From contig NZ_JALDST010000001.1 of NCBI RefSeq assembly GCF_022747945.1, positions 6,758,001 through 6,822,000 on the forward strand: a DNA stretch of 64,000 nucleotides, written 5' to 3'. Both the position numbers and the translations under genes were made by a program. Each line of letters begins with the position of its first letter. Within the stretch, counting starts at the first letter, position 1. Source of the DNA: Micromonospora sp. R77. Lineage in GTDB: Bacteria; Actinomycetota; Actinomycetes; Mycobacteriales; Micromonosporaceae. Positions 1 to 64,000 of this stretch are shown piece after piece. The notes beneath the pieces were generated by a model. The model was not told where the DNA came from and made no database searches. It saw nothing but the letters and a program-made list of their open reading frames with translations.

Positions 1-1528
1 AGAACGTGGGGTTGTGCTGGCTGTCCACGGTCTGCACCCGGGCGCTGCCGTCCACGTGCACGACAGCCGGGAGCCGGTCCCGCCACTCCTTGCGCACCTG
101 GACGACGTAGGACATGAAGTCGAGCGGTGCCCGGGTGTGACCGATCTCGAACACCTCCTCGAGGTGTTCGCGGAGCACGGCCGGCGCGAACGGCCGGAAC
201 TCCTCCCGCTTCTTCACCACCGCGTTCACCCGGTCCCGGTTCTCAGCGAGCCGCGGGTCGGCGAGGATGCTGCGGTGTCCCAGGGCGCGCGGACCGAACT
301 CGGACCGGCCCCACGCCCAGCCGATCACCCGGCCGTCGTCGATGAGCTCGGCGGCCACCTCCGCCTCGCTGCCGGACTCGACCGGCTCCCATTCGACGAA
401 CGGCTCCCACCGGCGTACCGAGGCGGAGACGGTGTCCCGGGAGCCCACGTCCGGGCCGAGGAAGACGTGCCGGAGCCGCTTGCTGTCGAAGACCCCGGCG
501 GCGGACTGCAGCGACTGGGCGGCGCCGAGTGCCGCGCCGGCGTCGTGGGACGCGGGGTGGACGAAGACCTCGTCGAAGGTGCCGGAGGCGAGCAGTCGGC
601 CGTTGGCGGAGGAGTTGTGCGCCACCCCGCCGGACAGGCAGACCCGCCGCTCCCCCGTCTCGTCCCGCCAGTGCCGCAGCAGGTGCATCACCACCCGCTC
701 CAGGGTCTGCTGCAGCGCGGCGGCCAGGTTCGCGTCCTCGGCGCGGGTCGGCTCGCCCCGGCGACGAGGCCGGTAACCGCGGCGCAGGAAGTGTTCCAGC
801 AGGGCGTCGCCGGCGACCTGGAACTCCCCGTCCGGCAGCAGCTGCACGTGACGGTCGAAGTCGGCCCGGTACACGTCGGGATCGCCGTAGGGGGCCAGGC
901 CCATGACCTTGTACTCGTCGAACCGGCGGAACCCGAGCAGCGGCAGCGTAGCGAGGTAGAAGTGGCCGAGCGAGCGGGAGACCTCGTACGTCTTCAGCAG
1001 GTCCAGCTTCCCGCCGGCGCTGCCCTGGAACACCGAGATGCTCTCCGACTCGCCGTTGCCGTCCATCACCACGGCGAGCCCGCTGTCGAAGCCGGAATCG
1101 GCGAAGGTGCCGAAGGCGTGCGAGACGTGGTGCGGCACGAAGGTGATCGCCTCCTGGGGGAGGTCGATCCCGAGGCTCTCCTGCAGCCGTGCCGTGACCA
1201 GCTCGCGGGCGGACCGGATCTGCTCGTCCGGGTGCTCGAGGTACTGGTAGCCCAGTTCGAGGTCGGTGTATTCCTCACCGAAGAAGAACGCGACGCTGTC
1301 GATGTCCGCGGCGCGGAGGCCACCGAGGTCGAGGCAGGCCCGCGCGGCGTGGTGCGGGAACTTGTTGGTGTGCTTGATCCGGTTGAGGCGCTCCTCCTCC
1401 ACCGCAGCGACGACCTTGCCGTCGACGACGAGCGCCGCCGCCGCGTCGTGGTAGAACCAGTCCGGCAGGGCCGGCAGGAACTCGCCGCCGAGGTCGGAGA
1501 AGCTTCCGGTGATGCCCAGTGTGATCAC
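1..1528 (-). CDS. Carbamoyltransferase, NodU/CmcH family (3' end beyond window)
   Basis: Transfers a carbamoyl group from carbamoyl phosphate through a carbamoyl-adenylate to a hydroxyl, usually on a sugar or tailored natural product. About 509 residues are visible. The N-terminal Kae1-like domain has YHDAAAALV, EEERLNRIKH and the metal-site motif PHHVSHAF, followed by KVMGLAPYGD. The C-terminal YrdC-like part has SEFGPRALGHRSILADPR. The GTG start is chosen because AGGAGA lies a few bases upstream and the glycosyltransferase stops 10 nt before it. The gene runs off the left edge, so the C-terminus is not seen. A second, divergent paralogue lies at 3208-4935. The acceptor cannot be told from sequence. 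Confidence 0.9.
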   Translation of the reverse strand, partial: MITLGITGSFSDLGGEFLPALPDWFYHDAAAALVVDGKVVAAVEEERLNRIKHTNKFPHHAARACLDLGGLRAADIDSVAFFFGEEYTDLELGYQYLEHPDEQIRSARELVTARLQESLGIDLPQEAITFVPHHVSHAFGTFADSGFDSGLAVVMDGNGESESISVFQGSAGGKLDLLKTYEVSRSLGHFYLATLPLLGFRRFDEYKVMGLAPYGDPDVYRADFDRHVQLLPDGEFQVAGDALLEHFLRRGYRPRRRGEPTRAEDANLAAALQQTLERVVMHLLRHWRDETGERRVCLSGGVAHNSSANGRLLASGTFDEVFVHPASHDAGAALGAAQSLQSAAGVFDSKRLRHVFLGPDVGSRDTVSASVRRWEPFVEWEPVESGSEAEVAAELIDDGRVIGWAWGRSEFGPRALGHRSILADPRLAENRDRVNAVVKKREEFRPFAPAVLREHLEEVFEIGHTRAPLDFMSYVVQVRKEWRDRLPAVVHVDGSARVQTVDSQHNPTF

Positions 1529-1537
1529 GCTTGTCTC

Positions 1538-2692
1538 CTACTCGTGGGGGTCGGCATCGCCGGGGGCGGTGAGGGGCGGCGGTGCCGCGGGGAGCGGCGG
1601 ATCGGTCGTACGCCGGCTGAAGCCCTCCGCGTCGACGTAGGTGAACCGTCGCAGTGCCAGGCCGGGGCGGCCACGCCGGAGCGCCCCCACGACCACGCCC
1701 AGAGTGAAGGTGGCGTCGAGGCAGCGGGCGGCCAGCCGCTGCGGCAGTTCGGCCGCGGGCACCGAGCCGGTCGTGCTGGCTCCGTACATCGAGCCGCCCC
1801 GCCGGCTGAGCCTGGCCGCCGCGTAGCCGAGCGTGCCGACGGCCAGCGCGGCCCGCGTGCGCCTGCCGCTCACCGCGAAGGCGGCGCCGAGCAGTACCGC
1901 GCCGGCCAGCTGGGTGGGCTGGTGCGCCCGCGCCCGGTGCGGGTGCAGGTCGACCAGGGCCGCGTCGGCGGCACCGTAGTGGAACAGGCTGCGGGCGATC
2001 GCGCGCAGTCCCCGGATGTGGGCCCGCCGGTGGTACACCACGGCGGTCGGGTTGGTGGCGATGTCGAATCCCGCCTCCGTCAGCCGGACGCCGAAGTCGA
2101 CGTCCTCGCCGCCGACGGGTGCCGGCCGCATGGTGCGGAAGCCGCCGACCTTCTCGAACGCTTCCCGCCGCACGACCAGGTTGGACGTGGTTCCCCACAG
2201 CACCCGGTCGTAGCGCTCGGGCCAGTCGTAGCACTGGTTGTACATGCGGGAGTGGCGCACGACCGTCCAGGGATGGACATCGCCCCGGTCGGCCATCCGG
2301 GTCGGGCCGATGGCGGCACCGACCTGCGCCGGCGCGGCCGTCATGAAGTCGAGGTGGGCACGGATCGTCTCGGCCGTGAGCAGGCAGTCCGAGTCGACGA
2401 ACAGCAGCAGGCCCCCGGCGGCCTCGCCGCCACCGATGTTCCGCTTGCTCGCGGCGTCCTGCGGCCCGCGCAGGTAGCGGCAGCCCCGCACCGAATCGCA
2501 GACCTCTTCGAGGGCGGTCGCCTCGTGCCCCTGAGAACTGTCGACCACGAGAAGCTCGACGGTACCCGAGGAGAACTCGTCGCGCGCCCCCTGGACCAGT
2601 TCCTGAACCAGCCTTCCCCGCCCCGAGTGAGTGGGGACGATGACGGAGAGCCGTGGGCTGATTATTGCCGAATTGGCGTCGTCGCCGTCCAT
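1538..2692 (-). CDS. Family 2 glycosyltransferase
   Basis: A 384-residue GT-A fold glycosyltransferase. It opens with the nucleotide-binding strand LSVIVPTHSGRGR, has the DxD-type motif LFVDSDC near residue 100, and an acceptor-side GGEDVDFGVRL motif typical of GT2 enzymes that read a nucleotide-sugar. After about residue 250 a hydrophobic stretch (AGAVLLGAAFAV) suggests membrane association. It is followed 9 nt later by the carbamoyltransferase, so the two are almost certainly co-transcribed. Together they suggest a glycosylated and carbamoylated product made by genes further left. The sugar and acceptor are unknown. Confidence 0.85.
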   Translation of the reverse strand: MDGDDANSAIISPRLSVIVPTHSGRGRLVQELVQGARDEFSSGTVELLVVDSSQGHEATALEEVCDSVRGCRYLRGPQDAASKRNIGGGEAAGGLLLFVDSDCLLTAETIRAHLDFMTAAPAQVGAAIGPTRMADRGDVHPWTVVRHSRMYNQCYDWPERYDRVLWGTTSNLVVRREAFEKVGGFRTMRPAPVGGEDVDFGVRLTEAGFDIATNPTAVVYHRRAHIRGLRAIARSLFHYGAADAALVDLHPHRARAHQPTQLAGAVLLGAAFAVSGRRTRAALAVGTLGYAAARLSRRGGSMYGASTTGSVPAAELPQRLAARCLDATFTLGVVVGALRRGRPGLALRRFTYVDAEGFSRRTTDPPLPAAPPPLTAPGDADPHE

Positions 2693-3207
2693 CGCACGTG
2701 GTCCCTCCTGGAGCGTTCCTCAGATGGCGGAACAGTGATGACGGGTTTCGGGCAGGACTTACGGGGACGCACATCGACCCAGCCAGTTCCCAGAAGCGCC
2801 GAATTGCCATCCACCCGGTCGATGACATGCGCGCGAGAGCCCCCCGTTGCCGTGGGACCGTATCAAGATCAGTCAATCGTCGCAAGCGGTGCCCGCCCCC
2901 TGGCAGGCGAATCCCCAGGTCTTCCGGCAGACCGGGTGCCGGATCGACCACGCGTCATGGCGGTCGATCGGAGCGTGGGGTACGGTCGGCTGCGTACGGC
3001 CCACCAGCAGCACCACAAGGCGCTGCGGGCAACGCGTTGCCTGTCACCGACCGATGCGGACACTCCATCACGGACCGTTAGGTGGGCGGCACGGCGGCGC
3101 TCGGCGGCACCGTCCTCCACCACGACAGCACGGGGGGTGGCACGGCGCCACACCCGGTGGTAAATATTGGCGCCACACGTGGAGTGTGCTTCGAAGAGGG
3201 ACGCAGA
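2693..3207. other. Divergent intergenic region, 515 nt
   Basis: Separates the leftward glycosyltransferase operon from the rightward carbamoyltransferase, so it should hold two promoters. No open frame here shows coding-type third-position bias. It carries a 10-bp direct repeat next to the rightward gene, listed separately, and a short AT-rich patch (TAAATATT) at 3161-3168. Nothing else is recognisable. Confidence 0.6.
3144..3178 (+). promoter_or_regulatory. Direct repeat GGCGCCACAC, possible regulator site
   Basis: GGCGCCACAC occurs at 3144-3153 and again at 3169-3178. The copies are 25 bp apart start to start and sit 30-64 bp upstream of the carbamoyltransferase ATG. An AT-rich patch lies between them. 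Their position fits an activator or repressor site, but no protein can be assigned. Confidence 0.35.
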
Positions 3208-4935
3208 ATGACCACGTACATCCTTGGTACAGGTCTGTCACACGACGGGTCGTCCTGCCTGATGAAGGACGGCGTCATCGTAGCCGGCATCGAGAAAGAA
3301 CGGCTCACCAGGCAGAAGCACGACGGCTTCAACGACGACCTGACATTGCAATACTGCCTCGACTCGGCCGGTATTTCCTGGTCAGACGTGGACCTGGTGG
3401 TCGAGAACAACACCGTCAATCCCTATGACCAGTCCGACGAAGAGCGTCGCGGCGACCGCATCATTCCCGCCAGCGTGCCCCGGGTCAACATCTCGCACCA
3501 CCTGGCGCACGCCTACAGCGTGGCGGGGATGAGCCCGCTGCCCCGGATGGCCGTCGTCGTGCTGGACGGTCGCGGCAGCTCGCTGGACAACTGCATCGAC
3601 GCGCCGGACAGTGTGCTGCCGCCCGAGATCGCCGCGGTCGCCCCGGCCGAGCGCAGCGGGTTCTGGGAGAAGGAGAGCCTGTACCTGTTCGACGGCAAGC
3701 TGGTCGAGCCGGTGTTCAAGGACTTCTCGCCGCTGCGCAGCACCGTCGCGCCGGTCCGCCACCCGATGATGCCGCGGTCGCTGGCGCACGGCATCGGCGC
3801 CGTCTACGGTGCCGTCTCGCGGTACGTCTTCGGCAAGAGCTTCACCGAGGGCAAGCTGATGGGGCTGGCCCCCTACGGCCGCCCGGGACACTTCGACTTC
3901 CCCATCTTCGACCTGGCCGAGGGGCGGGTGTTCGCCCGCTACGACTGGTACTCCCGGTTCCCCGCCGAGCTGGCCGGGGACGGGCTGAACCTGCGGGAGA
4001 ACTTCCAGTACTACGCCGACCTGGCCCACCACGTGCAGAGCGAGGCCGAGCGGGCGATCCTGCACCTGTTCGGCGAGTACCACCGCATGTCGGGCGAGCC
4101 GGCGGCCGGCTACGCCGGTGGTGTCGCGCTCAACGCCGTCTGCAACGGCAAGATCGTGGCGAAGACGCCGTTCGAGGAGCTGTACATCCAGCCGGCGGCG
4201 GGCGACAACGGCATCGCGCTGGGGTGCGCGTACTACGGCTGGTTGCAGACCCTCGGCCAGCCGCCGGTGCGGCACGACGGGTCCACGGCCTTCGCCCGCC
4301 CGTTCACCGAGCAGGAGGTACGGGCGGCGCTCGCCGAGTTCGCGGACCGGTGTGTGGTCGAGGGGCCCTTCCCGGTGGAGGAGCGCAGCCGGCGGGCCGC
4401 GGCGATGATCGCCGACGGTGAGGTGCTCGGGTGGTTCCAGGGCCCGTCCGAGTTCGGGCCCCGGGCACTCGGCCACCGCAGCATCCTCGCCGATCCGCGC
4501 CGCGAGCACCTGCGCGACCACATCAACGCGAACGTCAAGTTCCGCGAGGACTTCCGCCCGTTCGCCCCCGCCACCCTGGCGGCGGAGGCCGACAAGTACT
4601 TCGAGGGCGTGACGGACAGCCCGTACATGATCTCTGTCTCCCAGGTGCCCGAGCACCTGCGCAAGGCGCTGCCCGCCGTGACGCACCGCGACGGCTCCGC
4701 GCGGTTGCAGACCGTCACGCCGACCAGCAACCCGGCGTTCTGGGCCCTGCTGACCCACCTGAAGTCCCTGACCGGCCTGCCGATCTGCCTGAACACGTCG
4801 CTGAACCGGCGTGGGATGCCGATCGTCGAGACGCCCGCCCAGGCGCTCTCGCTGCTCTGCGAGACCGCGCTCGACGCGATGGTCCTGGAGGGATTCATCG
4901 TCCGACGGGTCGGCGCGCCCGGGACGCCCAGCTGA
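3208..4935 (+). CDS. Carbamoyltransferase, NodU/CmcH family
   Basis: A complete 575-residue O-carbamoyltransferase. The N-terminal Kae1-like domain starts MTTYILGTGLSHDGSS and contains SHHLAHAY (metal-binding histidines) and KLMGLAPYGR. The C-terminal domain contains SEFGPRALGHRSILADPR, the signature of the family, and ends in LPICLNTSLNRRGMPIVETP. The ATG at 3208 is chosen over upstream in-frame starts because GAGGG lies about 8 nt before it and the protein then begins at the conserved strand. It is transcribed away from the partial paralogue at 1-1528, so the locus makes two distinct carbamoyltransferases. A HAD phosphatase follows 43 nt downstream. Confidence 0.92.
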   Translation: MTTYILGTGLSHDGSSCLMKDGVIVAGIEKERLTRQKHDGFNDDLTLQYCLDSAGISWSDVDLVVENNTVNPYDQSDEERRGDRIIPASVPRVNISHHLAHAYSVAGMSPLPRMAVVVLDGRGSSLDNCIDAPDSVLPPEIAAVAPAERSGFWEKESLYLFDGKLVEPVFKDFSPLRSTVAPVRHPMMPRSLAHGIGAVYGAVSRYVFGKSFTEGKLMGLAPYGRPGHFDFPIFDLAEGRVFARYDWYSRFPAELAGDGLNLRENFQYYADLAHHVQSEAERAILHLFGEYHRMSGEPAAGYAGGVALNAVCNGKIVAKTPFEELYIQPAAGDNGIALGCAYYGWLQTLGQPPVRHDGSTAFARPFTEQEVRAALAEFADRCVVEGPFPVEERSRRAAAMIADGEVLGWFQGPSEFGPRALGHRSILADPRREHLRDHINANVKFREDFRPFAPATLAAEADKYFEGVTDSPYMISVSQVPEHLRKALPAVTHRDGSARLQTVTPTSNPAFWALLTHLKSLTGLPICLNTSLNRRGMPIVETPAQALSLLCETALDAMVLEGFIVRRVGAPGTPS

Positions 4936-4978
4936 TGACGGTCGGGCCGGTGGCGGCGGGCCCGGGCGCCGGCCCGCC

Positions 4979-5765
4979 ATGAGTGGGACCGGGACCCGAT
5001 TCGCGCTCCTCGACCTGGACGGCACGCTGCTGCGTCCCGGCTGCCCGCTGCAGCGGCTGCACATGTCGGCCATGGCCGAGGCGATCGCCACCGTGACCGG
5101 CCGGCGTCGGCAGTTCGAATACCACGACCACGACCTGCGGTACGCCGGGCGGAGTCTGGCCGGCTTCACCGACGCCGGCACCATCCGGCTCGCCCTGTCG
5201 GTGGACGGGGTGCCGGACAGCGAACTGCCACGACACCTGCCGGCAGTGGTGGCGGAGATGACGGATCGGCTGCTGCACGTCCGGGCCGACGCCGGGTCGT
5301 CCGCCGGGCCGAATCTCCTGCCGGGGGTGCGGTCGATGCTGGAGCGCCTGCACGGGGCGGGCTGGCGGCTCGGCATGAGCACGGGGAACGCCGCGACGGT
5401 CGCCCGCTGGAAGATGCGTCGCGTCGGCCTGGACGACATGCTGCACCACGGCGGCTTCGGGGACAGCGCCGTCGACCGGCGTGACGTGGCCGTGCGCGGC
5501 GTCGCGGCGGTCGCGGGCGGCGCCGATCGCCGGCACGGCGTCCTGGTCGGGGACACCGTCGGAGACGTGCTCGCCGCCCGGCGGCGGGGCTCCGTGCCTG
5601 GCGGTCGCCACCGGGAACGCCACCGCCGCGCAGCTCGCCACCGCGGGCGCGGACGAGGTGGTCGCGGGGCTGGACGATCCGGGCCTGCCGGCGATCATGT
5701 CGCGGTTGGCCACCGCCGGTCCGGCCGCACCGGTACGACCCGGCCGGGCACCGCAGGCCCGCTAG
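4979..5765 (+). CDS. HAD-family phosphatase (frame broken as read)
   Basis: Begins at ATG 4979 with the HAD nucleophile motif LLDLDGTLL. Motif II is STGNA near residue 135, a Lys follows in WKMRRVGL, and the acidic motif IV is GDTVGD near residue 200, so the catalytic set of a phosphoglycolate-phosphatase-like enzyme is present. After DVLAARR the frame is lost in the GC run at about 5579-5590, and homology continues one frame over (CLAVATGNATAAQ) to a stop at 5765. Adding two G residues in the run would restore RRAGAPCLAVATG, so a sequence error is likelier than decay. It probably shares a transcript with the upstream carbamoyltransferase. The substrate is unknown. Confidence 0.75.
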
Positions 5766-5929
5766 CATCCGACGCCGCGCCCTCGCCCAGCACACGCCGC
5801 GCCGGGGCCGGCCGCGCTCCGCAATGTCGACAATGCTCCTTGACACCGCCAACTTCTCAGCGGTGCGCGCCTGCGGTACGCCGAGACCGCTGTCGCGCAA
5901 CCGGGTGGTCCGCACGTGCGGCGGGTTCG

Positions 5930-6490
5930 TCAGCCAGTCCGGCCGGGCCGCCAGGGGCGGGCGGAGGTCGCCGACGCTGCGGACCGGCACCGACCGGTTG
6001 GTGACCCGGTCCTGCACGGTGCCCACCACCTGCGTCGGGGCGAGCGGGTCGGCGCGGAACGTCTCAGGACGCGCCGGACGCCCCAGATCAGCATCGTCAG
6101 CGGCGCCTCGGGCGGGATGATCTCGATGCTGCCGAGCCGGGCCAGCAGACTGTTCGCCACGACGGTGGCACTGCGCGGATAGAGCAGCAGCTCCAGCGAC
6201 GACAGCTGGGGATAGATGCCGAGGCCGGTCGCCGGCGGGTCCCCGGTCGCCAACTGGTCGCCCGCGTCGATCTCCACGGCGAGGCTGATCTCCTCCACCG
6301 GTGCGCCGGAGAGCCGGAGCGCCTCCGTCCGGGAGCCGCCGGCTTCCGCGCCTGCCGACCGGGCCCGCAGCCGCCGGGTCATCTCGTCCGGGTTGTACTG
6401 GAACACCACGACGCTGGCCAGGGGGTTCGCCGGCGCCATGCCGACCAGGGCGCCCCGTGCCGTACGCGGTGACCGGGTCAGCCCCGTCAT
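5930..6490 (-). pseudogene. Truncated contractile-injection-system tube/LysM-associated protein
   Basis: The first ~140 residues match the small tube-associated protein of extracellular contractile injection systems: PLASVVVFQYNPDEMTRRL, then EISLAVEIDAGDQL, LELLLYPRSA and IEIIPPEAPLTMLIWGVRRV. The family normally continues with a conserved PVR...FDPRLNP region of about 60 residues. Here homology stops at about 6068, and the frame runs through low-complexity Arg-rich codons to a stop at 5930. The adjacent frame from about 6065 to 5860 keeps strong third-position GC bias (TFRADPLAPTQVVGTVQDRV) but I do not recognise it. No sheath, baseplate or AAA+ gene is nearby, so this looks like a remnant of an eroded system. 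Confidence 0.6.
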
Positions 6491-6797
6491 CCGTCCTCAC
6501 CCCGCATCAGCGCCACCGCCCCTGCTCTCGACCCTGCGGCTGCCCGGCCGGTGGCCCGTCGCTCGGGTGACGGGCCACCGATCCGTTCCACGCCAGTCTC
6601 GGCGAGGGTGCGGGGCGGTGGGTCCGCGTCGGCAGACCCGAAAGCTGACGCGACAAAGTGCCCGGAGCCGGCCGGGTCGCCCGTTCCGGTCTGTTGAGGG
6701 GACGCGATTCCGCGCCGAGCCGGGCACCGCCCGCGACGTTCTACGCTGGCAGGACACGTCAGTGGTCCGGCGCTGACCTCGACACCTGTGGGCAGTG
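6491..6797. other. Intergenic, 307 nt
   Basis: Lies between the divergent tube-protein remnant and the PucR regulator. No convincing coding frame, repeat or hairpin is seen. It should contain the PucR-gene promoter, but no clear -10/-35 pair is recognisable. Confidence 0.5.
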
Positions 6798-8027
6798 ATG
6801 AGTGACGACGCCGGCGCGGGCGGGCCGGACACGGGCCGCGCCGAGAACGAGTGGCTGCTCGACGTGGCGCGCGGGGCCAGCGCCGACGCCGGCGGGGCAC
6901 CGGTCCACCTGCTCGGCGAATACCTGCGGCTGCTGGCCGACGCGGCGGTGACCGGACGACGCCCGGCGCGCAGCGAACTCGACGCGGTGGAGGTCCTCGG
7001 CCGGCGGGCCGCCGAGCAGGGGGTGTCCGCGGGGCGAGCGGTCCGGCTCTACCTCTCCGCGGCCCGCCGGCTGTGGCAGCAGTTGCCGCAGCTGGTCCGC
7101 TCCACCGACAGCGAAGTGGTACGCGCGGCCGCCGACGCGGTGCTGCACGTCGTCGACACGGCCGTGGCGACGCTCGCGGAGGGGTACGCGGCGGCGCGTC
7201 GGGAGCTCGTCCGCCGCGAGGAGGGGCTGCGCCGGGAACTGGTCGACGACCTGCTGCGCGGTGACTCGGACCTGGGTGGACTGGTGGAACGCGCGGAGCC
7301 GTTCGGTCTCGACCTGACCCGGGTGCACCAGGTGGCGCTCGCGGCGCCCGGCCGCCGACTGCCGGACACCGCCGCGGCGATCAGCGCGCTGGAACGCGTC
7401 ATCTTCGACCGGCTCGGCGACCGGGACGTCCTGGTGGCCACCAAGGAGGGTCTGCTGGTGGTGATCGCGCCGGCGGACGTGGTGCCGCCCGCCGGCGCTG
7501 CGGGCGCCGCCGCCCCGGCGGGCAGCCTGGGCCAACTGGTGCACGCCGAGCTGGACCGGTTGGCGCGGGGCCGGCCCTGGCAGGTGGCGGTCGGCCGTCC
7601 CCATCCCGGCCTGTACGGCATCGCCCGTTCCTACGAGGAGGCACGCGAGGCACTGACCACGGCGCGGCGGCTGCGCACCGACACCCCGGTCATCGACGCT
7701 CACCACCTGCTGATCTACCGGGTGCTGCTGCGGGACCAGGCCGCCATGGTCGATCTCGTGCAGGCGGTGCTGACGCCGCTGCGCGGCGCGCGGGGCGGCG
7801 CCGAGCCGTTGCTGGCCACGCTGGAGGCGTACTTCGCGTGCGGCGAGGTCGCCACCGAGGCGGCCCGCCGCCTGCACGTGTCGGTCCGGACGGTCACCTA
7901 CCGGCTGGACCGGGTACGCGCCCTGAGCGGCTACGACCCCGCAGATCCGCAGGACCGGTTCACCCTGCACGCCGCCGTGCTCGGCGCGCGGGCACTGGAC
8001 TGGCCACGGCAGCCGCCACCCCTGTGA
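6798..8027 (+). CDS. PucR/CdaR-type transcriptional regulator
   Basis: A 409-residue regulator starting at ATG 6798. The N-terminal ~170 residues form a helical sensor region (YLRLLADAAVTGR, LYLSAARRLWQQL). A central GGDEF-like CdaR region precedes the C-terminal PucR helix-turn-helix (ATEAARRLHVSVRTVTYRL), which is diagnostic for the family. Members usually activate or repress a neighbouring catabolic, transport or secondary-metabolism gene in response to a small molecule. The nearest gene on either side is unremarkable, so the target is not evident. It ends 4 nt before the convergent small gene at 8032-8277. Confidence 0.85.
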   Translation: MSDDAGAGGPDTGRAENEWLLDVARGASADAGGAPVHLLGEYLRLLADAAVTGRRPARSELDAVEVLGRRAAEQGVSAGRAVRLYLSAARRLWQQLPQLVRSTDSEVVRAAADAVLHVVDTAVATLAEGYAAARRELVRREEGLRRELVDDLLRGDSDLGGLVERAEPFGLDLTRVHQVALAAPGRRLPDTAAAISALERVIFDRLGDRDVLVATKEGLLVVIAPADVVPPAGAAGAAAPAGSLGQLVHAELDRLARGRPWQVAVGRPHPGLYGIARSYEEAREALTTARRLRTDTPVIDAHHLLIYRVLLRDQAAMVDLVQAVLTPLRGARGGAEPLLATLEAYFACGEVATEAARRLHVSVRTVTYRLDRVRALSGYDPADPQDRFTLHAAVLGARALDWPRQPPPL

Positions 8028-8031
8028 CCGG

Positions 8032-8277
8032 TCAGGCGGCCCTGGCGACCAGCTCCGGGAAGCCGAGCAGGGCGGCCAGGGCGGTCGCCTCGACGCGGGT
8101 CAGGGTGAGGCTGACCATCCGGTCCGGATCGTCCGCGTCGTCGAGGACGACGTCCCGGCGGCCACCCGCCTGATACTCCACGATGCCGATCCGGCGCCCC
8201 TGGGCGGTGGTGAAGACGTGTCGGGTGCCGATTCCGGGCAGGGTCGTACGTTCGATGTCCAACGGTGCGAGCTCCAA
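8032..8277 (-). CDS. KhtT N-terminal-like small protein
   Basis: An 81-residue protein resembling the N-terminal domain of regulatory subunits of cation:proton antiporters (KhtT/YhaT-like): IERTTLPGIGTRHVFTTAQG and RRIGIVEYQAGGRRDVVLDD, ending near LAALLGFPEL. Full-length relatives carry a C-terminal RCK_C (TrkA_C) domain of about 80 residues and sit beside a membrane antiporter. Both are absent, so this is either a stand-alone regulatory domain or a relic. The assignment rests on sequence pattern only. Confidence 0.6.
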   Translation of the reverse strand: MELAPLDIERTTLPGIGTRHVFTTAQGRRIGIVEYQAGGRRDVVLDDADDPDRMVSLTLTRVEATALAALLGFPELVARAA

Positions 8278-8329
8278 GCGAGGCGGCTGCCTATCCGTAG
8301 CGGGTCGGACCCGGCAGCGCGGTGGGCGG

Positions 8330-8548
8330 TCAGGCGCGGAAGGCGGGCACGCGGGGCGGCGCCCGATCGGCCGACCACGCGGGAACGCAGCTGCCCACCT
8401 CGCCGGTCAGCCGGACCACGATGCACATCCCCACATCGCTGCCGGCCCGGACCGTGGCCGCGACCACCGCCAGCACGATCAGCGTCGACAGGGCGGGGTG
8501 CCGCTGGACGCCGGACGAGTGCCACGGGTGACGCATGCGGGTCACCAT
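8330..8548 (-). CDS. Small hypothetical membrane protein
   Basis: About 72 residues if it starts at ATG 8548 (or 68 from ATG 8536). It has one hydrophobic segment, LSTLIVLAVVAATVRAGSDV, that could span the membrane, followed by MCIVVRLTGEVGSC. It lies 52 nt upstream of the KhtT-N-like gene on the same strand. No family is recognised and the start is uncertain, but composition is more gene-like than in the opposite frames. Confidence 0.4.
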   Translation of the reverse strand: MVTRMRHPWHSSGVQRHPALSTLIVLAVVAATVRAGSDVGMCIVVRLTGEVGSCVPAWSADRAPPRVPAFRA

Positions 8549-8991
8549 AGCCGTCCGCCCGACGGCGGCCCGGCGCCGCGACCCGGAGCCGGCCCACCGG
8601 GGACACCCACTCGTCGCGCCCGTCCGAGCCGCCGCTTCCTGTCCGGCCGCCGGCAATCAGGAGCCCGGTTGTTGTCCGGCGGGACGCCATGTCAGCGGGC
8701 GACCCACGGATCAAGCTGGAAGGGCGACCCTTACCCGGACAGTGCAGAGGCGGTGACGATGCGTACGTCGGCAGTTTCGCCGTCCCGGCGCACCGATCAC
8801 CCGCCGTCGCCTCGGCCGGCTTCGGTACGCGGTCCGATGAGCCCGCCCGGCGCAGGCCGCCGGTGACCGCACCGCTCGCGGTCACCGGGCCCGGCACCCG
8901 GATCTGACGGCTCGCCCCTCTCGCAGTTCCCGCCCTCCCCGCCGCCGGCGGTGGTGGCGCATCTTCGTGTCCGTTGTCGGAAGAGGTCGAC
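8549..8991. other. Intergenic, 443 nt
   Basis: Between the leftward small membrane gene and the rightward MreB-like gene. A 35-codon frame at about 8759-8866 has a weak ribosome-binding sequence but no convincing codon bias. The stretch GGTGACCGCACCGCTCGCGGTCACC near 8870 is an inverted repeat (GGTGACCGC / GCGGTCACC) that could be a hairpin or operator. Otherwise nothing recognisable. Confidence 0.4.
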
Positions 8992-9842
8992 ATGCCCGTT
9001 CCCGTCCCACCCGCCCCCGCCCCGGCGCGCACCGGCCTGCGCGTCGGCCGCTCCCACTCCACCCGTCCCCCGGCCGGCCTCGGCCCGGAGGTCATCGCCG
9101 TGGACGTCGGCAGCGCGCAGCTGCGGCTCTGGCTCGGGCCGGGCGGCGTGCTGAGTGTCCCGGTCAACGACGGGCTGCGTACCCCGGTGGTGCAGCGGGG
9201 CCGCGTCGTCGACGGTCCCGCCTGCGTCACGCAGTTGCGGCGGCTGATCAGCGACCGGCGCGCCCGGCTGCCCGTGGGGGCCCTGGCCGTGGCCTGCCGT
9301 CCGGTGCTCGCCGGCCGCGCCGACCAGGAGACGCTGCGGCAGGTGCTCACCGCCGTGCTCGCCCCGTCGCGGCTGCTGTTCGTCGACTCCGTACGCGCGA
9401 GTGCCATCGGGGCGGGCGCCTCGGCCGGCACCCTGCTCCTCGCCGACCTCGGCGCGCAGCTCAGCGAGGTGGCCCTGCTGGCGGACGGGCGACTGCTCGC
9501 CGCCCGGCGCGCCGAGGTCGGCACCCGCGACCTGCACCGGACGGTGACCACCGAGATGCTCGCCGAGAGCGTCGTCCGGCTGGTCCGGGACCTGCGGCAG
9601 GAACCCGCGCTGCGGCCCCGGTCGCCGCCGCCCTGGGTCGCGGTCTGGTAGTCGTCGGGGACGGCGCGACCCGGCCCGACCTGACCGCCCGGCTGGTCGC
9701 CGCGCTGGGTGCGACGGTGCACCGCGCCGCGTCACCGCACACCGCGTCGCTGACCGGGGCCAGCCTGGCCGCCAAGGCGGCCGTCCGGCACCGCAGCGGC
9801 ACCCCCCTGACAACTGTCGACGAAGGAACGGAACGGTCATGA
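8992..9842 (+). CDS. MreB-like actin-fold ATPase (frame broken as read)
   Basis: A short divergent MreB/FtsA-type protein. ATG 8992 follows GGAAGAGG with good spacing. Phosphate-1 motif VIAVDVGSAQLRLW lies near residue 30. Connect and phosphate-2 regions (LFVDSVRASAIGAGAS, GTLLLADLGAQLSEVALL) follow, and homology then crosses a break near 9615 into the next frame, VAAALGRGLVVVGDGATRPDL, ending at 9842. One extra G in the CGGCCCC run would restore a 283-residue protein, so the break is probably artefactual. The usual VAVDLGTANT signature is degenerate and the protein is about 60 residues shorter than MreB. It overlaps the next gene by ATGA, implying translational coupling. Confidence 0.65.
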
Positions 9843-10153
9843 CCCACACCCTGCACCAGCCCGACGAGACGCTGCGTGAGCTGCTCGAGAACCAGCTCCG
9901 GGAGCACACCGACAAGCTCACCGAGCTGACCGGGCACGCCCGCCGACGCGACCGTGGCGGACACGACCCGGACACCCTGGGCCGGCTGATCGACACCGCC
10001 CGGCAGACCGTCGCCGACACCACCACGGCGCTGCGCCGGATGGCCGACGGCAGCTACGGCCGCTGTGAACGCTGCGACGGCGAGATCCCGGCCGCCCGCC
10101 TGGAGATCCTGCCCGCGGCCCGCTACTGCGTGCCCTGTCAGCAACGACGCTGA
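9839..10153 (+). CDS. TraR/DksA-type zinc-finger protein
   Basis: A 104-residue protein with an N-terminal helical region (LRELLENQLREHTDKLTEL) and a C-terminal C4 zinc finger, YGRCERCDGEIPAARLE followed by YCVPCQQ. This is the DksA/TraR layout, in which a coiled coil enters the RNA polymerase secondary channel to modulate initiation. The helical part is short, as in actinobacterial members. Its ATG overlaps the stop of the MreB-like gene (ATGA), so the two are co-translated. Downstream is a hairpin terminator. Confidence 0.85.
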   Translation: MTHTLHQPDETLRELLENQLREHTDKLTELTGHARRRDRGGHDPDTLGRLIDTARQTVADTTTALRRMADGSYGRCERCDGEIPAARLEILPAARYCVPCQQRR

Positions 10154-10168
10154 CGCGGTCGCGGCGGC

Positions 10169-10197
10169 AGCCGGCCCGGGGCGACCTCGGGCCGGCT
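10169..10197. terminator. Bidirectional hairpin terminator
   Basis: AGCCGGCCCG (10169-10178) pairs with CGGGCCGGCT (10188-10197) across a 9-nt loop. It lies between the convergent DksA-like and LysR genes, as expected for a shared terminator. There is no U-tract, which is common in high-GC actinomycetes. Confidence 0.7.
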
Positions 10198-10204
10198 GGC
10201 CGGG

Positions 10205-11137
10205 TCAGCCCGGCGGGCGCCCGGCGGCAGCGGCAGCGGCGACCGCCATCAGTTCCGCCGCGAGGACGGTCGGGGTACGGCCGAGCCAGAGGGCGTGCAG
10301 CGGGCGGGTCAGGGCGAGGCCCTCGACCCGGAGTTCCACCAGTTCTCCGGCGGCGATGGCGGGCGCTGCGGCGCGGGCGCTGATCACCCCGATGCCCCCA
10401 CCGGCGCGGACCGTGGCGAGGATCGTGGCGGTCGAACCGAGGCTGATGGCGTGGGGCAGCGACGGCGCGAAGCCGAGGGCACGCGCGATCGCGTTCAGGA
10501 ACGTGTCCCGGGTGCCGGACCCCGGCTCGCGCAGCAGCAGCGGCTGGTCGGCGAGGTCGGTGGGGCGCAGCGCGCGCCAAGCGTGCGCGGCGAGCGGATA
10601 GCCGGCGGCGACGACCAGGGCGAGCCGGTCGTCCCCCACCACCCGGGCGGTCAGGTCGGCGGGGATGTCGGGCGACTCGACGAACCCGAGGTCCGCCGCG
10701 CCGGAGCGAACCGCCCCGACAACGCCGTGGCTGTTCGTGACGTCGGCCGAGATGTCCAGGTCGGGATGGGCGCGGCGCAGGCTCAGCAGCCAGGCCGGCA
10801 GCAGGTACTCGGCCACGGTGAGGCTGGCCGAGATGCGCAGCCGGGCCTGCCGGTCGGCGCGCAGCGCCAGCACTCCGTCGGCGAGGGTCTGCGCGGCGTC
10901 GATGACGGTGCGCGACCAGGCGACGACGGTCTCGCCGGCGGGGGTGAGCAGGCTGCCGCGACGCGACCGCACCAGCAGCGGCACGCCCAGCCGGCGCTCC
11001 AGCTTCGCCAGCCGGGCGCTGGCGGTGGGCTGGGTGATCCCGTGCGCCTGCGCCGCGCGGCCCACGCTGCCCGTCTCGGCGACGGACAACAGCAGGTCGA
11101 GCGCCGGCAGATCGCTGATCCAGGGCGGCAGTGGCAT
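10205..11137 (-). CDS. LysR-family transcriptional regulator
   Basis: A 310-residue LysR regulator. The N-terminal winged helix (LDLLLSVAETGSVGRAAQAHG, then ITQPTASARLAKLERRLG) is canonical. The effector domain covers residues ~95-300 (LPAWLLSLRRAHPDLDISAD, LLLREPGSGTRDTF). It lies 42 nt downstream of a YeiH-type exporter on the same strand, matching the frequent LysR/YeiH (YeiE-like) pairing in bacteria, where the regulator controls the exporter. A T-N11-A palindrome at 12251-12279 is a plausible binding site. Confidence 0.9.
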   Translation of the reverse strand: MPLPPWISDLPALDLLLSVAETGSVGRAAQAHGITQPTASARLAKLERRLGVPLLVRSRRGSLLTPAGETVVAWSRTVIDAAQTLADGVLALRADRQARLRISASLTVAEYLLPAWLLSLRRAHPDLDISADVTNSHGVVGAVRSGAADLGFVESPDIPADLTARVVGDDRLALVVAAGYPLAAHAWRALRPTDLADQPLLLREPGSGTRDTFLNAIARALGFAPSLPHAISLGSTATILATVRAGGGIGVISARAAAPAIAAGELVELRVEGLALTRPLHALWLGRTPTVLAAELMAVAAAAAAGRPPG

Positions 11138-11179
11138 CGGGCGCAGTCTGTCACAGGCGGGTCGGCGGACCGCCCGCCG

Positions 11180-12199
11180 TCACCGGGTCAGCAGGTGTTG
11201 CAGACCCAGGCTGGTCGTGCCGACCACCACCCAGAGGACCAGGCCGAGCAGCAGCGGCCGGGCGCCGGCGCGGCGGAGGGCGGGCACGTCGGTGCCGAGG
11301 CCGACGGCGGCGAGGGCGACCGCGACGAGCAGCAGCGCCACCTGCTGCAGCGCGGCCTGGGCGGTGGCGGGGATCAGTCCACCGGTGTTCAGGGCGGCCA
11401 CGACGAGGAAGGCCACCAGGAACCAGGGCACGAGGGAGGCCGCGAGCCGGGCCCGCGACGTCGCCGGCAGGTCCGCGCGGCGACGGGTCAAGGCGGTGAG
11501 GACGAGGACGACCGGGATGATCATCAGGGTACGGGCGAGCTTGACGACGACGGCGTACCCGACGGTGTCCTGGTCGTAGGCGCCCGCGGCGGCCACCACC
11601 GAACTGGTGTCGTTGACGGCGGTCCCGGCGAAGAGCCCGAACTCCTGCGGGCTCAACCCCAGGGCGTGCCCGAGCGGCGGGAAGGCCAGCACGGCCGCCA
11701 CGTTGAACAGGAAGATCGTCGAGATCGCGTACGCCACGTCGTGGCTCCTGGCCCGGATCGCCGGTGTGGTGGCCGCGATGGCGGAGACGCCGCAGATGGC
11801 GGTGCCGACCCCGATCAGCGTGCGCAGGTCCCGGGTAACGCCGAGCCGCCGCCCCACCCACCAGGCCGCCAGCAGGCAGACGCCGAGCGTGCCCAGCATC
11901 ACCGGCAGCGAGTCCGCGCCCACCGACAGCACCTCGCCGAGCGAGAGCCGGGCGCCCAGCAGCACGACGGACACCTGCAGCAGCACTCCCCTGGCCAGAC
12001 CCAACCCCGGCTCCAGTGCCGCGGACCGGCGCCGGGCCAGCGGGCTGAGCAGCAGGCCGGCGACGACGGCGAAGACGGGCGCGCCGACCACCGGCACCAG
12101 CGTGCCGGCCACCGTCGCGGCCAGCCCCAGCGCCACCGCCGCGCCGAGCCCGGTGGCCCGGGCGGGGGCGCGGCGGGGCACCTCGGGAAGAACGATCAC
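11180..12199 (-). CDS. YeiH-family putative sulfate/anion exporter
   Basis: A polytopic membrane protein (~339 residues, about 10 hydrophobic segments) of the UPF0324/YeiH family. Characteristic motifs are VVLLGARLSLGEVL, IGVGTAICGVSAIAATTPAI, GLFAGTAVNDTSSVVAAAGA and AVVVKLARTLMIIP. Family members are annotated as putative sulfate or taurine-related exporters; transport has rarely been shown. I prefer GTG 12199 as start. The upstream in-frame ATG at 12259 lies inside a perfect palindrome and has no ribosome-binding sequence; if used, the protein would be 359 residues. The LysR gene follows on the same transcript. Confidence 0.85.
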   Translation of the reverse strand: MIVLPEVPRRAPARATGLGAAVALGLAATVAGTLVPVVGAPVFAVVAGLLLSPLARRRSAALEPGLGLARGVLLQVSVVLLGARLSLGEVLSVGADSLPVMLGTLGVCLLAAWWVGRRLGVTRDLRTLIGVGTAICGVSAIAATTPAIRARSHDVAYAISTIFLFNVAAVLAFPPLGHALGLSPQEFGLFAGTAVNDTSSVVAAAGAYDQDTVGYAVVVKLARTLMIIPVVLVLTALTRRRADLPATSRARLAASLVPWFLVAFLVVAALNTGGLIPATAQAALQQVALLLVAVALAAVGLGTDVPALRRAGARPLLLGLVLWVVVGTTSLGLQHLLTR

Positions 12200-12250
12200 C
12201 GTTCCAGGCTTCGCGCCCGCGGCGCCGCCCGGTAGGGGACATTCCCGGAT

Positions 12251-12279
12251 CCCGGTCATAGTCGACGTCTATGACCGGG
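12251..12279. promoter_or_regulatory. T-N11-A palindrome, likely LysR operator
   Basis: CCCGGTCATAG (12251-12261) and CTATGACCGGG (12269-12279) are perfect 11-bp inverted arms around TCGACGT. The inner T and A are 11 nt apart, as in LysR-type boxes. It lies just upstream of the preferred start of the YeiH-LysR operon. Confidence 0.6.
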
Positions 12280-12322
12280 GTCCGTCGCCGGCCGGGTCCC
12301 GTCGCCCCGCACACCGGCCGGG

Positions 12323-14228
12323 TCAGCCGACGGGCGGGGCGGTCCAGGACGAGCGGATCAGCTCCCGTTCGGCGGCGACCAGGTGCGCGGTCGCCGCCAG
12401 CCACGCCCAGGCGTACCGGTCCGGGTCGGGATCGGCGCGCCGGCGAACACGTCCCGGCCGTGCCGGTCGGACTCGGCGGCGAGCCCGGCGGCCAGCGCGG
12501 CGGCCGTGGTGAAGCCGGCACGGCGGAGCGGACCGGCCAGCCCGGCGCCCTCGCCGCGGGCCGCCTCGGCGACGGCCCGACGGCCACCGGCGACGGCCAG
12601 CTCGACCAGCCGGCGGACCCGCCACAGCGGGGACTCCGCGACCGCGTCCGGGCCGACGGCGAGGACCGGCGCCATGGTCTCCGCCGGGTCGCGCGGCGGG
12701 AGGTGACCGCCCTGCAGCTCGTCGTAGCCGAGGTCCGCCCGACCGTGCCAGGAGTCCGGCAGCCGCAGCGTCGTCGCGGCGCCGGGCACCGGGCCGACCG
12801 CGAGCGGGTGCAGGGTGCTGGCCCGGTCCGGATCCAGCCGGCCCACCACCCGCACCCGCAGGCCGGTCCGGGAGGCGAGTCGCCGCAGGTTGGCCACGTG
12901 GGCCAGCATCGGGTGGGGGTCGACCGGCGCCAGCCGGATCAGCGGGCCGCCCGCCAGCGGCGACCGGTCCGGGCCGGCACCGGGGGCCAGCTCGACGGCC
13001 AGCACCTGGTCACCGACGGCACCGACCACCATCAGGTCACCGCCGACCAGCGCGGTCCCGGCGCGGTCCGGGTCCGCCGGATCGTGGGCGGCGAGTTGAG
13101 CCGTCACCACCTCGGCGAGCGGGCGGCTGAACAGACCGGCCAGCGGCCCGGTGGACCAGTCGGTGCCGGTGAGCGGGGTGGCGCGTACCCCCTTGCCGGC
13201 GCCGAGCCGACCCTCCGGGGAGACGGTGCTGCCGGTGATCCGCAGGCCGCCGCGCGCCAGTACCGCGTGGTTGACCGCGACCGGGCCCATCTCGGTGACC
13301 GCCCGGGCGCAGTCCCGGGCCCGCTCCGGGCCGCCCGGTCGCACGTCGCCGAAGGAGAGCCGGCGCCCGTCGGCGGCGACCAGGTGGGTGACCACCCCCG
13401 CGTACCCGGTCGCGCTGATCACCGGTTCCCGGCAGATGCCGTGCACCTCCAGCGTGCCGTCCGGTTGGTAGGCCCGGCGCAGCACGCCGACCAGCGCCGG
13501 GTCGGGATCACCGGCGGCCAGCCGACCGGTCACGTACAGCAGGTCGTGCAGCACCTCGACCAGCTCGGCCAGCCGGTGGCCGGCCTGGCGGCCCCGATGG
13601 GCACGCAGGCCGCGTACCGTGCGCAGCGCGGCGCTCTCGGCGCGGGGCAGACCGGCCAACCGGGCGTGGTGGGCAGCCCGCAGCAGTTCGGCCTGGGCAC
13701 CGCGCCGGCGGCCGGCACGCCGGCGGCGAGCACCGCCGTGGCGGCCTGCCACAGGACGCGGGCGGCGGCCGCTGCGCCTTCGTCGGCGCCGCGCTCCCGG
13801 CCGGTGCCGTCGGCGGCGGCCGTCTCCGCGGTACGCCCCTTCCGGGCGGCCTGGCCGGCGCGCTCCGGCGTCGGCCGGGTGCTGGCCGCCGGGGCGGGAT
13901 GGGTGGTCGGGTCGGCCACCGGGCAGGCGACCAGGACCGCGGTCCGGTGCAGACAGCGGGGCTGCAGCAGGCAGCTGCACTGCACCTGGTGCGGGTCGGT
14001 GACCGCGCCGGCCGGTCCGGGGGTCAGGGTGACCGTCGCCTCGGGCCCGCAGTCCACGCGGACGCCACCGTCGACCCGGCCGACCGGTACGCGGGCCAGC
14101 CGTTCGACGGTGGCGTCCAGCCGCGGGTGCAGCCGGGGCGGCAGGGCCGCCACGGCGGCGGCGGCGATCTCCGGCAGCACCGGCGGCAACCGGTCGGTGT
14201 CCGCGGTGACGGTGGTGTGGTCGGTCAA
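12323..14228 (-). CDS. SWIM zinc-finger protein (two frame breaks as read)
   Basis: Starts at TTG 14228, which overlaps the VWA stop (TTGA) and has GGAGG 6 nt upstream. The SWIM motif CSCLLQPRCLH lies near residue 90, after a conserved lead-in (VRVDCGPEATVTLTP). The remainder is a long conserved region with repeated strands (AAYQPDGTLEVHGI is not seen; RRAYQPDGTLEVHGI is) ending in DRYAWAWLAATAHLV near the C-terminus. Frame breaks at ~13705 and ~12437 are each repaired by one extra G or C in a GGG or CCC run, giving about 635 residues. SWIM domains bind nucleic acid or protein. It is the last gene of the MoxR operon. Confidence 0.75.
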
Positions 14229-15412
14229 CGTGATCCTCCGCGGACACGGTCGCCCACCCAGCGGGCGAGTTCGAGCGGGCTGAGCGCGGCCACCGGCATC
14301 CCGGCCGCGACGAGCTGCTCGGCGACCGGCACCGAGTAGCAGGGCACTCCCCTGTCGTTCAGCGCGGCGCAGCCGAGCAGGTGCACGCCGGAGGCGACCA
14401 GCGTGCGGACCTCGCCGAGCAGGCCGGCCAGCGGATACCCCTCCTCGAAGTCGCTGACCACCGCGACGATGGTGCGGCTCGGCACGGTCACCAGCGAGCG
14501 GGCGTGGGCCAGCCCGGCGGCGATGTGCGTACCGCCGCCGACCCGCACCTCCAGCAGCAGCGACAGCGGGTCGTCGACCCGGTCGGTCAGGTCGACCACC
14601 GCGGTGGAGAAGGCGAGGAAGTGGGTGGCGAGGGTGGGCACGCCGGCCAGGACCGCGGCGGTCAACGCCGACCACACCACCGACGCCTCCATCGAGCCGG
14701 ACACGTCGACCACCAGCACCAGCCGCCAGTCGGCCTCGGTGCGGGTCCGGGTGCTGAAGACCGGGCGTTCCGGCACCACCACCGTCCGGCCGTCGTCGAG
14801 GCGCCGGGTGTGCGCCAGGTTCGCCCGGAGCGTACGGGCGAGGTCGATCCGACCACCGGGACGGCGGGACGGACGCGGGTTGGCCAGCCCGGTCAGCGCC
14901 GGCCGCAGCTGGGTGGCCAACTGCCTGGTCAGCTCCTCGACCAGCCGCCGCACCAGCGGCCGCAGCTTCGTCAGCTGCGCCTCGGGCAGGCCACCGGCCA
15001 GCGACAGCATCGAGGTCAGCAGCTCCATCGAGGGGCGTACCGCGGCCGGGTCGAGTTCGCTCAGCACGTCGCTGCGGCCGTTCTCGACCGCCCGGGCGAT
15101 GACCTCCTCGCGGACGCTGGTGCCGAAGAGCGCCTCGAGTTCGTCGGCCCATTCGCGGGCGGTCGGGAAGGAGGCCTCCTGGCCGCCGCCACCGGCCGCC
15201 TGACCGAGGTCGGTGGCGCCCTCGCCCCGGCCCGCCCCGTACAGCTCGTCCAGGGCGCGGGCGTAGCGGCGGGCGTCGGCGGGCAGCTGGTCGGGTTGCC
15301 GGCCGAGCAGCAGTCGCCACCGGTCGGTGGGCGTGAGCCGGCCGGTCGCGGTGTCCGGTCCGGGTGCGGCGCCGGCCGGGGCGTCGGCGGAGTCGGCCGG
15401 CGGGTCGGGCAC
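14225..15412 (-). CDS. VWA-domain protein, MoxR-associated
   Basis: A 395-residue soluble protein. The N-terminal ~190 residues are helical and partly disordered. The VWA domain (~210-395) has a complete MIDAS: LVVDVSGSM (DxSxS), GGGTHI (the Thr) and VSDFEEG (the Asp). Such VWA proteins act with MoxR AAA+ ATPases, which is the gene two steps upstream, to remodel or insert metal into client proteins. GTG 15412 is used as start; it directly abuts the end of the DUF5682 homology. The SWIM gene overlaps its stop. Confidence 0.85.
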   Translation of the reverse strand: MPDPPADSADAPAGAAPGPDTATGRLTPTDRWRLLLGRQPDQLPADARRYARALDELYGAGRGEGATDLGQAAGGGGQEASFPTAREWADELEALFGTSVREEVIARAVENGRSDVLSELDPAAVRPSMELLTSMLSLAGGLPEAQLTKLRPLVRRLVEELTRQLATQLRPALTGLANPRPSRRPGGRIDLARTLRANLAHTRRLDDGRTVVVPERPVFSTRTRTEADWRLVLVVDVSGSMEASVVWSALTAAVLAGVPTLATHFLAFSTAVVDLTDRVDDPLSLLLEVRVGGGTHIAAGLAHARSLVTVPSRTIVAVVSDFEEGYPLAGLLGEVRTLVASGVHLLGCAALNDRGVPCYSVPVAEQLVAAGMPVAALSPLELARWVGDRVRGGSR

Positions 15413-17850
15413 GGGATGCCCCGGGTGACCAGGGCGGACCGGCCGGCCGCGTCGGCGGCGGCCCAGCGGGCCAGCAGGTCCGGCGGGGCGGACAGGGCCA
15501 GATCCAGCCGGTCGCCGAGCCGGTCGGTGACCGTGTGCAGCATCCGGTCCCGGGCCGCCGGGGTGAGCACGTCGAACCCGCCCCGCAGCGCCGGCAGCCG
15601 GTCCAGGAAGTCGGCGTCGGTGAGCCGTTCGATCCGCTCCAGCAGCGGGTCCAGCGCGGCCGGGGCGGACTGCGGCAGCGGGTGCGCCGCGGTGAGCAGA
15701 CCACCGAGGAGCCGGTGCAGCTGCCGCCGGGTGTCCGGCCCGACGCCGCGTCGACCCAGCCGGCCACCCGGGTGCCCAGGGTCGCCAGGTCGGTCAGGTC
15801 GAGCAGGACCTGGGCGGCCAGGGCGGCACCCTGCAGCAGCGGCGAGCCGACCCGGGTCAGGTGGTCGAGCGCCTCGTCCAGGCGCAGGCCGATCCGGTCC
15901 TCCCCGGCGCGTACCGCGAGGTCGACCAGCGCGGCGGCGTCGGCCGGGGCGTCGCTGCCGGCCAGGCCGGGCAGGCCGCGGACCGCCGCGTCCAGCAGGA
16001 CGACGGCCAGCTCGGCCGCCCGGGCCCGGCTGTCCACGGTGGTGCCGGGCAGGTGTTCCCGGCGCAGCGCCGCCAACAGGTCGAGTGCGGCCAGCAGTTC
16101 GGGCAGGGTGCCGGTGCCGGGCAGCACCGAGGTGGCCCGCCCGAGCCGGTCGTCGACCAACTCGGGCAGGTCGCACCGGGCGGCGTCCCGCAGACCGGCG
16201 AGCAGCTGCCCGGCGGTGGGGCCGCCGTCGGCCTCCCCGGCGGAACCGCTCCCGCAGCGTGCCGGCCGCCGCCAGCGCCGCGGTCACCCCGCGTACGCCC
16301 ACCAGGTCCAGCCGGGCCGCCACGGACGGGGTCCAGGCCAGCTGCCAACGGGTGGTCAGGGCGGCGCCGTCACCGGTGCCGGAGACCGCGATCGGCTCCC
16401 CGTAGCCGACGCCGCAGACCTGGAGGCGTTGCAGCAGGACCTCCCGCCGGCCGTCCAGTTCGGTGCGCAGCGGGTCCAGCCGGACCTCGCGGGACTTCGG
16501 GCTGTCCGGGTGGGGCAGCCGCAGTGCGGCGAGTTCCGCCTCGACGGCGGGGCCGAGTCCGGACCGTGGTGTGCCGGGGGCGGTACGACCGCGTTCGGCA
16601 CCGACCAGCACGCCCTCCAACGCGGCGGCCAGCGCCCGGCCACGGCCGAACAGTTCACCCTGGCCGAGCACGCTGGTCACCGCTTCGAGCACCTCGCCCC
16701 GGCCGGGGGCGGGCAGGTTCCGCAGCCGGGCCAGGTCGTCCGCCAGCCGTACCGTCTCGGCGGCCTCACCGGTGCCCGCGGTGTGCCCCGCCGCACGGAG
16801 CGCGCGGCACAGGTCGGTGACCGCTCGGGCGGCGGCGGCCCGGATCCGCTCCGGGTCGCCGGCGGCGGTGAAGACGGACTGCTGCCAGCGGGGATCGCGG
16901 ATCCCGGCCGGATAGCCGGACCGGGAGTCGAGCAGGTCGAACGCGTACGGCACCAGCGAGGTGACCGCCGTGCCGGCGACGGTGGCGGTCGCCGCGGACC
17001 GGACCGCGCCGGTCGGGGCGGCGACGTCGACGGGCCGGGCCGGGCGTCGTCGGCCCCGGTGGACGGGGCGGCGAGCAGGGCCGGGGCGTGGAAGGCACCG
17101 ACGACGGCGGCGACCCGCCGGCCGTCGGCTCCCGCCTCGGTCAGCACCTGCCGCATGTGCCGCTCGCGGGCCAGGTCGCGGGCCGGCACCCCGTCACCTG
17201 CGGCGCTGTCGGTACGCATCGCCCAGCCCACGCCCAGGGCGGCCCGGCGGACCGCCTCGGGCGGGCAGCCCGGGGCACGTACCTCGACCACCCGGTCCCA
17301 CAGGTCGTCGCCGTCCCGGCCGGTGCCGCTGGCGCTGAGCGCGCCCGCGTAGGACCGGCGCGGGCCCGGCACCGGCCCACCGGGGTCCGGGTCGGCGGCC
17401 GGTTCGGGGTCCGTGCTCCCGGCGGTCCAGCCCGGGTCGGCCAGCGGCAAGGTCGCAGCAGCGCACCTCGACGCCGCGCTGCCGGGCCCAGCGGATCGCG
17501 GCCAGCTCCGGGGAGAAGTCGGCGAACGGGTAGAAACCCATCGGCCCGTCCGTGCCGTGGCTACCGACCAGGGCCAGCGGGGCCCGGGCGGCCGGGTCGG
17601 ACAGGTACGGCAGCCAGTGCTGGAAGTCGGCCGGCAGTTCGACGCAGACCACCTCGGCCCCGGCGGCGTCCAGCAGCGCCGGCACCACCGCCGCGAGGGC
17701 CGGGCTGTGGTGCCGCACCCCGATCAGGTACGGCCGGACCGACCCGGCGAGCGCGTCGACCACGGCCCGCGGGTCGGCGGACGGGCCGGCCGTCACCGGG
17801 GCACCGGTCGGCGGGGCGGCACCGGTCGGCGGGCTGGTGAGAGTGGTCAC
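15413..17850 (-). CDS. DUF5682 protein (four frame breaks as read)
   Basis: Starts at GTG 17850, overlapping the MoxR stop (GTGA). The N-terminus reads YLIGVRHHSPALAAVVPALL and VVCVELPADFQHWLPYL, typical of DUF5682, a family found beside MoxR and VWA genes. Continuity needs frame changes at about 17452, 17035, 16240 and 15745. Two of these (17035, 15745) are repaired by one G in a G run. The middle contains AALGVGWAMRTDSAAGDG, VVGAFHAPALLA and YAFDLLDSRSGYPAGIRDP, and the last piece ends at LARWAAADAAGRSALVTRG without a clear stop before the VWA start. Intact length would be about 810 residues. Biochemical function is unknown. Confidence 0.7.
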
Positions 17851-19034
17851 CGCAGGTTCTCCCGCAGGTCCCAGAGCCGGCGCCACATCGCCGAGCCGTT
17901 CTCGGCGCGGCGGCGCACCGGGCCGTCCCAGTAGCCGAGCAGCCGCGCGTGGTCGTTCTGGTCGTCCTTGCGGACCACCCCGAGCAGGTGCCCGGGCACC
18001 AGGTCGAGCGGGTCCCCGTCGGGCAGGTACGCGGCGGCCAGCCCGAGCGACACGGCCACCTGCACCGCCTCGGCGGTCGACATCACCGTGCCGGGCCGCT
18101 CCACGTCCCAGCCTTCGCCGGACCGGCCCGCCCGCAGGTCACGGAACACGGTGACCAGGGCGTCGAGCACCGCGTCGTCCACGGTGTACGCCGCACCGGC
18201 GCGCTGCACGGCGGCGGTGGCCTGCCGGCGCACCAGGTCGGTCTCGGTGTCGGCGTCGGAGATCGGGTGGACGGTCTCGAAGTTGAAGCGGCGCTTGAGG
18301 GCCGAGGACATCTCCGACACGCCCCGGTCCCGGAGGTTGGCGGTGGCGATCACGGTGAACCCGGGCATCGCGCGGATCAGGCCGTCCTCGCTACCGGCCA
18401 GCTCCGGTACGTTCATCCGCCGGTCGGACAGCAGGGACACCAGCGCGTCCTGCACCTCGGGCAGGCAGCGGGTGACCTCCTCGATCCGGACCACCCGGCC
18501 GGTCCGCATCGCGGTCAGCACCGGCGAGTCGACCAGGGCCTGCGGGGTGGGGCCCTGGGCGAGCAGCAGGGCATAGTTCCAGCCGTACCGGAAGGCGTCC
18601 TCGGTGGTGCCGGCGGTGCCCTGCACGGTCAGCGCGCTGGTGCCGCAGACCGCCGCGGCCAGCAGTTCGGAGAGCATGGACTTGGCCGTGCCGGGCTCGC
18701 CGACCAGGAGCAGGCCGCGCTCACCGGCCAGGGTGACCACGCATCGCTCGACGAGGCTCCGCTCGCCGACGAACTTCGCCGGGATGGTCATGCTGGCCGG
18801 CAGTTCGCTGCCGTCCGGGCCGGTACGCCGGTCGGCGGGCAGCGACAACGCCGCGCCGTCGCTGCCCTGGACGAAGGTGACCACGGCGCGCGGGGTCAGC
18901 GCCCAGCCCGGCGGCCGGGCCCCGTCGTCGTACGCGGCCAGGAAGGCCAGTTCGTCGGCGTAACGCTGTTCGGCGGAGAGGACCTGGGCGGTCTCCGACG
19001 CCACGGCGGGGGGAACGTGTTCCGTCACGGTCAC
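17847..19034 (-). CDS. MoxR-family AAA+ ATPase
   Basis: A 395-residue AAA+ ATPase. Walker A is GEPGTAKS at residues 112-119, Walker B RIEEV, sensor 1 IATANLRDRG and the arginine-finger region SSALKRRFNFE. The lid subdomain follows (GTVMSTAEAVQVAVSLGLA). MoxR proteins form rings that work with VWA-domain partners as chaperone-like remodellers, here presumably the VWA protein at 14225-15412. It is intact, in the middle of the operon, with DUF5682 starting on its stop codon. Confidence 0.92.
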   Translation of the reverse strand: MTVTEHVPPAVASETAQVLSAEQRYADELAFLAAYDDGARPPGWALTPRAVVTFVQGSDGAALSLPADRRTGPDGSELPASMTIPAKFVGERSLVERCVVTLAGERGLLLVGEPGTAKSMLSELLAAAVCGTSALTVQGTAGTTEDAFRYGWNYALLLAQGPTPQALVDSPVLTAMRTGRVVRIEEVTRCLPEVQDALVSLLSDRRMNVPELAGSEDGLIRAMPGFTVIATANLRDRGVSEMSSALKRRFNFETVHPISDADTETDLVRRQATAAVQRAGAAYTVDDAVLDALVTVFRDLRAGRSGEGWDVERPGTVMSTAEAVQVAVSLGLAAAYLPDGDPLDLVPGHLLGVVRKDDQNDHARLLGYWDGPVRRRAENGSAMWRRLWDLRENLR

Positions 19035-19100
19035 GCGGTGTTCCTCGATCTCTCGCTGGATGGGGTTGTTCGGGGGCAGGGTCGTTCAACGCGGTCAGGG

Positions 19101-22100
19101 TCAGCGGCGGGTGGCCAGGGTGTCGAAGTGTGGCCGGTCCCCGGCCCGGAGGCGCTGCCAGGCCCGCCGGTACAGGTCGGCGGCCGGTTCGAACGGCACG
19201 GTCACGTCGAGGCCGGCCGTGCCGTCGGGGGCGAGGTCGAACAGGTCGACCTTCCAGGCCTCGATCGGCGCCTGTCCGCCGCCGCGTTCCAGCCACGGTC
19301 CGGGCAGGAACAGCGACCGGCCGGACCGGGACCGGCTGGCCTGCACGACCAGGTCGGTGTCGGCCAGTTCGGCGCGGGCCGCCTTGAGCCGGGCCGGCCG
19401 CCAGCCGGTCCAGGTGGCGGTGTTGCGTTCGGTCGGGTCCGGCATGGCCAGCAGCATGAGGTACACCGCCGCCGCGTCGGCGCCCACGCCGTGTGCCGCG
19501 GCGGCCTCGGCGACCAGGTCGGGCACCGACCGGGTCGGGTCCTGCGGCCACCACGTCCCGTCCGCCGCCCGCGCGCCGCCGGCCGGTTCGCCGGGGTCGT
19601 CCAGCAGCGCCGCGAAGCGCGGGTCGCGGACCAGCCGCAACGCCACCTCCGTCGGGTACGGCTTGGCCGCGTCCGCCCGCAGCGCCGGCAGGTACGGGTC
19701 CGTCGCGTCCGCGTCGAGCAGGTCCGGCCGCAACGCGGGCGACGGTTGGCTGTCGTACGTGCCGAGCACGATCGCGCCGTACCGTTCCCAGCCGGGCCCG
19801 GTCTCCGACGGGCTGCCGGCCAGCTGACGGAAGTCGGGCAGCGACACGTACCGGTCGAGGTCGAGCAGCAGGTCGGGGTTGGCCAGCCGGTCCCGGAGCA
19901 CGGCCAGCGCGGCCGGCAGCGCGGCCCGGCAGGGGTCGCCGGCCGGCGTGTGGTGGGCGACCCAGGCGGCCAGGGTGACCGTGGAGCGCAGCACCTCACC
20001 GGTGAAGCCGGCGGTCCGGGCGTCGACCGGCCGGGCCCGGTCGCCGCTGATCCGGAAGACCAGGTCGGTGCTCAGCTCGGCCGAGCGGGCCGGGTCGAGC
20101 AGCGCCGGCAACGCCTTCGCCGGCCCCCAGCCGGTACGGACCACCCGCACCGCCTCGGCGAGCAGCTGTTCGGGAACCGCCACCCGGCGGCCCAGGGCGG
20201 CGGTCCAGACGGCCGCGGCGGCGGTGACGTCCGGGCCGTCGGTCCACAGCCGGGCCGGGTCCTGCGGCAGCAGCGCCGACAGCACGGCCCGCCGGAGCTT
20301 CGGGCCGGCGTCGGTCAGCATCGCGAAGGCCAGCCTGACCTCGCCGGCCTGCTTCACCCCGAGCGCCTTGCGCAGGTCGGCGGGCACGGTGGTCGCGGTG
20401 TCCGCGTACGGCAGGCCGGCCAGCACCAGCTTCGCAGCGGTGGCGGTGAGGCCGGTCAGCTCGGCGAACCGTTCGGCCGCCTCGGGCCGCCACGGCAGCG
20501 GGCCGCGGGTGGCCCACTCGGTGCGGAAGCCGGCCAGCCAGCCGTCCGGACGTCCGTCGCCGGCCGGCGTCGAGGACTTCACCGTGTACGGCTCGGGCAC
20601 GGCGAAGCCGCCGGTCGGGTCGTGGTGCAGCGCGTCGAGGAGGTAGCCGGTGGTGGTGCCGGCGCAGGCGAGGACGGCGATGAACGCCCCGTCGGGCAGC
20701 GGCAGGATGCCCGGCCCTGGGTGCCGACGGGTGCCGTCGGGGTTGGTCAGGTCGTCGTGCCGCAGGTGCAGGGTGCAGCGGTGCCACCGGGCCGATCCGG
20801 CCGGCCCGGTCAGGTCGAGCCGGTCCAGCTCGGTCAGCAGGGCGCGCAGCGTCTCCCGCTGCTCGTCCGGCGTGACGGCCGTGACGGCCCGGTACGCAAT
20901 CGCCGGGACGTCGCCCAGCAGCGGCCACCACTCCACCGCGTGCGGCAGCGACGGCCCGTCGAGGTGCAGCCGTACCGCGGGACCGGTGGGGGTGGCCCGC
21001 TGGGTCGCGAACGCCTGGAACTGGGCGAAGGCACGGGCCGGGGCGCCGGTGCTGCAGTAGCTCGGGCCACGCAGTCCGTCCAGCGCCCGGTGCAGCTGCT
21101 CATCGGTGGGTCCGGCCACGGTGACCGTCGGCGTCGCCGCCGGGGCGGACAACGACCTGCTGACCTGCTCGGTCACCGCGTCCAGGTCGGTCTGCACCCG
21201 GGCGGCCAGCCGCAGCGCCCCGACCACCCCGGCCAGCACGGCGTCGTGGCTGATCGCCGGCACCATCGACCGGACCAGCTCGACCAGCGCGTCGGGAGCG
21301 TCCTCGGCGACGCGGGAGGTCCCGGGGCGGCGAGCGCCGGTCGGAGACGCCGGCCCGGCGACCGAGAGGCCCGTTCCGCCCTGCGCGGCCGGCCGGGAAC
21401 CGGCCGCCGTCCGTTGCCGCCCGCGCCGCCACCTCGGCGAGGGCGGCGCGGCGCTCGTCAACGGCGACCTTGAGCAGCGCGGCCGTGACCTCCCGGTCCA
21501 TCCGGCGCAGGGCGGCGGAACCGGCCGGGTCCCGGGGCTGCAGGTAGCCGAGGAAGCGGAGTCCGGGCAGCGGGATCGCGTCGCGGGTGTAACTGCGGCT
21601 GGACGGCGGTCCGGCGGCGGCCGACGCCACCCCGTCCGGGTCGAGCAGCACGAGACCCTTGAGGACCGCCCGTGGCCGGTCGTCGCCGGGCAGCACCAGC
21701 GCCGCGACCGGTTCCTGCCCCGGTGCCACGGTGACGGTACGACCGGCCAGGTCCTGGCCGCGTACCGAGCCGTCGGGGAGGGTGAACACCCGCCAGCCGA
21801 GCAGGCCGTCCACCGGCACGGCGGCCGGGGCGGCCCGGTCGGACAGGGCCGGCCGCAGCCAGCTGGCCGATTCCTGGAGCCGGCTGCCCGGCACCGGGAG
21901 GTCGGCCAGGAACCGGGGCAGGCTGCGCCGTCCGTGGGTGTCGTGGACCGGGTCGTACTCGCGCCAGCCGTGCTCGCCGTCGTCGTCGCCGTGCCGGTAG
22001 ACCCAGTGGGAGGTGCCGTCGGTGATGACCGGCAGCTCGGGCGGGAGGACGGTGTCGCCGACGTGCAGCACGCCGCCGCCGGTGGTCCGTCCGCCGCCGG

Positions 22101-24114
22101 GCAACGACAGGGTGAGCTGGTTCGCCCGCGGCCGGCTGCGGTCGCTGCGGCCGTGCACGGGCTGCGGGTCGTCGGGCGACCGGTGCCAGTAACCGCACAG
22201 GTTGTAACCGCGCGCCTTGGAGTGCCAGCACACCAGCAGTTGGCCGTCGACGTAGTGGTAGCCGGGCTCGCCCCACGCGTCGCCGGCCGGGATGCGCAGG
22301 TCGTGGCGGAGCACGATGCCCTCGGCGCCGAGCACCCGCACCGTGGTCGGCCCGCCCAGGATCACGTACGGCCAGGATTCCTGCCGGGTCACCTCGACCC
22401 GGTGGTCGCCGCCGGTGACCTCCTGCCAGGCCAGCTCCCAGTCCGGCCAGCCCAGCTCCTCGATGAGCCCGCCGCGCAGGCTGCGGGTGGCCCGCTCGAC
22501 GAGATCGACGCCGAGGGCCTCGCCGAGGCCACTGCCCATCTGGTCGCCGCCTCCCCGCAGGTCGTCGGAGACCAGGTGCAGCGCCTCGGCCGGGAGCCGG
22601 CCCAGCCAGTCCACCGACTCCGCCAGGTACGGCAGTCCGGCGGCGAACCGCTCGCGGATCCGGGCCCGCAGCCAGTCGGTCAGCAGTGGCCGGATGCCCG
22701 GCGTGGCGGCCATCCGGCGCAGGGCGTGCTGCTGGCCGTCGAGCTGGTCGAGGCCCCGGCGCAGGGCGTCGGTGAACCGGTCGTCGCCGGCCAGGGCGCG
22801 CAGCTCGCGTTCGCCCTGGGCCTCCACCCAGCGGGCCAGGTCCAGGGTGCCGCGCTCGGCCGGCGGGGTGACCGGCAACTGGAGGGCGAGCAGCTGGTCG
22901 AGCAGGTCGAGGTCGCCGTGGTGGTCGAGCGTCTCGCCGCTGTCGGCCAGTTCGGCGCGCAGCCGGTCGGCCATCCGCTCGACGAGTGGATGCAGCTGCG
23001 GCACCCGACCGGGCCGGTGGCCGGAGTTGGCCCGGCTCACGAAGCGACGCAGCCAGCCGGTGGAGCCGTCCTGCGGGCGGGCGGTCTCCGGCACGTCCGG
23101 GTCGGACAGGCCGGCGAGCGCGCCGGTCCCGGTCAACAGGGTCAGCCAGCCGACCAGGTTGTCCCGGTCGGTGGGCATCAGGTCGAGCAGGCTGCCGCGA
23201 ACCGCCGGATCGCGGTCGGCCAGCGCGGTCAGTGCCGGCAGGTGCGCCTTCCACCAGCCGGCCGGTGCGTCGGCGGCCACCGGCAGCCGGAGCAGCTCCG
23301 TCAGGTAGGGCGCAAGGTGGTCGGTCCCGCCCGCCACCTTGGTGGCGGCCCGGGCCAGCCGGTTCACCGCGGTGGCGGACTGGGTGGACGGCACCACGCC
23401 GGCGGCTGCGGCCCGCAGCGCCAGCCGGCAGAACCGGTCCAACGCCTCGTCGGCCGGCAACTGGGCGGACAGTTCCTTGGCGTAGCCGGCCAGCGCGGTC
23501 GCCGACACCACCTTGGCCGACGCGAACTCGACGTAGACCTCGTCCAGCCGGTCCAGGTCGATCGGCAGGCCGTGCTGCGCCTCCGCCTTGCGCGCCTTGT
23601 TGAACAGCTGCGTGGCGTAGGTGTCCTGCCCGGCGGCCAGGAACACCCGCGCCGCCTGCTCGAAGAAGGTCGGCAGGAAGTGCGGCAGCGTACGGGCGAG
23701 CCGGTCGGCGATGCTCTGGTACCCGTCCAGGGCGGCCTTCGGCCGCGACCGCACCTGCTTGGCCAGCTTCTGCAACTCGGCCACCAGCGCCAACGCGTGC
23801 CGGCCGTCCGCCGGGTGGTGCACCAGCACCCATTCGGGGAAGGCCAGCGGGCGGCGCGGGCCGAGCCCGACGACGGCCGGCTCGGCAGCCGGTGCCAGGC
23901 CGAGGAACCCGACGGCGGCGTCCTCGCCCTCGCCGAGGGCGGCGTCGACCAGGCGGACCACGGGCCGGTCGTCGAGGGCCGGGTGCCGGTAGGTGCGGGC
24001 GGTCAGCGGCACCGCCCGGTCGCCGGCCCCGGCGGTGTCGGCGGGCAGCACCGCACCGGCGGCCAGCAGGCTCTCGGCCGAGTCAACGGCCGATGTGCTC
24101 GTCATCCCGGTCAT
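19101..24114 (-). CDS. Very large conserved protein of the MoxR operon (one frame break)
   Basis: About 1,670 residues if the break near 21310-21330 is bridged. The ATG at 24114 overlaps the DUF4132 stop (ATGA). The N-terminal half is mostly helical (VAELQKLAKQVRSRPKAALDG, FFEQAARVFLAAGQDTYATQL, ATQLFNKARKAEAQHGLPID). It is followed by a beta-rich middle with many WHSKARGYNLCGYWH-type strands, then a C-terminal region with HEAT-like helices ending LYRRAWQRLRAGDRPHF. I do not recognise a named catalytic domain. Its size, helical repeats and place upstream of MoxR suggest a scaffold or client-recognition subunit. The break falls in a GC-rich linker, with conserved sequence continuing on both sides. 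Confidence 0.7.
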
Positions 24115-24968
24115 GCCTTGTTCCCCGTTCCGGTCGCGGCGCCGGACAGGGCCGTCGCCATCCGCATTCCTTCCGACCACGCCACCGGTCCGACCTGGAC
24201 CAGTCGCAGCGTGGGTCCGTCCACGACGGACCAGGAGAGAGCGCCCAGGGTCGCCTCGGAGTCCCAGTAGCCCTCGTCGAACCAGATGGCCGCCTCGATC
24301 GTGCGGCCGTCCTCCCAGACCCGGCAGGTGACCCGGGAGCCGGAGACCCGGAAGCCGAGCGTGGCGGCCCGGGCGGCCAACCGGCTGGGCACGGCGGTGC
24401 CCCGGAAGTCGGTGACCGTGGTCTCCCGGTCCCTCAGGTCGGCGGGCCGGCCCCAGGTGCCCCGGTGCAGCTGCTCGACCCGCTGGGTGATCTCCAGCTG
24501 CTCGGCGAACTCGCGCAGGTCGGCCAGGTGCGGCAGGCGGACCGGGTGGGGCAGTGTGGCGCTGGCCGGGGAGAGCCGGACGGTTTCTCCGTCGAGGTTG
24601 ACCACGCGCAGGTCACCGGTCTCGGTGACGTCCCGCAGGAAGCCCGGCTCGGCCGGGTCGTCCCCGCACACCACGAGGTCGCGCAGCGCGTCCTGCCAGG
24701 CCGGGTCCGGCCAGACCCGGGTCAGCAGCCCGGTCGGCACCGGCAGCGAGGAGACGACCCAGGTGTTGACCCGGTTGAGGCATTCCTGGGCGTGCCGGTC
24801 CAGCCACTGGGCGAGCTGGCGCAGCCGGTCGACCTCGGGTGCGTCCCGGAGCACCTTTGGCAGGGTCTTGAGGGGCCGTCCGGTGGCCCGGGGGCCGGCG
24901 GACCGGGCGGCCACCTTCCCGTCCACGAGACTGATCTCGTACGACTCCCCCACCGCTAGCCAACCCAT
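24111..24968 (-). CDS. DUF4132 domain protein
   Basis: A 285-residue protein matching the C-terminal conserved part of DUF4132 proteins: FLRDVTETGDLRVVNLDGETV, LPHPVRLPHLADLREFAEQL, VEQLHRGTWGRP and AARAATLGFRVSGSRVTCRV. DUF4132 is common in large proteins beside MoxR, VWA and SWIM genes; its activity is unknown. ATG 24968 has GGAGGG about 8 nt upstream. It is the first gene of the six-gene operon, so its upstream region should carry the main promoter. Confidence 0.8.
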   Translation of the reverse strand: MGWLAVGESYEISLVDGKVAARSAGPRATGRPLKTLPKVLRDAPEVDRLRQLAQWLDRHAQECLNRVNTWVVSSLPVPTGLLTRVWPDPAWQDALRDLVVCGDDPAEPGFLRDVTETGDLRVVNLDGETVRLSPASATLPHPVRLPHLADLREFAEQLEITQRVEQLHRGTWGRPADLRDRETTVTDFRGTAVPSRLAARAATLGFRVSGSRVTCRVWEDGRTIEAAIWFDEGYWDSEATLGALSWSVVDGPTLRLVQVGPVAWSEGMRMATALSGAATGTGNKA

Positions 24969-25252
24969 CAGGAATACCCTCCGCAGTGGGAATCACCCAG
25001 ATTTCATGACGAATCGTCCATGATCGACGACGCACGGCACGCTAACAGTAGTGACCGACACGACAGGGACCCGTCGGCCGGGGCGACCGAGCGGACAGCC
25101 GGGGCGACGGCCGGCGCAGCCGCGATTCCTGCAGCTCCGGCCGGTTCGAGATGGCCCTGACCAGCCACGCGCGCGGCGACGGGACACCAAGGGTGACTTA
25201 GGTCACGTCAACGCCCTCGTCCACTGTGGATGGCACCGACGCCGGCGCGGCG
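24969..25252. promoter_or_regulatory. Promoter region of the DUF4132-MoxR operon
   Basis: 284 nt between the operon head and the convergently oriented esterase upstream. Read leftward it contains TGTTAGCGT at 25036-25044, an extended -10-like box about 65 nt before the ATG. No other coding frame here has convincing bias. The upstream half (25060-25200) is featureless. Confidence 0.35.
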
Positions 25253-26335
25253 CTAGCGCGGTGGCAACGGATGCACCGGCACGGCGACAGCCCGGGCACC
25301 GGTCGTCGTGGGCGCCGCCAACCAGCTCGACAGCCAGTCGAACGCCGAGGGCTCCAACGCCCGCCACGTCTGCATGTTGTGCCCGCCGACCGGCAGGAAG
25401 GCCGTGGTGAGGCTGATCGGCGCGTGGGCCAGGGCCGCCAGCGCCGTCTCGTCCCGCATCGCGTGCAGATCCGTCCGCGCGCAGGACAGATAGAGGGCCA
25501 CCGCCGGCAGCGACAGGTGGCGCAGCCGCCAGAGATCGTCGTTGGTGGTGGTCTCGCTGCCGTCCCCGACGCGGATGCCGGGATCGGCGTACCCGGAGAG
25601 GCTGGCGCCCGCGGCGTAGGTGCCGGGATGGCGCAGCAACAGGTTCGCGGCGCAGTAGCCGCCGGCCGAGTAGCCGATCACACCCCAGCCCGCGCGGTCG
25701 CCCCGGACGCGCAGCTGCGCACGGGCCGCGGCCGGCACGTCCACGGTCAGGAACGACTCCATCCGGGGGCCGCCGGCCAGGTTCGTGCACTCCGTGTCCA
25801 CCGCCGGATCGGTGGTCTGCGGAGGGAACAGCACAACGGTGGGCGCCATCCGCCCGGCGCTGATCTCCCCGTCCAGGAATCCGGCCACCCCCAGGCCTCT
25901 GATCCAGCTGCCCGGCGAGCCGGGGAAGCCGTCGAACGCCTCGACGACGGGGAAGCGCAGGTCGGGGGCGGCATCGTAGGCGGCGGGAAGGTAGGCGAGC
26001 ACCGGGAGGGACACCCCGCTGGCCGCCCCGGTGACCCTGATGGTGACGAAGCGTCCCGGGGCCCGGTCCTGCGCCGACCGTGGATCGGCGGGCACGGCCT
26101 GGCGCCCCTGCGACGAGCCGAGCAGATCCGACCACGACGGGTACGTCTCGGCCTGACGGTTCGCCGCGACCAGGACCGTCGAGGCCAGCGTCAGCAGGCA
26201 CAGCGCCGTCGTCGCCACCCGCACCGCCGTACGCCCCCGACGACGGCCACGGTCCCACAATGCGGCGGCCAGCACCGGCGCCAGCACGGTCAGGCCGGCG
26301 AGCGCGCCCAGGAGCGGGAGACTGTCAGGACCCAT
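25253..26335 (-). CDS. Membrane-anchored alpha/beta-hydrolase (putative esterase)
   Basis: A 360-residue protein with two N-terminal hydrophobic segments (LLGALAGLTVLAPVLAAAL; ALCLLTLASTVLVAA) and an extracytoplasmic esterase domain. The nucleophile elbow is GYSAGG near residue 225. A strand reads FPVVEAFDGFPGSPGSW, and a C-terminal GGHNMQTW supplies the catalytic His. The fold resembles esterase-D/mycolyltransferase-like secreted esterases. It overlaps the 3' end of its paralogue by 11 nt, so both are co-translated. The substrate, perhaps a cell-envelope acyl ester, is inferred only. Confidence 0.8.
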   Translation of the reverse strand: MGPDSLPLLGALAGLTVLAPVLAAALWDRGRRRGRTAVRVATTALCLLTLASTVLVAANRQAETYPSWSDLLGSSQGRQAVPADPRSAQDRAPGRFVTIRVTGAASGVSLPVLAYLPAAYDAAPDLRFPVVEAFDGFPGSPGSWIRGLGVAGFLDGEISAGRMAPTVVLFPPQTTDPAVDTECTNLAGGPRMESFLTVDVPAAARAQLRVRGDRAGWGVIGYSAGGYCAANLLLRHPGTYAAGASLSGYADPGIRVGDGSETTTNDDLWRLRHLSLPAVALYLSCARTDLHAMRDETALAALAHAPISLTTAFLPVGGHNMQTWRALEPSAFDWLSSWLAAPTTTGARAVAVPVHPLPPR

Positions 26336-27314
26336 GTCGTACCCCGACCACGGGACGCGGCCGACGGGTCGGGTGGGTGTGACCGGCCGAGTGGTGCCGC
26401 CCGGGCCGAGGAACGGCCGACGGCGTGAGCACCGGCGCGGGTGCCGCGAGCGGGGCGGGAAGCTGCCCCTGCACCCACCGCAGGGCCGCCACGAGCCCGG
26501 TCTGCGATCGGTCGGGCCCCGCCGCGGCGCCCCGGGCGGGGAGACCGACCTGTACCGCCAGCACACCGGCGGGGAACGGAGCGGCCGGCGGCGGGGCACC
26601 CGGCGGTACGACCACGGGCTCGCTCGTACCGGCGGCGACCGCCAACACCGGGAAGCGACCGACGTCGCGGGCGACGACGTCTCGCGCGACGTGTCGCATG
26701 CCGGCGGACGCGACGAGCCCCCACCGGTGCCCGGTGACCCGGAGGTCCCGCTCCAGGTCCAGCGGCAACCCCAGCGCCAGGGTGGCCGGATCCATGCCCT
26801 GCGGCACACGTACCGCCACCACGACCGCCGCCGGAGCGGTCTGCCGGGCGGCGGCGAGCACCTGCGCATCGCTCCACCCGTCCGCCGACGACAGCACCAG
26901 GACTGCGGGATACCGCCAGGCGGGTCGCCGCAGGTAGTCCACCGGCGTCACCACCGCCGCGCCGGCTCCTGGCCACGCCGCCAGGGACCGCGCCGGCCAC
27001 GGCACCAGCACGGCCTGGTCCGAGCCCCGCGCCAACCGCCTGATCGTCGCGTCCAACCGGCCCGGCGTCGTCTTCCAGCGTTGCGTTGCGGGGTCGTGCT
27101 GCGCCAACGCCGCCCAGGTCGGATAGAACCCCTCCACCCGGTTCACGACCAGCGCACCCGCCGTGACGAGCAGCAGTTCGGCCAGCACCACCACGCCCGC
27201 GCGAACCGCCACCCCGGGCCGCGGCCGGCGCCGCCACACCCACACCCCGCCGGCCACGGCACCGACCGCCAGGACGCCGGCGGCGACGAGGAGGCGAAGG
27301 TCGGTCACGTTCAT
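26325..27314 (-). CDS. Degenerate paralogue of the membrane esterase
   Basis: A 329-residue protein with the same layout as its neighbour: two N-terminal membrane segments (LLVAAGVLAVGAVAGGVWVW; LAELLLVTAGALVVN), the shared GFYPTWAALA after them (YPSWSDLLG in the partner), then a shortened hydrolase region. The nucleophile elbow GYSAGG is replaced by ASAGM and no GGHN-type histidine motif is seen, so it is probably inactive as an esterase. It ends in a Pro/Ala-rich and basic tail. It precedes the active copy and may act as its partner. Confidence 0.65.
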   Translation of the reverse strand: MNVTDLRLLVAAGVLAVGAVAGGVWVWRRRPRPGVAVRAGVVVLAELLLVTAGALVVNRVEGFYPTWAALAQHDPATQRWKTTPGRLDATIRRLARGSDQAVLVPWPARSLAAWPGAGAAVVTPVDYLRRPAWRYPAVLVLSSADGWSDAQVLAAARQTAPAAVVVAVRVPQGMDPATLALGLPLDLERDLRVTGHRWGLVASAGMRHVARDVVARDVGRFPVLAVAAGTSEPVVVPPGAPPPAAPFPAGVLAVQVGLPARGAAAGPDRSQTGLVAALRWVQGQLPAPLAAPAPVLTPSAVPRPGRHHSAGHTHPTRRPRPVVGVRHGS

Positions 27315-27471
27315 CCTGTGCCTCCGTCTCGATCGCCGGTACGGTCACCGGTAGGTCTGCATTTCGTACTCTCCGCTCCGACGCTGGACGTTGTCTGAGA
27401 ATCCGCAGAGACCGCAGGGAAAGCAGCGGGCCGGGTCACCCGGCACCCGGTCACCGGCCTACCCTCGCGGC

Positions 27472-27804
27472 GTGGCGAGGGCACGCAGACGGAGAATTCG
27501 CGTCGACGGCGTCGACTACCGCTGGACGGTCCGCCGGATCGACGCCGGCCACGTCCTCTGCCGGATCTGGGGCGTCCGGCCCGGGCGGAGCTGCCCGTTG
27601 GAGGTCCGGGTGGCCTTCGACGACCCGTGGCTCAACTACGGGCCGATCATCACCGCACCGCCGGAACAGGTGGCCGACAGGTTCGCCCTGGCACCGGTCA
27701 CGCCGCAGCTGGTGGCCGAGCTGATCCGGGCGGCGCTCACCTCGGATCGCGGTCGTGACCACCTGGTCGAAAAGGATTCGACGGGGGTGACGCCGGACTT
27801 GTAG
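27472..27804 (+). CDS. Conserved hypothetical protein
   Basis: About 110 residues from GTG 27472. TACCCT lies about 7 nt upstream, the usual spacing for a leaderless start; an in-frame TTG at 27391 would add 27 poorly conserved-looking residues. The sequence RRIRVDGVDYRWTVRRID, CRIWGVRPG and WLNYGPIITAPPEQVADRF looks like a small beta-rich cytoplasmic domain found as a hypothetical protein in actinomycetes. No function can be given. Confidence 0.6.
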   Translation: MARARRRRIRVDGVDYRWTVRRIDAGHVLCRIWGVRPGRSCPLEVRVAFDDPWLNYGPIITAPPEQVADRFALAPVTPQLVAELIRAALTSDRGRDHLVEKDSTGVTPDL

Positions 27805-29496
<1,692 letters not shown>

Positions 29497-29565
29497 TCTC
29501 TCCCCCGGGCGGGGCAGGGAGCCGGTCCGCCCGCATCCCGGCCGGGCAGCGCCCGCCGGCGGGGT

Positions 29566-29613
29566 CGGGCGCCGGGTCGGACACCGCGTTGGCGGCTGCC
29601 GACCCGGCGCCCG
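29566..29613. terminator. Bidirectional hairpin terminator
   Basis: CGGGCGCCGGGTCGG (29566-29580) and CCGACCCGGCGCCCG (29599-29613) are perfect 15-bp arms around an 18-nt loop. It lies exactly between the convergent rox and glycoside hydrolase genes. Confidence 0.8.
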
Positions 29614-29617
29614 CACC

Positions 29618-32218
29618 TCACGAGGCGTACGCGCTGATGGAGTCGAGCTGGAGGGTTGCCGCGCCGGCCGCGCCGCCCGGGTAGAGCGACAGCTGCGTGA
29701 CCGCGCCCAGGTCGAGCGGGCCGGGGGTGGCCCACGGCGGCGGGGCGAAGGTGTCGAACGGCAGCTCGACGACCCGCGCTCCGGTGCCGCTGAACGTCAG
29801 CGTCCGCTCCCAGAAGAACCCGTTGGCGACGAACTGGACGGTCAGTTGCTGCCCGTCGCCGCCCGGCCGGACCCACATCCGCAGCCCGGTGGTGCCCCGC
29901 CAGTCCTGCGGGGTCGGCAGGTTGTGGATGACGCCCGCGTATCCGCTGGTACCGGGCGTCCAGCCGAGCAGCATGCTGTGCCCGCTGCCCTCACCGGCCG
30001 GGGCGAGGGTCGCCGTTATCGGGTCGCCACCGGTGTTGCGGGGGTAGGCGGCGGCCAGCGCCGCGTCCGACGGGTAGGTGTCGAAGTCGTCGACGACCAC
30101 GCCGGGCAGGTCGGCGCGGGTGGTGAACGACGCGTCCGCCGTGGTGGCGCCGTACCCGTTGGTGGCGGTGATCCGCACGTGCAGGGTGCTCCCGGCGGGC
30201 CAGGCCGTGGTGGGGGTGAAACCGGGGGTACGCAGACCGGAGACCGCGACCAGCGGCGCGCTGAGGTCGGCGTGCACGGAGACGGTCAGCGAGTAGTACG
30301 CGGCCCCCGGCGCGGCGGACCAGTCGAGCGCCGCCAGCCGGCTCACCCCGGTGGCGTCGGGCGCCGGTTCGGTCAGCCCGAACGGTCCCGGCGCGCCGGT
30401 CGTCACCGCGTCCGACCGGCTGGACAGCGCGACCGAGGTGACCGCGAACCGGGCGTCCCGCCGCCACACCACCCGTACCCCGTCCACCTGGCGCAGTCCG
30501 GCGACGGAGAGCGTGTAGCGGTGGTCGCCGACCCGGTCGATCCGGGGCCGCACGGGACGCCAGCCGGTCGTGCCGTCGGCGGACACCTCGACCACCGCAC
30601 CGGGCCGACCGGTGGAGGCGAGGGTGATCGTGGCGGCGGTGAGGCCCTTGCGCCGATAGCGCAGCTCCCCCGTCACGCCCCGGGCGGGCGCGATCAGGAC
30701 GCCCTCACCGGCCGGTGCGCGGCGCAGCGAGTCGCTGTGACCGGCGCTGACGAACCAGTCCTCCAGCGGGTCGACCACCCGGTCGCTGGTCGGGTCGGTG
30801 GTCACCGGCGCGGAGACGGCTACCGCGGCCCCGGTGGCGTCGACGGCCACCACCCGGTAGGAGACGGTGCCGGCGGGGGTGGTCAGGTCGAACCAGGGAG
30901 CGTCGGCGGCGGTCAACGGCTCGGCGCCGCTGACGGTGGCCCAGCTGCCGCCCGGGGCCCGCCGCTGCACGAGGTAGCCGGCCGCACCCGCCGTACCCCG
31001 CCAGCGCAGGGTGTTGATGCCGTACTCGGCGTCGATGGCGGTCAGCAGCGGTCGGTCACCGGTCACCGCCGGCGCGGGCCGGCCGGACATCCGGAAGGCG
31101 TTGCGGGTCAGGGCCGCCACCGCCTGCCGCATCGCCGGCGTGTCACCCGGATAGTGGACGGTGAAGCCGTCACCGTGCGGCACGAAGCCGTGGTGGTCGT
31201 GGTGCGGGAAGAGCGACCAGAACAGCGCGCCGGTGACGTTCGGGTCGGCCGCCACCTGGTCCAGCAGGTCGTCGGTGGCCTGGCCGGAGCCGTACTCGCC
31301 GGCGATGAAGACCTTGCCCGCCGCCGTGGCCGCCGCGGCGTCCGCCGCGATGCCCGCGGCGGTGGGCGGGTAGTAGTGCGAGTCGCTGATGTCGACGTAC
31401 GGGGAGGCCAGGACGGCGGGGTCGACCCCGTGCTGGTTGCCGGCCGCGACGAGCTGCCGAGGGGCGAGACCCTTGACGTAGCCGGCGGTGTCGTCGACCC
31501 AGTCGCCGGTCATCCCGTTGAGTTCGTTGCCCAGCTCCCACGCCATGATCGTCGGGTCGTCCGTGTAGGCCGTCCCGGTGTAGCGGTTCACGTGGGTGAG
31601 CAGCGTCCGGACGTACTGCTTGAAGGCCGCGCGGGCGGTGGGGTCGGTGTAGAACAGGGCGCCGTCGTTGTCGGTGCTCAGGCCGAGCCAGCGCAGGAAG
31701 TCGTACCGGCCGCCGTGGTAGTACTGCCAGTTGTCGGTGAGCGGGATGATCAGCCGGAGTCCCTGCCGGCGGGCCTCGGCGATCGCGTAGTCGATGCGGT
31801 CGAAGGCCGCCGGGTCGAACCGGCCGAGGTCGGGCTCCAGCGACCGGGGGTCGCCGGTGGACACGCCGAGGGTGTGGGCACGCACCACCGTGGCGCCCAT
31901 CCGCTTCGCCGTGGTCAGCCCGTCCCGGATCCGGAAGTACGTGGGGTGGTCCACGGCCGGCGGGTCGGTCGGGTCGACGCCGCCGACGTTCTCGTCCAGG
32001 CCCAGCCAGTACGCGTTGGGTCCGGCGAACCGGAACTGTCGCCCGGCGAGGCTCAGCCGGGTGCCGTCGCGGACCACGAACGCCGCCTCGCCGCGTGCGG
32101 ACGGCGTGCCGGCCGGCTGCTGCCGGTCGGCGGCGCCTGCCGGTACGGCGGACGGGACGGTTGTCGCCAGTACCGCGAGGACCGCGAGGAGCGCGGTCCG
32201 GCGGATGCGCAGTGTCAT
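29618..32218 (-). CDS. Secreted GH5-type glycoside hydrolase (endo-mannanase-like)
   Basis: An 866-residue secreted enzyme. A signal peptide (RIRRTALLAVLAVLATTVPS, cleavage near AGAA) leads to a GH5 TIM barrel over residues ~45-350. The acid/base Glu is E232 in WELGNELNG and the nucleophile is E308 in IAGEYG. The Y-W-L-G-L-D-E-N-V start and H-Y-Y-P strand fit mannan endo-1,4-beta-mannosidase relatives. Two or three beta-sandwich (Fn3-like) regions follow, and a C-terminal CIA30/CBM-like domain (VVDDFDTYPSD to LQLDSISAYAS). ATG 32218 is used because GGAGG lies 6 nt upstream. Two LacI-type operators lie in its promoter, implying sugar-responsive repression. Confidence 0.85.
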   Translation of the reverse strand: MTLRIRRTALLAVLAVLATTVPSAVPAGAADRQQPAGTPSARGEAAFVVRDGTRLSLAGRQFRFAGPNAYWLGLDENVGGVDPTDPPAVDHPTYFRIRDGLTTAKRMGATVVRAHTLGVSTGDPRSLEPDLGRFDPAAFDRIDYAIAEARRQGLRLIIPLTDNWQYYHGGRYDFLRWLGLSTDNDGALFYTDPTARAAFKQYVRTLLTHVNRYTGTAYTDDPTIMAWELGNELNGMTGDWVDDTAGYVKGLAPRQLVAAGNQHGVDPAVLASPYVDISDSHYYPPTAAGIAADAAAATAAGKVFIAGEYGSGQATDDLLDQVAADPNVTGALFWSLFPHHDHHGFVPHGDGFTVHYPGDTPAMRQAVAALTRNAFRMSGRPAPAVTGDRPLLTAIDAEYGINTLRWRGTAGAAGYLVQRRAPGGSWATVSGAEPLTAADAPWFDLTTPAGTVSYRVVAVDATGAAVAVSAPVTTDPTSDRVVDPLEDWFVSAGHSDSLRRAPAGEGVLIAPARGVTGELRYRRKGLTAATITLASTGRPGAVVEVSADGTTGWRPVRPRIDRVGDHRYTLSVAGLRQVDGVRVVWRRDARFAVTSVALSSRSDAVTTGAPGPFGLTEPAPDATGVSRLAALDWSAAPGAAYYSLTVSVHADLSAPLVAVSGLRTPGFTPTTAWPAGSTLHVRITATNGYGATTADASFTTRADLPGVVVDDFDTYPSDAALAAAYPRNTGGDPITATLAPAGEGSGHSMLLGWTPGTSGYAGVIHNLPTPQDWRGTTGLRMWVRPGGDGQQLTVQFVANGFFWERTLTFSGTGARVVELPFDTFAPPPWATPGPLDLGAVTQLSLYPGGAAGAATLQLDSISAYAS

Positions 32219-32300
32219 TGTCAACCTCCGCAGCTGTGCCGCCGGGGCCGGCGGCGCCGGAACGGCGACGCATCGATGCCCGGCCGCCGTCCCGGATCAC

Positions 32301-32312
32301 TGAACCGGTTAA
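32301..32312. promoter_or_regulatory. LacI-type operator, proximal
   Basis: TGAACCGGTTAA, a near-perfect palindrome centred on CCGG, 83 nt upstream of the GH5 start. This is the usual form of LacI-family sites controlling glycoside hydrolases in actinomycetes. A second copy is at 32420-32431. Confidence 0.6.
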
Positions 32313-32419
32313 GAAACCGGCCGTCAAGCGCGGGAAACGGCGCGTTATTCGAACGTTATCGATCCGGAAACGGGCCGCTGGTTCGGCCGGCGCAGCGCCG
32401 GCCGCGGCGACACGCAAAC

Positions 32420-32431
32420 TGAATCGGTTAA
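32420..32431. promoter_or_regulatory. LacI-type operator, distal
   Basis: TGAATCGGTTAA differs from the proximal site by one base and is in the same orientation, 119 bp away. Two sites this far apart could support looping repression of the GH5 gene. It also lies ~100 nt before the divergent gene at 32528. Confidence 0.5.
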
Positions 32432-32527
32432 CATCCCTGGCCGACAACCGGCCCGCCTGCCCGCGCTGTCCGGCCCGCCGCTGCGGGGCCTCCCGGGGCC
32501 GACGAGGACGCCCGTAGGATCTGCGGG

Positions 32528-34048
32528 GTGGACGAGTTGCCTGCCGCTCACGGCTTGTCGACCGAGTGGGCGCGGCTGTCCGTCAGCTACTGCCAGTACG
32601 ACGTGTTCGCGGTGCCGGGCGCGTCCGGCATGGATGTCTACACCCTCGGCGACGACCTGCTGCACATCCGTGGCCCCAGCCAGCTCACCGGCCTCTGCGG
32701 CATCCACACCGGCCCGATCGAGGCACGCGTCCGCGTCCTGCCCGGGCCGCCGGCGCAGGTCGACGCCGACTGGGACGCGATCAGTGAGGCGACCCTCTGG
32801 TGTCCCGGCGGACGGCTGTCGGTGTCCGGCCTGATGGGCGGCAGCGCGCCGGCGCTCACCGACGTCGCCGTCCCGCGCGGGCTGATCCGGGTGCGGGTGC
32901 ACGCCCGCGACCGTCTGCACGAGACCGTACGCACCGACGACGACCCGCCCGAGCAGCACGAGCTGCACGTCTGGGCGGTGTCCGAGGAGATGCCGTGGCG
33001 CACCGTGCTGGCCGACCCCGGAGCCCGCGGCTGGCAGCCGAAACCGGCGAAGGCCGCCGAGTGGGCGATGCTGTCACTGGTGCCGCGCCCGTCCCACGGT
33101 TCGCGGCTGCTGTCCGACCCCTCCGAGGACGAGGCCGACCTGTCCCGGGTGACGGTGGTCCGGCACCGGCCGGCGCCGGTCGAGGTGTCGGTGGGCGTGC
33201 TGCCCGCCGGCGACCTCGCGGTCCGGCTCGAACGGATCGACGCCGGGACCGTCCGCTGGTCGTGGGCCGCCGCCGACGAGCCGATCTTCCCGGAACCGCC
33301 GGCCACGCTGCCGGACGACCAGCCGAGCACCGTCCGGCTGACCGTCGGGGCGGACGGCTGCACGCTGCGGCACGAGGGCGTGCTGGGCCGGCACGCCTTC
33401 GCCCTCGGCGTGCTCTGGGACCAACTGCTCGACGCGCCGGGGTCGTATCCGTGGCTGGAGACGGTGCGCCGGCAGGCCGCGGAGGCGACCGCGCTGGCCG
33501 AGCAGGTCCGCCGCCGGCAGGCCGAGCACGAGGCCGAGCAGTGGGGAGGTGCCCCGCCGTCGGACCGGGTCCGCGGGCTCCTCGGCCAGGCACGGTCCCT
33601 GGCCCGGACGGACCGCCCGTTGCTCGACCGGATCGAGGCGCTGCCCGCCGCCCGCCAGCGCGGGACCGCCTGCTGGGCGGCCCGCCGCGCGATGCGGGTG
33701 GCCGGCCTGGAGCGGATCGGGTGGATCGCGGACGCGCTCACCGACGCCGAGGCCGGCCGACCCCTGTCCCCTTCCTTCACCGAGCAGGGCGGCACCGCCG
33801 CGTACCAGCGGCTCCGGTCCGATCCCGAGGTGCCGCACACCACCGTCCCGCTCCGCAGGGACCGGCCGGCGTCCGGCGCATCCACCGTCACCCGGATTCA
33901 CCAGCAGAGCGCCGCACTCCCCGCCCTGCTCGCCCTGGCGGACGACGATCCGCTCGCCGCCGCGATCGACGCCGTTTACCACGCGGCGATCGCCTACGGC
34001 GACGACCGCGACAGCTTCCTCACCGACGCCCGGGCCGCCCTGCGCTGA
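32528..34048 (+). CDS. Hypothetical protein, actinobacterial
   Basis: A 506-residue soluble protein with no domain I recognise. Residues 1-120 are beta-rich (VSYCQYDVFAVPGASGMDVYT). The middle contains a second beta-rich segment (VEVSVGVLPAGDLAVRLERID), and the C-terminal third is helical with Arg/Ala-rich repeats (RQAAEATALAEQVRRRQAEHE). The GTG start has TAGGAT about 10 nt upstream, suggesting a leaderless mRNA. Its 3' end overlaps the convergent DUF6069 gene by 29 nt. Confidence 0.7.
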   Translation: MDELPAAHGLSTEWARLSVSYCQYDVFAVPGASGMDVYTLGDDLLHIRGPSQLTGLCGIHTGPIEARVRVLPGPPAQVDADWDAISEATLWCPGGRLSVSGLMGGSAPALTDVAVPRGLIRVRVHARDRLHETVRTDDDPPEQHELHVWAVSEEMPWRTVLADPGARGWQPKPAKAAEWAMLSLVPRPSHGSRLLSDPSEDEADLSRVTVVRHRPAPVEVSVGVLPAGDLAVRLERIDAGTVRWSWAAADEPIFPEPPATLPDDQPSTVRLTVGADGCTLRHEGVLGRHAFALGVLWDQLLDAPGSYPWLETVRRQAAEATALAEQVRRRQAEHEAEQWGGAPPSDRVRGLLGQARSLARTDRPLLDRIEALPAARQRGTACWAARRAMRVAGLERIGWIADALTDAEAGRPLSPSFTEQGGTAAYQRLRSDPEVPHTTVPLRRDRPASGASTVTRIHQQSAALPALLALADDDPLAAAIDAVYHAAIAYGDDRDSFLTDARAALR

Positions 34049-34499
34049 GCGCCCGGGTGCGCAGGCTGCGTGCCAGGATCGGGATCATCACCGCCGCGGG
34101 GACGAGGTGCAGCCCGAGCAGGGCGGTGACGGTGGCGGTGTCCGCCCCGGTCAGCAGGGGCGGGACCAACGAGATCGCGGTCAACGCCACCGCCGTCCAC
34201 ACGAACCGGTCGGCGGGGCGAGCGCTCCACCGAAGGAGCGCGCCGGCGATGACGACGCCCACGACCGCGAAGAAGCCGGTCACCACCGCGAACCCGGGCA
34301 ACGGGATCGGTTCGCCACCATCGGGGATCTCGAAGGCGACGCCGGCGGCCCGGGCCACCGCCGCGGCGAGGGTGGTGGCCGCCATCGCCACGAGCGTGGC
34401 GCCGAGGCCGATGCCGACGAGCCCACGGAGTCCGTGGCTGCGGCTGGTCCGGCCCGGCGCCGGGCCGGCGACCACCCCGGTGTCGTTCCTGCTGTCCAT
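34020..34499 (-). CDS. DUF6069 family membrane protein
   Basis: A 159-residue protein with four predicted membrane segments (LVGIGLGATLVAMAATTLAAA; FAVVTGFFAVVGVVIAGALL; WTAVALTAISLVPPLL; ALLGLHLVPAAVMIPILA). Layout and the PDGGEPIPLPGFA loop match DUF6069. ATG 34499 is preceded by GGAGG. It lies 112 nt downstream of an ECF sigma gene on the same strand; such small membrane genes often sit beside this sigma type. Function unknown. Confidence 0.75.
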   Translation of the reverse strand: MDSRNDTGVVAGPAPGRTSRSHGLRGLVGIGLGATLVAMAATTLAAAVARAAGVAFEIPDGGEPIPLPGFAVVTGFFAVVGVVIAGALLRWSARPADRFVWTAVALTAISLVPPLLTGADTATVTALLGLHLVPAAVMIPILARSLRTRALSAGRPGRR

Positions 34500-34611
34500 G
34501 TCGGTCCTCCGTCGTTCGTCGCCGGTGGTACGAGGTGCCGGGTGGCGACGCCGGACGCGTCGCGCCACCGCGCCGCGTACCCCGCGGGCGGCGTGGGCGT
34601 ACGCACCGGGC

Positions 34612-35577
34612 CTACCGCGTGCCGTCCGCCGGCAGGCGCTCCGGCAGCCCGAGTCGCGCGAACTGGTCGTCGTGGAAGATGACGATCTCGCTGATCGCCC
34701 CGCCGGTGACGCGCAGGACGTCGATCGTCAGCGGCAGGTACGCGCCGTCGCGCTCCCGCCAGTGATAGAAGGCGACAGCGGGTTGCCGGTTCACGGCGGT
34801 GGGGACGGCCCGCAGACCCGTCAGGCTCTCGAAACCGTCGTCGACCCAGTTCTTCACCACTGCGTCGCGGCCGACGTGCAGGCCCGGCGTGGGCGGCATC
34901 GAGAAGCGGACATCGTCCCGCAGCAACGCGGCGAGCCCTGCGACGTCCGTGGCCACGCTGGCGTCGGTGAAGCGGCGTACCAGCTCGCGGGTGCCGGCGT
35001 CCCCCTCGCCGCCGGTCCAGTCCTGCCGCTCGGCGGGCAGGTGCTCCCGCATGCCGGCGCGCGCCCGCTGCAGCGCGCTGTTCACCGAGTTGACGGAGTC
35101 GCCGAGCAGCTCCGCGACGTCCTTCGCCGGCCAGCCGAGCACGTCCCGCAGGATCAGCACCGCCCGCGGGCGCGGCGCGAGGTGCTGGACCGCGACCAGG
35201 TACGCCAGCTCGATCGTCTCCCGCGCGACGGCGACGGTTTCCGGCGCGTCGGCGTCGCCCGCGGGCAGCTCGTCGAGCAGCCGGTCCGGGTAGGGCTGCA
35301 ACCACCGCACCTCGCCGCCGGTCGCCGGCTCCGGGCGGCACCTGGCGAGCAGGTCCAGGCAGGCGTTCGTGGCGATCCGGTACAGCCAGGCCCGGAACGT
35401 CGACCGCCCCGCGCAGGTCTCCCGCCGCCGCCAGGCCCGCAGGAACGTCTCCTGCACGGTGTCCTCGGCGTCCTCGAACGACCCGAGCATCCGGTAGCAG
35501 TGCACGTGCAGCTCCCGTCGGTGCTGCTGCGCCAGCCCCGAGAACGCCGGTTCGTCGAGCCGGTCCGGACTGCTCAC
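34612..35577 (-). CDS. ECF sigma factor with C-terminal SnoaL-like domain
   Basis: A 321-residue sigma-70 family factor. Region 2 is HCYRMLGSFEDAEDTVQETF and WLYRIATNACLDLL. Region 4 is LILRDVLGWPAKDVAELLGD with SVNSALQRAR. The C-terminal ~120 residues form a SnoaL/NTF2-like domain (LVRRFTDASVATDVAGLAALL; WRERDGAYLPLTIDVLRV), the arrangement of TIGR02960-type sigma factors that carry their own regulatory domain instead of a separate anti-sigma. GTG 35577 is chosen because AAAGGAG lies upstream. Its regulon is not evident here. Confidence 0.85.
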   Translation of the reverse strand: MSSPDRLDEPAFSGLAQQHRRELHVHCYRMLGSFEDAEDTVQETFLRAWRRRETCAGRSTFRAWLYRIATNACLDLLARCRPEPATGGEVRWLQPYPDRLLDELPAGDADAPETVAVARETIELAYLVAVQHLAPRPRAVLILRDVLGWPAKDVAELLGDSVNSVNSALQRARAGMREHLPAERQDWTGGEGDAGTRELVRRFTDASVATDVAGLAALLRDDVRFSMPPTPGLHVGRDAVVKNWVDDGFESLTGLRAVPTAVNRQPAVAFYHWRERDGAYLPLTIDVLRVTGGAISEIVIFHDDQFARLGLPERLPADGTR

Positions 35578-35808
35578 GCCCCGCTCCTTTCGCCGCGTGT
35601 CCGCACTCATCCGGTCATCCTTGTCTCTCGTGGTGTCCCGTCACCCGGTATGACGGGTGCGGGCACGAGAACTCATCACCCGGGCAGCAGGGGATCGTCG
35701 CCCTGGGCCGGGTGACGCGTTGCGGGCCGGCGATCGGATCGCCCTCGGGGTCACCGGAACAGCGCGGCGGGGACGACACCGCCGTCCACCGTGTGCTTAC
35801 CTTCTGAC

Positions 35809-36213
35809 ATGCCGCACCCCATCATGTTCGACGAGGCGGACCCGCTCCTGGGCCGGCTGCGGGCGCTCGCCCTGGCCTTCCCCGACGCGGCCGAGAAGAT
35901 CTCGCACGGGCGTCCCACCTTCTTCACCACCAAGGTCTTCGCCTACTACGGCGGATCCTTGAAGGTCGACGGGGTCTACCGGCCGCACGACCACTCGGTG
36001 CTCGTGCTGGTCGACCCCGACGAGCGTACGGCGCTGCTGGCGGAGGAGCGCTGCTATGTGCCGGCCTACCTCGGTGTCGCCGGGTGGGTCGGCGTGGACC
36101 TGACCGGTGACACCGACTGGGACGAGATCGAGGAGCTGCTCGACGCCAGCTACCGCCGTACGGCCGGGCCACGCAGGGTTGCCCGGCTCGACTCCCGGGA
36201 CGCCGGAGGATGA
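35809..36213 (+). CDS. MmcQ/YjbR family protein
   Basis: A 134-residue DUF419 protein: FPDAAEKISHGRPTFFTTKVF, YYGGSLKVDGVYRPHDHSVLV, and GWVGVDLTGDTDWDEIEELLD. The family forms a CyaY-like fold with possible DNA binding, and its role is not established. TACCTT 5-10 nt before the ATG suggests a leaderless transcript. It converges on a cupin gene 28 nt away. Confidence 0.85.
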   Translation: MPHPIMFDEADPLLGRLRALALAFPDAAEKISHGRPTFFTTKVFAYYGGSLKVDGVYRPHDHSVLVLVDPDERTALLAEERCYVPAYLGVAGWVGVDLTGDTDWDEIEELLDASYRRTAGPRRVARLDSRDAGG

Positions 36214-36241
36214 CACCGGCCGGGCACGGCGTGTCGTCCGC

Positions 36242-36721
36242 TCAACACCAGTAGGTGTCGTGGCGGAGGAAGAACGCGGTCCGTTCCTCCTCGCTCAGCG
36301 CCGCCAGGTCGCGCAGACCCTCGAAGTACCCCTCCCGAGGAGCGCCCGGCGCGAAGTGCAGCAGCATCGACGCCGGCCGGCCGGACTCGTTGCGGAACGC
36401 GTGCACCCCGCCCTCGGGCACGTGGACGAAGTCACCCGGTCCGGTGTCGATCCAGCTCTGGCCGTCGTAGATCCGGATCGTGCCACGCAGGACGTAGAAC
36501 GACTCGGAGATGCTGCGGTGGAAGTGCGGCCCCGGACCGCTGGGCGCCGGGCCCATGTCCCAGCGGTAGAGGCCGAACTGACCGTTCGTGGTGGCGCCGG
36601 TGGCCAGGTAGTGCGCCCCGCCGCCGTCGGCGTGGCGCAGGTCGGGCGCGGTGTCGGCCCTGCGGCAGGTCGCGCTGGTCTCCCCCGTGGCTCCGAGGTG
36701 ACGCGGCGGCGGGTACGTCAT
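36242..36721 (-). CDS. Cupin-domain protein
   Basis: A 159-residue single-domain cupin. The first metal motif is GPHFHRSISESFYVLRGT and the second is GDFVHVPEGGVHAFRNESG, so all metal-binding His/Glu are present. The C-terminus FEGLRDLAALSEEERTAF is typical of small actinobacterial cupins annotated as dioxygenase-like. AAGGAG precedes ATG 36721. It lies 31 nt after the dihydrofolate-reductase-like gene and is probably co-transcribed with it. Substrate unknown. Confidence 0.8.
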   Translation of the reverse strand: MTYPPPRHLGATGETSATCRRADTAPDLRHADGGGAHYLATGATTNGQFGLYRWDMGPAPSGPGPHFHRSISESFYVLRGTIRIYDGQSWIDTGPGDFVHVPEGGVHAFRNESGRPASMLLHFAPGAPREGYFEGLRDLAALSEEERTAFFLRHDTYWC

Positions 36722-36752
36722 CTGCTGCGCTCCTTCATCGCGACTCGACCGG

Positions 36753-37331
36753 CTACCGTCCCGCCGGCTGGTAGCGCAGGATGACGACGCCGGAGCTGAG
36801 CACAGTCTGCCCGGCCAGGCGCAGGTCCGCCGCGCCGTCGGGCCGGAACAGCAGGTCACCGTCTTCCACCCGCCCCTGGCCCACCAGGATCGGGTGCACC
36901 CAGAACCGCAGCTCGTCGACCAGGTCGTGCGCGAGCAGGGTGCGGGCGAGCCGGCCGAAGCCGTACATGAGGATGTCCTTGCCGGGCCGGCGCTTGAGCT
37001 CCGTGACCTCCTTGACCACGTCCCCGGCGACGATGGTGGAGTTCTGCCAGTCGGCCCGCTCCAGCGTCGTCGAGACGACGTACTTCGGCAGGCTGTTCAT
37101 CCGGTCGGCGAAGCCGGCCTCATCGCGGGGCATGCTCGGCCACGCCTGGGCGAACCCCTCGTAGGTCTCCCGCCCGAGCAGCAGGGCGTCGCTGTCGAAC
37201 AACTGCTCCAGGGCGTACCGCTGCCCCTCCTCGGTCGTGTGGGAGAGCATCCACAGGTGCGGGTTCGCGATGACCCCGTCGAGGGAGACGTAGGTCGAGG
37301 CGACCACCCTGCGGTTCGCGCTGTCGTTCAT
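36753..37331 (-). CDS. Dihydrofolate reductase family protein (RibD-C-like)
   Basis: A 192-residue protein of the bacterial RibD C-terminal/dihydrofolate-reductase-like superfamily: VVASTYVSLDGVIANPHLW at the N-terminus, LLLGRETYEGFAQAWPSMP, the strand KDILMYGFGRLARTLLAHDL, and DELRFWVHPILVGQG. It probably reduces a small pyrimidine- or pterin-like substrate with NADPH, but these stand-alone copies are rarely characterised. It is divergent from the LuxR-type regulator, with 161 nt between them. Confidence 0.85.
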   Translation of the reverse strand: MNDSANRRVVASTYVSLDGVIANPHLWMLSHTTEEGQRYALEQLFDSDALLLGRETYEGFAQAWPSMPRDEAGFADRMNSLPKYVVSTTLERADWQNSTIVAGDVVKEVTELKRRPGKDILMYGFGRLARTLLAHDLVDELRFWVHPILVGQGRVEDGDLLFRPDGAADLRLAGQTVLSSGVVILRYQPAGR

Positions 37332-37492
37332 GCTGGTCCTCCCGCTCGTGCCGGCCGGGCCTGGTTGCCGGCCTGCTGTCTGCACGGACACCAGCCTGCG
37401 CGCCGGAGGGGGCGACGGACATCCGTGGCGACACGGATCGGGGTACGGAAAGCCGGCACGTACCTCGGGTGCGGGTCCGGGACAATGGTGGC

Positions 37493-40266
37493 GTGCCCGG
37501 TACGACCACCGAACGACCGTCCAGGCGCGAGGCCGAGGTCCTCGCCCTGCTGCGGCTGCGCCTGTCGAACGCGGAGATCGCCGAGCGGCTGTTCATCTCG
37601 GTACGCACCGTGGAGAGCCACGTGTCGTCGTTGCTGCGCAAGTTCGGGGTCGCCGACCGGTTCGACCTCACCGCCGCCGAACTGCCGTCCGACGCCCCCG
37701 CCCCGGCCCGGTTGGCCGGACTGCCCGACCCACGCACGGCCTTCGTGGGACGCGAACGCGAACGCGACCGGGTGCTCGCCGCACTGCGCCAGCACCGGCT
37801 GGTGACCCTGCTGGGTCCCGGCGGGGTCGGCAAGACCAGGCTGGCGGTCGCGGTGGGCACCGCAGCGGCGCCGGCGTTCCCGCACGGCGGGGCATTCATC
37901 GACCTCGTACCGGTCCGGGAAGACTTCGTGGCCCAGGCCGTGGCGACCGTGCTCGGGGTCACCGAACAGGTCCAGCAGCCGCTGCTGGCCGCGATCACGG
38001 ATCGCCTCGGCCGGGGCCGCCGCCTGCTGGTGCTGGACAACTGCGAGCACCTGCTCGACCCGGTGGCCAGTCTCGTGGAGCGGATCCTGTCGGCCTGTCC
38101 GGAGGTGACCGTGCTGGTGACCAGCCGCGAGCGGCTCGCCGTACCGGGGGAACAGGTCGTGCCGGTGGCGCCGCTGCCGCTCGGGACGGACGCGGTCACC
38201 CTGTTCCTCGACCGGGCCCGGGCGGCCGAGGTCGGCTTCGACCCGGATCCGGCGGTCGTCGTCGAACTCTGCACCCGCCTCGACGGGATGCCGTTGGCGA
38301 TCGAATTGGCCGCCGCCCGCAGCGCGTCACTGGGCCCCGCGGGCCTGCTGGCCGCACTGGACGACGTGCTGCGCCTGCTGGCAGGTGGGCGCGGGCCCGA
38401 CCGGCGGCACCGGTCCCTGCGGGCGGTGATCGGCTGGAGCCACGACCTGCTGGACGACGAGGAGCGCCGGCTGTTCCGACGCCTGGCGGTCTTCTCCGGC
38501 AGCTTCGACCTGGCCGCCGCGGTGGCGGTCGGTCAGGTCGGGCCGGAGACGGTGGCGGTCGGTCAGGTCGGGCCCGGCGCGGTCGCCGACCTGCTCGGCC
38601 GGCTGACGGACAAGAGCCTCCTCGTCCAGCAGCACGGAGTGACCAGCCGCTGGCGCCTGCTGGACACCGTCCGGGCATTCGCCACCGAGCAGTTCGTCGC
38701 GGCCGGGGAGGAACCGCTGCTGCGCGAGCGGCACCTCCGCTGGGCCGCCGGGACGGCGGCGGACCTGTGGCGGCGCCGGGCCGAGGACGGCCGGGACGAC
38801 TTCCCCGCCGTCGCCGACGACCTGCGGGCGGCGTTGACGTACTGCCCGCCGGGGCCGAACCCGCTCGCTCATCAGCTGGCCCGCGCGCTCGGGCACCTCG
38901 CGTACGCGCACCGGTTCCTGCTCGAGGCCGCCGACCATTTCGCCCGCGCCGCCGCGCATGCCCCCACCCCGGGCACCGCCGTGCCGGACCTGCGCCACGC
39001 AGCCGACTGCCTCGTCATCGCCACCAACCGCAGCCCGCAGCCATTCCGGCACCTGCTGGCCGCCGCGGACCGGGCCGGCGCGGCCGGTGACGGTGACGCC
39101 CGGGCGATCACGCTGGCCCGGGCCGTGGAGCTGGCCAACCGGTTCCCCTCGGAGCCGGCCGCCGAGATACCTCAGCAGCGGCTGCGGGACCTGCTCGACC
39201 AGGCCACCTCCGCCGGGTCGGTCAACCGGCCCACGGTGGCCGCCGCCCTGACGCTCGGGAACGCATGGGCTGGCGGCGGTAAGTGGCGCGAGCCGGATCC
39301 CCGGCTCGCCGCCGACGCGCTCGCGGCCGCCCGGCCGCCGGCGACCCGGTGCTGGTCAGCGCAAGCCTGGAGGCGGTCGGCACGGCGGCGGAGAAGGCGG
39401 GCCGGCTACGCGAGGCGCACCGGGTGAGCGGCGAACGCATCGCCCTGCTGCCGGCGCTGTCCCGCGACGACCCGCGCGCCGCGGTGGAGATCGTCGACGC
39501 GGTGCACATGGCGGCGTCCTGCGCGATCGCCGCCGGCGACCTGCCGGCGGCCCGGGTCGCCGCCGACCGCGTGCGCCACGACGACCTGATCAGCAACCAT
39601 CCGTACGCCTCGGCGAGCAAGCTCGTCCCGGTCCTCGCCCTGACCGGGCGGCTCACCGAGGCCGTCGGGCACGCCGGGACCATGTGGGCCGGGTGGCAGC
39701 GGGCCGGTGCGTCGCCCGCGCCCTGGCTGTCGCTGGCCGCCCTGACCGCCGCGCTCGCGCACGGCCTGCTCGGCGACGACGACGGCTTCCACCGGTGGCG
39801 GGACCGCGCGCTGGAGGTGACCGGTCGACCCGGCACCGAACAGGTGCCGCACCTTCTTCCGGTCCGCACCTTCGTGGACGCGCGGGTCGCCCTGCACACG
39901 CTGCGGCTGGACGGTGCTGCGGCGCTGGTGCAGCGCGCGTTCGACGACCACCCACACCACCGGTATGCGCCGTACGCCCGCGCCGCCGCGGCCGAACTCG
40001 CCGTCGTCGCCGGCCTGCCGGACGCCGCCGACCGGCTTGCCGCAGCGGGGCCGACCGGTGCCGAGAACGACTGGGCCGCGGCCTGCCTCAGCCGGGCCGC
40101 CGGGCGGCTGTACGGCGACGAGGACGCATTGGTCGCCTCCGTGCGGGCCTGGGAACGCATCGACGCGCGGTTCGAGCACGCCTGCACCCTGCTGTTGCTC
40201 CCGGAGCGGACGGCCGAGGGGCGGGCGACCCTGGCCGAGCTGACCGGGCCGCCGGCTGCGGGCTAG
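37493..40266 (+). CDS. LuxR-type HTH plus NB-ARC-like ATPase regulator (one frame break)
   Basis: Unusual order: the LuxR helix-turn-helix is N-terminal (REAEVLALLRLRLSNAEIAE, RTVESHVSSLLRKFG), followed by a P-loop ATPase (FVGRERERDRVLAAL, Walker A GPGGVGKTRL, Walker B LLVLDNCEHLL, VLVTSRERLAVPGEQ) and C-terminal TPR-like helices. A break at about 39333, repaired by one G in CCCGGCC, joins the first 610 residues to VLVSASLEAVGTAAEKAGRL; intact length is ~924. GTG 37493 is preferred; GACAAT sits about 8 nt upstream, as in leaderless genes. A 30-bp tandem repeat lies in the ATPase region. Likely a signal-responsive regulator of unknown target. Confidence 0.8.
38521..38580 (+). repeat. Two-copy 30-bp tandem repeat inside the LuxR-type gene
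   Basis: The units at 38521-38550 and 38551-38580 share their first 24 bases. They encode VAVGQVGPET followed by VAVGQVGPGA. The repeat keeps frame and sits in a loop after the ATPase core, so copy number could vary between strains without breaking the protein. Confidence 0.7.
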
Positions 40267-40320
40267 CTACGCCGACGGCCCTGGCCCCTCCCGGACGGCG
40301 GACCGCCAGCCGCCTGGTCA

Positions 40321-40761
40321 TCAACCGGGGGAGCCGGTCGCCGTCACGATCGAGACGGGAGTGCCGAGTTCGACGGTACGGGAGACGGTGCAGAGCCGGT
40401 CGTGCGACTGCTGCAACGACCGGGGCAGCGCCTCCCGCGCCCGGTCGCCGTCCGCCCCCGCCGGGAAGGTCACGGTGAACTCGACCCGGATGTTCTGCAT
40501 CCGGTTCCCGCCGGCCTCGTCCCGGATCTTGTCGCCGGTGACCTCGACGGCGAACCCGGTCGGCTCGGCACGGCGACTGGTGATGTGGTCCACGTCGATC
40601 GCCGTACATCCGCCGATGGCCGCCAGCAGTAGTTCCACCGGCGTGAAACTGTCGTCCCCACCCGCACCCATCGACATCGACCCGCCGCGCCCGTTCCGCA
40701 CGACGTACTGCCCCACGCTGGTGCGCTCGATCTCGACCGAGCGGACGGTGTCCTCACTCAT
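40321..40761 (-). CDS. OsmC-family protein
   Basis: A 146-residue OsmC/Ohr-like protein: DDSFTPVELLLAAIGGCTAID with the first redox Cys, and HDRLCTVSRTVELGTPV with the second. Such proteins reduce organic hydroperoxides or act as uncharacterised redox proteins. ATG 40761 is followed closely by the divergent acetyltransferase, with ~90 nt between. It converges on the LuxR-type gene. Confidence 0.85.
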   Translation of the reverse strand: MSEDTVRSVEIERTSVGQYVVRNGRGGSMSMGAGGDDSFTPVELLLAAIGGCTAIDVDHITSRRAEPTGFAVEVTGDKIRDEAGGNRMQNIRVEFTVTFPAGADGDRAREALPRSLQQSHDRLCTVSRTVELGTPVSIVTATGSPG

Positions 40762-40851
40762 GACAGCCAACCTACTCAGGCGGGACGGGACGCTCCCGGG
40801 CGGGCGGGAATCCGGTCGATGATCGCCGTACCGGCTGTTAGCGTCACGGCG

Positions 40852-41391
40852 GTGTTCACCACCGACCGGGTCCGGCTGCGCCCGCCCACCCCCGACGACG
40901 CGTCCCACCTGTTCCGCCTGCACGGTGACCCCGAGCTGCACCTGATCACCGGCGGCGACCCGTTCGTGCCCCGCCACGTCGACCAGGTGCGGGCCCGGCT
41001 GGAGAAACAGGTAGCCGAGCCGCCGGACGGCGGGACCGCGGTGTCGCTGCTGGCCGAGTCCGTGGCCGACGGCACGTTCCTGGGCAGCAGCGTGCTGTGG
41101 GGCATCAACGCGTTCAACCGGTACGCCCACCTCGGCGTCACGCTGCTTCCCGAGGCCCGCGGCCAGGGTTACGGGACCGAGGTGGTCCGGCTGCTCTGCC
41201 GGTACGGCTTCCGCAACCGCAACCTGCGCCGGCTGGAGCTGGAGACGCTGGCCAGCAACACCGCCATGCGGCGGACCGCGCAGAAGTGCGGCTTCGTTCA
41301 CGAGGGCACCCAGCGGGAGCGCGAGTACGACGGCGACGGCTTCGCCGACCTGGTGATCTACGGCCTGCTGCGGCGGGACTGGACACCGTGA
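40852..41391 (+). CDS. GNAT N-acetyltransferase
   Basis: A 179-residue GNAT of the RimJ/RimL type: TDRVRLRPPTPDDASHLFRL, AHLGVTLLPEARGQGYGTEV (acetyl-CoA loop), NLRRLELETLASNTAMRR and AQKCGFVHEGTQRE. Such enzymes acetylate protein N-termini, amino acids or antibiotics. GTG 40852 is preferred over ATG 40819 because TTAGCGT lies 8-14 nt before it, fitting a leaderless transcript. A strong terminator follows. Confidence 0.85.
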   Translation: MFTTDRVRLRPPTPDDASHLFRLHGDPELHLITGGDPFVPRHVDQVRARLEKQVAEPPDGGTAVSLLAESVADGTFLGSSVLWGINAFNRYAHLGVTLLPEARGQGYGTEVVRLLCRYGFRNRNLRRLELETLASNTAMRRTAQKCGFVHEGTQREREYDGDGFADLVIYGLLRRDWTP

Positions 41392-41397
41392 CCGGCG

Positions 41398-41429
41398 GTC
41401 CCCGGGGGCGGACGCCCGCCCCCGGGGAC
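41398..41429. terminator. Strong bidirectional hairpin terminator
   Basis: GTCCCCGGGGGCGG (41398-41411) pairs with the complementary arm ending at 41429 across a 4-nt loop, giving 14 perfect pairs. It separates the acetyltransferase from the convergent MFS gene and marks the left edge of the biosynthetic cluster. Confidence 0.85.
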
Positions 41430-41446
41430 AGTGGGACCATCGCGGC

Positions 41447-42685
41447 TCAGTCGGCCAACACGGCCGCCTCGGGCACCTTCTCGTCGCTCGGCTGCCGCTC
41501 GGCCGCCGGCAGCAGCAACTCCAGCAGGAGGATCAGCACCGAGGCGACGGTCAGCGCACCACCGATCAGGAACCCGGCGCGCGCGTCGAACGGCCCCAGC
41601 AGCACACCACCGACCAGGGCACCGAGGGCCACCCCGATGTTGAACGCGGCGGAGTTCGCCGCGAACCCGATCTCGGTGCGACCCGGTGCCACCCGCAGGA
41701 TCTGCGCCTGCGTCGCCATGAAGACCGGCGCGGCGGAGCCGCCCAGCACGGCCAGCAGGATCACGACCGCGACCTGGTTACGGGCCAGCAGGCCGAGGCC
41801 GAGCAGCGCGACCGCCTGCACGCCGACGGTCAGGAACAACGATCCCCGGGGCATCCGGTCCAGCAGTGACCCGACCCCCACCACGCCCGCCGTGCCCGCC
41901 GCGCCGAAGACGAAGAGCATCACCCCGACGGTGTGCTCGGCGAATCCGGAGAGGTCGGTGAGGAAGTCGGTGATGTAGGTGAAGCCGGCGAACATGCCGG
42001 TGACCGAGAGGGCGGTGGTGGCGATGACGATGGCGAACCGGCGACCGTCCGGGTGGGAGCCGAAGGCGCCGTGGCTCTCCTCCGGCCGGGTGGTCGGCAG
42101 GAGCGTCGCCACGACCACGAGGGACACCAGGGCGAGCACGCTGAGCACGAAGAACGGCACCTGCCAGCGGCTGTGCTGGCCGAGCCAGGTGCCGGCGGGA
42201 ACGCCCAGCACCGTGGCCAGCGACCCGCAGACCGACATCACCGCGATGACCCGGCCCCGGCGCTCCGGGGAGAACAGCCCCACCGCCGTCGGGCCGAGGA
42301 CCGCCCAGAACAGCGCCTGGGCGATCGCGGTGGTGACCCGGGCGCCGAAGAGGATTGGATAGGAGCGGACCAGCACCGAGGCGAGCGTGCTGACCACCAG
42401 CACGGCGAGCAGTCCACTCAGGACGTGCCGGCGCGGCATGCGCCGGGTCGCGTACGCCAGGGGCAGGGAGAGCAGCGCGACGGTGAGGCCGTAACCGGTG
42501 ACGAGGAAACCCGCGGACGGCAGGGACACGTCGAGGTCCGCCGAGATGAGACTGAGCAGACCGATCGGCAAGTTCTCGGTGGTGTTGAAGACGAATGCCG
42601 ACAGGGCCAGGGCAGCCAGGACGGTGACCCGGCTCCAGAGCGTTGACCGCATGCGGAGGGAGCTCCTCTCGTGGAATCGATTCAC
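41447..42685 (-). CDS. MFS transporter, cluster exporter
   Basis: A 412-residue major facilitator with 12 hydrophobic segments of the AraJ/drug-exporter type: FNTTENLPIGLLSLISADLD, ARRVTT-like ARVTTAIAQALFWAV (motif C region) and CGSLATVLGVPAGTWLG. GTG 42685 overlaps the thioesterase stop (GTGA), tying it to the NRPS operon; ATG 42652 is the alternative start. It probably exports the cluster product and may confer self-resistance. The first ~10 residues after GTG are not membrane-like, so either start is possible. Confidence 0.85.
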   Translation of the reverse strand: MNRFHERSSLRMRSTLWSRVTVLAALALSAFVFNTTENLPIGLLSLISADLDVSLPSAGFLVTGYGLTVALLSLPLAYATRRMPRRHVLSGLLAVLVVSTLASVLVRSYPILFGARVTTAIAQALFWAVLGPTAVGLFSPERRGRVIAVMSVCGSLATVLGVPAGTWLGQHSRWQVPFFVLSVLALVSLVVVATLLPTTRPEESHGAFGSHPDGRRFAIVIATTALSVTGMFAGFTYITDFLTDLSGFAEHTVGVMLFVFGAAGTAGVVGVGSLLDRMPRGSLFLTVGVQAVALLGLGLLARNQVAVVILLAVLGGSAAPVFMATQAQILRVAPGRTEIGFAANSAAFNIGVALGALVGGVLLGPFDARAGFLIGGALTVASVLILLLELLLPAAERQPSDEKVPEAAVLAD

Positions 42686-43503
42686 GCGCTCGTCACCTGT
42701 CGTCCGCCGTCCAGCACCCGTCGGACCAGCGCACCCATCGCGGTCAGAGCGTCACCACGCCAGATCGTATAGTGATCACCGGTGATCGCGTAGTCGTGCA
42801 GGCCGGCGGCGAGTTCCCGCCAGCGGCCGACGTCCGTCGATGACTCCGTCGCCCGGATCAGCGTCACCGGCCCCGGATAGCCGCCGACCGGCCGCCAGGA
42901 GCCGAGGAGGCGCAGGTGGGCGGCGAAGGGCCGGTAGCGGTCGTGCAGGAATTCGGCGTCGCACTCGGCCGGCAGCACTCCGGCCCGGACGACGGCGGCG
43001 AAGACGTCGTCGGGTCCGGCGTCCTCGGGTGCCCGGGCGAGGGCCGCCCGGATCGGCCCGCGGGGCAGGCCGCCCAGCTCGGCGAGGTCCCGCACCAGCA
43101 GCCGCGCCGCCGTCCCCGGCGGCGGCACGGCGAGCGGGCCGGGTGCCGGCGGGTCGACCAGGATCAGCCCACCGACGGGCACCCCGGCGTCGGCCAGCCG
43201 CCTCGCCAGGTCGTACGCGACGACGGCCCCCATCGACCAGCCCAGCAGCGCCACCGGGCGGCCCGCCCGGTGGTGGTGCAGCGCGGCCAGGTACCGCGCC
43301 GAGTGGGCCGGCACCGAGTCGAGCGGTTCCTCGTCGTTGTGGAAGCCCGGCGCCTCCAAGGCGTAGACGGGCTGCTCGGGGTCCAGCAGCGGCACCAGGG
43401 CCCGATAGCCGTACGGCGATCCGGAGATCGGCGGCGCGCAGAACAGCGGCACCCGGCTGCCGTCCGGCCGCAACGGCAGTACCGGGTCGAAGCTGTCGAT
43501 CAC
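42682..43503 (-). CDS. Stand-alone thioesterase
   Basis: A 273-residue alpha/beta-hydrolase thioesterase of the NRPS/PKS kind. The nucleophile Ser is in GWSMGA, an Asp follows in ILVDPPAPG and the His is in ITGDHYTIW. It resembles integrated type I TE domains (LFCAPPISGSPYGYRALVPLL) rather than type II. GTG 43503 overlaps the stop of the C-A-PCP NRPS at 43500, so it is co-translated and likely releases that module's product or edits misloaded carriers. Because the other NRPS has a TE without Ser, this may be the only functional releasing enzyme. Confidence 0.88.
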   Translation of the reverse strand: MIDSFDPVLPLRPDGSRVPLFCAPPISGSPYGYRALVPLLDPEQPVYALEAPGFHNDEEPLDSVPAHSARYLAALHHHRAGRPVALLGWSMGAVVAYDLARRLADAGVPVGGLILVDPPAPGPLAVPPPGTAARLLVRDLAELGGLPRGPIRAALARAPEDAGPDDVFAAVVRAGVLPAECDAEFLHDRYRPFAAHLRLLGSWRPVGGYPGPVTLIRATESSTDVGRWRELAAGLHDYAITGDHYTIWRGDALTAMGALVRRVLDGGRQVTSA

Positions 43504-46500
43504 GACCGGCCCCCGTCCGTGGACGCGGCGAGGCCGTCGATGTGCGCGGCGATCGCCCGGACGGTCGATGTCCCGTAGAGCTGACGCAGGTTGAGCTTGA
43601 CGCCGAACTCGCGGGTGACGCGGCTGATGACGCGCATCGCCTGGAGCGACGAACCACCGAGTTCGAACAGGTTGCCGTCCGCGCCCACCTCGCTCCGGCC
43701 CAGCACGTCGGCGAAGATCCGGACCAGGGTCACCTCGGTCGGGGTGGCCGCGGCGACGGTCCCCGCGTCGGCGTCGGCGTCGTCGGCCGGGTCCGGCAGG
43801 GCGGCCCGGTCCACCTTGGCCGAGGCGGTCATCGGCAGCTCGTCGAGGAACACCCAGGCGGTGGGGATCATCGGCGGCGGCAGGATCCCGGCGAGGAACT
43901 CCCGCAACCCGGCGGGGGTGGGCCGCGCCGTCCCCTCGGGCACGAGGTAGCCGACCAGCCGCTGACCGACGTGCGGGTCGGCGCGGACGGCCACCACGGC
44001 CAGCCGGATCCCGGGATGGGTGAGCAGGGCCGACTCGATCTCGCCCGGTTCGATCCGGATGCCGTGCAGCTTCACCTGCTGATCGGTGCGGCCGAGGTAC
44101 TCCAGCTCCCCGTCGGCGTTCCACCGGACGAGGTCTCCGCTGCGGTAGATCCGGCCGCCGGGCCGGAACGGGTCGGCGGCGAACCGTTCCGCCGTGAGCT
44201 CCGGCCGGTCGAGGTAGCCGCGGGCCAGGCCGGCGCCACCGATGAGCAGTTCCCCGGGTACGCCACGCGGCACGAGCCGGTCGGCCGGGTTGACCACGTA
44301 CAGTCGGCGGCCCGGATGCGGCCGCCCGATCGGCGGTGGTGTCCGTGACGGCTGCGACCCGCAGTCGTGATCGGTGCAGGCGACGGCGACCTCGGTCGGA
44401 CCGTAGACGTTGAGCAGCCGGCGGCCGGGGCGGATCCAGGCGTTCGCCAGCTCCGCCGACAGGGCCTCACCGATGCTGACGACCCGACTCAGCGCGGGGT
44501 AGGGGTCGGTCTCCAACAGACCCAGCACGGTCGGGGTCAGCGCGACGCAGGTGACGTTCTCGCGCCGGATCAGCGCCGCCACCTCCGTCGGCGACTCGGC
44601 CTGCTCCGGTGCCACCAGCACGAGGGTGGCCCCGGCGAGCAGGCTGGCGAAGATCTCCCCCAGGGAGACGTCGAAGGTGAGTGCCGCGAACTGCAGGACC
44701 CGGTCACCGGGGCGCAGGCCGAGCAGGTCGATGTAGTGCGCGGCGTACAGGCCCATCGCACCGTGCTCGACCTGGACGCCCTTGGGGCCACCGGTGGACC
44801 CGGAGGTGTAGATCAGGTAGGCGAGCGAGTCGGGACCGACCGGGTCGGCCTCCGCAGTCTCCCCGCCGGCATCCTCGTCGGCCGGCTCGTCGAGCAGCAG
44901 CACCGCCCCACCGGCCGGCTCGGGCAGCCGGTCGGCGAACGCCCGGCGGGTGATCACGACTCGGGCGCCGGCGTCCCGGACGAGACGCGCCGTCCGCTCG
45001 GCGGGGTTGCGCGGGTCGAGCGGGGCGATCGCCCCGCCCGCCGCCAGCACCCCCAGCATGGCGGGCAGGACGTCGAGGTCACGGTCCAGGACGAGCGCCA
45101 CCACGTCCTGCCGGCGTACGCCCCGGGCGCGCAACCGGCGGGCCAGCCGCTCGGCCTGCGCCCACAGCTCGCCGTAGCTCAGCTGCCGGTCCCGGCAGAT
45201 CGCCGCGACGGCGTCCGGGGCGGCCGCGGCGGTCGCCGCGATACCGGCGTGCAGCGGCCGGGTCGGGACGACGGCCGGGCCGCCGTCGCCCAACCGGAGC
45301 AGCGCCTGCTGCTCGGCCCCGGTCAGCAGCGACAGTCGTGACAGCGGGGTGGACAGTTCACCGGGCAGCGCCCGCAGAACCCGCTCCACGTGGTCGGCCA
45401 GGGCCTCGGCCCGCCACTGGTCGAACAGGTCGGTCGCGTACTCGACGTGCATCCCCAGCGTGTCCCCGGCGAGGGTGAAGTCCACCGACAGGTCGAACTG
45501 GGCGCGGCCGGAGGGGGGCACGAGTCGCGCGGCGTCGACGCCCGGCAGGTCGAGACCGTCCCCGGTGGTGCCGTCGCCGAGCAGTTGGGTGGCGACCTGG
45601 AAGAGCGGGTTGCGGGACGGGTCGCGCAGCGGGCGCACCCGCTCGACGACCTTCTCGAACGGCACCTCCTCGTGGTCGTACAGGGAGAAGCTGGCGTCGG
45701 TGACCCGGGTCAGCAGTTCGCCGAGGGTGGGGTCGCCGGTGAGGTCCAGGCGCAGCACCACCATGTTCACGAAGAGGCCGACCACGTCCTCCAGCTCCGG
45801 GTCGGCCCGACCGAGCATGGGTACGCCGAGCGGGACGTCCTCCCGCCGGGAGTGGGCGTGCAGCACCGCGGCCAGCCCGGTGGTCAGCACCATGAACAGC
45901 GAGGCGTTGGCCTCGCCGGCCACCTTCCGCAGCCCGGCGAGCAGCTCGCCGTCGAGCCGGCGGACCACCGTACCGCCGCGCTGGCTGGGCACCGGCGGCC
46001 GGGGCCGGTCGGCCGGCAGGTCCAGGGTGGGCAGTCCACGCAGCGTCTCCTCCCAGTGGCGGAGCCCCTGCGCCAGGGCGTCGTCGGTCAGCCGCTCGGC
46101 GTGCGCGCGCACGTAGCCGGCGAAGTCCGAGCGCGGCGCGGGCAGCCGTGGCACCTCACCCGCGACGAGGGCACGGTAGGCCGCGGAGAGGTCCCGCTGG
46201 ATGATCCCGGTCGACCAGCCGTCGGTGACCACGTGATGGAAGCCGAGCACCAGGATGTGGTCGGCCTCGTCGACCCGGATCAGCCGGAACCGGTACAGCG
46301 GGCCGACGTGCAGGTCGAAGAGCGCGGTGACCTCCGTGTGCAGCGCGGCGGCGATCGCCTCGTCGCGGTCACCGGAGGCGACGGCGGGCAGGTCGACCAC
46401 GTCGAGGTCGGCCTCCTCCGGGGGTGGGCCGATCACCTGGTACGGCACGCCGTCGCTGACGGCGAAGCGGGTCCGCAGCCCGTCGTGCCGGGCCAGCAGC

Positions 46501-46664
46501 ACGGTCAACGCGCCGCGCAGTGCGCGGGCGTCCACCGGGCCGCGGAGCCGGTAGATCAGTGGACTGTTGTAGGTGGACTCACCCGGACTGAGCTGGTCGA
46601 TGATCCACAGTTGCCGCTGCGCGGGGGTGAGCGGCAGCCGTACCTCGTGGCGGGGCGTCGTCAT
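43500..46664 (-). CDS. Nonribosomal peptide synthetase, C-A-PCP
   Basis: A 1,054-residue single-module NRPS. The condensation domain (1-440) has an intact HHVVTDG at 143-149, so it should form an amide bond. The adenylation domain (~455-960) has LIYTSGSTGGPKG, NVYGPTEVAVACT and YRSGDLVRW, and a catalytic Lys in SAKVDR. By alignment with GrsA PheA the pocket residues read roughly D-V-G-A-V-I-V-V-A, which I cannot match to a known substrate. The carrier (LFELGGSSLQAM) bears the Ser. ATG 46664 has GGAGG upstream. It overlaps the thioesterase and is divergent from the methyltransferase. The donor could be the acyl-amino acid made by the other module. Confidence 0.92.
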   Translation of the reverse strand: MTTPRHEVRLPLTPAQRQLWIIDQLSPGESTYNSPLIYRLRGPVDARALRGALTVLLARHDGLRTRFAVSDGVPYQVIGPPPEEADLDVVDLPAVASGDRDEAIAAALHTEVTALFDLHVGPLYRFRLIRVDEADHILVLGFHHVVTDGWSTGIIQRDLSAAYRALVAGEVPRLPAPRSDFAGYVRAHAERLTDDALAQGLRHWEETLRGLPTLDLPADRPRPPVPSQRGGTVVRRLDGELLAGLRKVAGEANASLFMVLTTGLAAVLHAHSRREDVPLGVPMLGRADPELEDVVGLFVNMVVLRLDLTGDPTLGELLTRVTDASFSLYDHEEVPFEKVVERVRPLRDPSRNPLFQVATQLLGDGTTGDGLDLPGVDAARLVPPSGRAQFDLSVDFTLAGDTLGMHVEYATDLFDQWRAEALADHVERVLRALPGELSTPLSRLSLLTGAEQQALLRLGDGGPAVVPTRPLHAGIAATAAAAPDAVAAICRDRQLSYGELWAQAERLARRLRARGVRRQDVVALVLDRDLDVLPAMLGVLAAGGAIAPLDPRNPAERTARLVRDAGARVVITRRAFADRLPEPAGGAVLLLDEPADEDAGGETAEADPVGPDSLAYLIYTSGSTGGPKGVQVEHGAMGLYAAHYIDLLGLRPGDRVLQFAALTFDVSLGEIFASLLAGATLVLVAPEQAESPTEVAALIRRENVTCVALTPTVLGLLETDPYPALSRVVSIGEALSAELANAWIRPGRRLLNVYGPTEVAVACTDHDCGSQPSRTPPPIGRPHPGRRLYVVNPADRLVPRGVPGELLIGGAGLARGYLDRPELTAERFAADPFRPGGRIYRSGDLVRWNADGELEYLGRTDQQVKLHGIRIEPGEIESALLTHPGIRLAVVAVRADPHVGQRLVGYLVPEGTARPTPAGLREFLAGILPPPMIPTAWVFLDELPMTASAKVDRAALPDPADDADADAGTVAAATPTEVTLVRIFADVLGRSEVGADGNLFELGGSSLQAMRVISRVTREFGVKLNLRQLYGTSTVRAIAAHIDGLAASTDGGRS

Positions 46665-46765
46665 GGCGGTCCTCCGTCGGTATGTTGAGAAGCGCCGATG
46701 TCGCGGGGTGCTCGGGCGCTGTCGGACCCCCGGCGTCGGGGCGTCGTGATCGGGAAGGCGGGGCA

Positions 46766-47785
46766 ATGGTGCGGGAACCAGTCGCGGAGATCGCTGGGCT
46801 GTTCGACGTGTACCAGAGCGGGGTGGTCTTCCACTGCCTCTGCGCGGTCACCCGGCTCGGCGTGCCCGACCGGCTCGGCGAGGATCCCCGGCCGGTGAGC
46901 GAGGTCGCGGCGGCGGTGGACGCCGACGTCGACGCGCTCCGGCGGGTGCTGCGGCTGCTGGCCGGGCACCAGCTGGTCGAGTTCGACCCCGGCACCGACC
47001 GGGTGAGCCTCACCGGACGCGGGATGCTGCTGCGCCGGGACCATCCGCTGTCGCTCGCCGCGACCTTCGCCACGCTGGGCGTCTCCGATGTGGCGCACCG
47101 GACGGCGGACGCGCTGCGTACCGGGCGGGCGGCCGCTCCGGTGGCGCTCGGGACGGACTTCTGGTCCTTCCTCGCCGCCCGACCGGACCGGCAGGCGGTC
47201 TTCAGCCGGGCGATGGCCGAGCAGGCGCGGCTGCTCTCCCTGCCCTGCGTCGACCTCGTCGACTGGCCCGCCGAGGGGGTGGTCGTGGATCTCGGCGGCG
47301 GTACGGGCGCGCTGCTGGCCGCGGTGCTGGACACCGCGCCCGGGCTGCGCGGCGTGCTGGTGGACCAGCCGCAGGTGCTCGACCGGTCCCGTGCCGCCGT
47401 CGCCGAGCGGGGCCTCGCCGACCGGTGCGAGGTCCGGGCCGGCGACCTGTTCGACCCGGCTCCCGTCGGTGACGTGTACGTGCTGTCGCGGGTGCTGCAC
47501 GACTGGGACGACGAGGCCGTGGTGCGGATCCTGTCCGCCGCGGCGGCCGACGCCCCGGCCGGCGCGCGCCTGGTCGTCTTCGAGGACGTGCTGCCCGAGG
47601 ACGGGTCGGCCTCGGCGGCGCAGGCCTGGGCGGACATCGCGATGATGCTGTTGTACGAGGGTGCCCGCGAACGCACCGCCGAGCAGTACCGCACGCTGCT
47701 GGACCGTGCCGGCTGGCAGTTGACCGAGACGGTGCCGGGACCGCCGGGGATGCACGTCATCGACGCGGTCCGGCGGCCGGGCTGA
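46766..47785 (+). CDS. SAM-dependent O-methyltransferase
   Basis: A 339-residue methyltransferase of the TcmN/CalO6 type. An N-terminal dimerisation winged helix (LFDVYQSGVVFHCLCAVTRL) leads to a Rossmann domain with VVDLGGGTGALLAAVL (SAM loop), and the catalytic region LSRVLHDWDDEAVVRIL with the conserved HDW. These enzymes methylate phenolic or other hydroxyls on small molecules. With a phenylalanine-hydroxylase-type enzyme nearby, O-methyl-tyrosine formation is plausible. Its 3' end overlaps the convergent P450 gene by 29 nt. Confidence 0.88.
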   Translation: MVREPVAEIAGLFDVYQSGVVFHCLCAVTRLGVPDRLGEDPRPVSEVAAAVDADVDALRRVLRLLAGHQLVEFDPGTDRVSLTGRGMLLRRDHPLSLAATFATLGVSDVAHRTADALRTGRAAAPVALGTDFWSFLAARPDRQAVFSRAMAEQARLLSLPCVDLVDWPAEGVVVDLGGGTGALLAAVLDTAPGLRGVLVDQPQVLDRSRAAVAERGLADRCEVRAGDLFDPAPVGDVYVLSRVLHDWDDEAVVRILSAAAADAPAGARLVVFEDVLPEDGSASAAQAWADIAMMLLYEGARERTAEQYRTLLDRAGWQLTETVPGPPGMHVIDAVRRPG

Positions 47786-49019
47786 CGGCGTCGACCACCG
47801 GGTCGAGGACCACGTCCAGCCGTTGCAGGCCGTTGAGGAAGTTGGACGCCAGCCGGTCCGGCTCCGCCACCTCGTGGAACTGCGCGACCTGACCGAGCAG
47901 GGCCGCCAGCACGCAGCGCAGCTCCAGCCGGGCCAGCGCGGCGCCCACGCAGTAGTGCGGCCCACCGCCGAACCCGAGGTGCTGGTTGGGCCGCCGGTCG
48001 ACGAGGAACCGGTCCGGCTCCGGGAAGACCTCCTCGTCCCGGTTGCAGGACGGCAGCCAGACGACGACCCGGTCACCCTCGGCGATGTGCGCGTCGCCGA
48101 GCCTGGTCGGCCTGGTCGCGGTACGCATGGCGTGCCCCGGCGGCGAGGTGTAGCGGAGGATCTCCTCGACCGCGCTGTCCAGCAGTGCCGGGTCCGCGCG
48201 CAGCCGTCGCCACTGCTCGGGGTGACGCGCGAAGGCGAGCACGGCACCGGAGATGGCGTGCGGGGTGGTCTCCAGGCCACCGTTGAGCAGGCCGACGCAG
48301 TTGAGCACGACCTCGTCGTCGGTCAGTGGACGACCGCCGTGCACGGAGTTCGCCAGTGTGGACACGACGTCGTCGCCCGGGTCGGCGCGTCGCTGCTCCA
48401 GCAGCTCGAAGAAGTAGTCGAAGACGCCGGCGTGGGCGGCGGCCCGCTCCGCCGCCGCGGCAGGTGAGGTGTCGGCGTCGTCGAAGCCGGCGGCGGTCAG
48501 CGCGGCCAGCTCGTCCCGGTCCTGCGCCGGCACGCCCATCATGGTGAACAGCACCCAGGACGGCACGAGGAGCGCCAGCTCCGCGACGATGTCGACCGGC
48601 CCGTCCCGGGCCACCAGGTCCCGCAGCCGGCGCTCGACGGTGTCGCGCAGGCCCGGGGCCAGGCCGGCGAGCTGCCGGCCGGCGAACCACCGGGCGTGGG
48701 CGGGGCGCAGCCGCTGGTGGTCCACCCCGTCCGAGACGACCAGCATCCGACCGCTGGCGGCCGCCACCGCCGCGGGGCGCGCGCCCAGGCGCATCCCGCG
48801 GGTCGAGGTGAAGGTCTCCGGCTCCCGCAGCACCTCCCGGCCCGGGCGGTACGCGGTGACCGACCAGAAGCCCTCACCCTCCGGGTCGGTCCAGGCGACC
48901 GGGTGCCTCCGGCGGGCCTCCCGGGTGACCTCCAGGAACCGGTCCCCGGTGAAGAAGTGCGGGTCCGCCAGGTTCACCTCCGACCCGCCCGCGGTGAACA
49001 GTGGAGTGCGATCGGTCAC
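47757..49019 (-). CDS. Cytochrome P450
   Basis: A 420-residue bacterial class I P450. The I-helix motif is GGLETT (247-252), ExxR is EEILR (285-289) and the heme loop FGGGPHYCVGAALARLE holds Cys357 as ligand. The I-helix lacks the usual acid-Thr pair in perfect form, having Glu-Thr-Thr. It needs ferredoxin partners encoded elsewhere. Position in the cluster suggests hydroxylation or cross-linking of the amino acid or product. GTG 49019 is preceded by GGAGGG. Confidence 0.92.
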   Translation of the reverse strand: MTDRTPLFTAGGSEVNLADPHFFTGDRFLEVTREARRRHPVAWTDPEGEGFWSVTAYRPGREVLREPETFTSTRGMRLGARPAAVAAASGRMLVVSDGVDHQRLRPAHARWFAGRQLAGLAPGLRDTVERRLRDLVARDGPVDIVAELALLVPSWVLFTMMGVPAQDRDELAALTAAGFDDADTSPAAAAERAAAHAGVFDYFFELLEQRRADPGDDVVSTLANSVHGGRPLTDDEVVLNCVGLLNGGLETTPHAISGAVLAFARHPEQWRRLRADPALLDSAVEEILRYTSPPGHAMRTATRPTRLGDAHIAEGDRVVVWLPSCNRDEEVFPEPDRFLVDRRPNQHLGFGGGPHYCVGAALARLELRCVLAALLGQVAQFHEVAEPDRLASNFLNGLQRLDVVLDPVVDAVSPAAGPRR

Positions 49020-49381
49020 AATTCCCTCCGAGTTTCCGCCATTCAGGTAATGCAATTATCGCCGTTCCCCCGCGATGCCGGGAACGGCTTTTTCTCGCAT
49101 TCTTCCACCCACAGCCACTAGCAATTCCACAGAGACCTCCTACAATTGATTCATCGGGCACCTGACAATCCGATAGGCGACGGGTGAGCGGCAGTCACGC
49201 GCAACGTCGCCCGTGGCACGGCAACGCCACGCCGACCGTCGCGACACGACGACGACCGCCGCACCGGCGCATCCGGCAGCAGCCCCGGCCCGGTCCGCCG
49301 GCCACGAGCCGGCCGAGGGCGCGACACGCGGGACCGGCCCGGCCCGGACGCACGATCGACAAGTGGGAGAGGGAAGCCACC
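49020..49381. promoter_or_regulatory. Divergent promoter region, 362 nt
   Basis: Separates the leftward P450 from the rightward aromatic amino acid hydroxylase. It has AT-rich patches (TAATGCAATTATCGCC near 49048; ACAATTGATTCATC near 49142) that are unusual for this genome and fit two promoters. No coding frame is supported. Confidence 0.5.
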
Positions 49382-50263
49382 ATGTTCGAAGAAGCCACCG
49401 TCTACTCGCCCGTGATCCGGCAGGAGAACGGGACGGTCTCGGTGATATTCGCCCGTGAACACCCCGGCTCCGAGGACGCCGACTACCAGCGTCACCGCGC
49501 CCGGATCGCGGAACTGGCCCTGACGTACCGGACCGGCGACCCGGTGCCGGAGGTGGACTACACCGCCGAGGAGGTCGCCCTCTGGCGGCAGGTCGTCGCC
49601 GACCTGCAGGAGAAGCACCGCCGGTACGCCGCACCGGAGTTCCTCGACGGGTCGCGGCGGCTCGACCTGCCGACGGACCGGCTGCCGCAACTGCGGGAGG
49701 TCTCCGGCCGGCTGCGCACACTGACCGGGTTCCACTTCACGCCGGCGGCCGGCATCGTGGGGCTGCGCGAGTTCTACGGCTCGCTGGCCGAGGGGCGGTT
49801 CCAGGCCACCCAGTACATCCGGCACTGCTCGATGCCGTACTTCTCGCCGGAGCCGGACATGATGCACGAGGTCGTCGGGCACGGGAACGCCCTGGCCAAC
49901 GACCGCCTGGCCACGCTGTACCGCCGGGTCGGTCGGACCGCGTGCCGCGCGGGCAGCCGGGCGGCGCTCGAGGTGCTGTCGCAGGTCTTCTGGTTCACCC
50001 TGGAGTACGGCCTGGTGCTGGTGGACGGCGAGCCCAAGGCGTACGGCGCCAGCCTGCTCTCCTCGGTCGGCGAGCTGGAGCAGTTCCGCAGCTCGGCGGA
50101 GATTCGACCGCTGGACGTGGCCGCGATCGTCGAGCAGAGCTACACGGTGCAGAACTTCCAGCCGGTGCTCTTCTGCGCCGAGTCGTTCGGTCACCTGGAG
50201 GCGTTCTACGACGAGTTCCTGCCCGCCGTGGAGGCCGGCGAGCCGGCGCTGACCGGCTCCTGA
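49382..50263 (+). CDS. Pterin-dependent aromatic amino acid hydroxylase (Phe hydroxylase-like)
   Basis: A 293-residue iron- and tetrahydropterin-dependent hydroxylase. The iron ligands are H162 and H167 in PDMMHEVVGHGN and E208 in FWFTLEYGL, all present. The fold start (FHFTPAAGIVGLREFYGSLA) is typical. Bacterial relatives hydroxylate Phe at C4 to Tyr, and some biosynthetic ones at C3 to meta-Tyr. It sits inside an NRPS cluster rather than beside catabolic or pterin genes, so it probably supplies a hydroxylated Phe building block. GGAGAGGG precedes ATG 49382. Confidence 0.88.
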   Translation: MFEEATVYSPVIRQENGTVSVIFAREHPGSEDADYQRHRARIAELALTYRTGDPVPEVDYTAEEVALWRQVVADLQEKHRRYAAPEFLDGSRRLDLPTDRLPQLREVSGRLRTLTGFHFTPAAGIVGLREFYGSLAEGRFQATQYIRHCSMPYFSPEPDMMHEVVGHGNALANDRLATLYRRVGRTACRAGSRAALEVLSQVFWFTLEYGLVLVDGEPKAYGASLLSSVGELEQFRSSAEIRPLDVAAIVEQSYTVQNFQPVLFCAESFGHLEAFYDEFLPAVEAGEPALTGS

Positions 50264-50280
50264 GCAACGGGCGCGGCCCC

Positions 50281-50320
50281 GCCGGCCGGCCGGTGTGCGA
50301 CACCGGGCCGGTCGGCCGGG
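50281..50320. terminator. Bidirectional hairpin terminator
   Basis: CCGGTGT (50290-50296) and ACACCGG (50300-50306) form a tight stem extended by imperfect CCGGCC repeats on both sides. It lies between the convergent hydroxylase and the last gene of the long leftward operon. Confidence 0.65.
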
Positions 50321-50336
50321 CCGGTCGCCCGCCGCG

Positions 50337-51299
50337 TCACCCATGCCGTCGCTCCGCAGGCGGCCGGTCGGCGCGGTCGACGCTGGCCGGGGAGAGCACC
50401 CGCAGCAGATTCTCCCGCAGGACGAGGTCGCGGTCCCGGCGGGAGACCCCGGCGAACACCTCGTCGCCGTCGCGTACCTCGCCGACCAGCCGCTGGAGGC
50501 CACCGCTGAGCTGGTTGAGCGGCCAGTCCGTACCAAAAATGATCTTGTGGTTGACGCCGAGCCGGAACAGCCGGTTCAGGTGGGCCGGCCAGCCCCCCGC
50601 CACCGGGGAGCCGGCGAACCCACCGGTGTCGACGAAGACGTTGGGCCGGTACGCCGCCAGGTACGCGCTGACCTCGACGTCGGTGACGCCACCGTGCCCC
50701 AGCACGAAGGGCACCTCCGGGAAGTCCCGGGCGGCCCGGTCCACCAGGATGGCCTCGCTGGTGGTGAAGGTCAGCGACTGCGCGGTCGGCCCGGTGTGCA
50801 CGAAGACCGGCAGCGAGCGGCTCCGACACACCTCGTAGTAGGGGTAGAGCGATCGGTCCGAGGGCGAGTAGCCGCACGGTGGATAGAGCTTCAGCCCGTC
50901 GAACGCGTACCGGTCCACGAGGTCGGCGAACTCGCTCGCGCCCGCCTCGCCCCGGCGCGGGTCGGCACCCAGGTAGACCCAGAACCGGCCCGGATGGCGC
51001 AGCCGGATCTCGTGGTGCCGGCGGGCCATCGCGGCGAGGTCGGGCTGACCCGGCATGACGAACCCGAAGTCGGGCACCATCAGCACCGAACGCGCCACCC
51101 CGGCGGCGTCCATCTCGGCCACCAGCCGGTCGGCGTCGTGGTCGCGGTGCTGGGCACGGTAGCTCTCGTGCAGCCGGTCCAGCGGAGGGCCGGCCGCCAC
51201 CACGTCCAACCGGCGGCGCATGCCGCAGGCGACGTCGCCGAGGAAGGCGTCGGGGATGAAGTCCGTCGAGGCGACGTGGCAGTGACCGTCGTAGATCAC
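50337..51299 (-). CDS. Amidohydrolase, metal-dependent (ACMSD-like TIM barrel)
   Basis: A 320-residue amidohydrolase-2 family enzyme with a complete metal site: H6 and H8 in DGHCHVA, H168 in VFVHTGP, H202 in LGHGGV and D258 in FGTDWP. The family includes decarboxylases such as ACMSD as well as hydrolases. GTG 51299 overlaps the carrier-protein stop (GTGA). Residues 130-260 align without gaps to the paralogue at 51480-52487, which lacks H8 and D258. This is therefore the active member of the pair. Its role might be hydrolysis or decarboxylation of an intermediate on the adjacent carrier protein. Confidence 0.85.
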   Translation of the reverse strand: MIYDGHCHVASTDFIPDAFLGDVACGMRRRLDVVAAGPPLDRLHESYRAQHRDHDADRLVAEMDAAGVARSVLMVPDFGFVMPGQPDLAAMARRHHEIRLRHPGRFWVYLGADPRRGEAGASEFADLVDRYAFDGLKLYPPCGYSPSDRSLYPYYEVCRSRSLPVFVHTGPTAQSLTFTTSEAILVDRAARDFPEVPFVLGHGGVTDVEVSAYLAAYRPNVFVDTGGFAGSPVAGGWPAHLNRLFRLGVNHKIIFGTDWPLNQLSGGLQRLVGEVRDGDEVFAGVSRRDRDLVLRENLLRVLSPASVDRADRPPAERRHG

Positions 51300-51547
51300 C
51301 GCTTCAGCACGTGCTCGACCGTCTGCCGGATCGTCGCCGAGCGACCCCCGGTGAATCCCATCAGGTCGAACCGGCGGCCGGTGCGGTCCTCCAGGAACGA
51401 CAGGTAGGCCACCATGCCCATCGAGTCCAGCAGGCCGGTGGCGAGCAGCGGGGTGTCCGCGGTCACCGCGACCCCGGTCTCACCGTCGCTCCAGTTCTCG
51501 ATCCACTCGATCAGCTCCTGGTGCAGTTTCTCGGTGTCGACTTCCAT
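51296..51547 (-). CDS. Stand-alone acyl/peptidyl carrier protein
   Basis: An 83-residue carrier with the phosphopantetheine Ser in GLLDSMGMVAYL. The N-terminal helix VDTEKLHQELIEWIENW and C-terminal helix TIRQTVEHVLKR are typical. ATG 51547 has GGGAGG 5 nt upstream and overlaps the 3' end of the amidohydrolase paralogue by about 70 nt. Being discrete and beside an AMP-dependent ligase, it is likely loaded with a fatty or amino acyl group that the desaturase and other enzymes modify. Confidence 0.9.
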   Translation of the reverse strand: MEVDTEKLHQELIEWIENWSDGETGVAVTADTPLLATGLLDSMGMVAYLSFLEDRTGRRFDLMGFTGGRSATIRQTVEHVLKR

Positions 51548-52487
51548 CGGAACCTCCCGTGGCGGTGGCGGTGGGCGCCTCACCGAACAGGCGAAGGGCG
51601 TTGCCGCTCATGATCAGTTGACGGTCCCGGCGCGAGACGCCGGCGAGGACCGCGCCCCCGGTGAACTCCTCGACCACCGTGGAGAGCGAGGCGGACATCC
51701 GGAACGCGGGCCAGCACGTGCCGAAGAGGATCTTGTGATTGACCCCCCGACGGAACAGCCGGTTGAGGTGCGCCGCCCACCCGTCGGCGCTGAGCATCGA
51801 CGGGAACTGGCTGATGTCCAGGTGGACGTTCGGCCGGTGCGCGCACAGGTACACCGCCTCGTCGACGTGCGTCACGCCGCCGTGGCCGAGGACGAAGTTG
51901 ACCGCCGGGAAGTCCCGGGCCGCGTCGTCGACCAGCAGGGGCAGCCCGCGGGTGAAATCGAGCGGGCCCCAGCCCGGCCCGGTGTGAGTGAGCACCGGCA
52001 GGCCCCGGGCGGCGCACACCTCGAAGTACGGATAGAGCCGCCGGTCGCTCGGGGAGTAGCCGGTGAGCGGATAGAGCTTGAGGCCGGCGAAGCCGTACTC
52101 GGTCACGCAGCGCTCGAAGAGCGCCACCCCCTCGGTGCCGGCCCGGGGGTCGACCCCCCACCACACCCGGAAGCGGCCGGGATGCCGGGAGCAGACCCGG
52201 TGGTGCAGCCGGGCCAGCTCCTCCGGGGCGACCGCGTGCGGGCTCGCCCACGAGTAGTCGGCGGCCACCAGCACCGCCTGGTCGATCCCCGCCCCGTCGA
52301 GCTCGCCGACCAGCCGGTCCCCGTCATGGTCCTGGTAACCGGCCAGCAACTGGTCCAGCAGCGCGCCGTAGCGGCCGGTGACACCGTAGGCGGCGAGTCG
52401 GGCCGCGGCGTTGGCCGCCTGCGCCTCGAGGAAGTCACGCGGGGTGGCCCGGTCGCTGGCCAGCGTGACATGGCTGTCGACGATCAT
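51480..52487 (-). CDS. Amidohydrolase paralogue lacking metal ligands (pseudoenzyme)
   Basis: A 335-residue protein clearly homologous to the amidohydrolase at 50337-51299, aligning residue by residue over most of its length. The HxH motif is HVT (T8 in place of His) and the essential metal Asp is Cys258 (FGTCWP); H6, H168 and H202 remain. Codon use is normal and the frame is intact, so loss of ligands is probably functional rather than decay. ATG 52487 overlaps the ligase stop (ATGA). The last ~22 residues overlap the carrier gene and may not be genuine. It might form a heteromer with the active paralogue, bind the carrier, or catalyse metal-independent chemistry. Confidence 0.82.
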   Translation of the reverse strand: MIVDSHVTLASDRATPRDFLEAQAANAAARLAAYGVTGRYGALLDQLLAGYQDHDGDRLVGELDGAGIDQAVLVAADYSWASPHAVAPEELARLHHRVCSRHPGRFRVWWGVDPRAGTEGVALFERCVTEYGFAGLKLYPLTGYSPSDRRLYPYFEVCAARGLPVLTHTGPGWGPLDFTRGLPLLVDDAARDFPAVNFVLGHGGVTHVDEAVYLCAHRPNVHLDISQFPSMLSADGWAAHLNRLFRRGVNHKILFGTCWPAFRMSASLSTVVEEFTGGAVLAGVSRRDRQLIMSGNALRLFGEAPTATATGGSDGSRHRETAPGADRVDRELERR

Positions 52488-53926
52488 GCGATCGCCACGG
52501 CCGCGCCGCGCCGCTCGGCGTAGTGGGCGGCAGCGGCCGTCCGGCTCAGCTTCAGGTTCGCGGTGAGGAAGGCCGGATCGCTGCGCAGCGGCCTCGCGCT
52601 GAACAGCACCGAGGTGAGGCGGAACTGGTCGTCCACCCGCTCGTTGACCTTGCCGATCCCCTCGACGATCCCGCTGCGCTGGGTGTCGCCGTCGTCCGTC
52701 GGCGTGACGATCGCGGCGAGACCGTGCGAGTTCGGGGTGGGCACCACGATGAGGTCCGCAACGCCGGGGACGTCGACGAAGTGCGCCTCCACCTCGCCCG
52801 GATGCAGCTTGCGGCCACTGGCCAGGGCGATGACGTCCTTCTTGCGACCGCGCAGGGTCAGGTAGCCGTCGGCGTCCAGGCGGCCGTAGTCGCCCGTGAC
52901 GATGGTGCCGTCCGGCCGGAACGTCTCCTCCGCCGTCTCGCGGGGCACCCCGAAGTAGCCGAGGCTGAGCGGTGCCGGCCGGTGGATCAGCAGTTCCCCG
53001 TCCGGCAGCAGGGTCACCGCGTCGGGGTCGATCAGCTTGCCGACGGTGCCCGGGCGGTTCTCCGCCAGGGTGTTCCAGCCGATCATCCCGCTCTCGGTCA
53101 TCCCGTACGCCTCCAGCAGCGGCACGCCCTGGGCGGCGTAGGCGTCGAGCGTCTCCCGCCGGATCGGTGCCATGCCGGTGATCGCGAAGCGCAGTCGACC
53201 GCCGAGGAACTCGCCCAGTGGCGTTCCCCCGCCGGAGGTGGCGGCGAGTTGCCGTGCGGCGTCGTAGAAGATCGGTGGTCCGATCAGGAACGTGGGGTGC
53301 TCGGCCCGGAGCGCGGCGAAGACCCGCTGGTAGGGCGCGAGCACCAGGTCGGCGCCCGTCCACAGGCAGCAGTAGACCGACAGGCGCTGCTGGTAGTTGG
53401 CCAGGGGCAGGAAGATCAGGTGCCGGTCCCGCGGGGAGATGTGGAAACTGTCGATGAACCGGCCGATGACGTACTCGGTCCCCTTGCGGCTGATCCGCAG
53501 GCCCTTCAGGGCGCCGCTGGTGCCCGAGGAGTAGACGAGGCTGTGCAGGTCGGGGTCCACCTCCGGGGCCGGCCGGGCGGGGTCACCGGGGTGCGTCGTG
53601 TCCTCCAGCACCAGCAGCGCGAGCCCGTGCCGCCGGGTGAACGCCGGTACGTCCTCGATCGGGAAGTCGTCCGGGAACGCCTGGATCACCGCACCGACGA
53701 GCAGCGCGCCGAGGTCCCAGCTCACCCAGTCGATGCTGTTGGCCGCGCGCAGCCCCACCACGTCACCCGGCCGGACGCCGGCGGCCCGCAACTGCTCCGC
53801 CCGCCGTCCGGCGTGCTCCGCCAGCTCGGCGTGGCTGATCTCCCGGCGGTCGCCGGCGGCGTCGATCTCGACGACCACCGCCCCGGTGTTCTGCCGGTAG
53901 CGCTCGATCAGGCTGGTCAGCTTCAC
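52484..53926 (-). CDS. AMP-dependent acyl ligase (acyl-ACP/CoA synthetase)
   Basis: A 480-residue ANL-superfamily ligase: LHSLVYSSGTSGALKGLRIS (P-loop-like A3), AYGMTESGMIGW (A5), VTGDYGRLDADGYLTLRGRKK (A7-A8) and the catalytic Lys in TANLKLSR. It is shorter than NRPS A domains with linkers and resembles long-chain acyl-CoA or acyl-ACP synthetases, not the amino-acid type. GTG 53926 overlaps the aminotransferase stop. Probable role is adenylation of a carboxylic acid and transfer to the carrier at 51296-51547. Confidence 0.88.
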   Translation of the reverse strand: MKLTSLIERYRQNTGAVVVEIDAAGDRREISHAELAEHAGRRAEQLRAAGVRPGDVVGLRAANSIDWVSWDLGALLVGAVIQAFPDDFPIEDVPAFTRRHGLALLVLEDTTHPGDPARPAPEVDPDLHSLVYSSGTSGALKGLRISRKGTEYVIGRFIDSFHISPRDRHLIFLPLANYQQRLSVYCCLWTGADLVLAPYQRVFAALRAEHPTFLIGPPIFYDAARQLAATSGGGTPLGEFLGGRLRFAITGMAPIRRETLDAYAAQGVPLLEAYGMTESGMIGWNTLAENRPGTVGKLIDPDAVTLLPDGELLIHRPAPLSLGYFGVPRETAEETFRPDGTIVTGDYGRLDADGYLTLRGRKKDVIALASGRKLHPGEVEAHFVDVPGVADLIVVPTPNSHGLAAIVTPTDDGDTQRSGIVEGIGKVNERVDDQFRLTSVLFSARPLRSDPAFLTANLKLSRTAAAAHYAERRGAAVAIA

Positions 53927-55620
53927 GATCGTCCCCTCGCGTCGATGGCGCCGGCCGGCTGGCGCAGGCGCGCCAGCAGGAGGTCCAGGCGGTCGTCCAG
54001 GACCCGGCCGAGGTGGCCGCCCAGCATCGGCTCGTACGGGCCGGTGCCGGCGTCCCACTCGAGCCGGACGGTGAGCGTGCTCCCCCCGGCCCCGTCGGAC
54101 CGCCAGCGGACCGACCGCTCCAACCGGTGCCACAGCCAGTCGGGCTCGGCGCGGAGCACGACACCGTCCGGTCCCACCTCCACCTGTTCGGTCCAGCGGG
54201 CCGGCCGGAACCCGACCATCCCCGCGAAGTCGGGCTCGACGGTGGCCCCGGCGGTCGCCTCCGGATCGGCGGCGAACGGGTCGAGCAGGTGCGGCCGGGC
54301 CCGCAGCAGCGTGGCGAGTTCGTCCGGGCTCAGCGCGACGCCCACGGTCCGCTTCATCGGGGAGAGCCGGACCGGCACCGGCCCGGCCGCGCCGTCCAGG
54401 GTGTCCAGCACCTCGTCGAGCACGGTCAGCCCGGCGAGCAGGTCGTCGGTGGAGATCACCATGGGCGGCTGCACCCGCAGCACCCGGTTGTTGTAGAGCG
54501 AGTACGTCGAGGTGACCCGGCGGTGCAGCAACTCACCGAGCACCATCCCGCCCAGTGACTCGTCGTGGAACTCCAGGCCGTGCATCATGCCGAGGCCGCG
54601 GTGGGCGGAGAGCAGCCGCGGATGGCGGGCCACCAGCGCGGCCAGCCGTTCCTCGATCAGTGCGCCCTTGGCGACCACGGACTCGACGAAGCCGTCCGCG
54701 GTGGCGATCTCCAGCACCTCCAGGCCCACCCGGCAGGCCAGCGGGTTGCCGCCGAGGCTGGAGCCGAACGTGGACGGTTGGTCGCGCAACGACTCCCAGA
54801 CCCGGGCGGTGCCCAGCACGGCGGAGATCGGCACGATGCCGCCGCCGAACGCCTTCCCGATGCACATCAGGTCCGGGCTCACGCCGAAGAGTCGGTGCGC
54901 GAAGAGGGCACCGCACCGGCCGAAGGCGGTCTGCATCTCGTCGAGGATGAGCAGCGCGCCGCGCTCGTCGCAGAGCCGCCGCACCTCGGCGAGGTAGCCC
55001 TCGGGCGGCGGCACCACCCCGGCCTCCGCCTGCACCGGCTCCAGCAGCACCGCCGCCGTGTCGGCGCCGACCGCCCGGTCGAGGGCGTCCAGGTCACCGA
55101 ACGGCACCTGCTGGAAGCCGGGCATGAACGGGCGGAACACCGCGGCGTGCTCCGGGCGACCGGACGCGCTGAGGGTGGCGAACGTCTTGCCGTGGAAGCA
55201 GTCGACGGCGGTGACGAAGCCGGGGCGTCCGGTCGCCGCCCGGGCCAGCTTCAGCGCGTTGTCGATGCTCTCGCCCCCGCCGTTGGCCAGGTAGGCGTAC
55301 GGCAGTCGCCCCTCGGTGAGCTCGGCGAGGCGGGCGGTCAGCCGGATCTGCCCCTCCTCGAACATGATCTTCGTGCTGTTGAGCCGACCGCTGGCCAGCT
55401 GCTCCTCGACGGCCCGGACCAGACGCGGGTGCGAGTAGCCGAACGACTGGTTCCCGTACTGGTCGAACAGGGCCAGCAGCCGCCCGCCCTCCTCGTCGGC
55501 GACGAAGCTCTCCGTACCCTCGCCCTGGACGCCGCAGCCCATGACGAACGACATCGTGGCGTAGGTCGGATGGTTGTGCGCCGCCTTGGCCTCGGCGAGT
55601 CGCTGTCGGTGTGATCGCAC
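53923..55620 (-). CDS. Class III PLP aminotransferase with C-terminal extra domain
   Basis: A 565-residue protein. Residues 1-430 are a class III (ornithine/GABA-type) aminotransferase: YLANGGGESIDNALKLARAA, ILDEMQTAFGRCG and the Schiff-base Lys in LMCIGKAFGGG. The last ~110 residues (VEPDFAGMVGFRPARWTEQV, WHRLERSVRWRSDGAGGSTL, RVLDDRLDLLLARL) resemble an SRPBCC/START-type small-molecule-binding domain and are unusual in this family. GTG 55620 follows GAGGGGG. It could add or remove a terminal or beta amino group on an acyl chain; the fused domain may present the substrate. Confidence 0.85.
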   Translation of the reverse strand: MRSHRQRLAEAKAAHNHPTYATMSFVMGCGVQGEGTESFVADEEGGRLLALFDQYGNQSFGYSHPRLVRAVEEQLASGRLNSTKIMFEEGQIRLTARLAELTEGRLPYAYLANGGGESIDNALKLARAATGRPGFVTAVDCFHGKTFATLSASGRPEHAAVFRPFMPGFQQVPFGDLDALDRAVGADTAAVLLEPVQAEAGVVPPPEGYLAEVRRLCDERGALLILDEMQTAFGRCGALFAHRLFGVSPDLMCIGKAFGGGIVPISAVLGTARVWESLRDQPSTFGSSLGGNPLACRVGLEVLEIATADGFVESVVAKGALIEERLAALVARHPRLLSAHRGLGMMHGLEFHDESLGGMVLGELLHRRVTSTYSLYNNRVLRVQPPMVISTDDLLAGLTVLDEVLDTLDGAAGPVPVRLSPMKRTVGVALSPDELATLLRARPHLLDPFAADPEATAGATVEPDFAGMVGFRPARWTEQVEVGPDGVVLRAEPDWLWHRLERSVRWRSDGAGGSTLTVRLEWDAGTGPYEPMLGGHLGRVLDDRLDLLLARLRQPAGAIDARGRS

Positions 55621-55639
55621 GGTCCCCCTCTGGGCGGTG

Positions 55640-56278
55640 TCAGGCCGCGGCGGTGGCCGCGTAGCCGTCGTAGTCGGCGAAGAAGTACTGCAGGACGCGG
55701 TTGTCCCGGTTCTCGGGCGCACGGCACCGCCGGGCGGCGGCCTCGACGTCGAGGACCCCCACGACGCTCAGTGGCGCGTTGTGGAACCGTTCGTCCGGGT
55801 ACGGCTCCCCCACCGCGACGAACCCGACCTGCAGGTAGAACGGGCGCAGCCCACCGGTGTCGTCGGCGAAGAAGTCACCGAGCACGTGGGTGGCGCGGTG
55901 CCGGGCGACGCTGTGCACCAGCGCCGCCCGCATCAGGGCCATGCCGACCGACTGCTGCCGGATCCGCGGCAGCGTCATCAGGTGGCCGAACTCCACCAGC
56001 CGGTTGCCGGGCCTGCGCAGGAAGGCGAGGTCCACGACGTCGTCGCACGGCAGGCCGATCTCGCCGTCGGGCACCACCTTGATGGTGCCGACCGCTTCCG
56101 TCCCGTCCTCGGCGAGCAGGTACGTGGCGTGCCCGTCGAACCGGTCGAAGGTGGCCGCCGTGTCCGCCACGTCCACCAGCCGGGACTGGTCCTGCACATA
56201 CACCGCCTCCCGCAGCCGTCGCACCGCGTCCCGGTCCGCCGGGGAGGTCGCCACCCGGAAGCACGTCACCTCGGCCAT
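55640..56278 (-). CDS. GNAT/N-acyl-amino-acid-synthase-like protein
   Basis: A 212-residue protein of the autoinducer-synthase/FeeM-like branch of GNAT folds: REAVYVQDQSRLVDVADTAA, ATYLLAEDGTEAVGTIKVV, and FGHLMTLPRIRQQSVGMALM, then LRPFYLQVGFVAVGE. FeeM-type enzymes transfer an acyl group from acyl carrier protein to an amino acid, whereas ordinary GNATs use acetyl-CoA. With a carrier protein and acyl ligase in the operon, the former is attractive but is inference. It overlaps the desaturase stop (TGATG). Confidence 0.65.
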   Translation of the reverse strand: MAEVTCFRVATSPADRDAVRRLREAVYVQDQSRLVDVADTAATFDRFDGHATYLLAEDGTEAVGTIKVVPDGEIGLPCDDVVDLAFLRRPGNRLVEFGHLMTLPRIRQQSVGMALMRAALVHSVARHRATHVLGDFFADDTGGLRPFYLQVGFVAVGEPYPDERFHNAPLSVVGVLDVEAAARRCRAPENRDNRVLQYFFADYDGYAATAAA

Positions 56279-57228
56279 CAGCCCCGCACCAGCTTTCGGA
56301 AGAAGTCCAGGTATCCGGAGTGGAAGTGCTTCAGCCGGGGCCGCACCTCGGCGTGCAGCGCCGGCAGTCGTTCGATCGGCAGGTTGGGCATGAGGTGGTG
56401 CTCGACGTGGAAGTTGTTGCCGTTGGTGAACCACGTCATCAGGCGGTTCGACCGGATGGTGCGGGTGTTGGCGAAGGCGTCCCGGCTGAGGGTCTCGCAG
56501 CGGAAGTGCTCCGGCAGCTCGATGAGCGCGTGCACCGGCCCGGCGACCAGCAGCAGCGGGAGCAGCCACAGCCACAGCACGACCGGCTCGCGCAGCACGA
56601 CGGAGAGCACCGTCAACGCCAGCAGCGCCCCCAGGATGACGTGGTAGTCGCGGCGGATGCCCCGGGAGGTGTGCGCCGACTCGCCGGGGTAGTCCCGGCG
56701 CGCCACGGCGCGGGCGGCGCCGACCAGGAACTGCGGGTAGAAGTGGAGCATCGTGAACCGGACCACCCAGTCCAGCCCGACCCGCCAGCGGGACCGCGCG
56801 CCGTCCGCGCCGTACTGGTTGCCGTAGTCGAAGAACTCCCGGTTCTGCGGGGTCCCCAGGTCCCGGTGGTGCCGCAGGTGGGTCGCCCGGTAGGCGGCGA
56901 ACGAGATCAGCATGGGGACGCCGAGCACGATGCCGGCGGTCCGGTTGGCCCGCCGGTTGCGGAACCCGAGACTGTGCAGCGTCTGGTGCTGCAACTCGGC
57001 GGCGTGGGCGAACATGCAGCCCAGCAGGACCACCCCGGCCACCCGGCTCCAGGGCGCCGGATGCAGGGCGAGCGCCGCTCCGCCGGCGGTCAGCGCCGCC
57101 CAGAGCGCCAGCTTCGCGGCGAAGGTGCGGTTGCTGATCCTGGTACGCAGGTGCCCGAACTCGCCCCGCACCGCAGTCCGGCCGCCGGGGCCGGGACGTC
57201 GGGGCTGTCGGTCATCGATGGTTTTCAT
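56278..57228 (-). CDS. Membrane fatty-acid desaturase
   Basis: A 316-residue di-iron membrane enzyme. The three histidine clusters are complete: HAAELQHQTLH, HLRHHRD and HVEHHLMP. Four hydrophobic segments flank them. Such enzymes desaturate acyl chains, and some make terminal alkenes or alkynes on carrier-bound acids. The gene overlaps the NRPS stop by 17 nt and feeds into the operon containing the acyl ligase and carrier, so its substrate is probably the cluster's acyl chain rather than membrane lipid. Confidence 0.88.
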   Translation of the reverse strand: MKTIDDRQPRRPGPGGRTAVRGEFGHLRTRISNRTFAAKLALWAALTAGGAALALHPAPWSRVAGVVLLGCMFAHAAELQHQTLHSLGFRNRRANRTAGIVLGVPMLISFAAYRATHLRHHRDLGTPQNREFFDYGNQYGADGARSRWRVGLDWVVRFTMLHFYPQFLVGAARAVARRDYPGESAHTSRGIRRDYHVILGALLALTVLSVVLREPVVLWLWLLPLLLVAGPVHALIELPEHFRCETLSRDAFANTRTIRSNRLMTWFTNGNNFHVEHHLMPNLPIERLPALHAEVRPRLKHFHSGYLDFFRKLVRG

Positions 57229-60200
57229 CTGCTCGCCACTCTCTGCCGCTGACCGCTCCCACCCTCGGGGCGTCCGCGGCGGTCGCGGTCAGGTCGTCCA
57301 GAACGGATTGCAGGATCGCCCCGAGGCGGGCCACCGGCTCCGGGTCGAAGACGTCGGCCGAGGCGGAGCCGAGCTCCGGCCCGGTCACGACGACGGTGTC
57401 GTCGTCGTACGCCGGTTCGCCCAGGTCCTTCTCCGGCACCAGCACCACCCTCCCGGCCGGTGCGCCGGCGGCCGAGAGCGCGGCGGCGAGCCGGCGGGCG
57501 AGACCGGCCCCGTCGCCCACCCCGACCAGGTGGTACGGGCCGGGCAGACCGCTCGCGCGGATCCGCTCGACGTGCGCGCCGACCTCGTCGTCGGTCACCG
57601 GCAGCGGCGTGGCCAGGCCGTAGAGCGGGCGGTCCGGCAGGTGCGGCGCGAGGCGCAGGTGGATCCAGGGATCGGTGCCGGGCGCCGCGACACAGAACAG
57701 CGGCTCCGCACCACCGGCCGGGCGCAGCGGCACCAGCGGACCCCGGCCCCAGTCCGCCCCGACCACGGCGGCGATCTCGTCGGCCACCGCCGTGACGGTC
57801 AGGTTCGCGAACAGCGCCCGGACGTCGAGTTTCACCCCGAACCGGCGGCGCAGCCGGCCGACGAGCCGGGTCGCCGACAGCGAGTGGCCGCCCAGTTCGA
57901 AGAAGCTGTCCTGCGGGGCCACCGTGGGGATCTGGAGCACCTCACCGAAGGCGAGCGCGACCGCCTCCTGCACCGGACCGGACGGTGACCGGCGGGTCGG
58001 CATGCTCTCGCCGCGCAGGTCCGGCAGGGCCCGCCGGTCCAGCTTGCCGCTGCGGGTCAGCGGCAGGTCGTCGAGGACGCCCAGCAGCTGGGGTACGAGG
58101 TGGGACGGCAGCTGCGTGCCCAGCGCCCGGCGCAGCTCACGCGGGTCCACCCGGGCACCGGGGGCGGGCACCACGTAGCCGAGCAGCCGGCGGTCGCCGG
58201 TCGGGTCCTCGTGGACGGTGGCGGCCGCCCGGGCCACCCCGGGCAACCGGACCAGGGCCGCCTCCACCTCACCGAGTTCGATCCGGAACCCGTTGACCTT
58301 CGTCTGGCCGTCGTCACGGCCGACGAAGAGCAGCTGGCCGTCGGCGTTCCACCGCACCAGGTCCCCGCTGCGGTACATCCGGGCACCGGGCCCGGCGAAG
58401 GGATCGGGCAGGAACCGCCGGCCGGTCAGCTCCGGCTGGTTCAGGTAGCCCAGCGCGACGCCGGCACCGCCGATGTACAACTCCCCCACCGCGCCGGTCG
58501 GGACCGGCCGCAACCGCTCGTCGAGCACGTGGACGTGCAGGTTCCGCAGCGGCGTACCGATCGGTGGGGCGGTGGCGTCCGCCGGGGTGAGCGGCGGACT
58601 CATCGCGGTGGAGATGGTGCCCTCGGTCGGGCCGTACCCGTTGATCAGCCGGCAGACCGGGGCGAAGCGCTCCACCACGGTGGGCGCCGCCGCCTCCCCG
58701 ACGATGGAGACCGTCGCGCCGGGGGGCAGCTCCGCCGGGCTCAGCTGCGCGAGGACCGACGGCACCAGCACCAGGTCGTTCACCCGGCGTTCGTGCAGCA
58801 GCTCGGCGAGGCCGGGGCCCGGGACGAGTTGGTCCTGGGGTACGCCCACCAGCGTGCCGCCCAGGAAGATCGACTGGGTCATCTCCCCGACGAAGGCGTC
58901 GAAGCTCGGTGAGGCGAACTGGAGGGTCCGGCGGCCCGGCCCCGGCCCGAGCCGGTCGACCATCGCCTGGGTCACGTTCACCACGCCGCGGTGGGCCACC
59001 ATCACCGCCTTCGGGGTGCCGGTGGAACCCGACGTGTAGATCAGGTAGGCGGGCGACGCGGGGACGAGCGGCGCGCGTCGGTCGGCGTCGGTGAGCCGCC
59101 CCGGCGACACCGCGGCCAGCGCCGCCCCGGTCTCCGGGTCGTCCAGCACCAGCCGCTCGGCGGTTCCCGCCGGGACGTCCGCGGTCTCCGTCCGCAGCAG
59201 CAGCACGACCGGTGCCGCGTCGGCCACCATCAACGCGATCCGCGCCGCGGGCGCCGTGGTGTCCAGCGAGAGGAAGGCCGCACCGGTCTTGAGCACCGCG
59301 AGCGCCGAGACGATGAGGTCCGGGCAGCGGGGCAGGGCGAGACCGACCGTCCGCCCCGGCCCGGCGCCCCGGGCGACCAGCAGCCGGGCCAACCGGTTCG
59401 CGCGTTCCTCCAGCGCCCGGTACGTCCATACGGAGTCCCCGTAGTCCAGCGCGGGCGCGTCCGGGGTCCGGTCTGCCCACTCCTCCACCATCTGGTGCAC
59501 GCCGATGTCGGGGATGTCGCGGCTCGGACCGGTGCCGAGCGTCCGCAGGTGGCGCAGTTCCGCCTCGTCCACCAGCGGCAGGTCCACCAGCGGGGTCCCC
59601 GGGTCCGCGTTCGCGGCCCCGTCGAGGAAGAAGATCAGCCGCCGCAGGTGGGCCTCGAGTTCGCCGGTCGAGTAACCGCCCGCGTCGACGTCGAGGATCA
59701 GCTCGACGGCACCGCCGGGACGGTGGAAAAAGATGGCGGAGAAATCCTCGATGTCGGGTGTCGACAGCGTCCGGAGTTCGGCCCGCAGGCCGGCGAAGTC
59801 CAGTGCCGTCTCCGAGCCCATCACGTTCACGATCGGCCCCCACAGGGCCCGTCCCGTACCGGTCAGGCCCAGGTCGGCGATCATGCCGGTGGTGGGGTAA
59901 CGGCTGTGCAGCAGGGCTTCGCGCAGGTCCAGGGCCACCGAGGCGAGGAACTCCCCGAGCGTCGCCCCCGCGGTGGGGCGCAGCCGCAGCGGCATCCCGT
60001 TCGTGGTCATGCCGGGCGCGGCCTGCTCGGCGCGACTGAGCCGGGCGGTGACCGGCATCCCGACCACCACGTCGTCGGCACCGGTCAGCCGGGCCACGTA
60101 CGCGGTCACCAGCCCGACGGCCAGGTCGGACCAGCCGACGCCGAGGCGGGCCGCGGCGGTCCGCAGCCGGGCCAGCAGGTCGGCGGAGAGGTCCGCGCGC

Positions 60201-60889
60201 CGCCGCAGGACCCGGCCGGAGCGGGCGTACCGGCGGCCGGCGAGCCGGACCGGCTCCGGCAGGTCCCGCAGGCGGTCGGCCCAGAAGAGCCGGTCCTGTT
60301 CGTGCCGGGGGCCGGCGCGGTAGGCGGCGTCCGCGTCGACGAGGACCCGGTAGGGCGGGAACGGCCGGCCCACCTCGGCCGGCGCGGTGGCGGGCGACGA
60401 GGCGAAGGCGGTGTAGAGCTCGGCGGTACGGCGGTGCAGCCGGGCCAGGCTCCAGCCGTCGACCACCAGGTGGTGGACCCGGCGGTAGAGCACGTGGTGC
60501 CGGGGCCCGAGGCGCAGCAGCGCGGTCGTGCACAACGCGGGGCCGAAGACGTCGACCGGGGCGTCGGTGTCCGCCGCCATCCAGTCCGCCGCGGCCCGCT
60601 GCGGATCCGCCTCCGCGCTGACGTCCACGAAGCGCAGCGGGGTGCTGGCCGCCGGGTCCACGTACTGCACGGGCCCGTCCGGGGTGGCCCGGAAGCGCAG
60701 TCGCAACGCCTCCGCCTCCTGCTCGACCTGACGGTGCGCGGCGGCCAGGGCGGTGCGGTCCAGCGGGCCGAACAGGTCGATGCGGTCGCTGATAATGCTC
60801 GACGCGTGGCCGGAGCTGAGCGCGTCGGCCAACCACACCCCCGACTGGGCGGGCAGCAGCGGCCACCGGCCCGGCTCGATCGTGGACAC
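57212..60889 (-). CDS. Nonribosomal peptide synthetase, C-A-PCP-degenerate TE
   Basis: A 1,225-residue EntF-like module. The C domain (1-430) has an intact HHLVVDGWS. The A domain (~450-960) has LIYTSGSTGTPKA, NGYGPTEGT, YRSGDLVRW and the catalytic Lys in RSGKLDRR; its pocket reads roughly D-A-G-L-S-V-G-I-S, not matched to a known substrate. The carrier Ser is in FFELGGHSLSAT. The C-terminal TE-like region (from about 1070) is short, and its nucleophile motif GxSxG is GVGDG, so Ser is Asp and it should not release product normally. GTG 60889 follows GGGGAGG. First gene of the long operon. Confidence 0.92.
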   Translation of the reverse strand: MSTIEPGRWPLLPAQSGVWLADALSSGHASSIISDRIDLFGPLDRTALAAAHRQVEQEAEALRLRFRATPDGPVQYVDPAASTPLRFVDVSAEADPQRAAADWMAADTDAPVDVFGPALCTTALLRLGPRHHVLYRRVHHLVVDGWSLARLHRRTAELYTAFASSPATAPAEVGRPFPPYRVLVDADAAYRAGPRHEQDRLFWADRLRDLPEPVRLAGRRYARSGRVLRRRADLSADLLARLRTAAARLGVGWSDLAVGLVTAYVARLTGADDVVVGMPVTARLSRAEQAAPGMTTNGMPLRLRPTAGATLGEFLASVALDLREALLHSRYPTTGMIADLGLTGTGRALWGPIVNVMGSETALDFAGLRAELRTLSTPDIEDFSAIFFHRPGGAVELILDVDAGGYSTGELEAHLRRLIFFLDGAANADPGTPLVDLPLVDEAELRHLRTLGTGPSRDIPDIGVHQMVEEWADRTPDAPALDYGDSVWTYRALEERANRLARLLVARGAGPGRTVGLALPRCPDLIVSALAVLKTGAAFLSLDTTAPAARIALMVADAAPVVLLLRTETADVPAGTAERLVLDDPETGAALAAVSPGRLTDADRRAPLVPASPAYLIYTSGSTGTPKAVMVAHRGVVNVTQAMVDRLGPGPGRRTLQFASPSFDAFVGEMTQSIFLGGTLVGVPQDQLVPGPGLAELLHERRVNDLVLVPSVLAQLSPAELPPGATVSIVGEAAAPTVVERFAPVCRLINGYGPTEGTISTAMSPPLTPADATAPPIGTPLRNLHVHVLDERLRPVPTGAVGELYIGGAGVALGYLNQPELTGRRFLPDPFAGPGARMYRSGDLVRWNADGQLLFVGRDDGQTKVNGFRIELGEVEAALVRLPGVARAAATVHEDPTGDRRLLGYVVPAPGARVDPRELRRALGTQLPSHLVPQLLGVLDDLPLTRSGKLDRRALPDLRGESMPTRRSPSGPVQEAVALAFGEVLQIPTVAPQDSFFELGGHSLSATRLVGRLRRRFGVKLDVRALFANLTVTAVADEIAAVVGADWGRGPLVPLRPAGGAEPLFCVAAPGTDPWIHLRLAPHLPDRPLYGLATPLPVTDDEVGAHVERIRASGLPGPYHLVGVGDGAGLARRLAAALSAAGAPAGRVVLVPEKDLGEPAYDDDTVVVTGPELGSASADVFDPEPVARLGAILQSVLDDLTATAADAPRVGAVSGREWRADENHR

Positions 60890-61135
60890 GTTGTGGCCTC
60901 CCCGTGGCGTGCGGTCCGGTCCGACAGACTGACCAAGCAATTAGCACGCAGGGAAGGGCGCCCACCAACGAGCATTTACCCGCGCTATTGACGTACCTGC
61001 AAATGCGCCCCTGGATTTGCCCCTCGTCGACGCCGCGAAGTGTGATTGTGCGAGTTAATAAGTTGTTGTTAAGTTCCACAAGCGCCGATGTCTGGCTATG
61101 CTTCGCGGCGGTGGCATCTGACGGGGAGGGGTGCC
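60890..61135. promoter_or_regulatory. Divergent control region of the NRPS operon
   Basis: 246 nt between the NRPS operon and the transposase-like gene. It is much more AT-rich than its surroundings. GCAAAT-N10-ATTTGC (60999-61020) is an inverted repeat. Near 61052-61073 lie the related copies TTAATAAGTT and TTGTTAAGTT. TATGCT around 61096 is a possible -10 for the rightward gene. These are good candidate sites for the flanking regulator-like protein. Confidence 0.55.
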
Positions 61136-62206
61136 GTGCCCGATGAGTGCGTGCCGGAAAGTTTCGTCAAGGAGTTCCGTCTCCTGGAGCCGTATCTGGA
61201 CGAGCGTCAGCGTCGGCTGGTGCTGGCCGCCCGGGCCGTCTCGCTCGGTCAGGGTGGTGCCCGCCGGATCGCCCGGGCGGTCGGCGTGCACCCGCACACC
61301 GTCGTCAAGGGCATCGAGGAGCTCGAGGGCCCGGAACAGGTCCACGGCAACCTGCGCCGGCCGGGCGGCGGGCGCAAGAAGATCACCGAGAGCAACCCGG
61401 ACGTGCTGCCGGCCCTGCTCGACCTCCTGGAACCTGGTCGCGCCACCGCACCGCACCTGCAGTGGACGACCTCGTCCACCCGCGCGCTCGCCGCTGCCCT
61501 GAAGCGACGCGGCCACCGCATCTCCGCCTGGTCGGTGTCGAACCTGTTGCGGCAGAGCGGCTTCCGCCTCTTTCCCGGCTCCCGTCCGGCCACCCACCAC
61601 CGACGGCTCGACCGGCGGGAGCAGTACGGGCGGGTGAACGACCAGGTGGGACGGTGGCTGGCGGCCGGGCAGCCGGTGGTCACGGTCAGCGTCCGGCCGG
61701 ACGACCCGGCCGCCCGGCCCGCCGACCCGGTCCCGGTCGACCCGGGCCGGCACCGCCGGTCCGACCCGGCGCGTGGTCACGGGGCGGCCGACCCGGTCGC
61801 CGACGAGCCGGACCGCACCGCCGAGGACGCCCGGTTGACGCTGGCCGCAGGCACGATCCGCACCTGGTGGGACCGGCAGTCGACATGGTGCAGTCAGCTC
61901 CTGGTGGTGGTCGACAGCACGGTGTGGACGGCGGGGAGCCGCTCCGTGCGCCGCGCCATGACCCGGCTCGCGGACGAGACCGGCGCGCTCATCTCCGTCT
62001 GCTATCTGCCGCCGTTGACCATGCGCTGGACGCGGATCCACGAGTTCGTCCGCTCCAGCATGGTCATGCAGCGGCCCGGCCGGGCGCCCGACAACCACCA
62101 GGTCGAGCTCGGCGTCCTCGCCGACGCCGGTACCGGGGGCCAGCACGCCGCCCCGGTCCTGGACGGACCGCCGGCGTGGAACTACACGGTCGGCTCGGCC
62201 GCGTGA
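61136..62206 (+). CDS. ISAzo13-family transposase-derived protein, catalytically degenerate
   Basis: A 356-residue protein that follows ISAzo13 transposases at its N-terminus: LLEPYLDERQRRLVLAARAV, IARAVGVHPHTVVKGIEELE (HTH) and RRPGGGRKKITE. The catalytic core is altered. The first-Asp region is VTVSVRPDDP instead of VDTKKK, the second-Asp region is LVVVDSTVWTAGS, and the IEH motif is IHE. The usual ~120 residues around the first Asp are shortened. There are no terminal inverted repeats or target duplications at the gene edges. GTG 61136 has GGGGAGGGG 5 nt upstream. It may be a DNA-binding protein domesticated as cluster regulator, or an old relic. Confidence 0.75.
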   Translation: MPDECVPESFVKEFRLLEPYLDERQRRLVLAARAVSLGQGGARRIARAVGVHPHTVVKGIEELEGPEQVHGNLRRPGGGRKKITESNPDVLPALLDLLEPGRATAPHLQWTTSSTRALAAALKRRGHRISAWSVSNLLRQSGFRLFPGSRPATHHRRLDRREQYGRVNDQVGRWLAAGQPVVTVSVRPDDPAARPADPVPVDPGRHRRSDPARGHGAADPVADEPDRTAEDARLTLAAGTIRTWWDRQSTWCSQLLVVVDSTVWTAGSRSVRRAMTRLADETGALISVCYLPPLTMRWTRIHEFVRSSMVMQRPGRAPDNHQVELGVLADAGTGGQHAAPVLDGPPAWNYTVGSAA

Positions 62207-62215
62207 GCCGACCGT
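62186..62215. terminator. Hairpin terminator
   Basis: ACGGTCGGCTC (62186-62196) and GAGCCGACCGT (62205-62215) are perfect 11-bp arms around an 8-nt loop. It overlaps the end of the transposase-like gene and serves it and the convergent ROK gene. Confidence 0.75.
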
Positions 62216-62226
62216 GACCGCGCCGG

Positions 62227-63151
62227 TCAGTGGGCCGTCGGGACCGCCTCGCGGGCGAGGATGACCGCTCCGAGCAGCGCGGCGTCATCGGCGAACCGGG
62301 ACAGCACCACCTCGGGCGGGTAGGGCAGGACCGCCGCCATCCGCTCCCCCAGCAGGCCGCGGATCAGCGCGTTGCCGGCCACCCCACCGACCAGCACCAC
62401 CCGCTGCGGGTCCAGCAGCAGGCAGCAGGTGACCAGGTGCCGGGCCAGTTCGTCCGCCCGGGCGGTCAGCGCGTCGCGGGCCGGCCCGGGCCGTTCGGCC
62501 GCGGCGGCCAGGCCGGGGCACCGCCCGGCACCGAGCGAGTCGGCGAGCCGGTCCAGCGCCCGGCCGGAGAAGTCCAGCTCCAGCATCCTGCCCGGCCACG
62601 GCCGCCGGCCACGGCGTACCCGATCTCGCCGGCCGCCCCGTGGTGACCGGCGAGCACCGACCCACGGACCGTCACCGCCGCGGCCACGCCGGTGCCCAGG
62701 CCACCACCAGGCCGGGGTCGGCGTCGCGGAGCGCGCCGAGCCGCAGCTCGGCCAGGGCGGCGGCGTTCAGGTCGTTGTCGACCGCGACCACCGGCACCGC
62801 CATCCGGTCCCGGACGGCGTCGGCGAGGCGCAACCCGTCCCAGCCCGGCACGTTCGGGGCCAGGTCGATGCCGTCGGCGCGGACCACGCCGGGCGAGGCG
62901 ATCCCGGCCGCGCCGACCGGCGCGCCGATCTCCCCCACCAGCTTCGCGGCCAGGTCCAGGGCGCGCTCCAGGGCCTGCGGCGCACCCCGTTCGGCGTACG
63001 TCGGCACCCGCTCGCGGGCCAGCAGCCGGCCCTGTCCGTCGGCCACCCCGACCGCCATCTTGGTGCCCCCGAAGTCGATGCCGAGCAGCACACCCGCGTC
63101 GCCGGAGGGCACCGCGGACCGGGCGGCCCGACCGGCCAGTCGCACGCTCAC
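62227..63151 (-). CDS. ROK-family kinase/glucokinase-like (two frame breaks)
   Basis: A sugar-kinase fold protein. The N-terminal phosphate loop is LLGIDFGGTKMAVGVADGQG, followed by PNVPGWDGLRLADAV and the catalytic region VVAVDNDLNAAALAEL. After about 62693 homology changes frame to AAAVTVRGSVLAGHHGAAGE, and again near 62590 to LELDFSGRALDRLADSL, ending with LLDPQRVVLVGGVAGN. Each break is repaired by one G in a GG run, giving ~308 residues, so a base-calling error is likely. GTG 63151 is the likely start. It may phosphorylate a hexose or aminosugar; the zinc-binding CxCG motif of typical ROK is not visible. Confidence 0.7.
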
Positions 63152-63191
63152 CGGACCACCTCGACGCCGCCGGACGTCACGTTCCACCCGC

Positions 63192-64000
63192 TCATCGGGC
63201 CGCCCCCTGCGCGGCGACCGCGTCCAGGGCCTCGTCGGCGGCGGTCAACCGGGCGCGGACGGCGGCCAGTCGAGCGGCGACGGTGTCGAACGTGCCGCGC
63301 AGCACCGCGACCTGCGCGCGCACCGCGTCGGCACCGGGACCGTCGACCTGGGCCCGGTCGAGCACCAGCTCGGGGCGGACGGCGGCGGCGATCAGGTCGG
63401 CGACGGCCGCGTCGTCGAGCCCATCGGCGATCCCCTCTGCCGCCTCCCGGACGCGCTGCGCGGTCCAGCTGCCCGGCGCGCCACCGCGGACCAGCCGGCC
63501 GACCACCGAGTGGGCGGCCCGGAACGGCACCCCGTGCCGGGTCAGCGCGTCGGCCGCGGCGGTGGTGGTGGCGCCGGAGGCGACGATCTCCTCGGCCGAC
63601 GGCGGCTCCAGCGGCTCGATCTCGGCGAGGAAGCCGCCGAGCAGGGCGAAGAACCGGTCGGTGCGGTCGTTGCTGTCCCAGAGCCGTACCTGCACGTCGG
63701 TGGTGGCGTTGTTGGAGTCCTCCCACCAGGCGGCGCCGACGTTGTTGAGCACCGAGACGGCATCCGCGGCGGTCGCGCCGGCCATCGACACCAGGTGCTC
63801 CAGCACCACCGGGTTGCGCTTCTGCGGCATGATGCTGCTGCCCTGGGTGAAGTCGCCCGGTGTGGTCACCCAGCGCCAGCTCAGCCAGTCCATCAGGGTG
63901 CGGGCCAGCCGGGCGCCGGTCGCCAGGGCCTGGGCGTTGAGGGTGCCCACCCGGACCAGGTGGTCGGCGCCGGCCACCGCCTCGTACGAGTTGGTGACCA
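63192..64000 (-). CDS. Argininosuccinate lyase-like, fumarase superfamily (5' end beyond window)
   Basis: About 269 residues of the C-terminal half. The signature loop GSSIMPQKRNPVVLEHL carries the catalytic Ser of the fumarase/aspartase superfamily. The following SNNATTDVQVRLW and the C-terminal domain SAEEIVASGATTTAAADALT resemble ArgH. Members cleave C-N bonds and release fumarate or an analogue. It lies beside a ROK kinase rather than arg genes, so it may belong to a specialised pathway. The N-terminus lies beyond the right edge. Confidence 0.75.
   Translation of the reverse strand, partial: VTNSYEAVAGADHLVRVGTLNAQALATGARLARTLMDWLSWRWVTTPGDFTQGSSIMPQKRNPVVLEHLVSMAGATAADAVSVLNNVGAAWWEDSNNATTDVQVRLWDSNDRTDRFFALLGGFLAEIEPLEPPSAEEIVASGATTTAAADALTRHGVPFRAAHSVVGRLVRGGAPGSWTAQRVREAAEGIADGLDDAAVADLIAAAVRPELVLDRAQVDGPGADAVRAQVAVLRGTFDTVAARLAAVRARLTAADEALDAVAAQGAAR

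What the first reader, a model, noticed from the sequence alone, without database searches (positions are those of the whole stretch)
41447..62206. Compact, unassigned NRPS-acyl biosynthetic cluster
Seen: two single-module NRPSs, a free TE, a free carrier, an acyl ligase, a membrane desaturase, a FeeM-like GNAT, a class III aminotransferase, two amidohydrolases, an aromatic hydroxylase, a P450 and an O-methyltransferase, tightly linked by overlapping start and stop codons and bounded by a strong terminator and a divergent regulator-like gene. I do not recognise this combination from a characterised pathway.
Basis: partly seen in the sequence, partly recalled or inferred. Interest (0 to 1): 0.8.

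Follow-up and report, generated by a model that had tools for sequence, protein, structure and literature searches.

The report
Uncharacterised acyl-dipeptide biosynthesis gene cluster
A real and conserved set of 14 genes in an actinomycete looks built to make a small acid-capped dipeptide from a modified aromatic amino acid, using a seven-gene starter-unit kit whose chemistry we could not match to a described pathway.

Summary
Window 41447-60889 carries 14 genes: two single-module NRPSs, free TE, free ACP, acyl ligase, FA-desaturase-family membrane protein, FeeM-like GNAT, class III aminotransferase, two Amidohydro_2 proteins, biopterin-dependent aromatic hydroxylase, P450, O-methyltransferase and MFS exporter. 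The divergent 'regulator' is an ISAzo13-type transposase. All 14 genes are collinear in Actinoplanes sp. DH11 and Micromonospora rubida; a seven-gene core (DES-GNAT-AT3-LIG-AH2-ACP-AH1) keeps its order in 10 of 10 loci with AH1 identity of 60% or more. NRPS1's C domain resembles starter types, NRPS2's elongating types. AH2 lost metal ligands but is under purifying selection. The aminotransferase has a SRPBCC-like C-terminal domain. The hydroxylase has Y/S...S where 13 of 13 same-class relatives have F...G. A ligase-ACP-amidohydrolase trio recurs in 6 of 7 further loci read. Best reading: an acylated aromatic dipeptide; the acyl unit and the amidohydrolases' job are inferred. MIBiG and antiSMASH were not available; ten paper searches listed no match.

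The parts
41398..41429 (.). perfect 14-bp hairpin with 4-nt loop beyond the MFS gene; probable terminator without T-run
   Evidence: sequence, fold (-42.9 kcal/mol on + strand, -40.8 on - strand, 56 nt)
41447..42685 (-). MFS exporter
   Evidence: PF07690 171 bits; NCBIfam transporter hits, all shown below cut-off
42682..43503 (-). free thioesterase with GWSMG nucleophile motif, GTG start overlapping the NRPS2 stop
   Evidence: PF00975 84 bits
43500..46664 (-). NRPS2, C-A-T; C closest to chain-elongating C domains; A code DVGLVIVVAK
46766..47785 (+). O-methyltransferase (start inferred)
   Evidence: PF00891 130 bits; nearest solved 6c5b, MmcR, CalO6
47757..49019 (-). cytochrome P450
   Evidence: PF00067 100.5 bits
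49382..50263 (+). biopterin-dependent aromatic amino acid hydroxylase with Y...S in place of F...G in the presumed substrate pocket (start inferred)
   Evidence: PF00351 230 bits
50337..51299 (-). AH1, Amidohydro_2 with complete HxH/H/H/D metal residues
   Evidence: PF04909 115.6 bits
51296..51547 (-). free acyl carrier protein (GLLDSM motif; no Pfam match)
   Evidence: conserved in 10 loci
51480..52487 (-). AH2, metal-ligand-deficient Amidohydro_2 paralogue (HxH to HxT, D to C)
   Evidence: PF04909 134.3 bits
52484..53926 (-). acyl-AMP ligase, probable acyl-ACP ligase
   Evidence: PF00501 124.7 bits; Tyr at the position where amino-acid-activating A domains have the Asp that binds the alpha-amino group (F, Y or N in 8 relatives)
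53923..55620 (-). class III aminotransferase (start inferred) fused to a C-terminal SRPBCC/START-like domain (53923-54360)
   Evidence: PF00202 267.8 bits
55640..56278 (-). FeeM-type GNAT acyltransferase
   Evidence: PF21926 60.4 bits over cut-off 27; only solved relative found: FeeM 2g0b, E 8.9e-6
56278..57228 (-). DES, membrane protein of the FA_desaturase family (presumed di-iron oxygenase/desaturase)
   Evidence: PF00487 125.7 bits; best NCBIfam GntB 71.6 bits, below cut-off 380; no solved relative at E 1
57212..60889 (-). NRPS1, starter-like C, A, T plus truncated TE remnant; A code DAGLSVGISK
61088..62206 (+). ISAzo13-type transposase at the right border (not part of the pathway)

Best explanation
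The cluster makes and exports a small acyl-dipeptide. The ligase charges the free ACP with a carboxylic acid that lacks an alpha-amino group. The membrane di-iron-type protein, the aminotransferase-SRPBCC fusion and the FeeM-type GNAT oxidise, aminate and N-acylate it (or its amine partner), and the AH1/AH2 pair acts on the resulting acyl group, for example by removing or rearranging an amide. The starter-like C domain of NRPS1 joins this acyl unit to a meta-hydroxylated aromatic amino acid made by the biopterin hydroxylase; NRPS2 adds a second residue; the free TE releases the product; P450 and O-methyltransferase decorate it; MFS exports it. Shown: gene content, conservation, C-domain similarity, residue changes. 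Inferred: every substrate, the reaction order, and what AH1/AH2 do.
For: 14-gene collinearity in L010 and L030 and the seven-gene core in 10 of 10 loci with AH1 at 60% identity or more; an NRPS1-like C domain without its own A domain before DES in 6 Streptomyces loci, tying the core to that C domain (confirmed by Pfam in L012); starter-like C by nearest solved relatives against elongating C in NRPS2; FeeM domain above cut-off; possible gene fusions GNAT-DES (P0181) and AT3-LIG (P0142); pairwise identities of six core genes correlate at 0.90-0.98; NRPS1 A code DAGLSVG[IV]SK in 4 of 4 readable loci with the hydroxylase, DVWQ/DMWQ type in 6 of 6 loci where it was not found; hydroxylase pocket differs from 13 of 13 same-class relatives.
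Against: No product, expression or enzyme data. GNAT could serve an amine other than the starter. The ligase shows no decisive substrate signal (25 of 91 NCBIfam hits shown, all under their cut-offs). The hydroxylase passes the NCBIfam model for phenylalanine 4-monooxygenase (261.6 against 247), which speaks for ordinary para-hydroxylation. P0142 is marked partial and P0181 is a single sequence. Loci without the hydroxylase were seen only within 10 kb on each side, and L014 is cut short. Codes were mapped through alignments, with positions recalled, and differ somewhat between the two mappings.
Confidence: 0.5

Rival explanations
1. Protecting-group reading: ligase and ACP supply an acyl group that the GNAT puts on an amine; DES and the aminotransferase work on the N-acylated substrate (the SRPBCC domain holding the acyl group); AH1/AH2 then take the acyl group off, as in acetylated arginine biosynthesis or the removable aminoacyl groups of butirosin and vicenistatin. 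The deprotected amino acid is a building block, not an acyl cap.
For: LIG-ACP-AH occurs as a trio in very different clusters. Of seven loci with ligase and amidohydrolase that I annotated at least in part, six hold an acyltransferase-like gene: GNAT in one frame with a haem-oxygenase-like domain (L020), GNAT plus KASIII-like (L023), KASIII-like (L019, L027), a BtrH_N match below its cut-off (L054) and a relative of that protein (L028, itself without a Pfam match); L021 does not. AT3 is nearest to putrescine and acetylornithine aminotransferases. PMC11284099 (passages read) describes protection with amidohydrolase removal in vicenistatin.
Against: The starter-like C domain next to the core suggests an acyl donor rather than a free amino acid. 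No acyltransferase seen in L021; L022 is too short to tell; L029 has no ACP in the gap. GNAT and KASIII-like genes are common, and no random control was made.
Confidence: 0.25
2. Terminal-alkyne or modified fatty-acyl starter: ligase, membrane desaturase and ACP form a JamABC-like triad giving an unsaturated acyl-ACP; the other genes tailor it.
For: The same three functional types in one conserved operon; FA_desaturase family membership.
Against: DES is nearer to the arginine hydroxylase model GntB (71.6 bits) than to the fatty acid desaturase models DesA and DesB (28.7 and 20.2 bits), all under their cut-offs; does not explain the aminotransferase, GNAT or amidohydrolases. JamABC itself is recalled, not compared.
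Confidence: 0.12
3. A known pathway already in MIBiG that our tools could not see.
For: MIBiG could not be searched; most subscription papers are not held.
Against: Ten paper searches listed no such cluster (four of them found no paper at all), and relatives carry only generic names where a name is shown among the 120, 7 and 120 rows.
Confidence: 0.13

Closest known systems
FeeM N-acyl amino acid synthase with its ACP (fee cluster; cluster recalled)
   Same: GNAT matches PF21926 above cut-off and FeeM 2g0b is the only solved relative found; an ACP is encoded nearby
   Different: here tied to NRPS modules, an aminotransferase fusion and an amidohydrolase pair
Phenylalanine 3-hydroxylase of uridyl peptide antibiotics (Phe3H/PacX)
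   Same: biopterin hydroxylase in a peptide cluster with the usual Phe and Gly of the pocket replaced; Ser at the presumed T202 position, and the T202S mutant keeps 80% meta product (PMC7027792, passages)
   Different: Tyr (or Ser) instead of Cys and Ser instead of Thr; passes a phenylalanine 4-monooxygenase model
GntB arginine gamma-hydroxylase
   Same: best NCBIfam match of DES
   Different: 71.6 bits against a cut-off of 380
Initiation modules with starter-type C domains (CDA synthetase I, EntF, ObiF1)
   Same: C domain of NRPS1 scores high against these
   Different: donor carrier and acyl unit appear to be encoded by an unassigned seven-gene kit
Butirosin/vicenistatin carrier-protein pathways with a removable protecting group
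   Same: dedicated ligase, free ACP, acyl transfer and amide hydrolase logic (vicenistatin: PMC11284099, passages; butirosin largely recalled)
   Different: no homology of the window's enzymes to these was tested; here a hydrolase with a metal-deficient partner

Membership tests
FeeM-type N-acyl amino acid synthase | FeeM domain above Pfam cut-off | tested here: met
   PF21926 60.4 bits, cut-off 27; 2g0b E 8.9e-6
FeeM-type N-acyl amino acid synthase | acyl-ACP dependent N-acylation of an amino acid | not testable with these tools
   needs assay
Phenylalanine 3-hydroxylase (Phe3H) | Cys and Thr at the C187/T202 positions | tested here: not met
   Y...S in 4 and S...S in 1 of 5 cluster proteins; signature from PMC7027792. 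Positions were matched by motif and the 15-residue spacing; no Phe3H sequence was aligned
Ordinary phenylalanine 4-hydroxylase | Phe and Gly at the same two positions | tested here: not met
   13 of 13 controls have F...G, 0 of 5 cluster proteins do
Ordinary phenylalanine 4-hydroxylase | NCBIfam equivalog NF008877 cut-off | tested here: met
   261.6 bits against 247
GntB arginine gamma-hydroxylase | NCBIfam equivalog score at least 380 | tested here: not met
   71.6 bits
Metal-dependent Amidohydro_2 hydrolase (AH1) | HxH, two further His and Asp ligands | tested here: met
   window: all five; 10 relatives: HxH, first further His and Asp in 10 of 10, exact LGHGG motif of the second in 7 of 10, the other three not inspected. 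Ligand roles recalled
Metal-dependent Amidohydro_2 hydrolase (AH2) | HxH, two further His and Asp ligands | tested here: not met
   second His and Asp lost in the window and all 10 relatives, first His also lost in 8 of these; Asp replaced in 64 of 120 listed search hits, including the first 49 ranked
Starter condensation domain (NRPS1) | closest to chain-initiating C domains, intact HHxxxDG | tested here: met
   7c1k and kin (recalled as the rhizomide starter C), CDA synthetase I, EntF, ObiF1 and 1l5a (recalled as VibH) lead the list; HHLVVDG. No C-domain tree was built
SRPBCC/START fold (AT3 C-terminal domain) | fold match of a reasonably confident model | tested here: met
Known MIBiG cluster | same gene order and known product | not testable with these tools
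   MIBiG not held
JamABC-type terminal alkyne cassette | acetylenase activity on acyl-ACP | not testable with these tools
   no reference sequence compared; DES best model is GntB

The most novel reading that the evidence does not exclude
Acyl ligase-ACP-amidohydrolase is a cross-phylum, undescribed carrier-protein module that is combined with interchangeable acyltransferases and O2-dependent oxygenases; in actinomycetes it grew into a seven-gene kit with an active/metal-deficient amidohydrolase pair and an aminotransferase-SRPBCC fusion that makes a new type of NRPS starter or building block.
Probability: 0.4. Interest if true: 0.72.

Novelty: new variant of a known kind. Interest (0 to 1): 0.52.

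Why it matters
The core keeps its order across three named genera (Actinoplanes, Micromonospora, Streptomyces), and AH2 relatives are also named from Streptosporangium and Kitasatospora, so one solved product would help explain many unassigned clusters. The amidohydrolase pair, one member without metal ligands yet conserved, and the aminotransferase-SRPBCC fusion are testable enzymology. An aromatic hydroxylase subgroup with an altered pocket could be useful for biocatalysis.

Tried and rejected
Regulator at 61088-62206: rejected, transposase. Minus-strand ORFs 46579-47760, 49151-50536 and 49140-49721: rejected as spurious (no Pfam match); the real genes there are on the + strand. Enamidonin/olenamidonin link: PMC11204786 (passages) has no occurrence of amidohydrolase, aminotransferase or desaturase in its main text; its gene table is in a supplement that I did not see, so the link is not excluded. 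Arginine hydroxylase reading for DES: left open, below cut-off. Plasmid collection: DES relatives in two Burkholderia records and an AH relative in Nonomuraea; no annotation was available in the two regions fetched, and the Burkholderia locus shares only DES and adenylation/NRPS-like similarity. 2-Oxoglutaryl-ACP ligase AmcH: sub-threshold hits in L023 and L022; not among the 25 of 91 rows shown for the window ligase. Fold families absent from the lists are not excluded. Distribution: AH2 at E 1e-40 in 3 of 300 genomes of the family (own included); at E 1e-100 in 1 of 394 of the class, the own genome alone. Rows dropped: of 30 loci, nine (L031-L039) are remote or short amidohydrolase matches; no ligase match was found in any of the nine, and they are left out of the trio count. 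L023-L027 have a ligase in the locus but I did not read them for an ACP between ligase and amidohydrolase. A motif scan for ACPs was uninformative and was replaced by reading the gaps by eye.

My own early AH2 coordinates (51532-52487) were 17 residues short at the C-terminus; the full gene is 51480-52487. Searches and the scripts used the short form. The ligase query and in the scripts began 12 codons downstream of the start now given (53926); the AT3 query began 15 codons upstream of the start now given (55620), and family scans of AT3, GNAT and ligase used longer open reading frames.
Full report
WHAT IS THERE. The window lies at 6758001-6822000 of a 7.07-Mb contig. Pfam scans confirm 13 of the 14 genes listed in 'parts'; the 14th, the 83-aa carrier, gave no Pfam match and is recognised by its motif and conservation. 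On the minus strand, NRPS1, DES, GNAT, AT3, ligase, AH2, ACP and AH1 run in one direction, and NRPS2, TE and MFS in a second run; 8 of 9 junctions within these two runs overlap. Between them the biopterin hydroxylase (+), P450 (-) and O-methyltransferase (+) alternate. The right border is a transposase, found once in this genome, followed by ROK and argininosuccinate-lyase-like genes. A 14-bp hairpin lies beyond MFS on the left.

CONSERVATION. One pattern-based scan of the genome collection (84,980 species) with AH1 gave 30 loci. The ten loci with AH1 at 60% identity or more (L010-L018, L030) all hold DES-GNAT-AT3-LIG-AH2-ACP-AH1 in this order and orientation: 10 of 10. Two of them, Actinoplanes sp. 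DH11 (L010) and Micromonospora rubida (L030), hold all 14 genes in the same order and orientation as the window. Streptomyces mashuensis (L011) and S. silaceus (L017) also hold hydroxylase and P450; L017 has an OMT relative elsewhere and L011 showed none in the stretch held. In six Streptomyces loci (L012-L016, L018) an NRPS1-like C domain precedes DES and no hydroxylase was found in the stretch held; in L012 Pfam shows that C domain alone in its ORF and, after AH1, an A-methyltransferase-T-C-A-T protein. Pairwise identities of six core genes across 11 loci correlate at 0.90-0.98, as expected of genes inherited together; shared ancestry of the strains also contributes. The cluster is rare: 3 of 300 genomes of the family, own included, and 1 of 394 of the class, the own genome alone, at a stricter limit.

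ASSEMBLY LINE. The NRPS1 C domain scores best against 7c1k (194 bits), CDA synthetase I (166), EntF (148), ObiF1 (134) and 1l5a 'amide synthase' (116), which I recall as chain-initiating domains (7c1k as the rhizomide starter C, 1l5a as VibH), far ahead of teixobactin Txo2 (83). The NRPS2 C domain is nearest to Txo2 (267) (that query carried some 60 residues of the A domain). NRPS1 is therefore the likely first module, fed by an acyl carrier. Its C-terminal TE is a remnant: the nucleophile motif reads GVGDG in the window and L010, where the domain is truncated, GVGLG in a longer domain in L030, GWSFG at the edge of L017, and the domain is absent in L011. The free TE keeps GWSMG. The A codes are DAGLSVGISK (NRPS1) and DVGLVIVVAK (NRPS2) (code positions recalled); I know no assigned substrate for either (recall, no table consulted). 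NRPS1's code recurs as DAGLSVG[IV]SK in the 4 loci with the hydroxylase where it can be read (window, L010, L011, L030), against DVWQ/DMWQ types in the six others. The ligase has Tyr where amino-acid-activating A domains have the Asp that binds the alpha-amino group; eight relatives have Phe, Tyr or Asn there.

HYDROXYLASE. At the two pocket positions that separate meta- from para-hydroxylation, Phe3H has Cys and Thr where Phe 4-hydroxylases have Phe and Gly; the T202S mutant still gives 80% meta product (PMC7027792, passages read). The five cluster enzymes have Tyr...Ser (4) or Ser...Ser (1); 13 of 13 other Biopterin_H proteins have Phe...Gly. These 13 are the loci returned from 118 genomes of the class, of which 18 had a match, own included (14 loci returned, one of them the window's own; four matches were not fetched). 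Against the meta reading, the enzyme passes the NCBIfam model for phenylalanine 4-monooxygenase (261.6 against 247), and no Phe3H sequence was aligned; altered regiochemistry is an inference from residues.

AMIDOHYDROLASE PAIR. AH1 keeps all metal residues in the window; in the ten relatives HxH, the next His and the Asp are kept in 10 of 10, and the exact LGHGG motif in 7. AH2 has lost the second His of HxH and the Asp in the window and 10 of 10 relatives (Cys in FGTCWP), and the first His too in 8 of them. Of the 120 proteins listed for AH2 (of 514 found), 50 have the full set, 64 lack the Asp (43 Cys, 21 other), and the 49 best-ranked all lack it. dN/dS of AH2 is 0.115-0.205 in four pairs, against 0.095-0.295 for AH1 in the same pairs: a maintained partner, not a decaying copy. 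A catalytic Cys and a scaffold role are both open.

A WIDER MODULE. Outside the core, a ligase and an AH1-like protein lie in one locus in L019-L029 (11 of 11) and L054, but in none of the nine remote loci L031-L039. Reading by eye the gap between the two in seven loci where they are neighbours, a carrier-like protein stands there in six (Lysobacter L019, Rhodanobacter L020, Algicola L021, Pyrinomonadaceae L022, Streptomyces L028, Nonomuraea L054) and not in L029. Neighbours differ: haem-oxygenase-like protein (L021), GNAT in one frame with a haem-oxygenase-like domain plus a 2OG oxygenase (L020), PhyH oxygenase plus KASIII-like (L023, L027; L023 also a GNAT), KASIII-like (L019), TauD, GMC oxidoreductase and a sub-threshold BtrH_N protein (L054), with relatives of these in L028, whose BtrH-like protein has no Pfam match itself. 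Together with a single GNAT-DES fusion (P0181) and an AT3-ligase fusion marked partial (P0142), this suggests a ligase-ACP-hydrolase unit that is combined with an acyltransferase and an O2-using enzyme. The pattern was assembled from loci chosen by AH1 similarity, without a random control.

LITERATURE AND NOVELTY. Ten searches of 5.39 million open papers listed no paper that describes this gene set, judged by titles, abstract starts and passages; four of them found no paper at all, so the terms may have been too strict. Papers opened: PMC11284099, PMC10367076, PMC7027792, PMC11204786 and PMC10127204, passages only. Protein names in the 120, 7 and 120 rows shown of three homologue searches are generic where given. 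MIBiG, antiSMASH and most subscription journals were not available, so 'unassigned' is supported but not proven.

VERDICT. A real, conserved, probably functional acyl-dipeptide cluster with an unassigned starter kit: a new variant of a known kind. The specialist surprise lies in the hydrolase/metal-deficient pair, the aminotransferase-SRPBCC fusion and the travelling ligase-ACP-hydrolase trio.

Noticed in passing
window 34612-35640 (-): Sigma-70-family protein with a C-terminal SnoaL-like domain (regions 2 and 4 plus SnoaL_2).
   Followed up: no
window 40321-41301 (-): ORF whose C-terminal third matches OsmC, just left of the cluster.
   Followed up: no
window 62672-63977 (-) and on to L009: ROK-family and argininosuccinate-lyase-like genes right of the transposase.
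   Followed up: no
L054 and L028: A second cluster type in Nonomuraea gerenzanensis and Streptomyces rhizosphaerihabitans shares TauD (77%), GMC oxidoreductase (78%), a BtrH_N-like protein (48%; below Pfam cut-off in L054, no match in L028) and the ligase-ACP-amidohydrolase trio.
   Followed up: partly
L053: Burkholderia cenocepacia replicon with a 50% DES relative near two adenylate-forming enzymes, an Orn/DAP/Arg decarboxylase-like and a KASIII-like gene.
   Followed up: partly
L020 10537-12222: Rhodanobacter GNAT joined in one frame to a haem-oxygenase-like (Haem_oxygenas_2) domain beside AH1, with a nicotianamine-synthase-like gene upstream of the ligase.
   Followed up: partly
NRPS1 C-terminus in window, L010, L011, L017, L030: A series that looks like TE decay: intact motif (L017), nucleophile lost (L030), truncated (window, L010), absent (L011).
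   Followed up: partly
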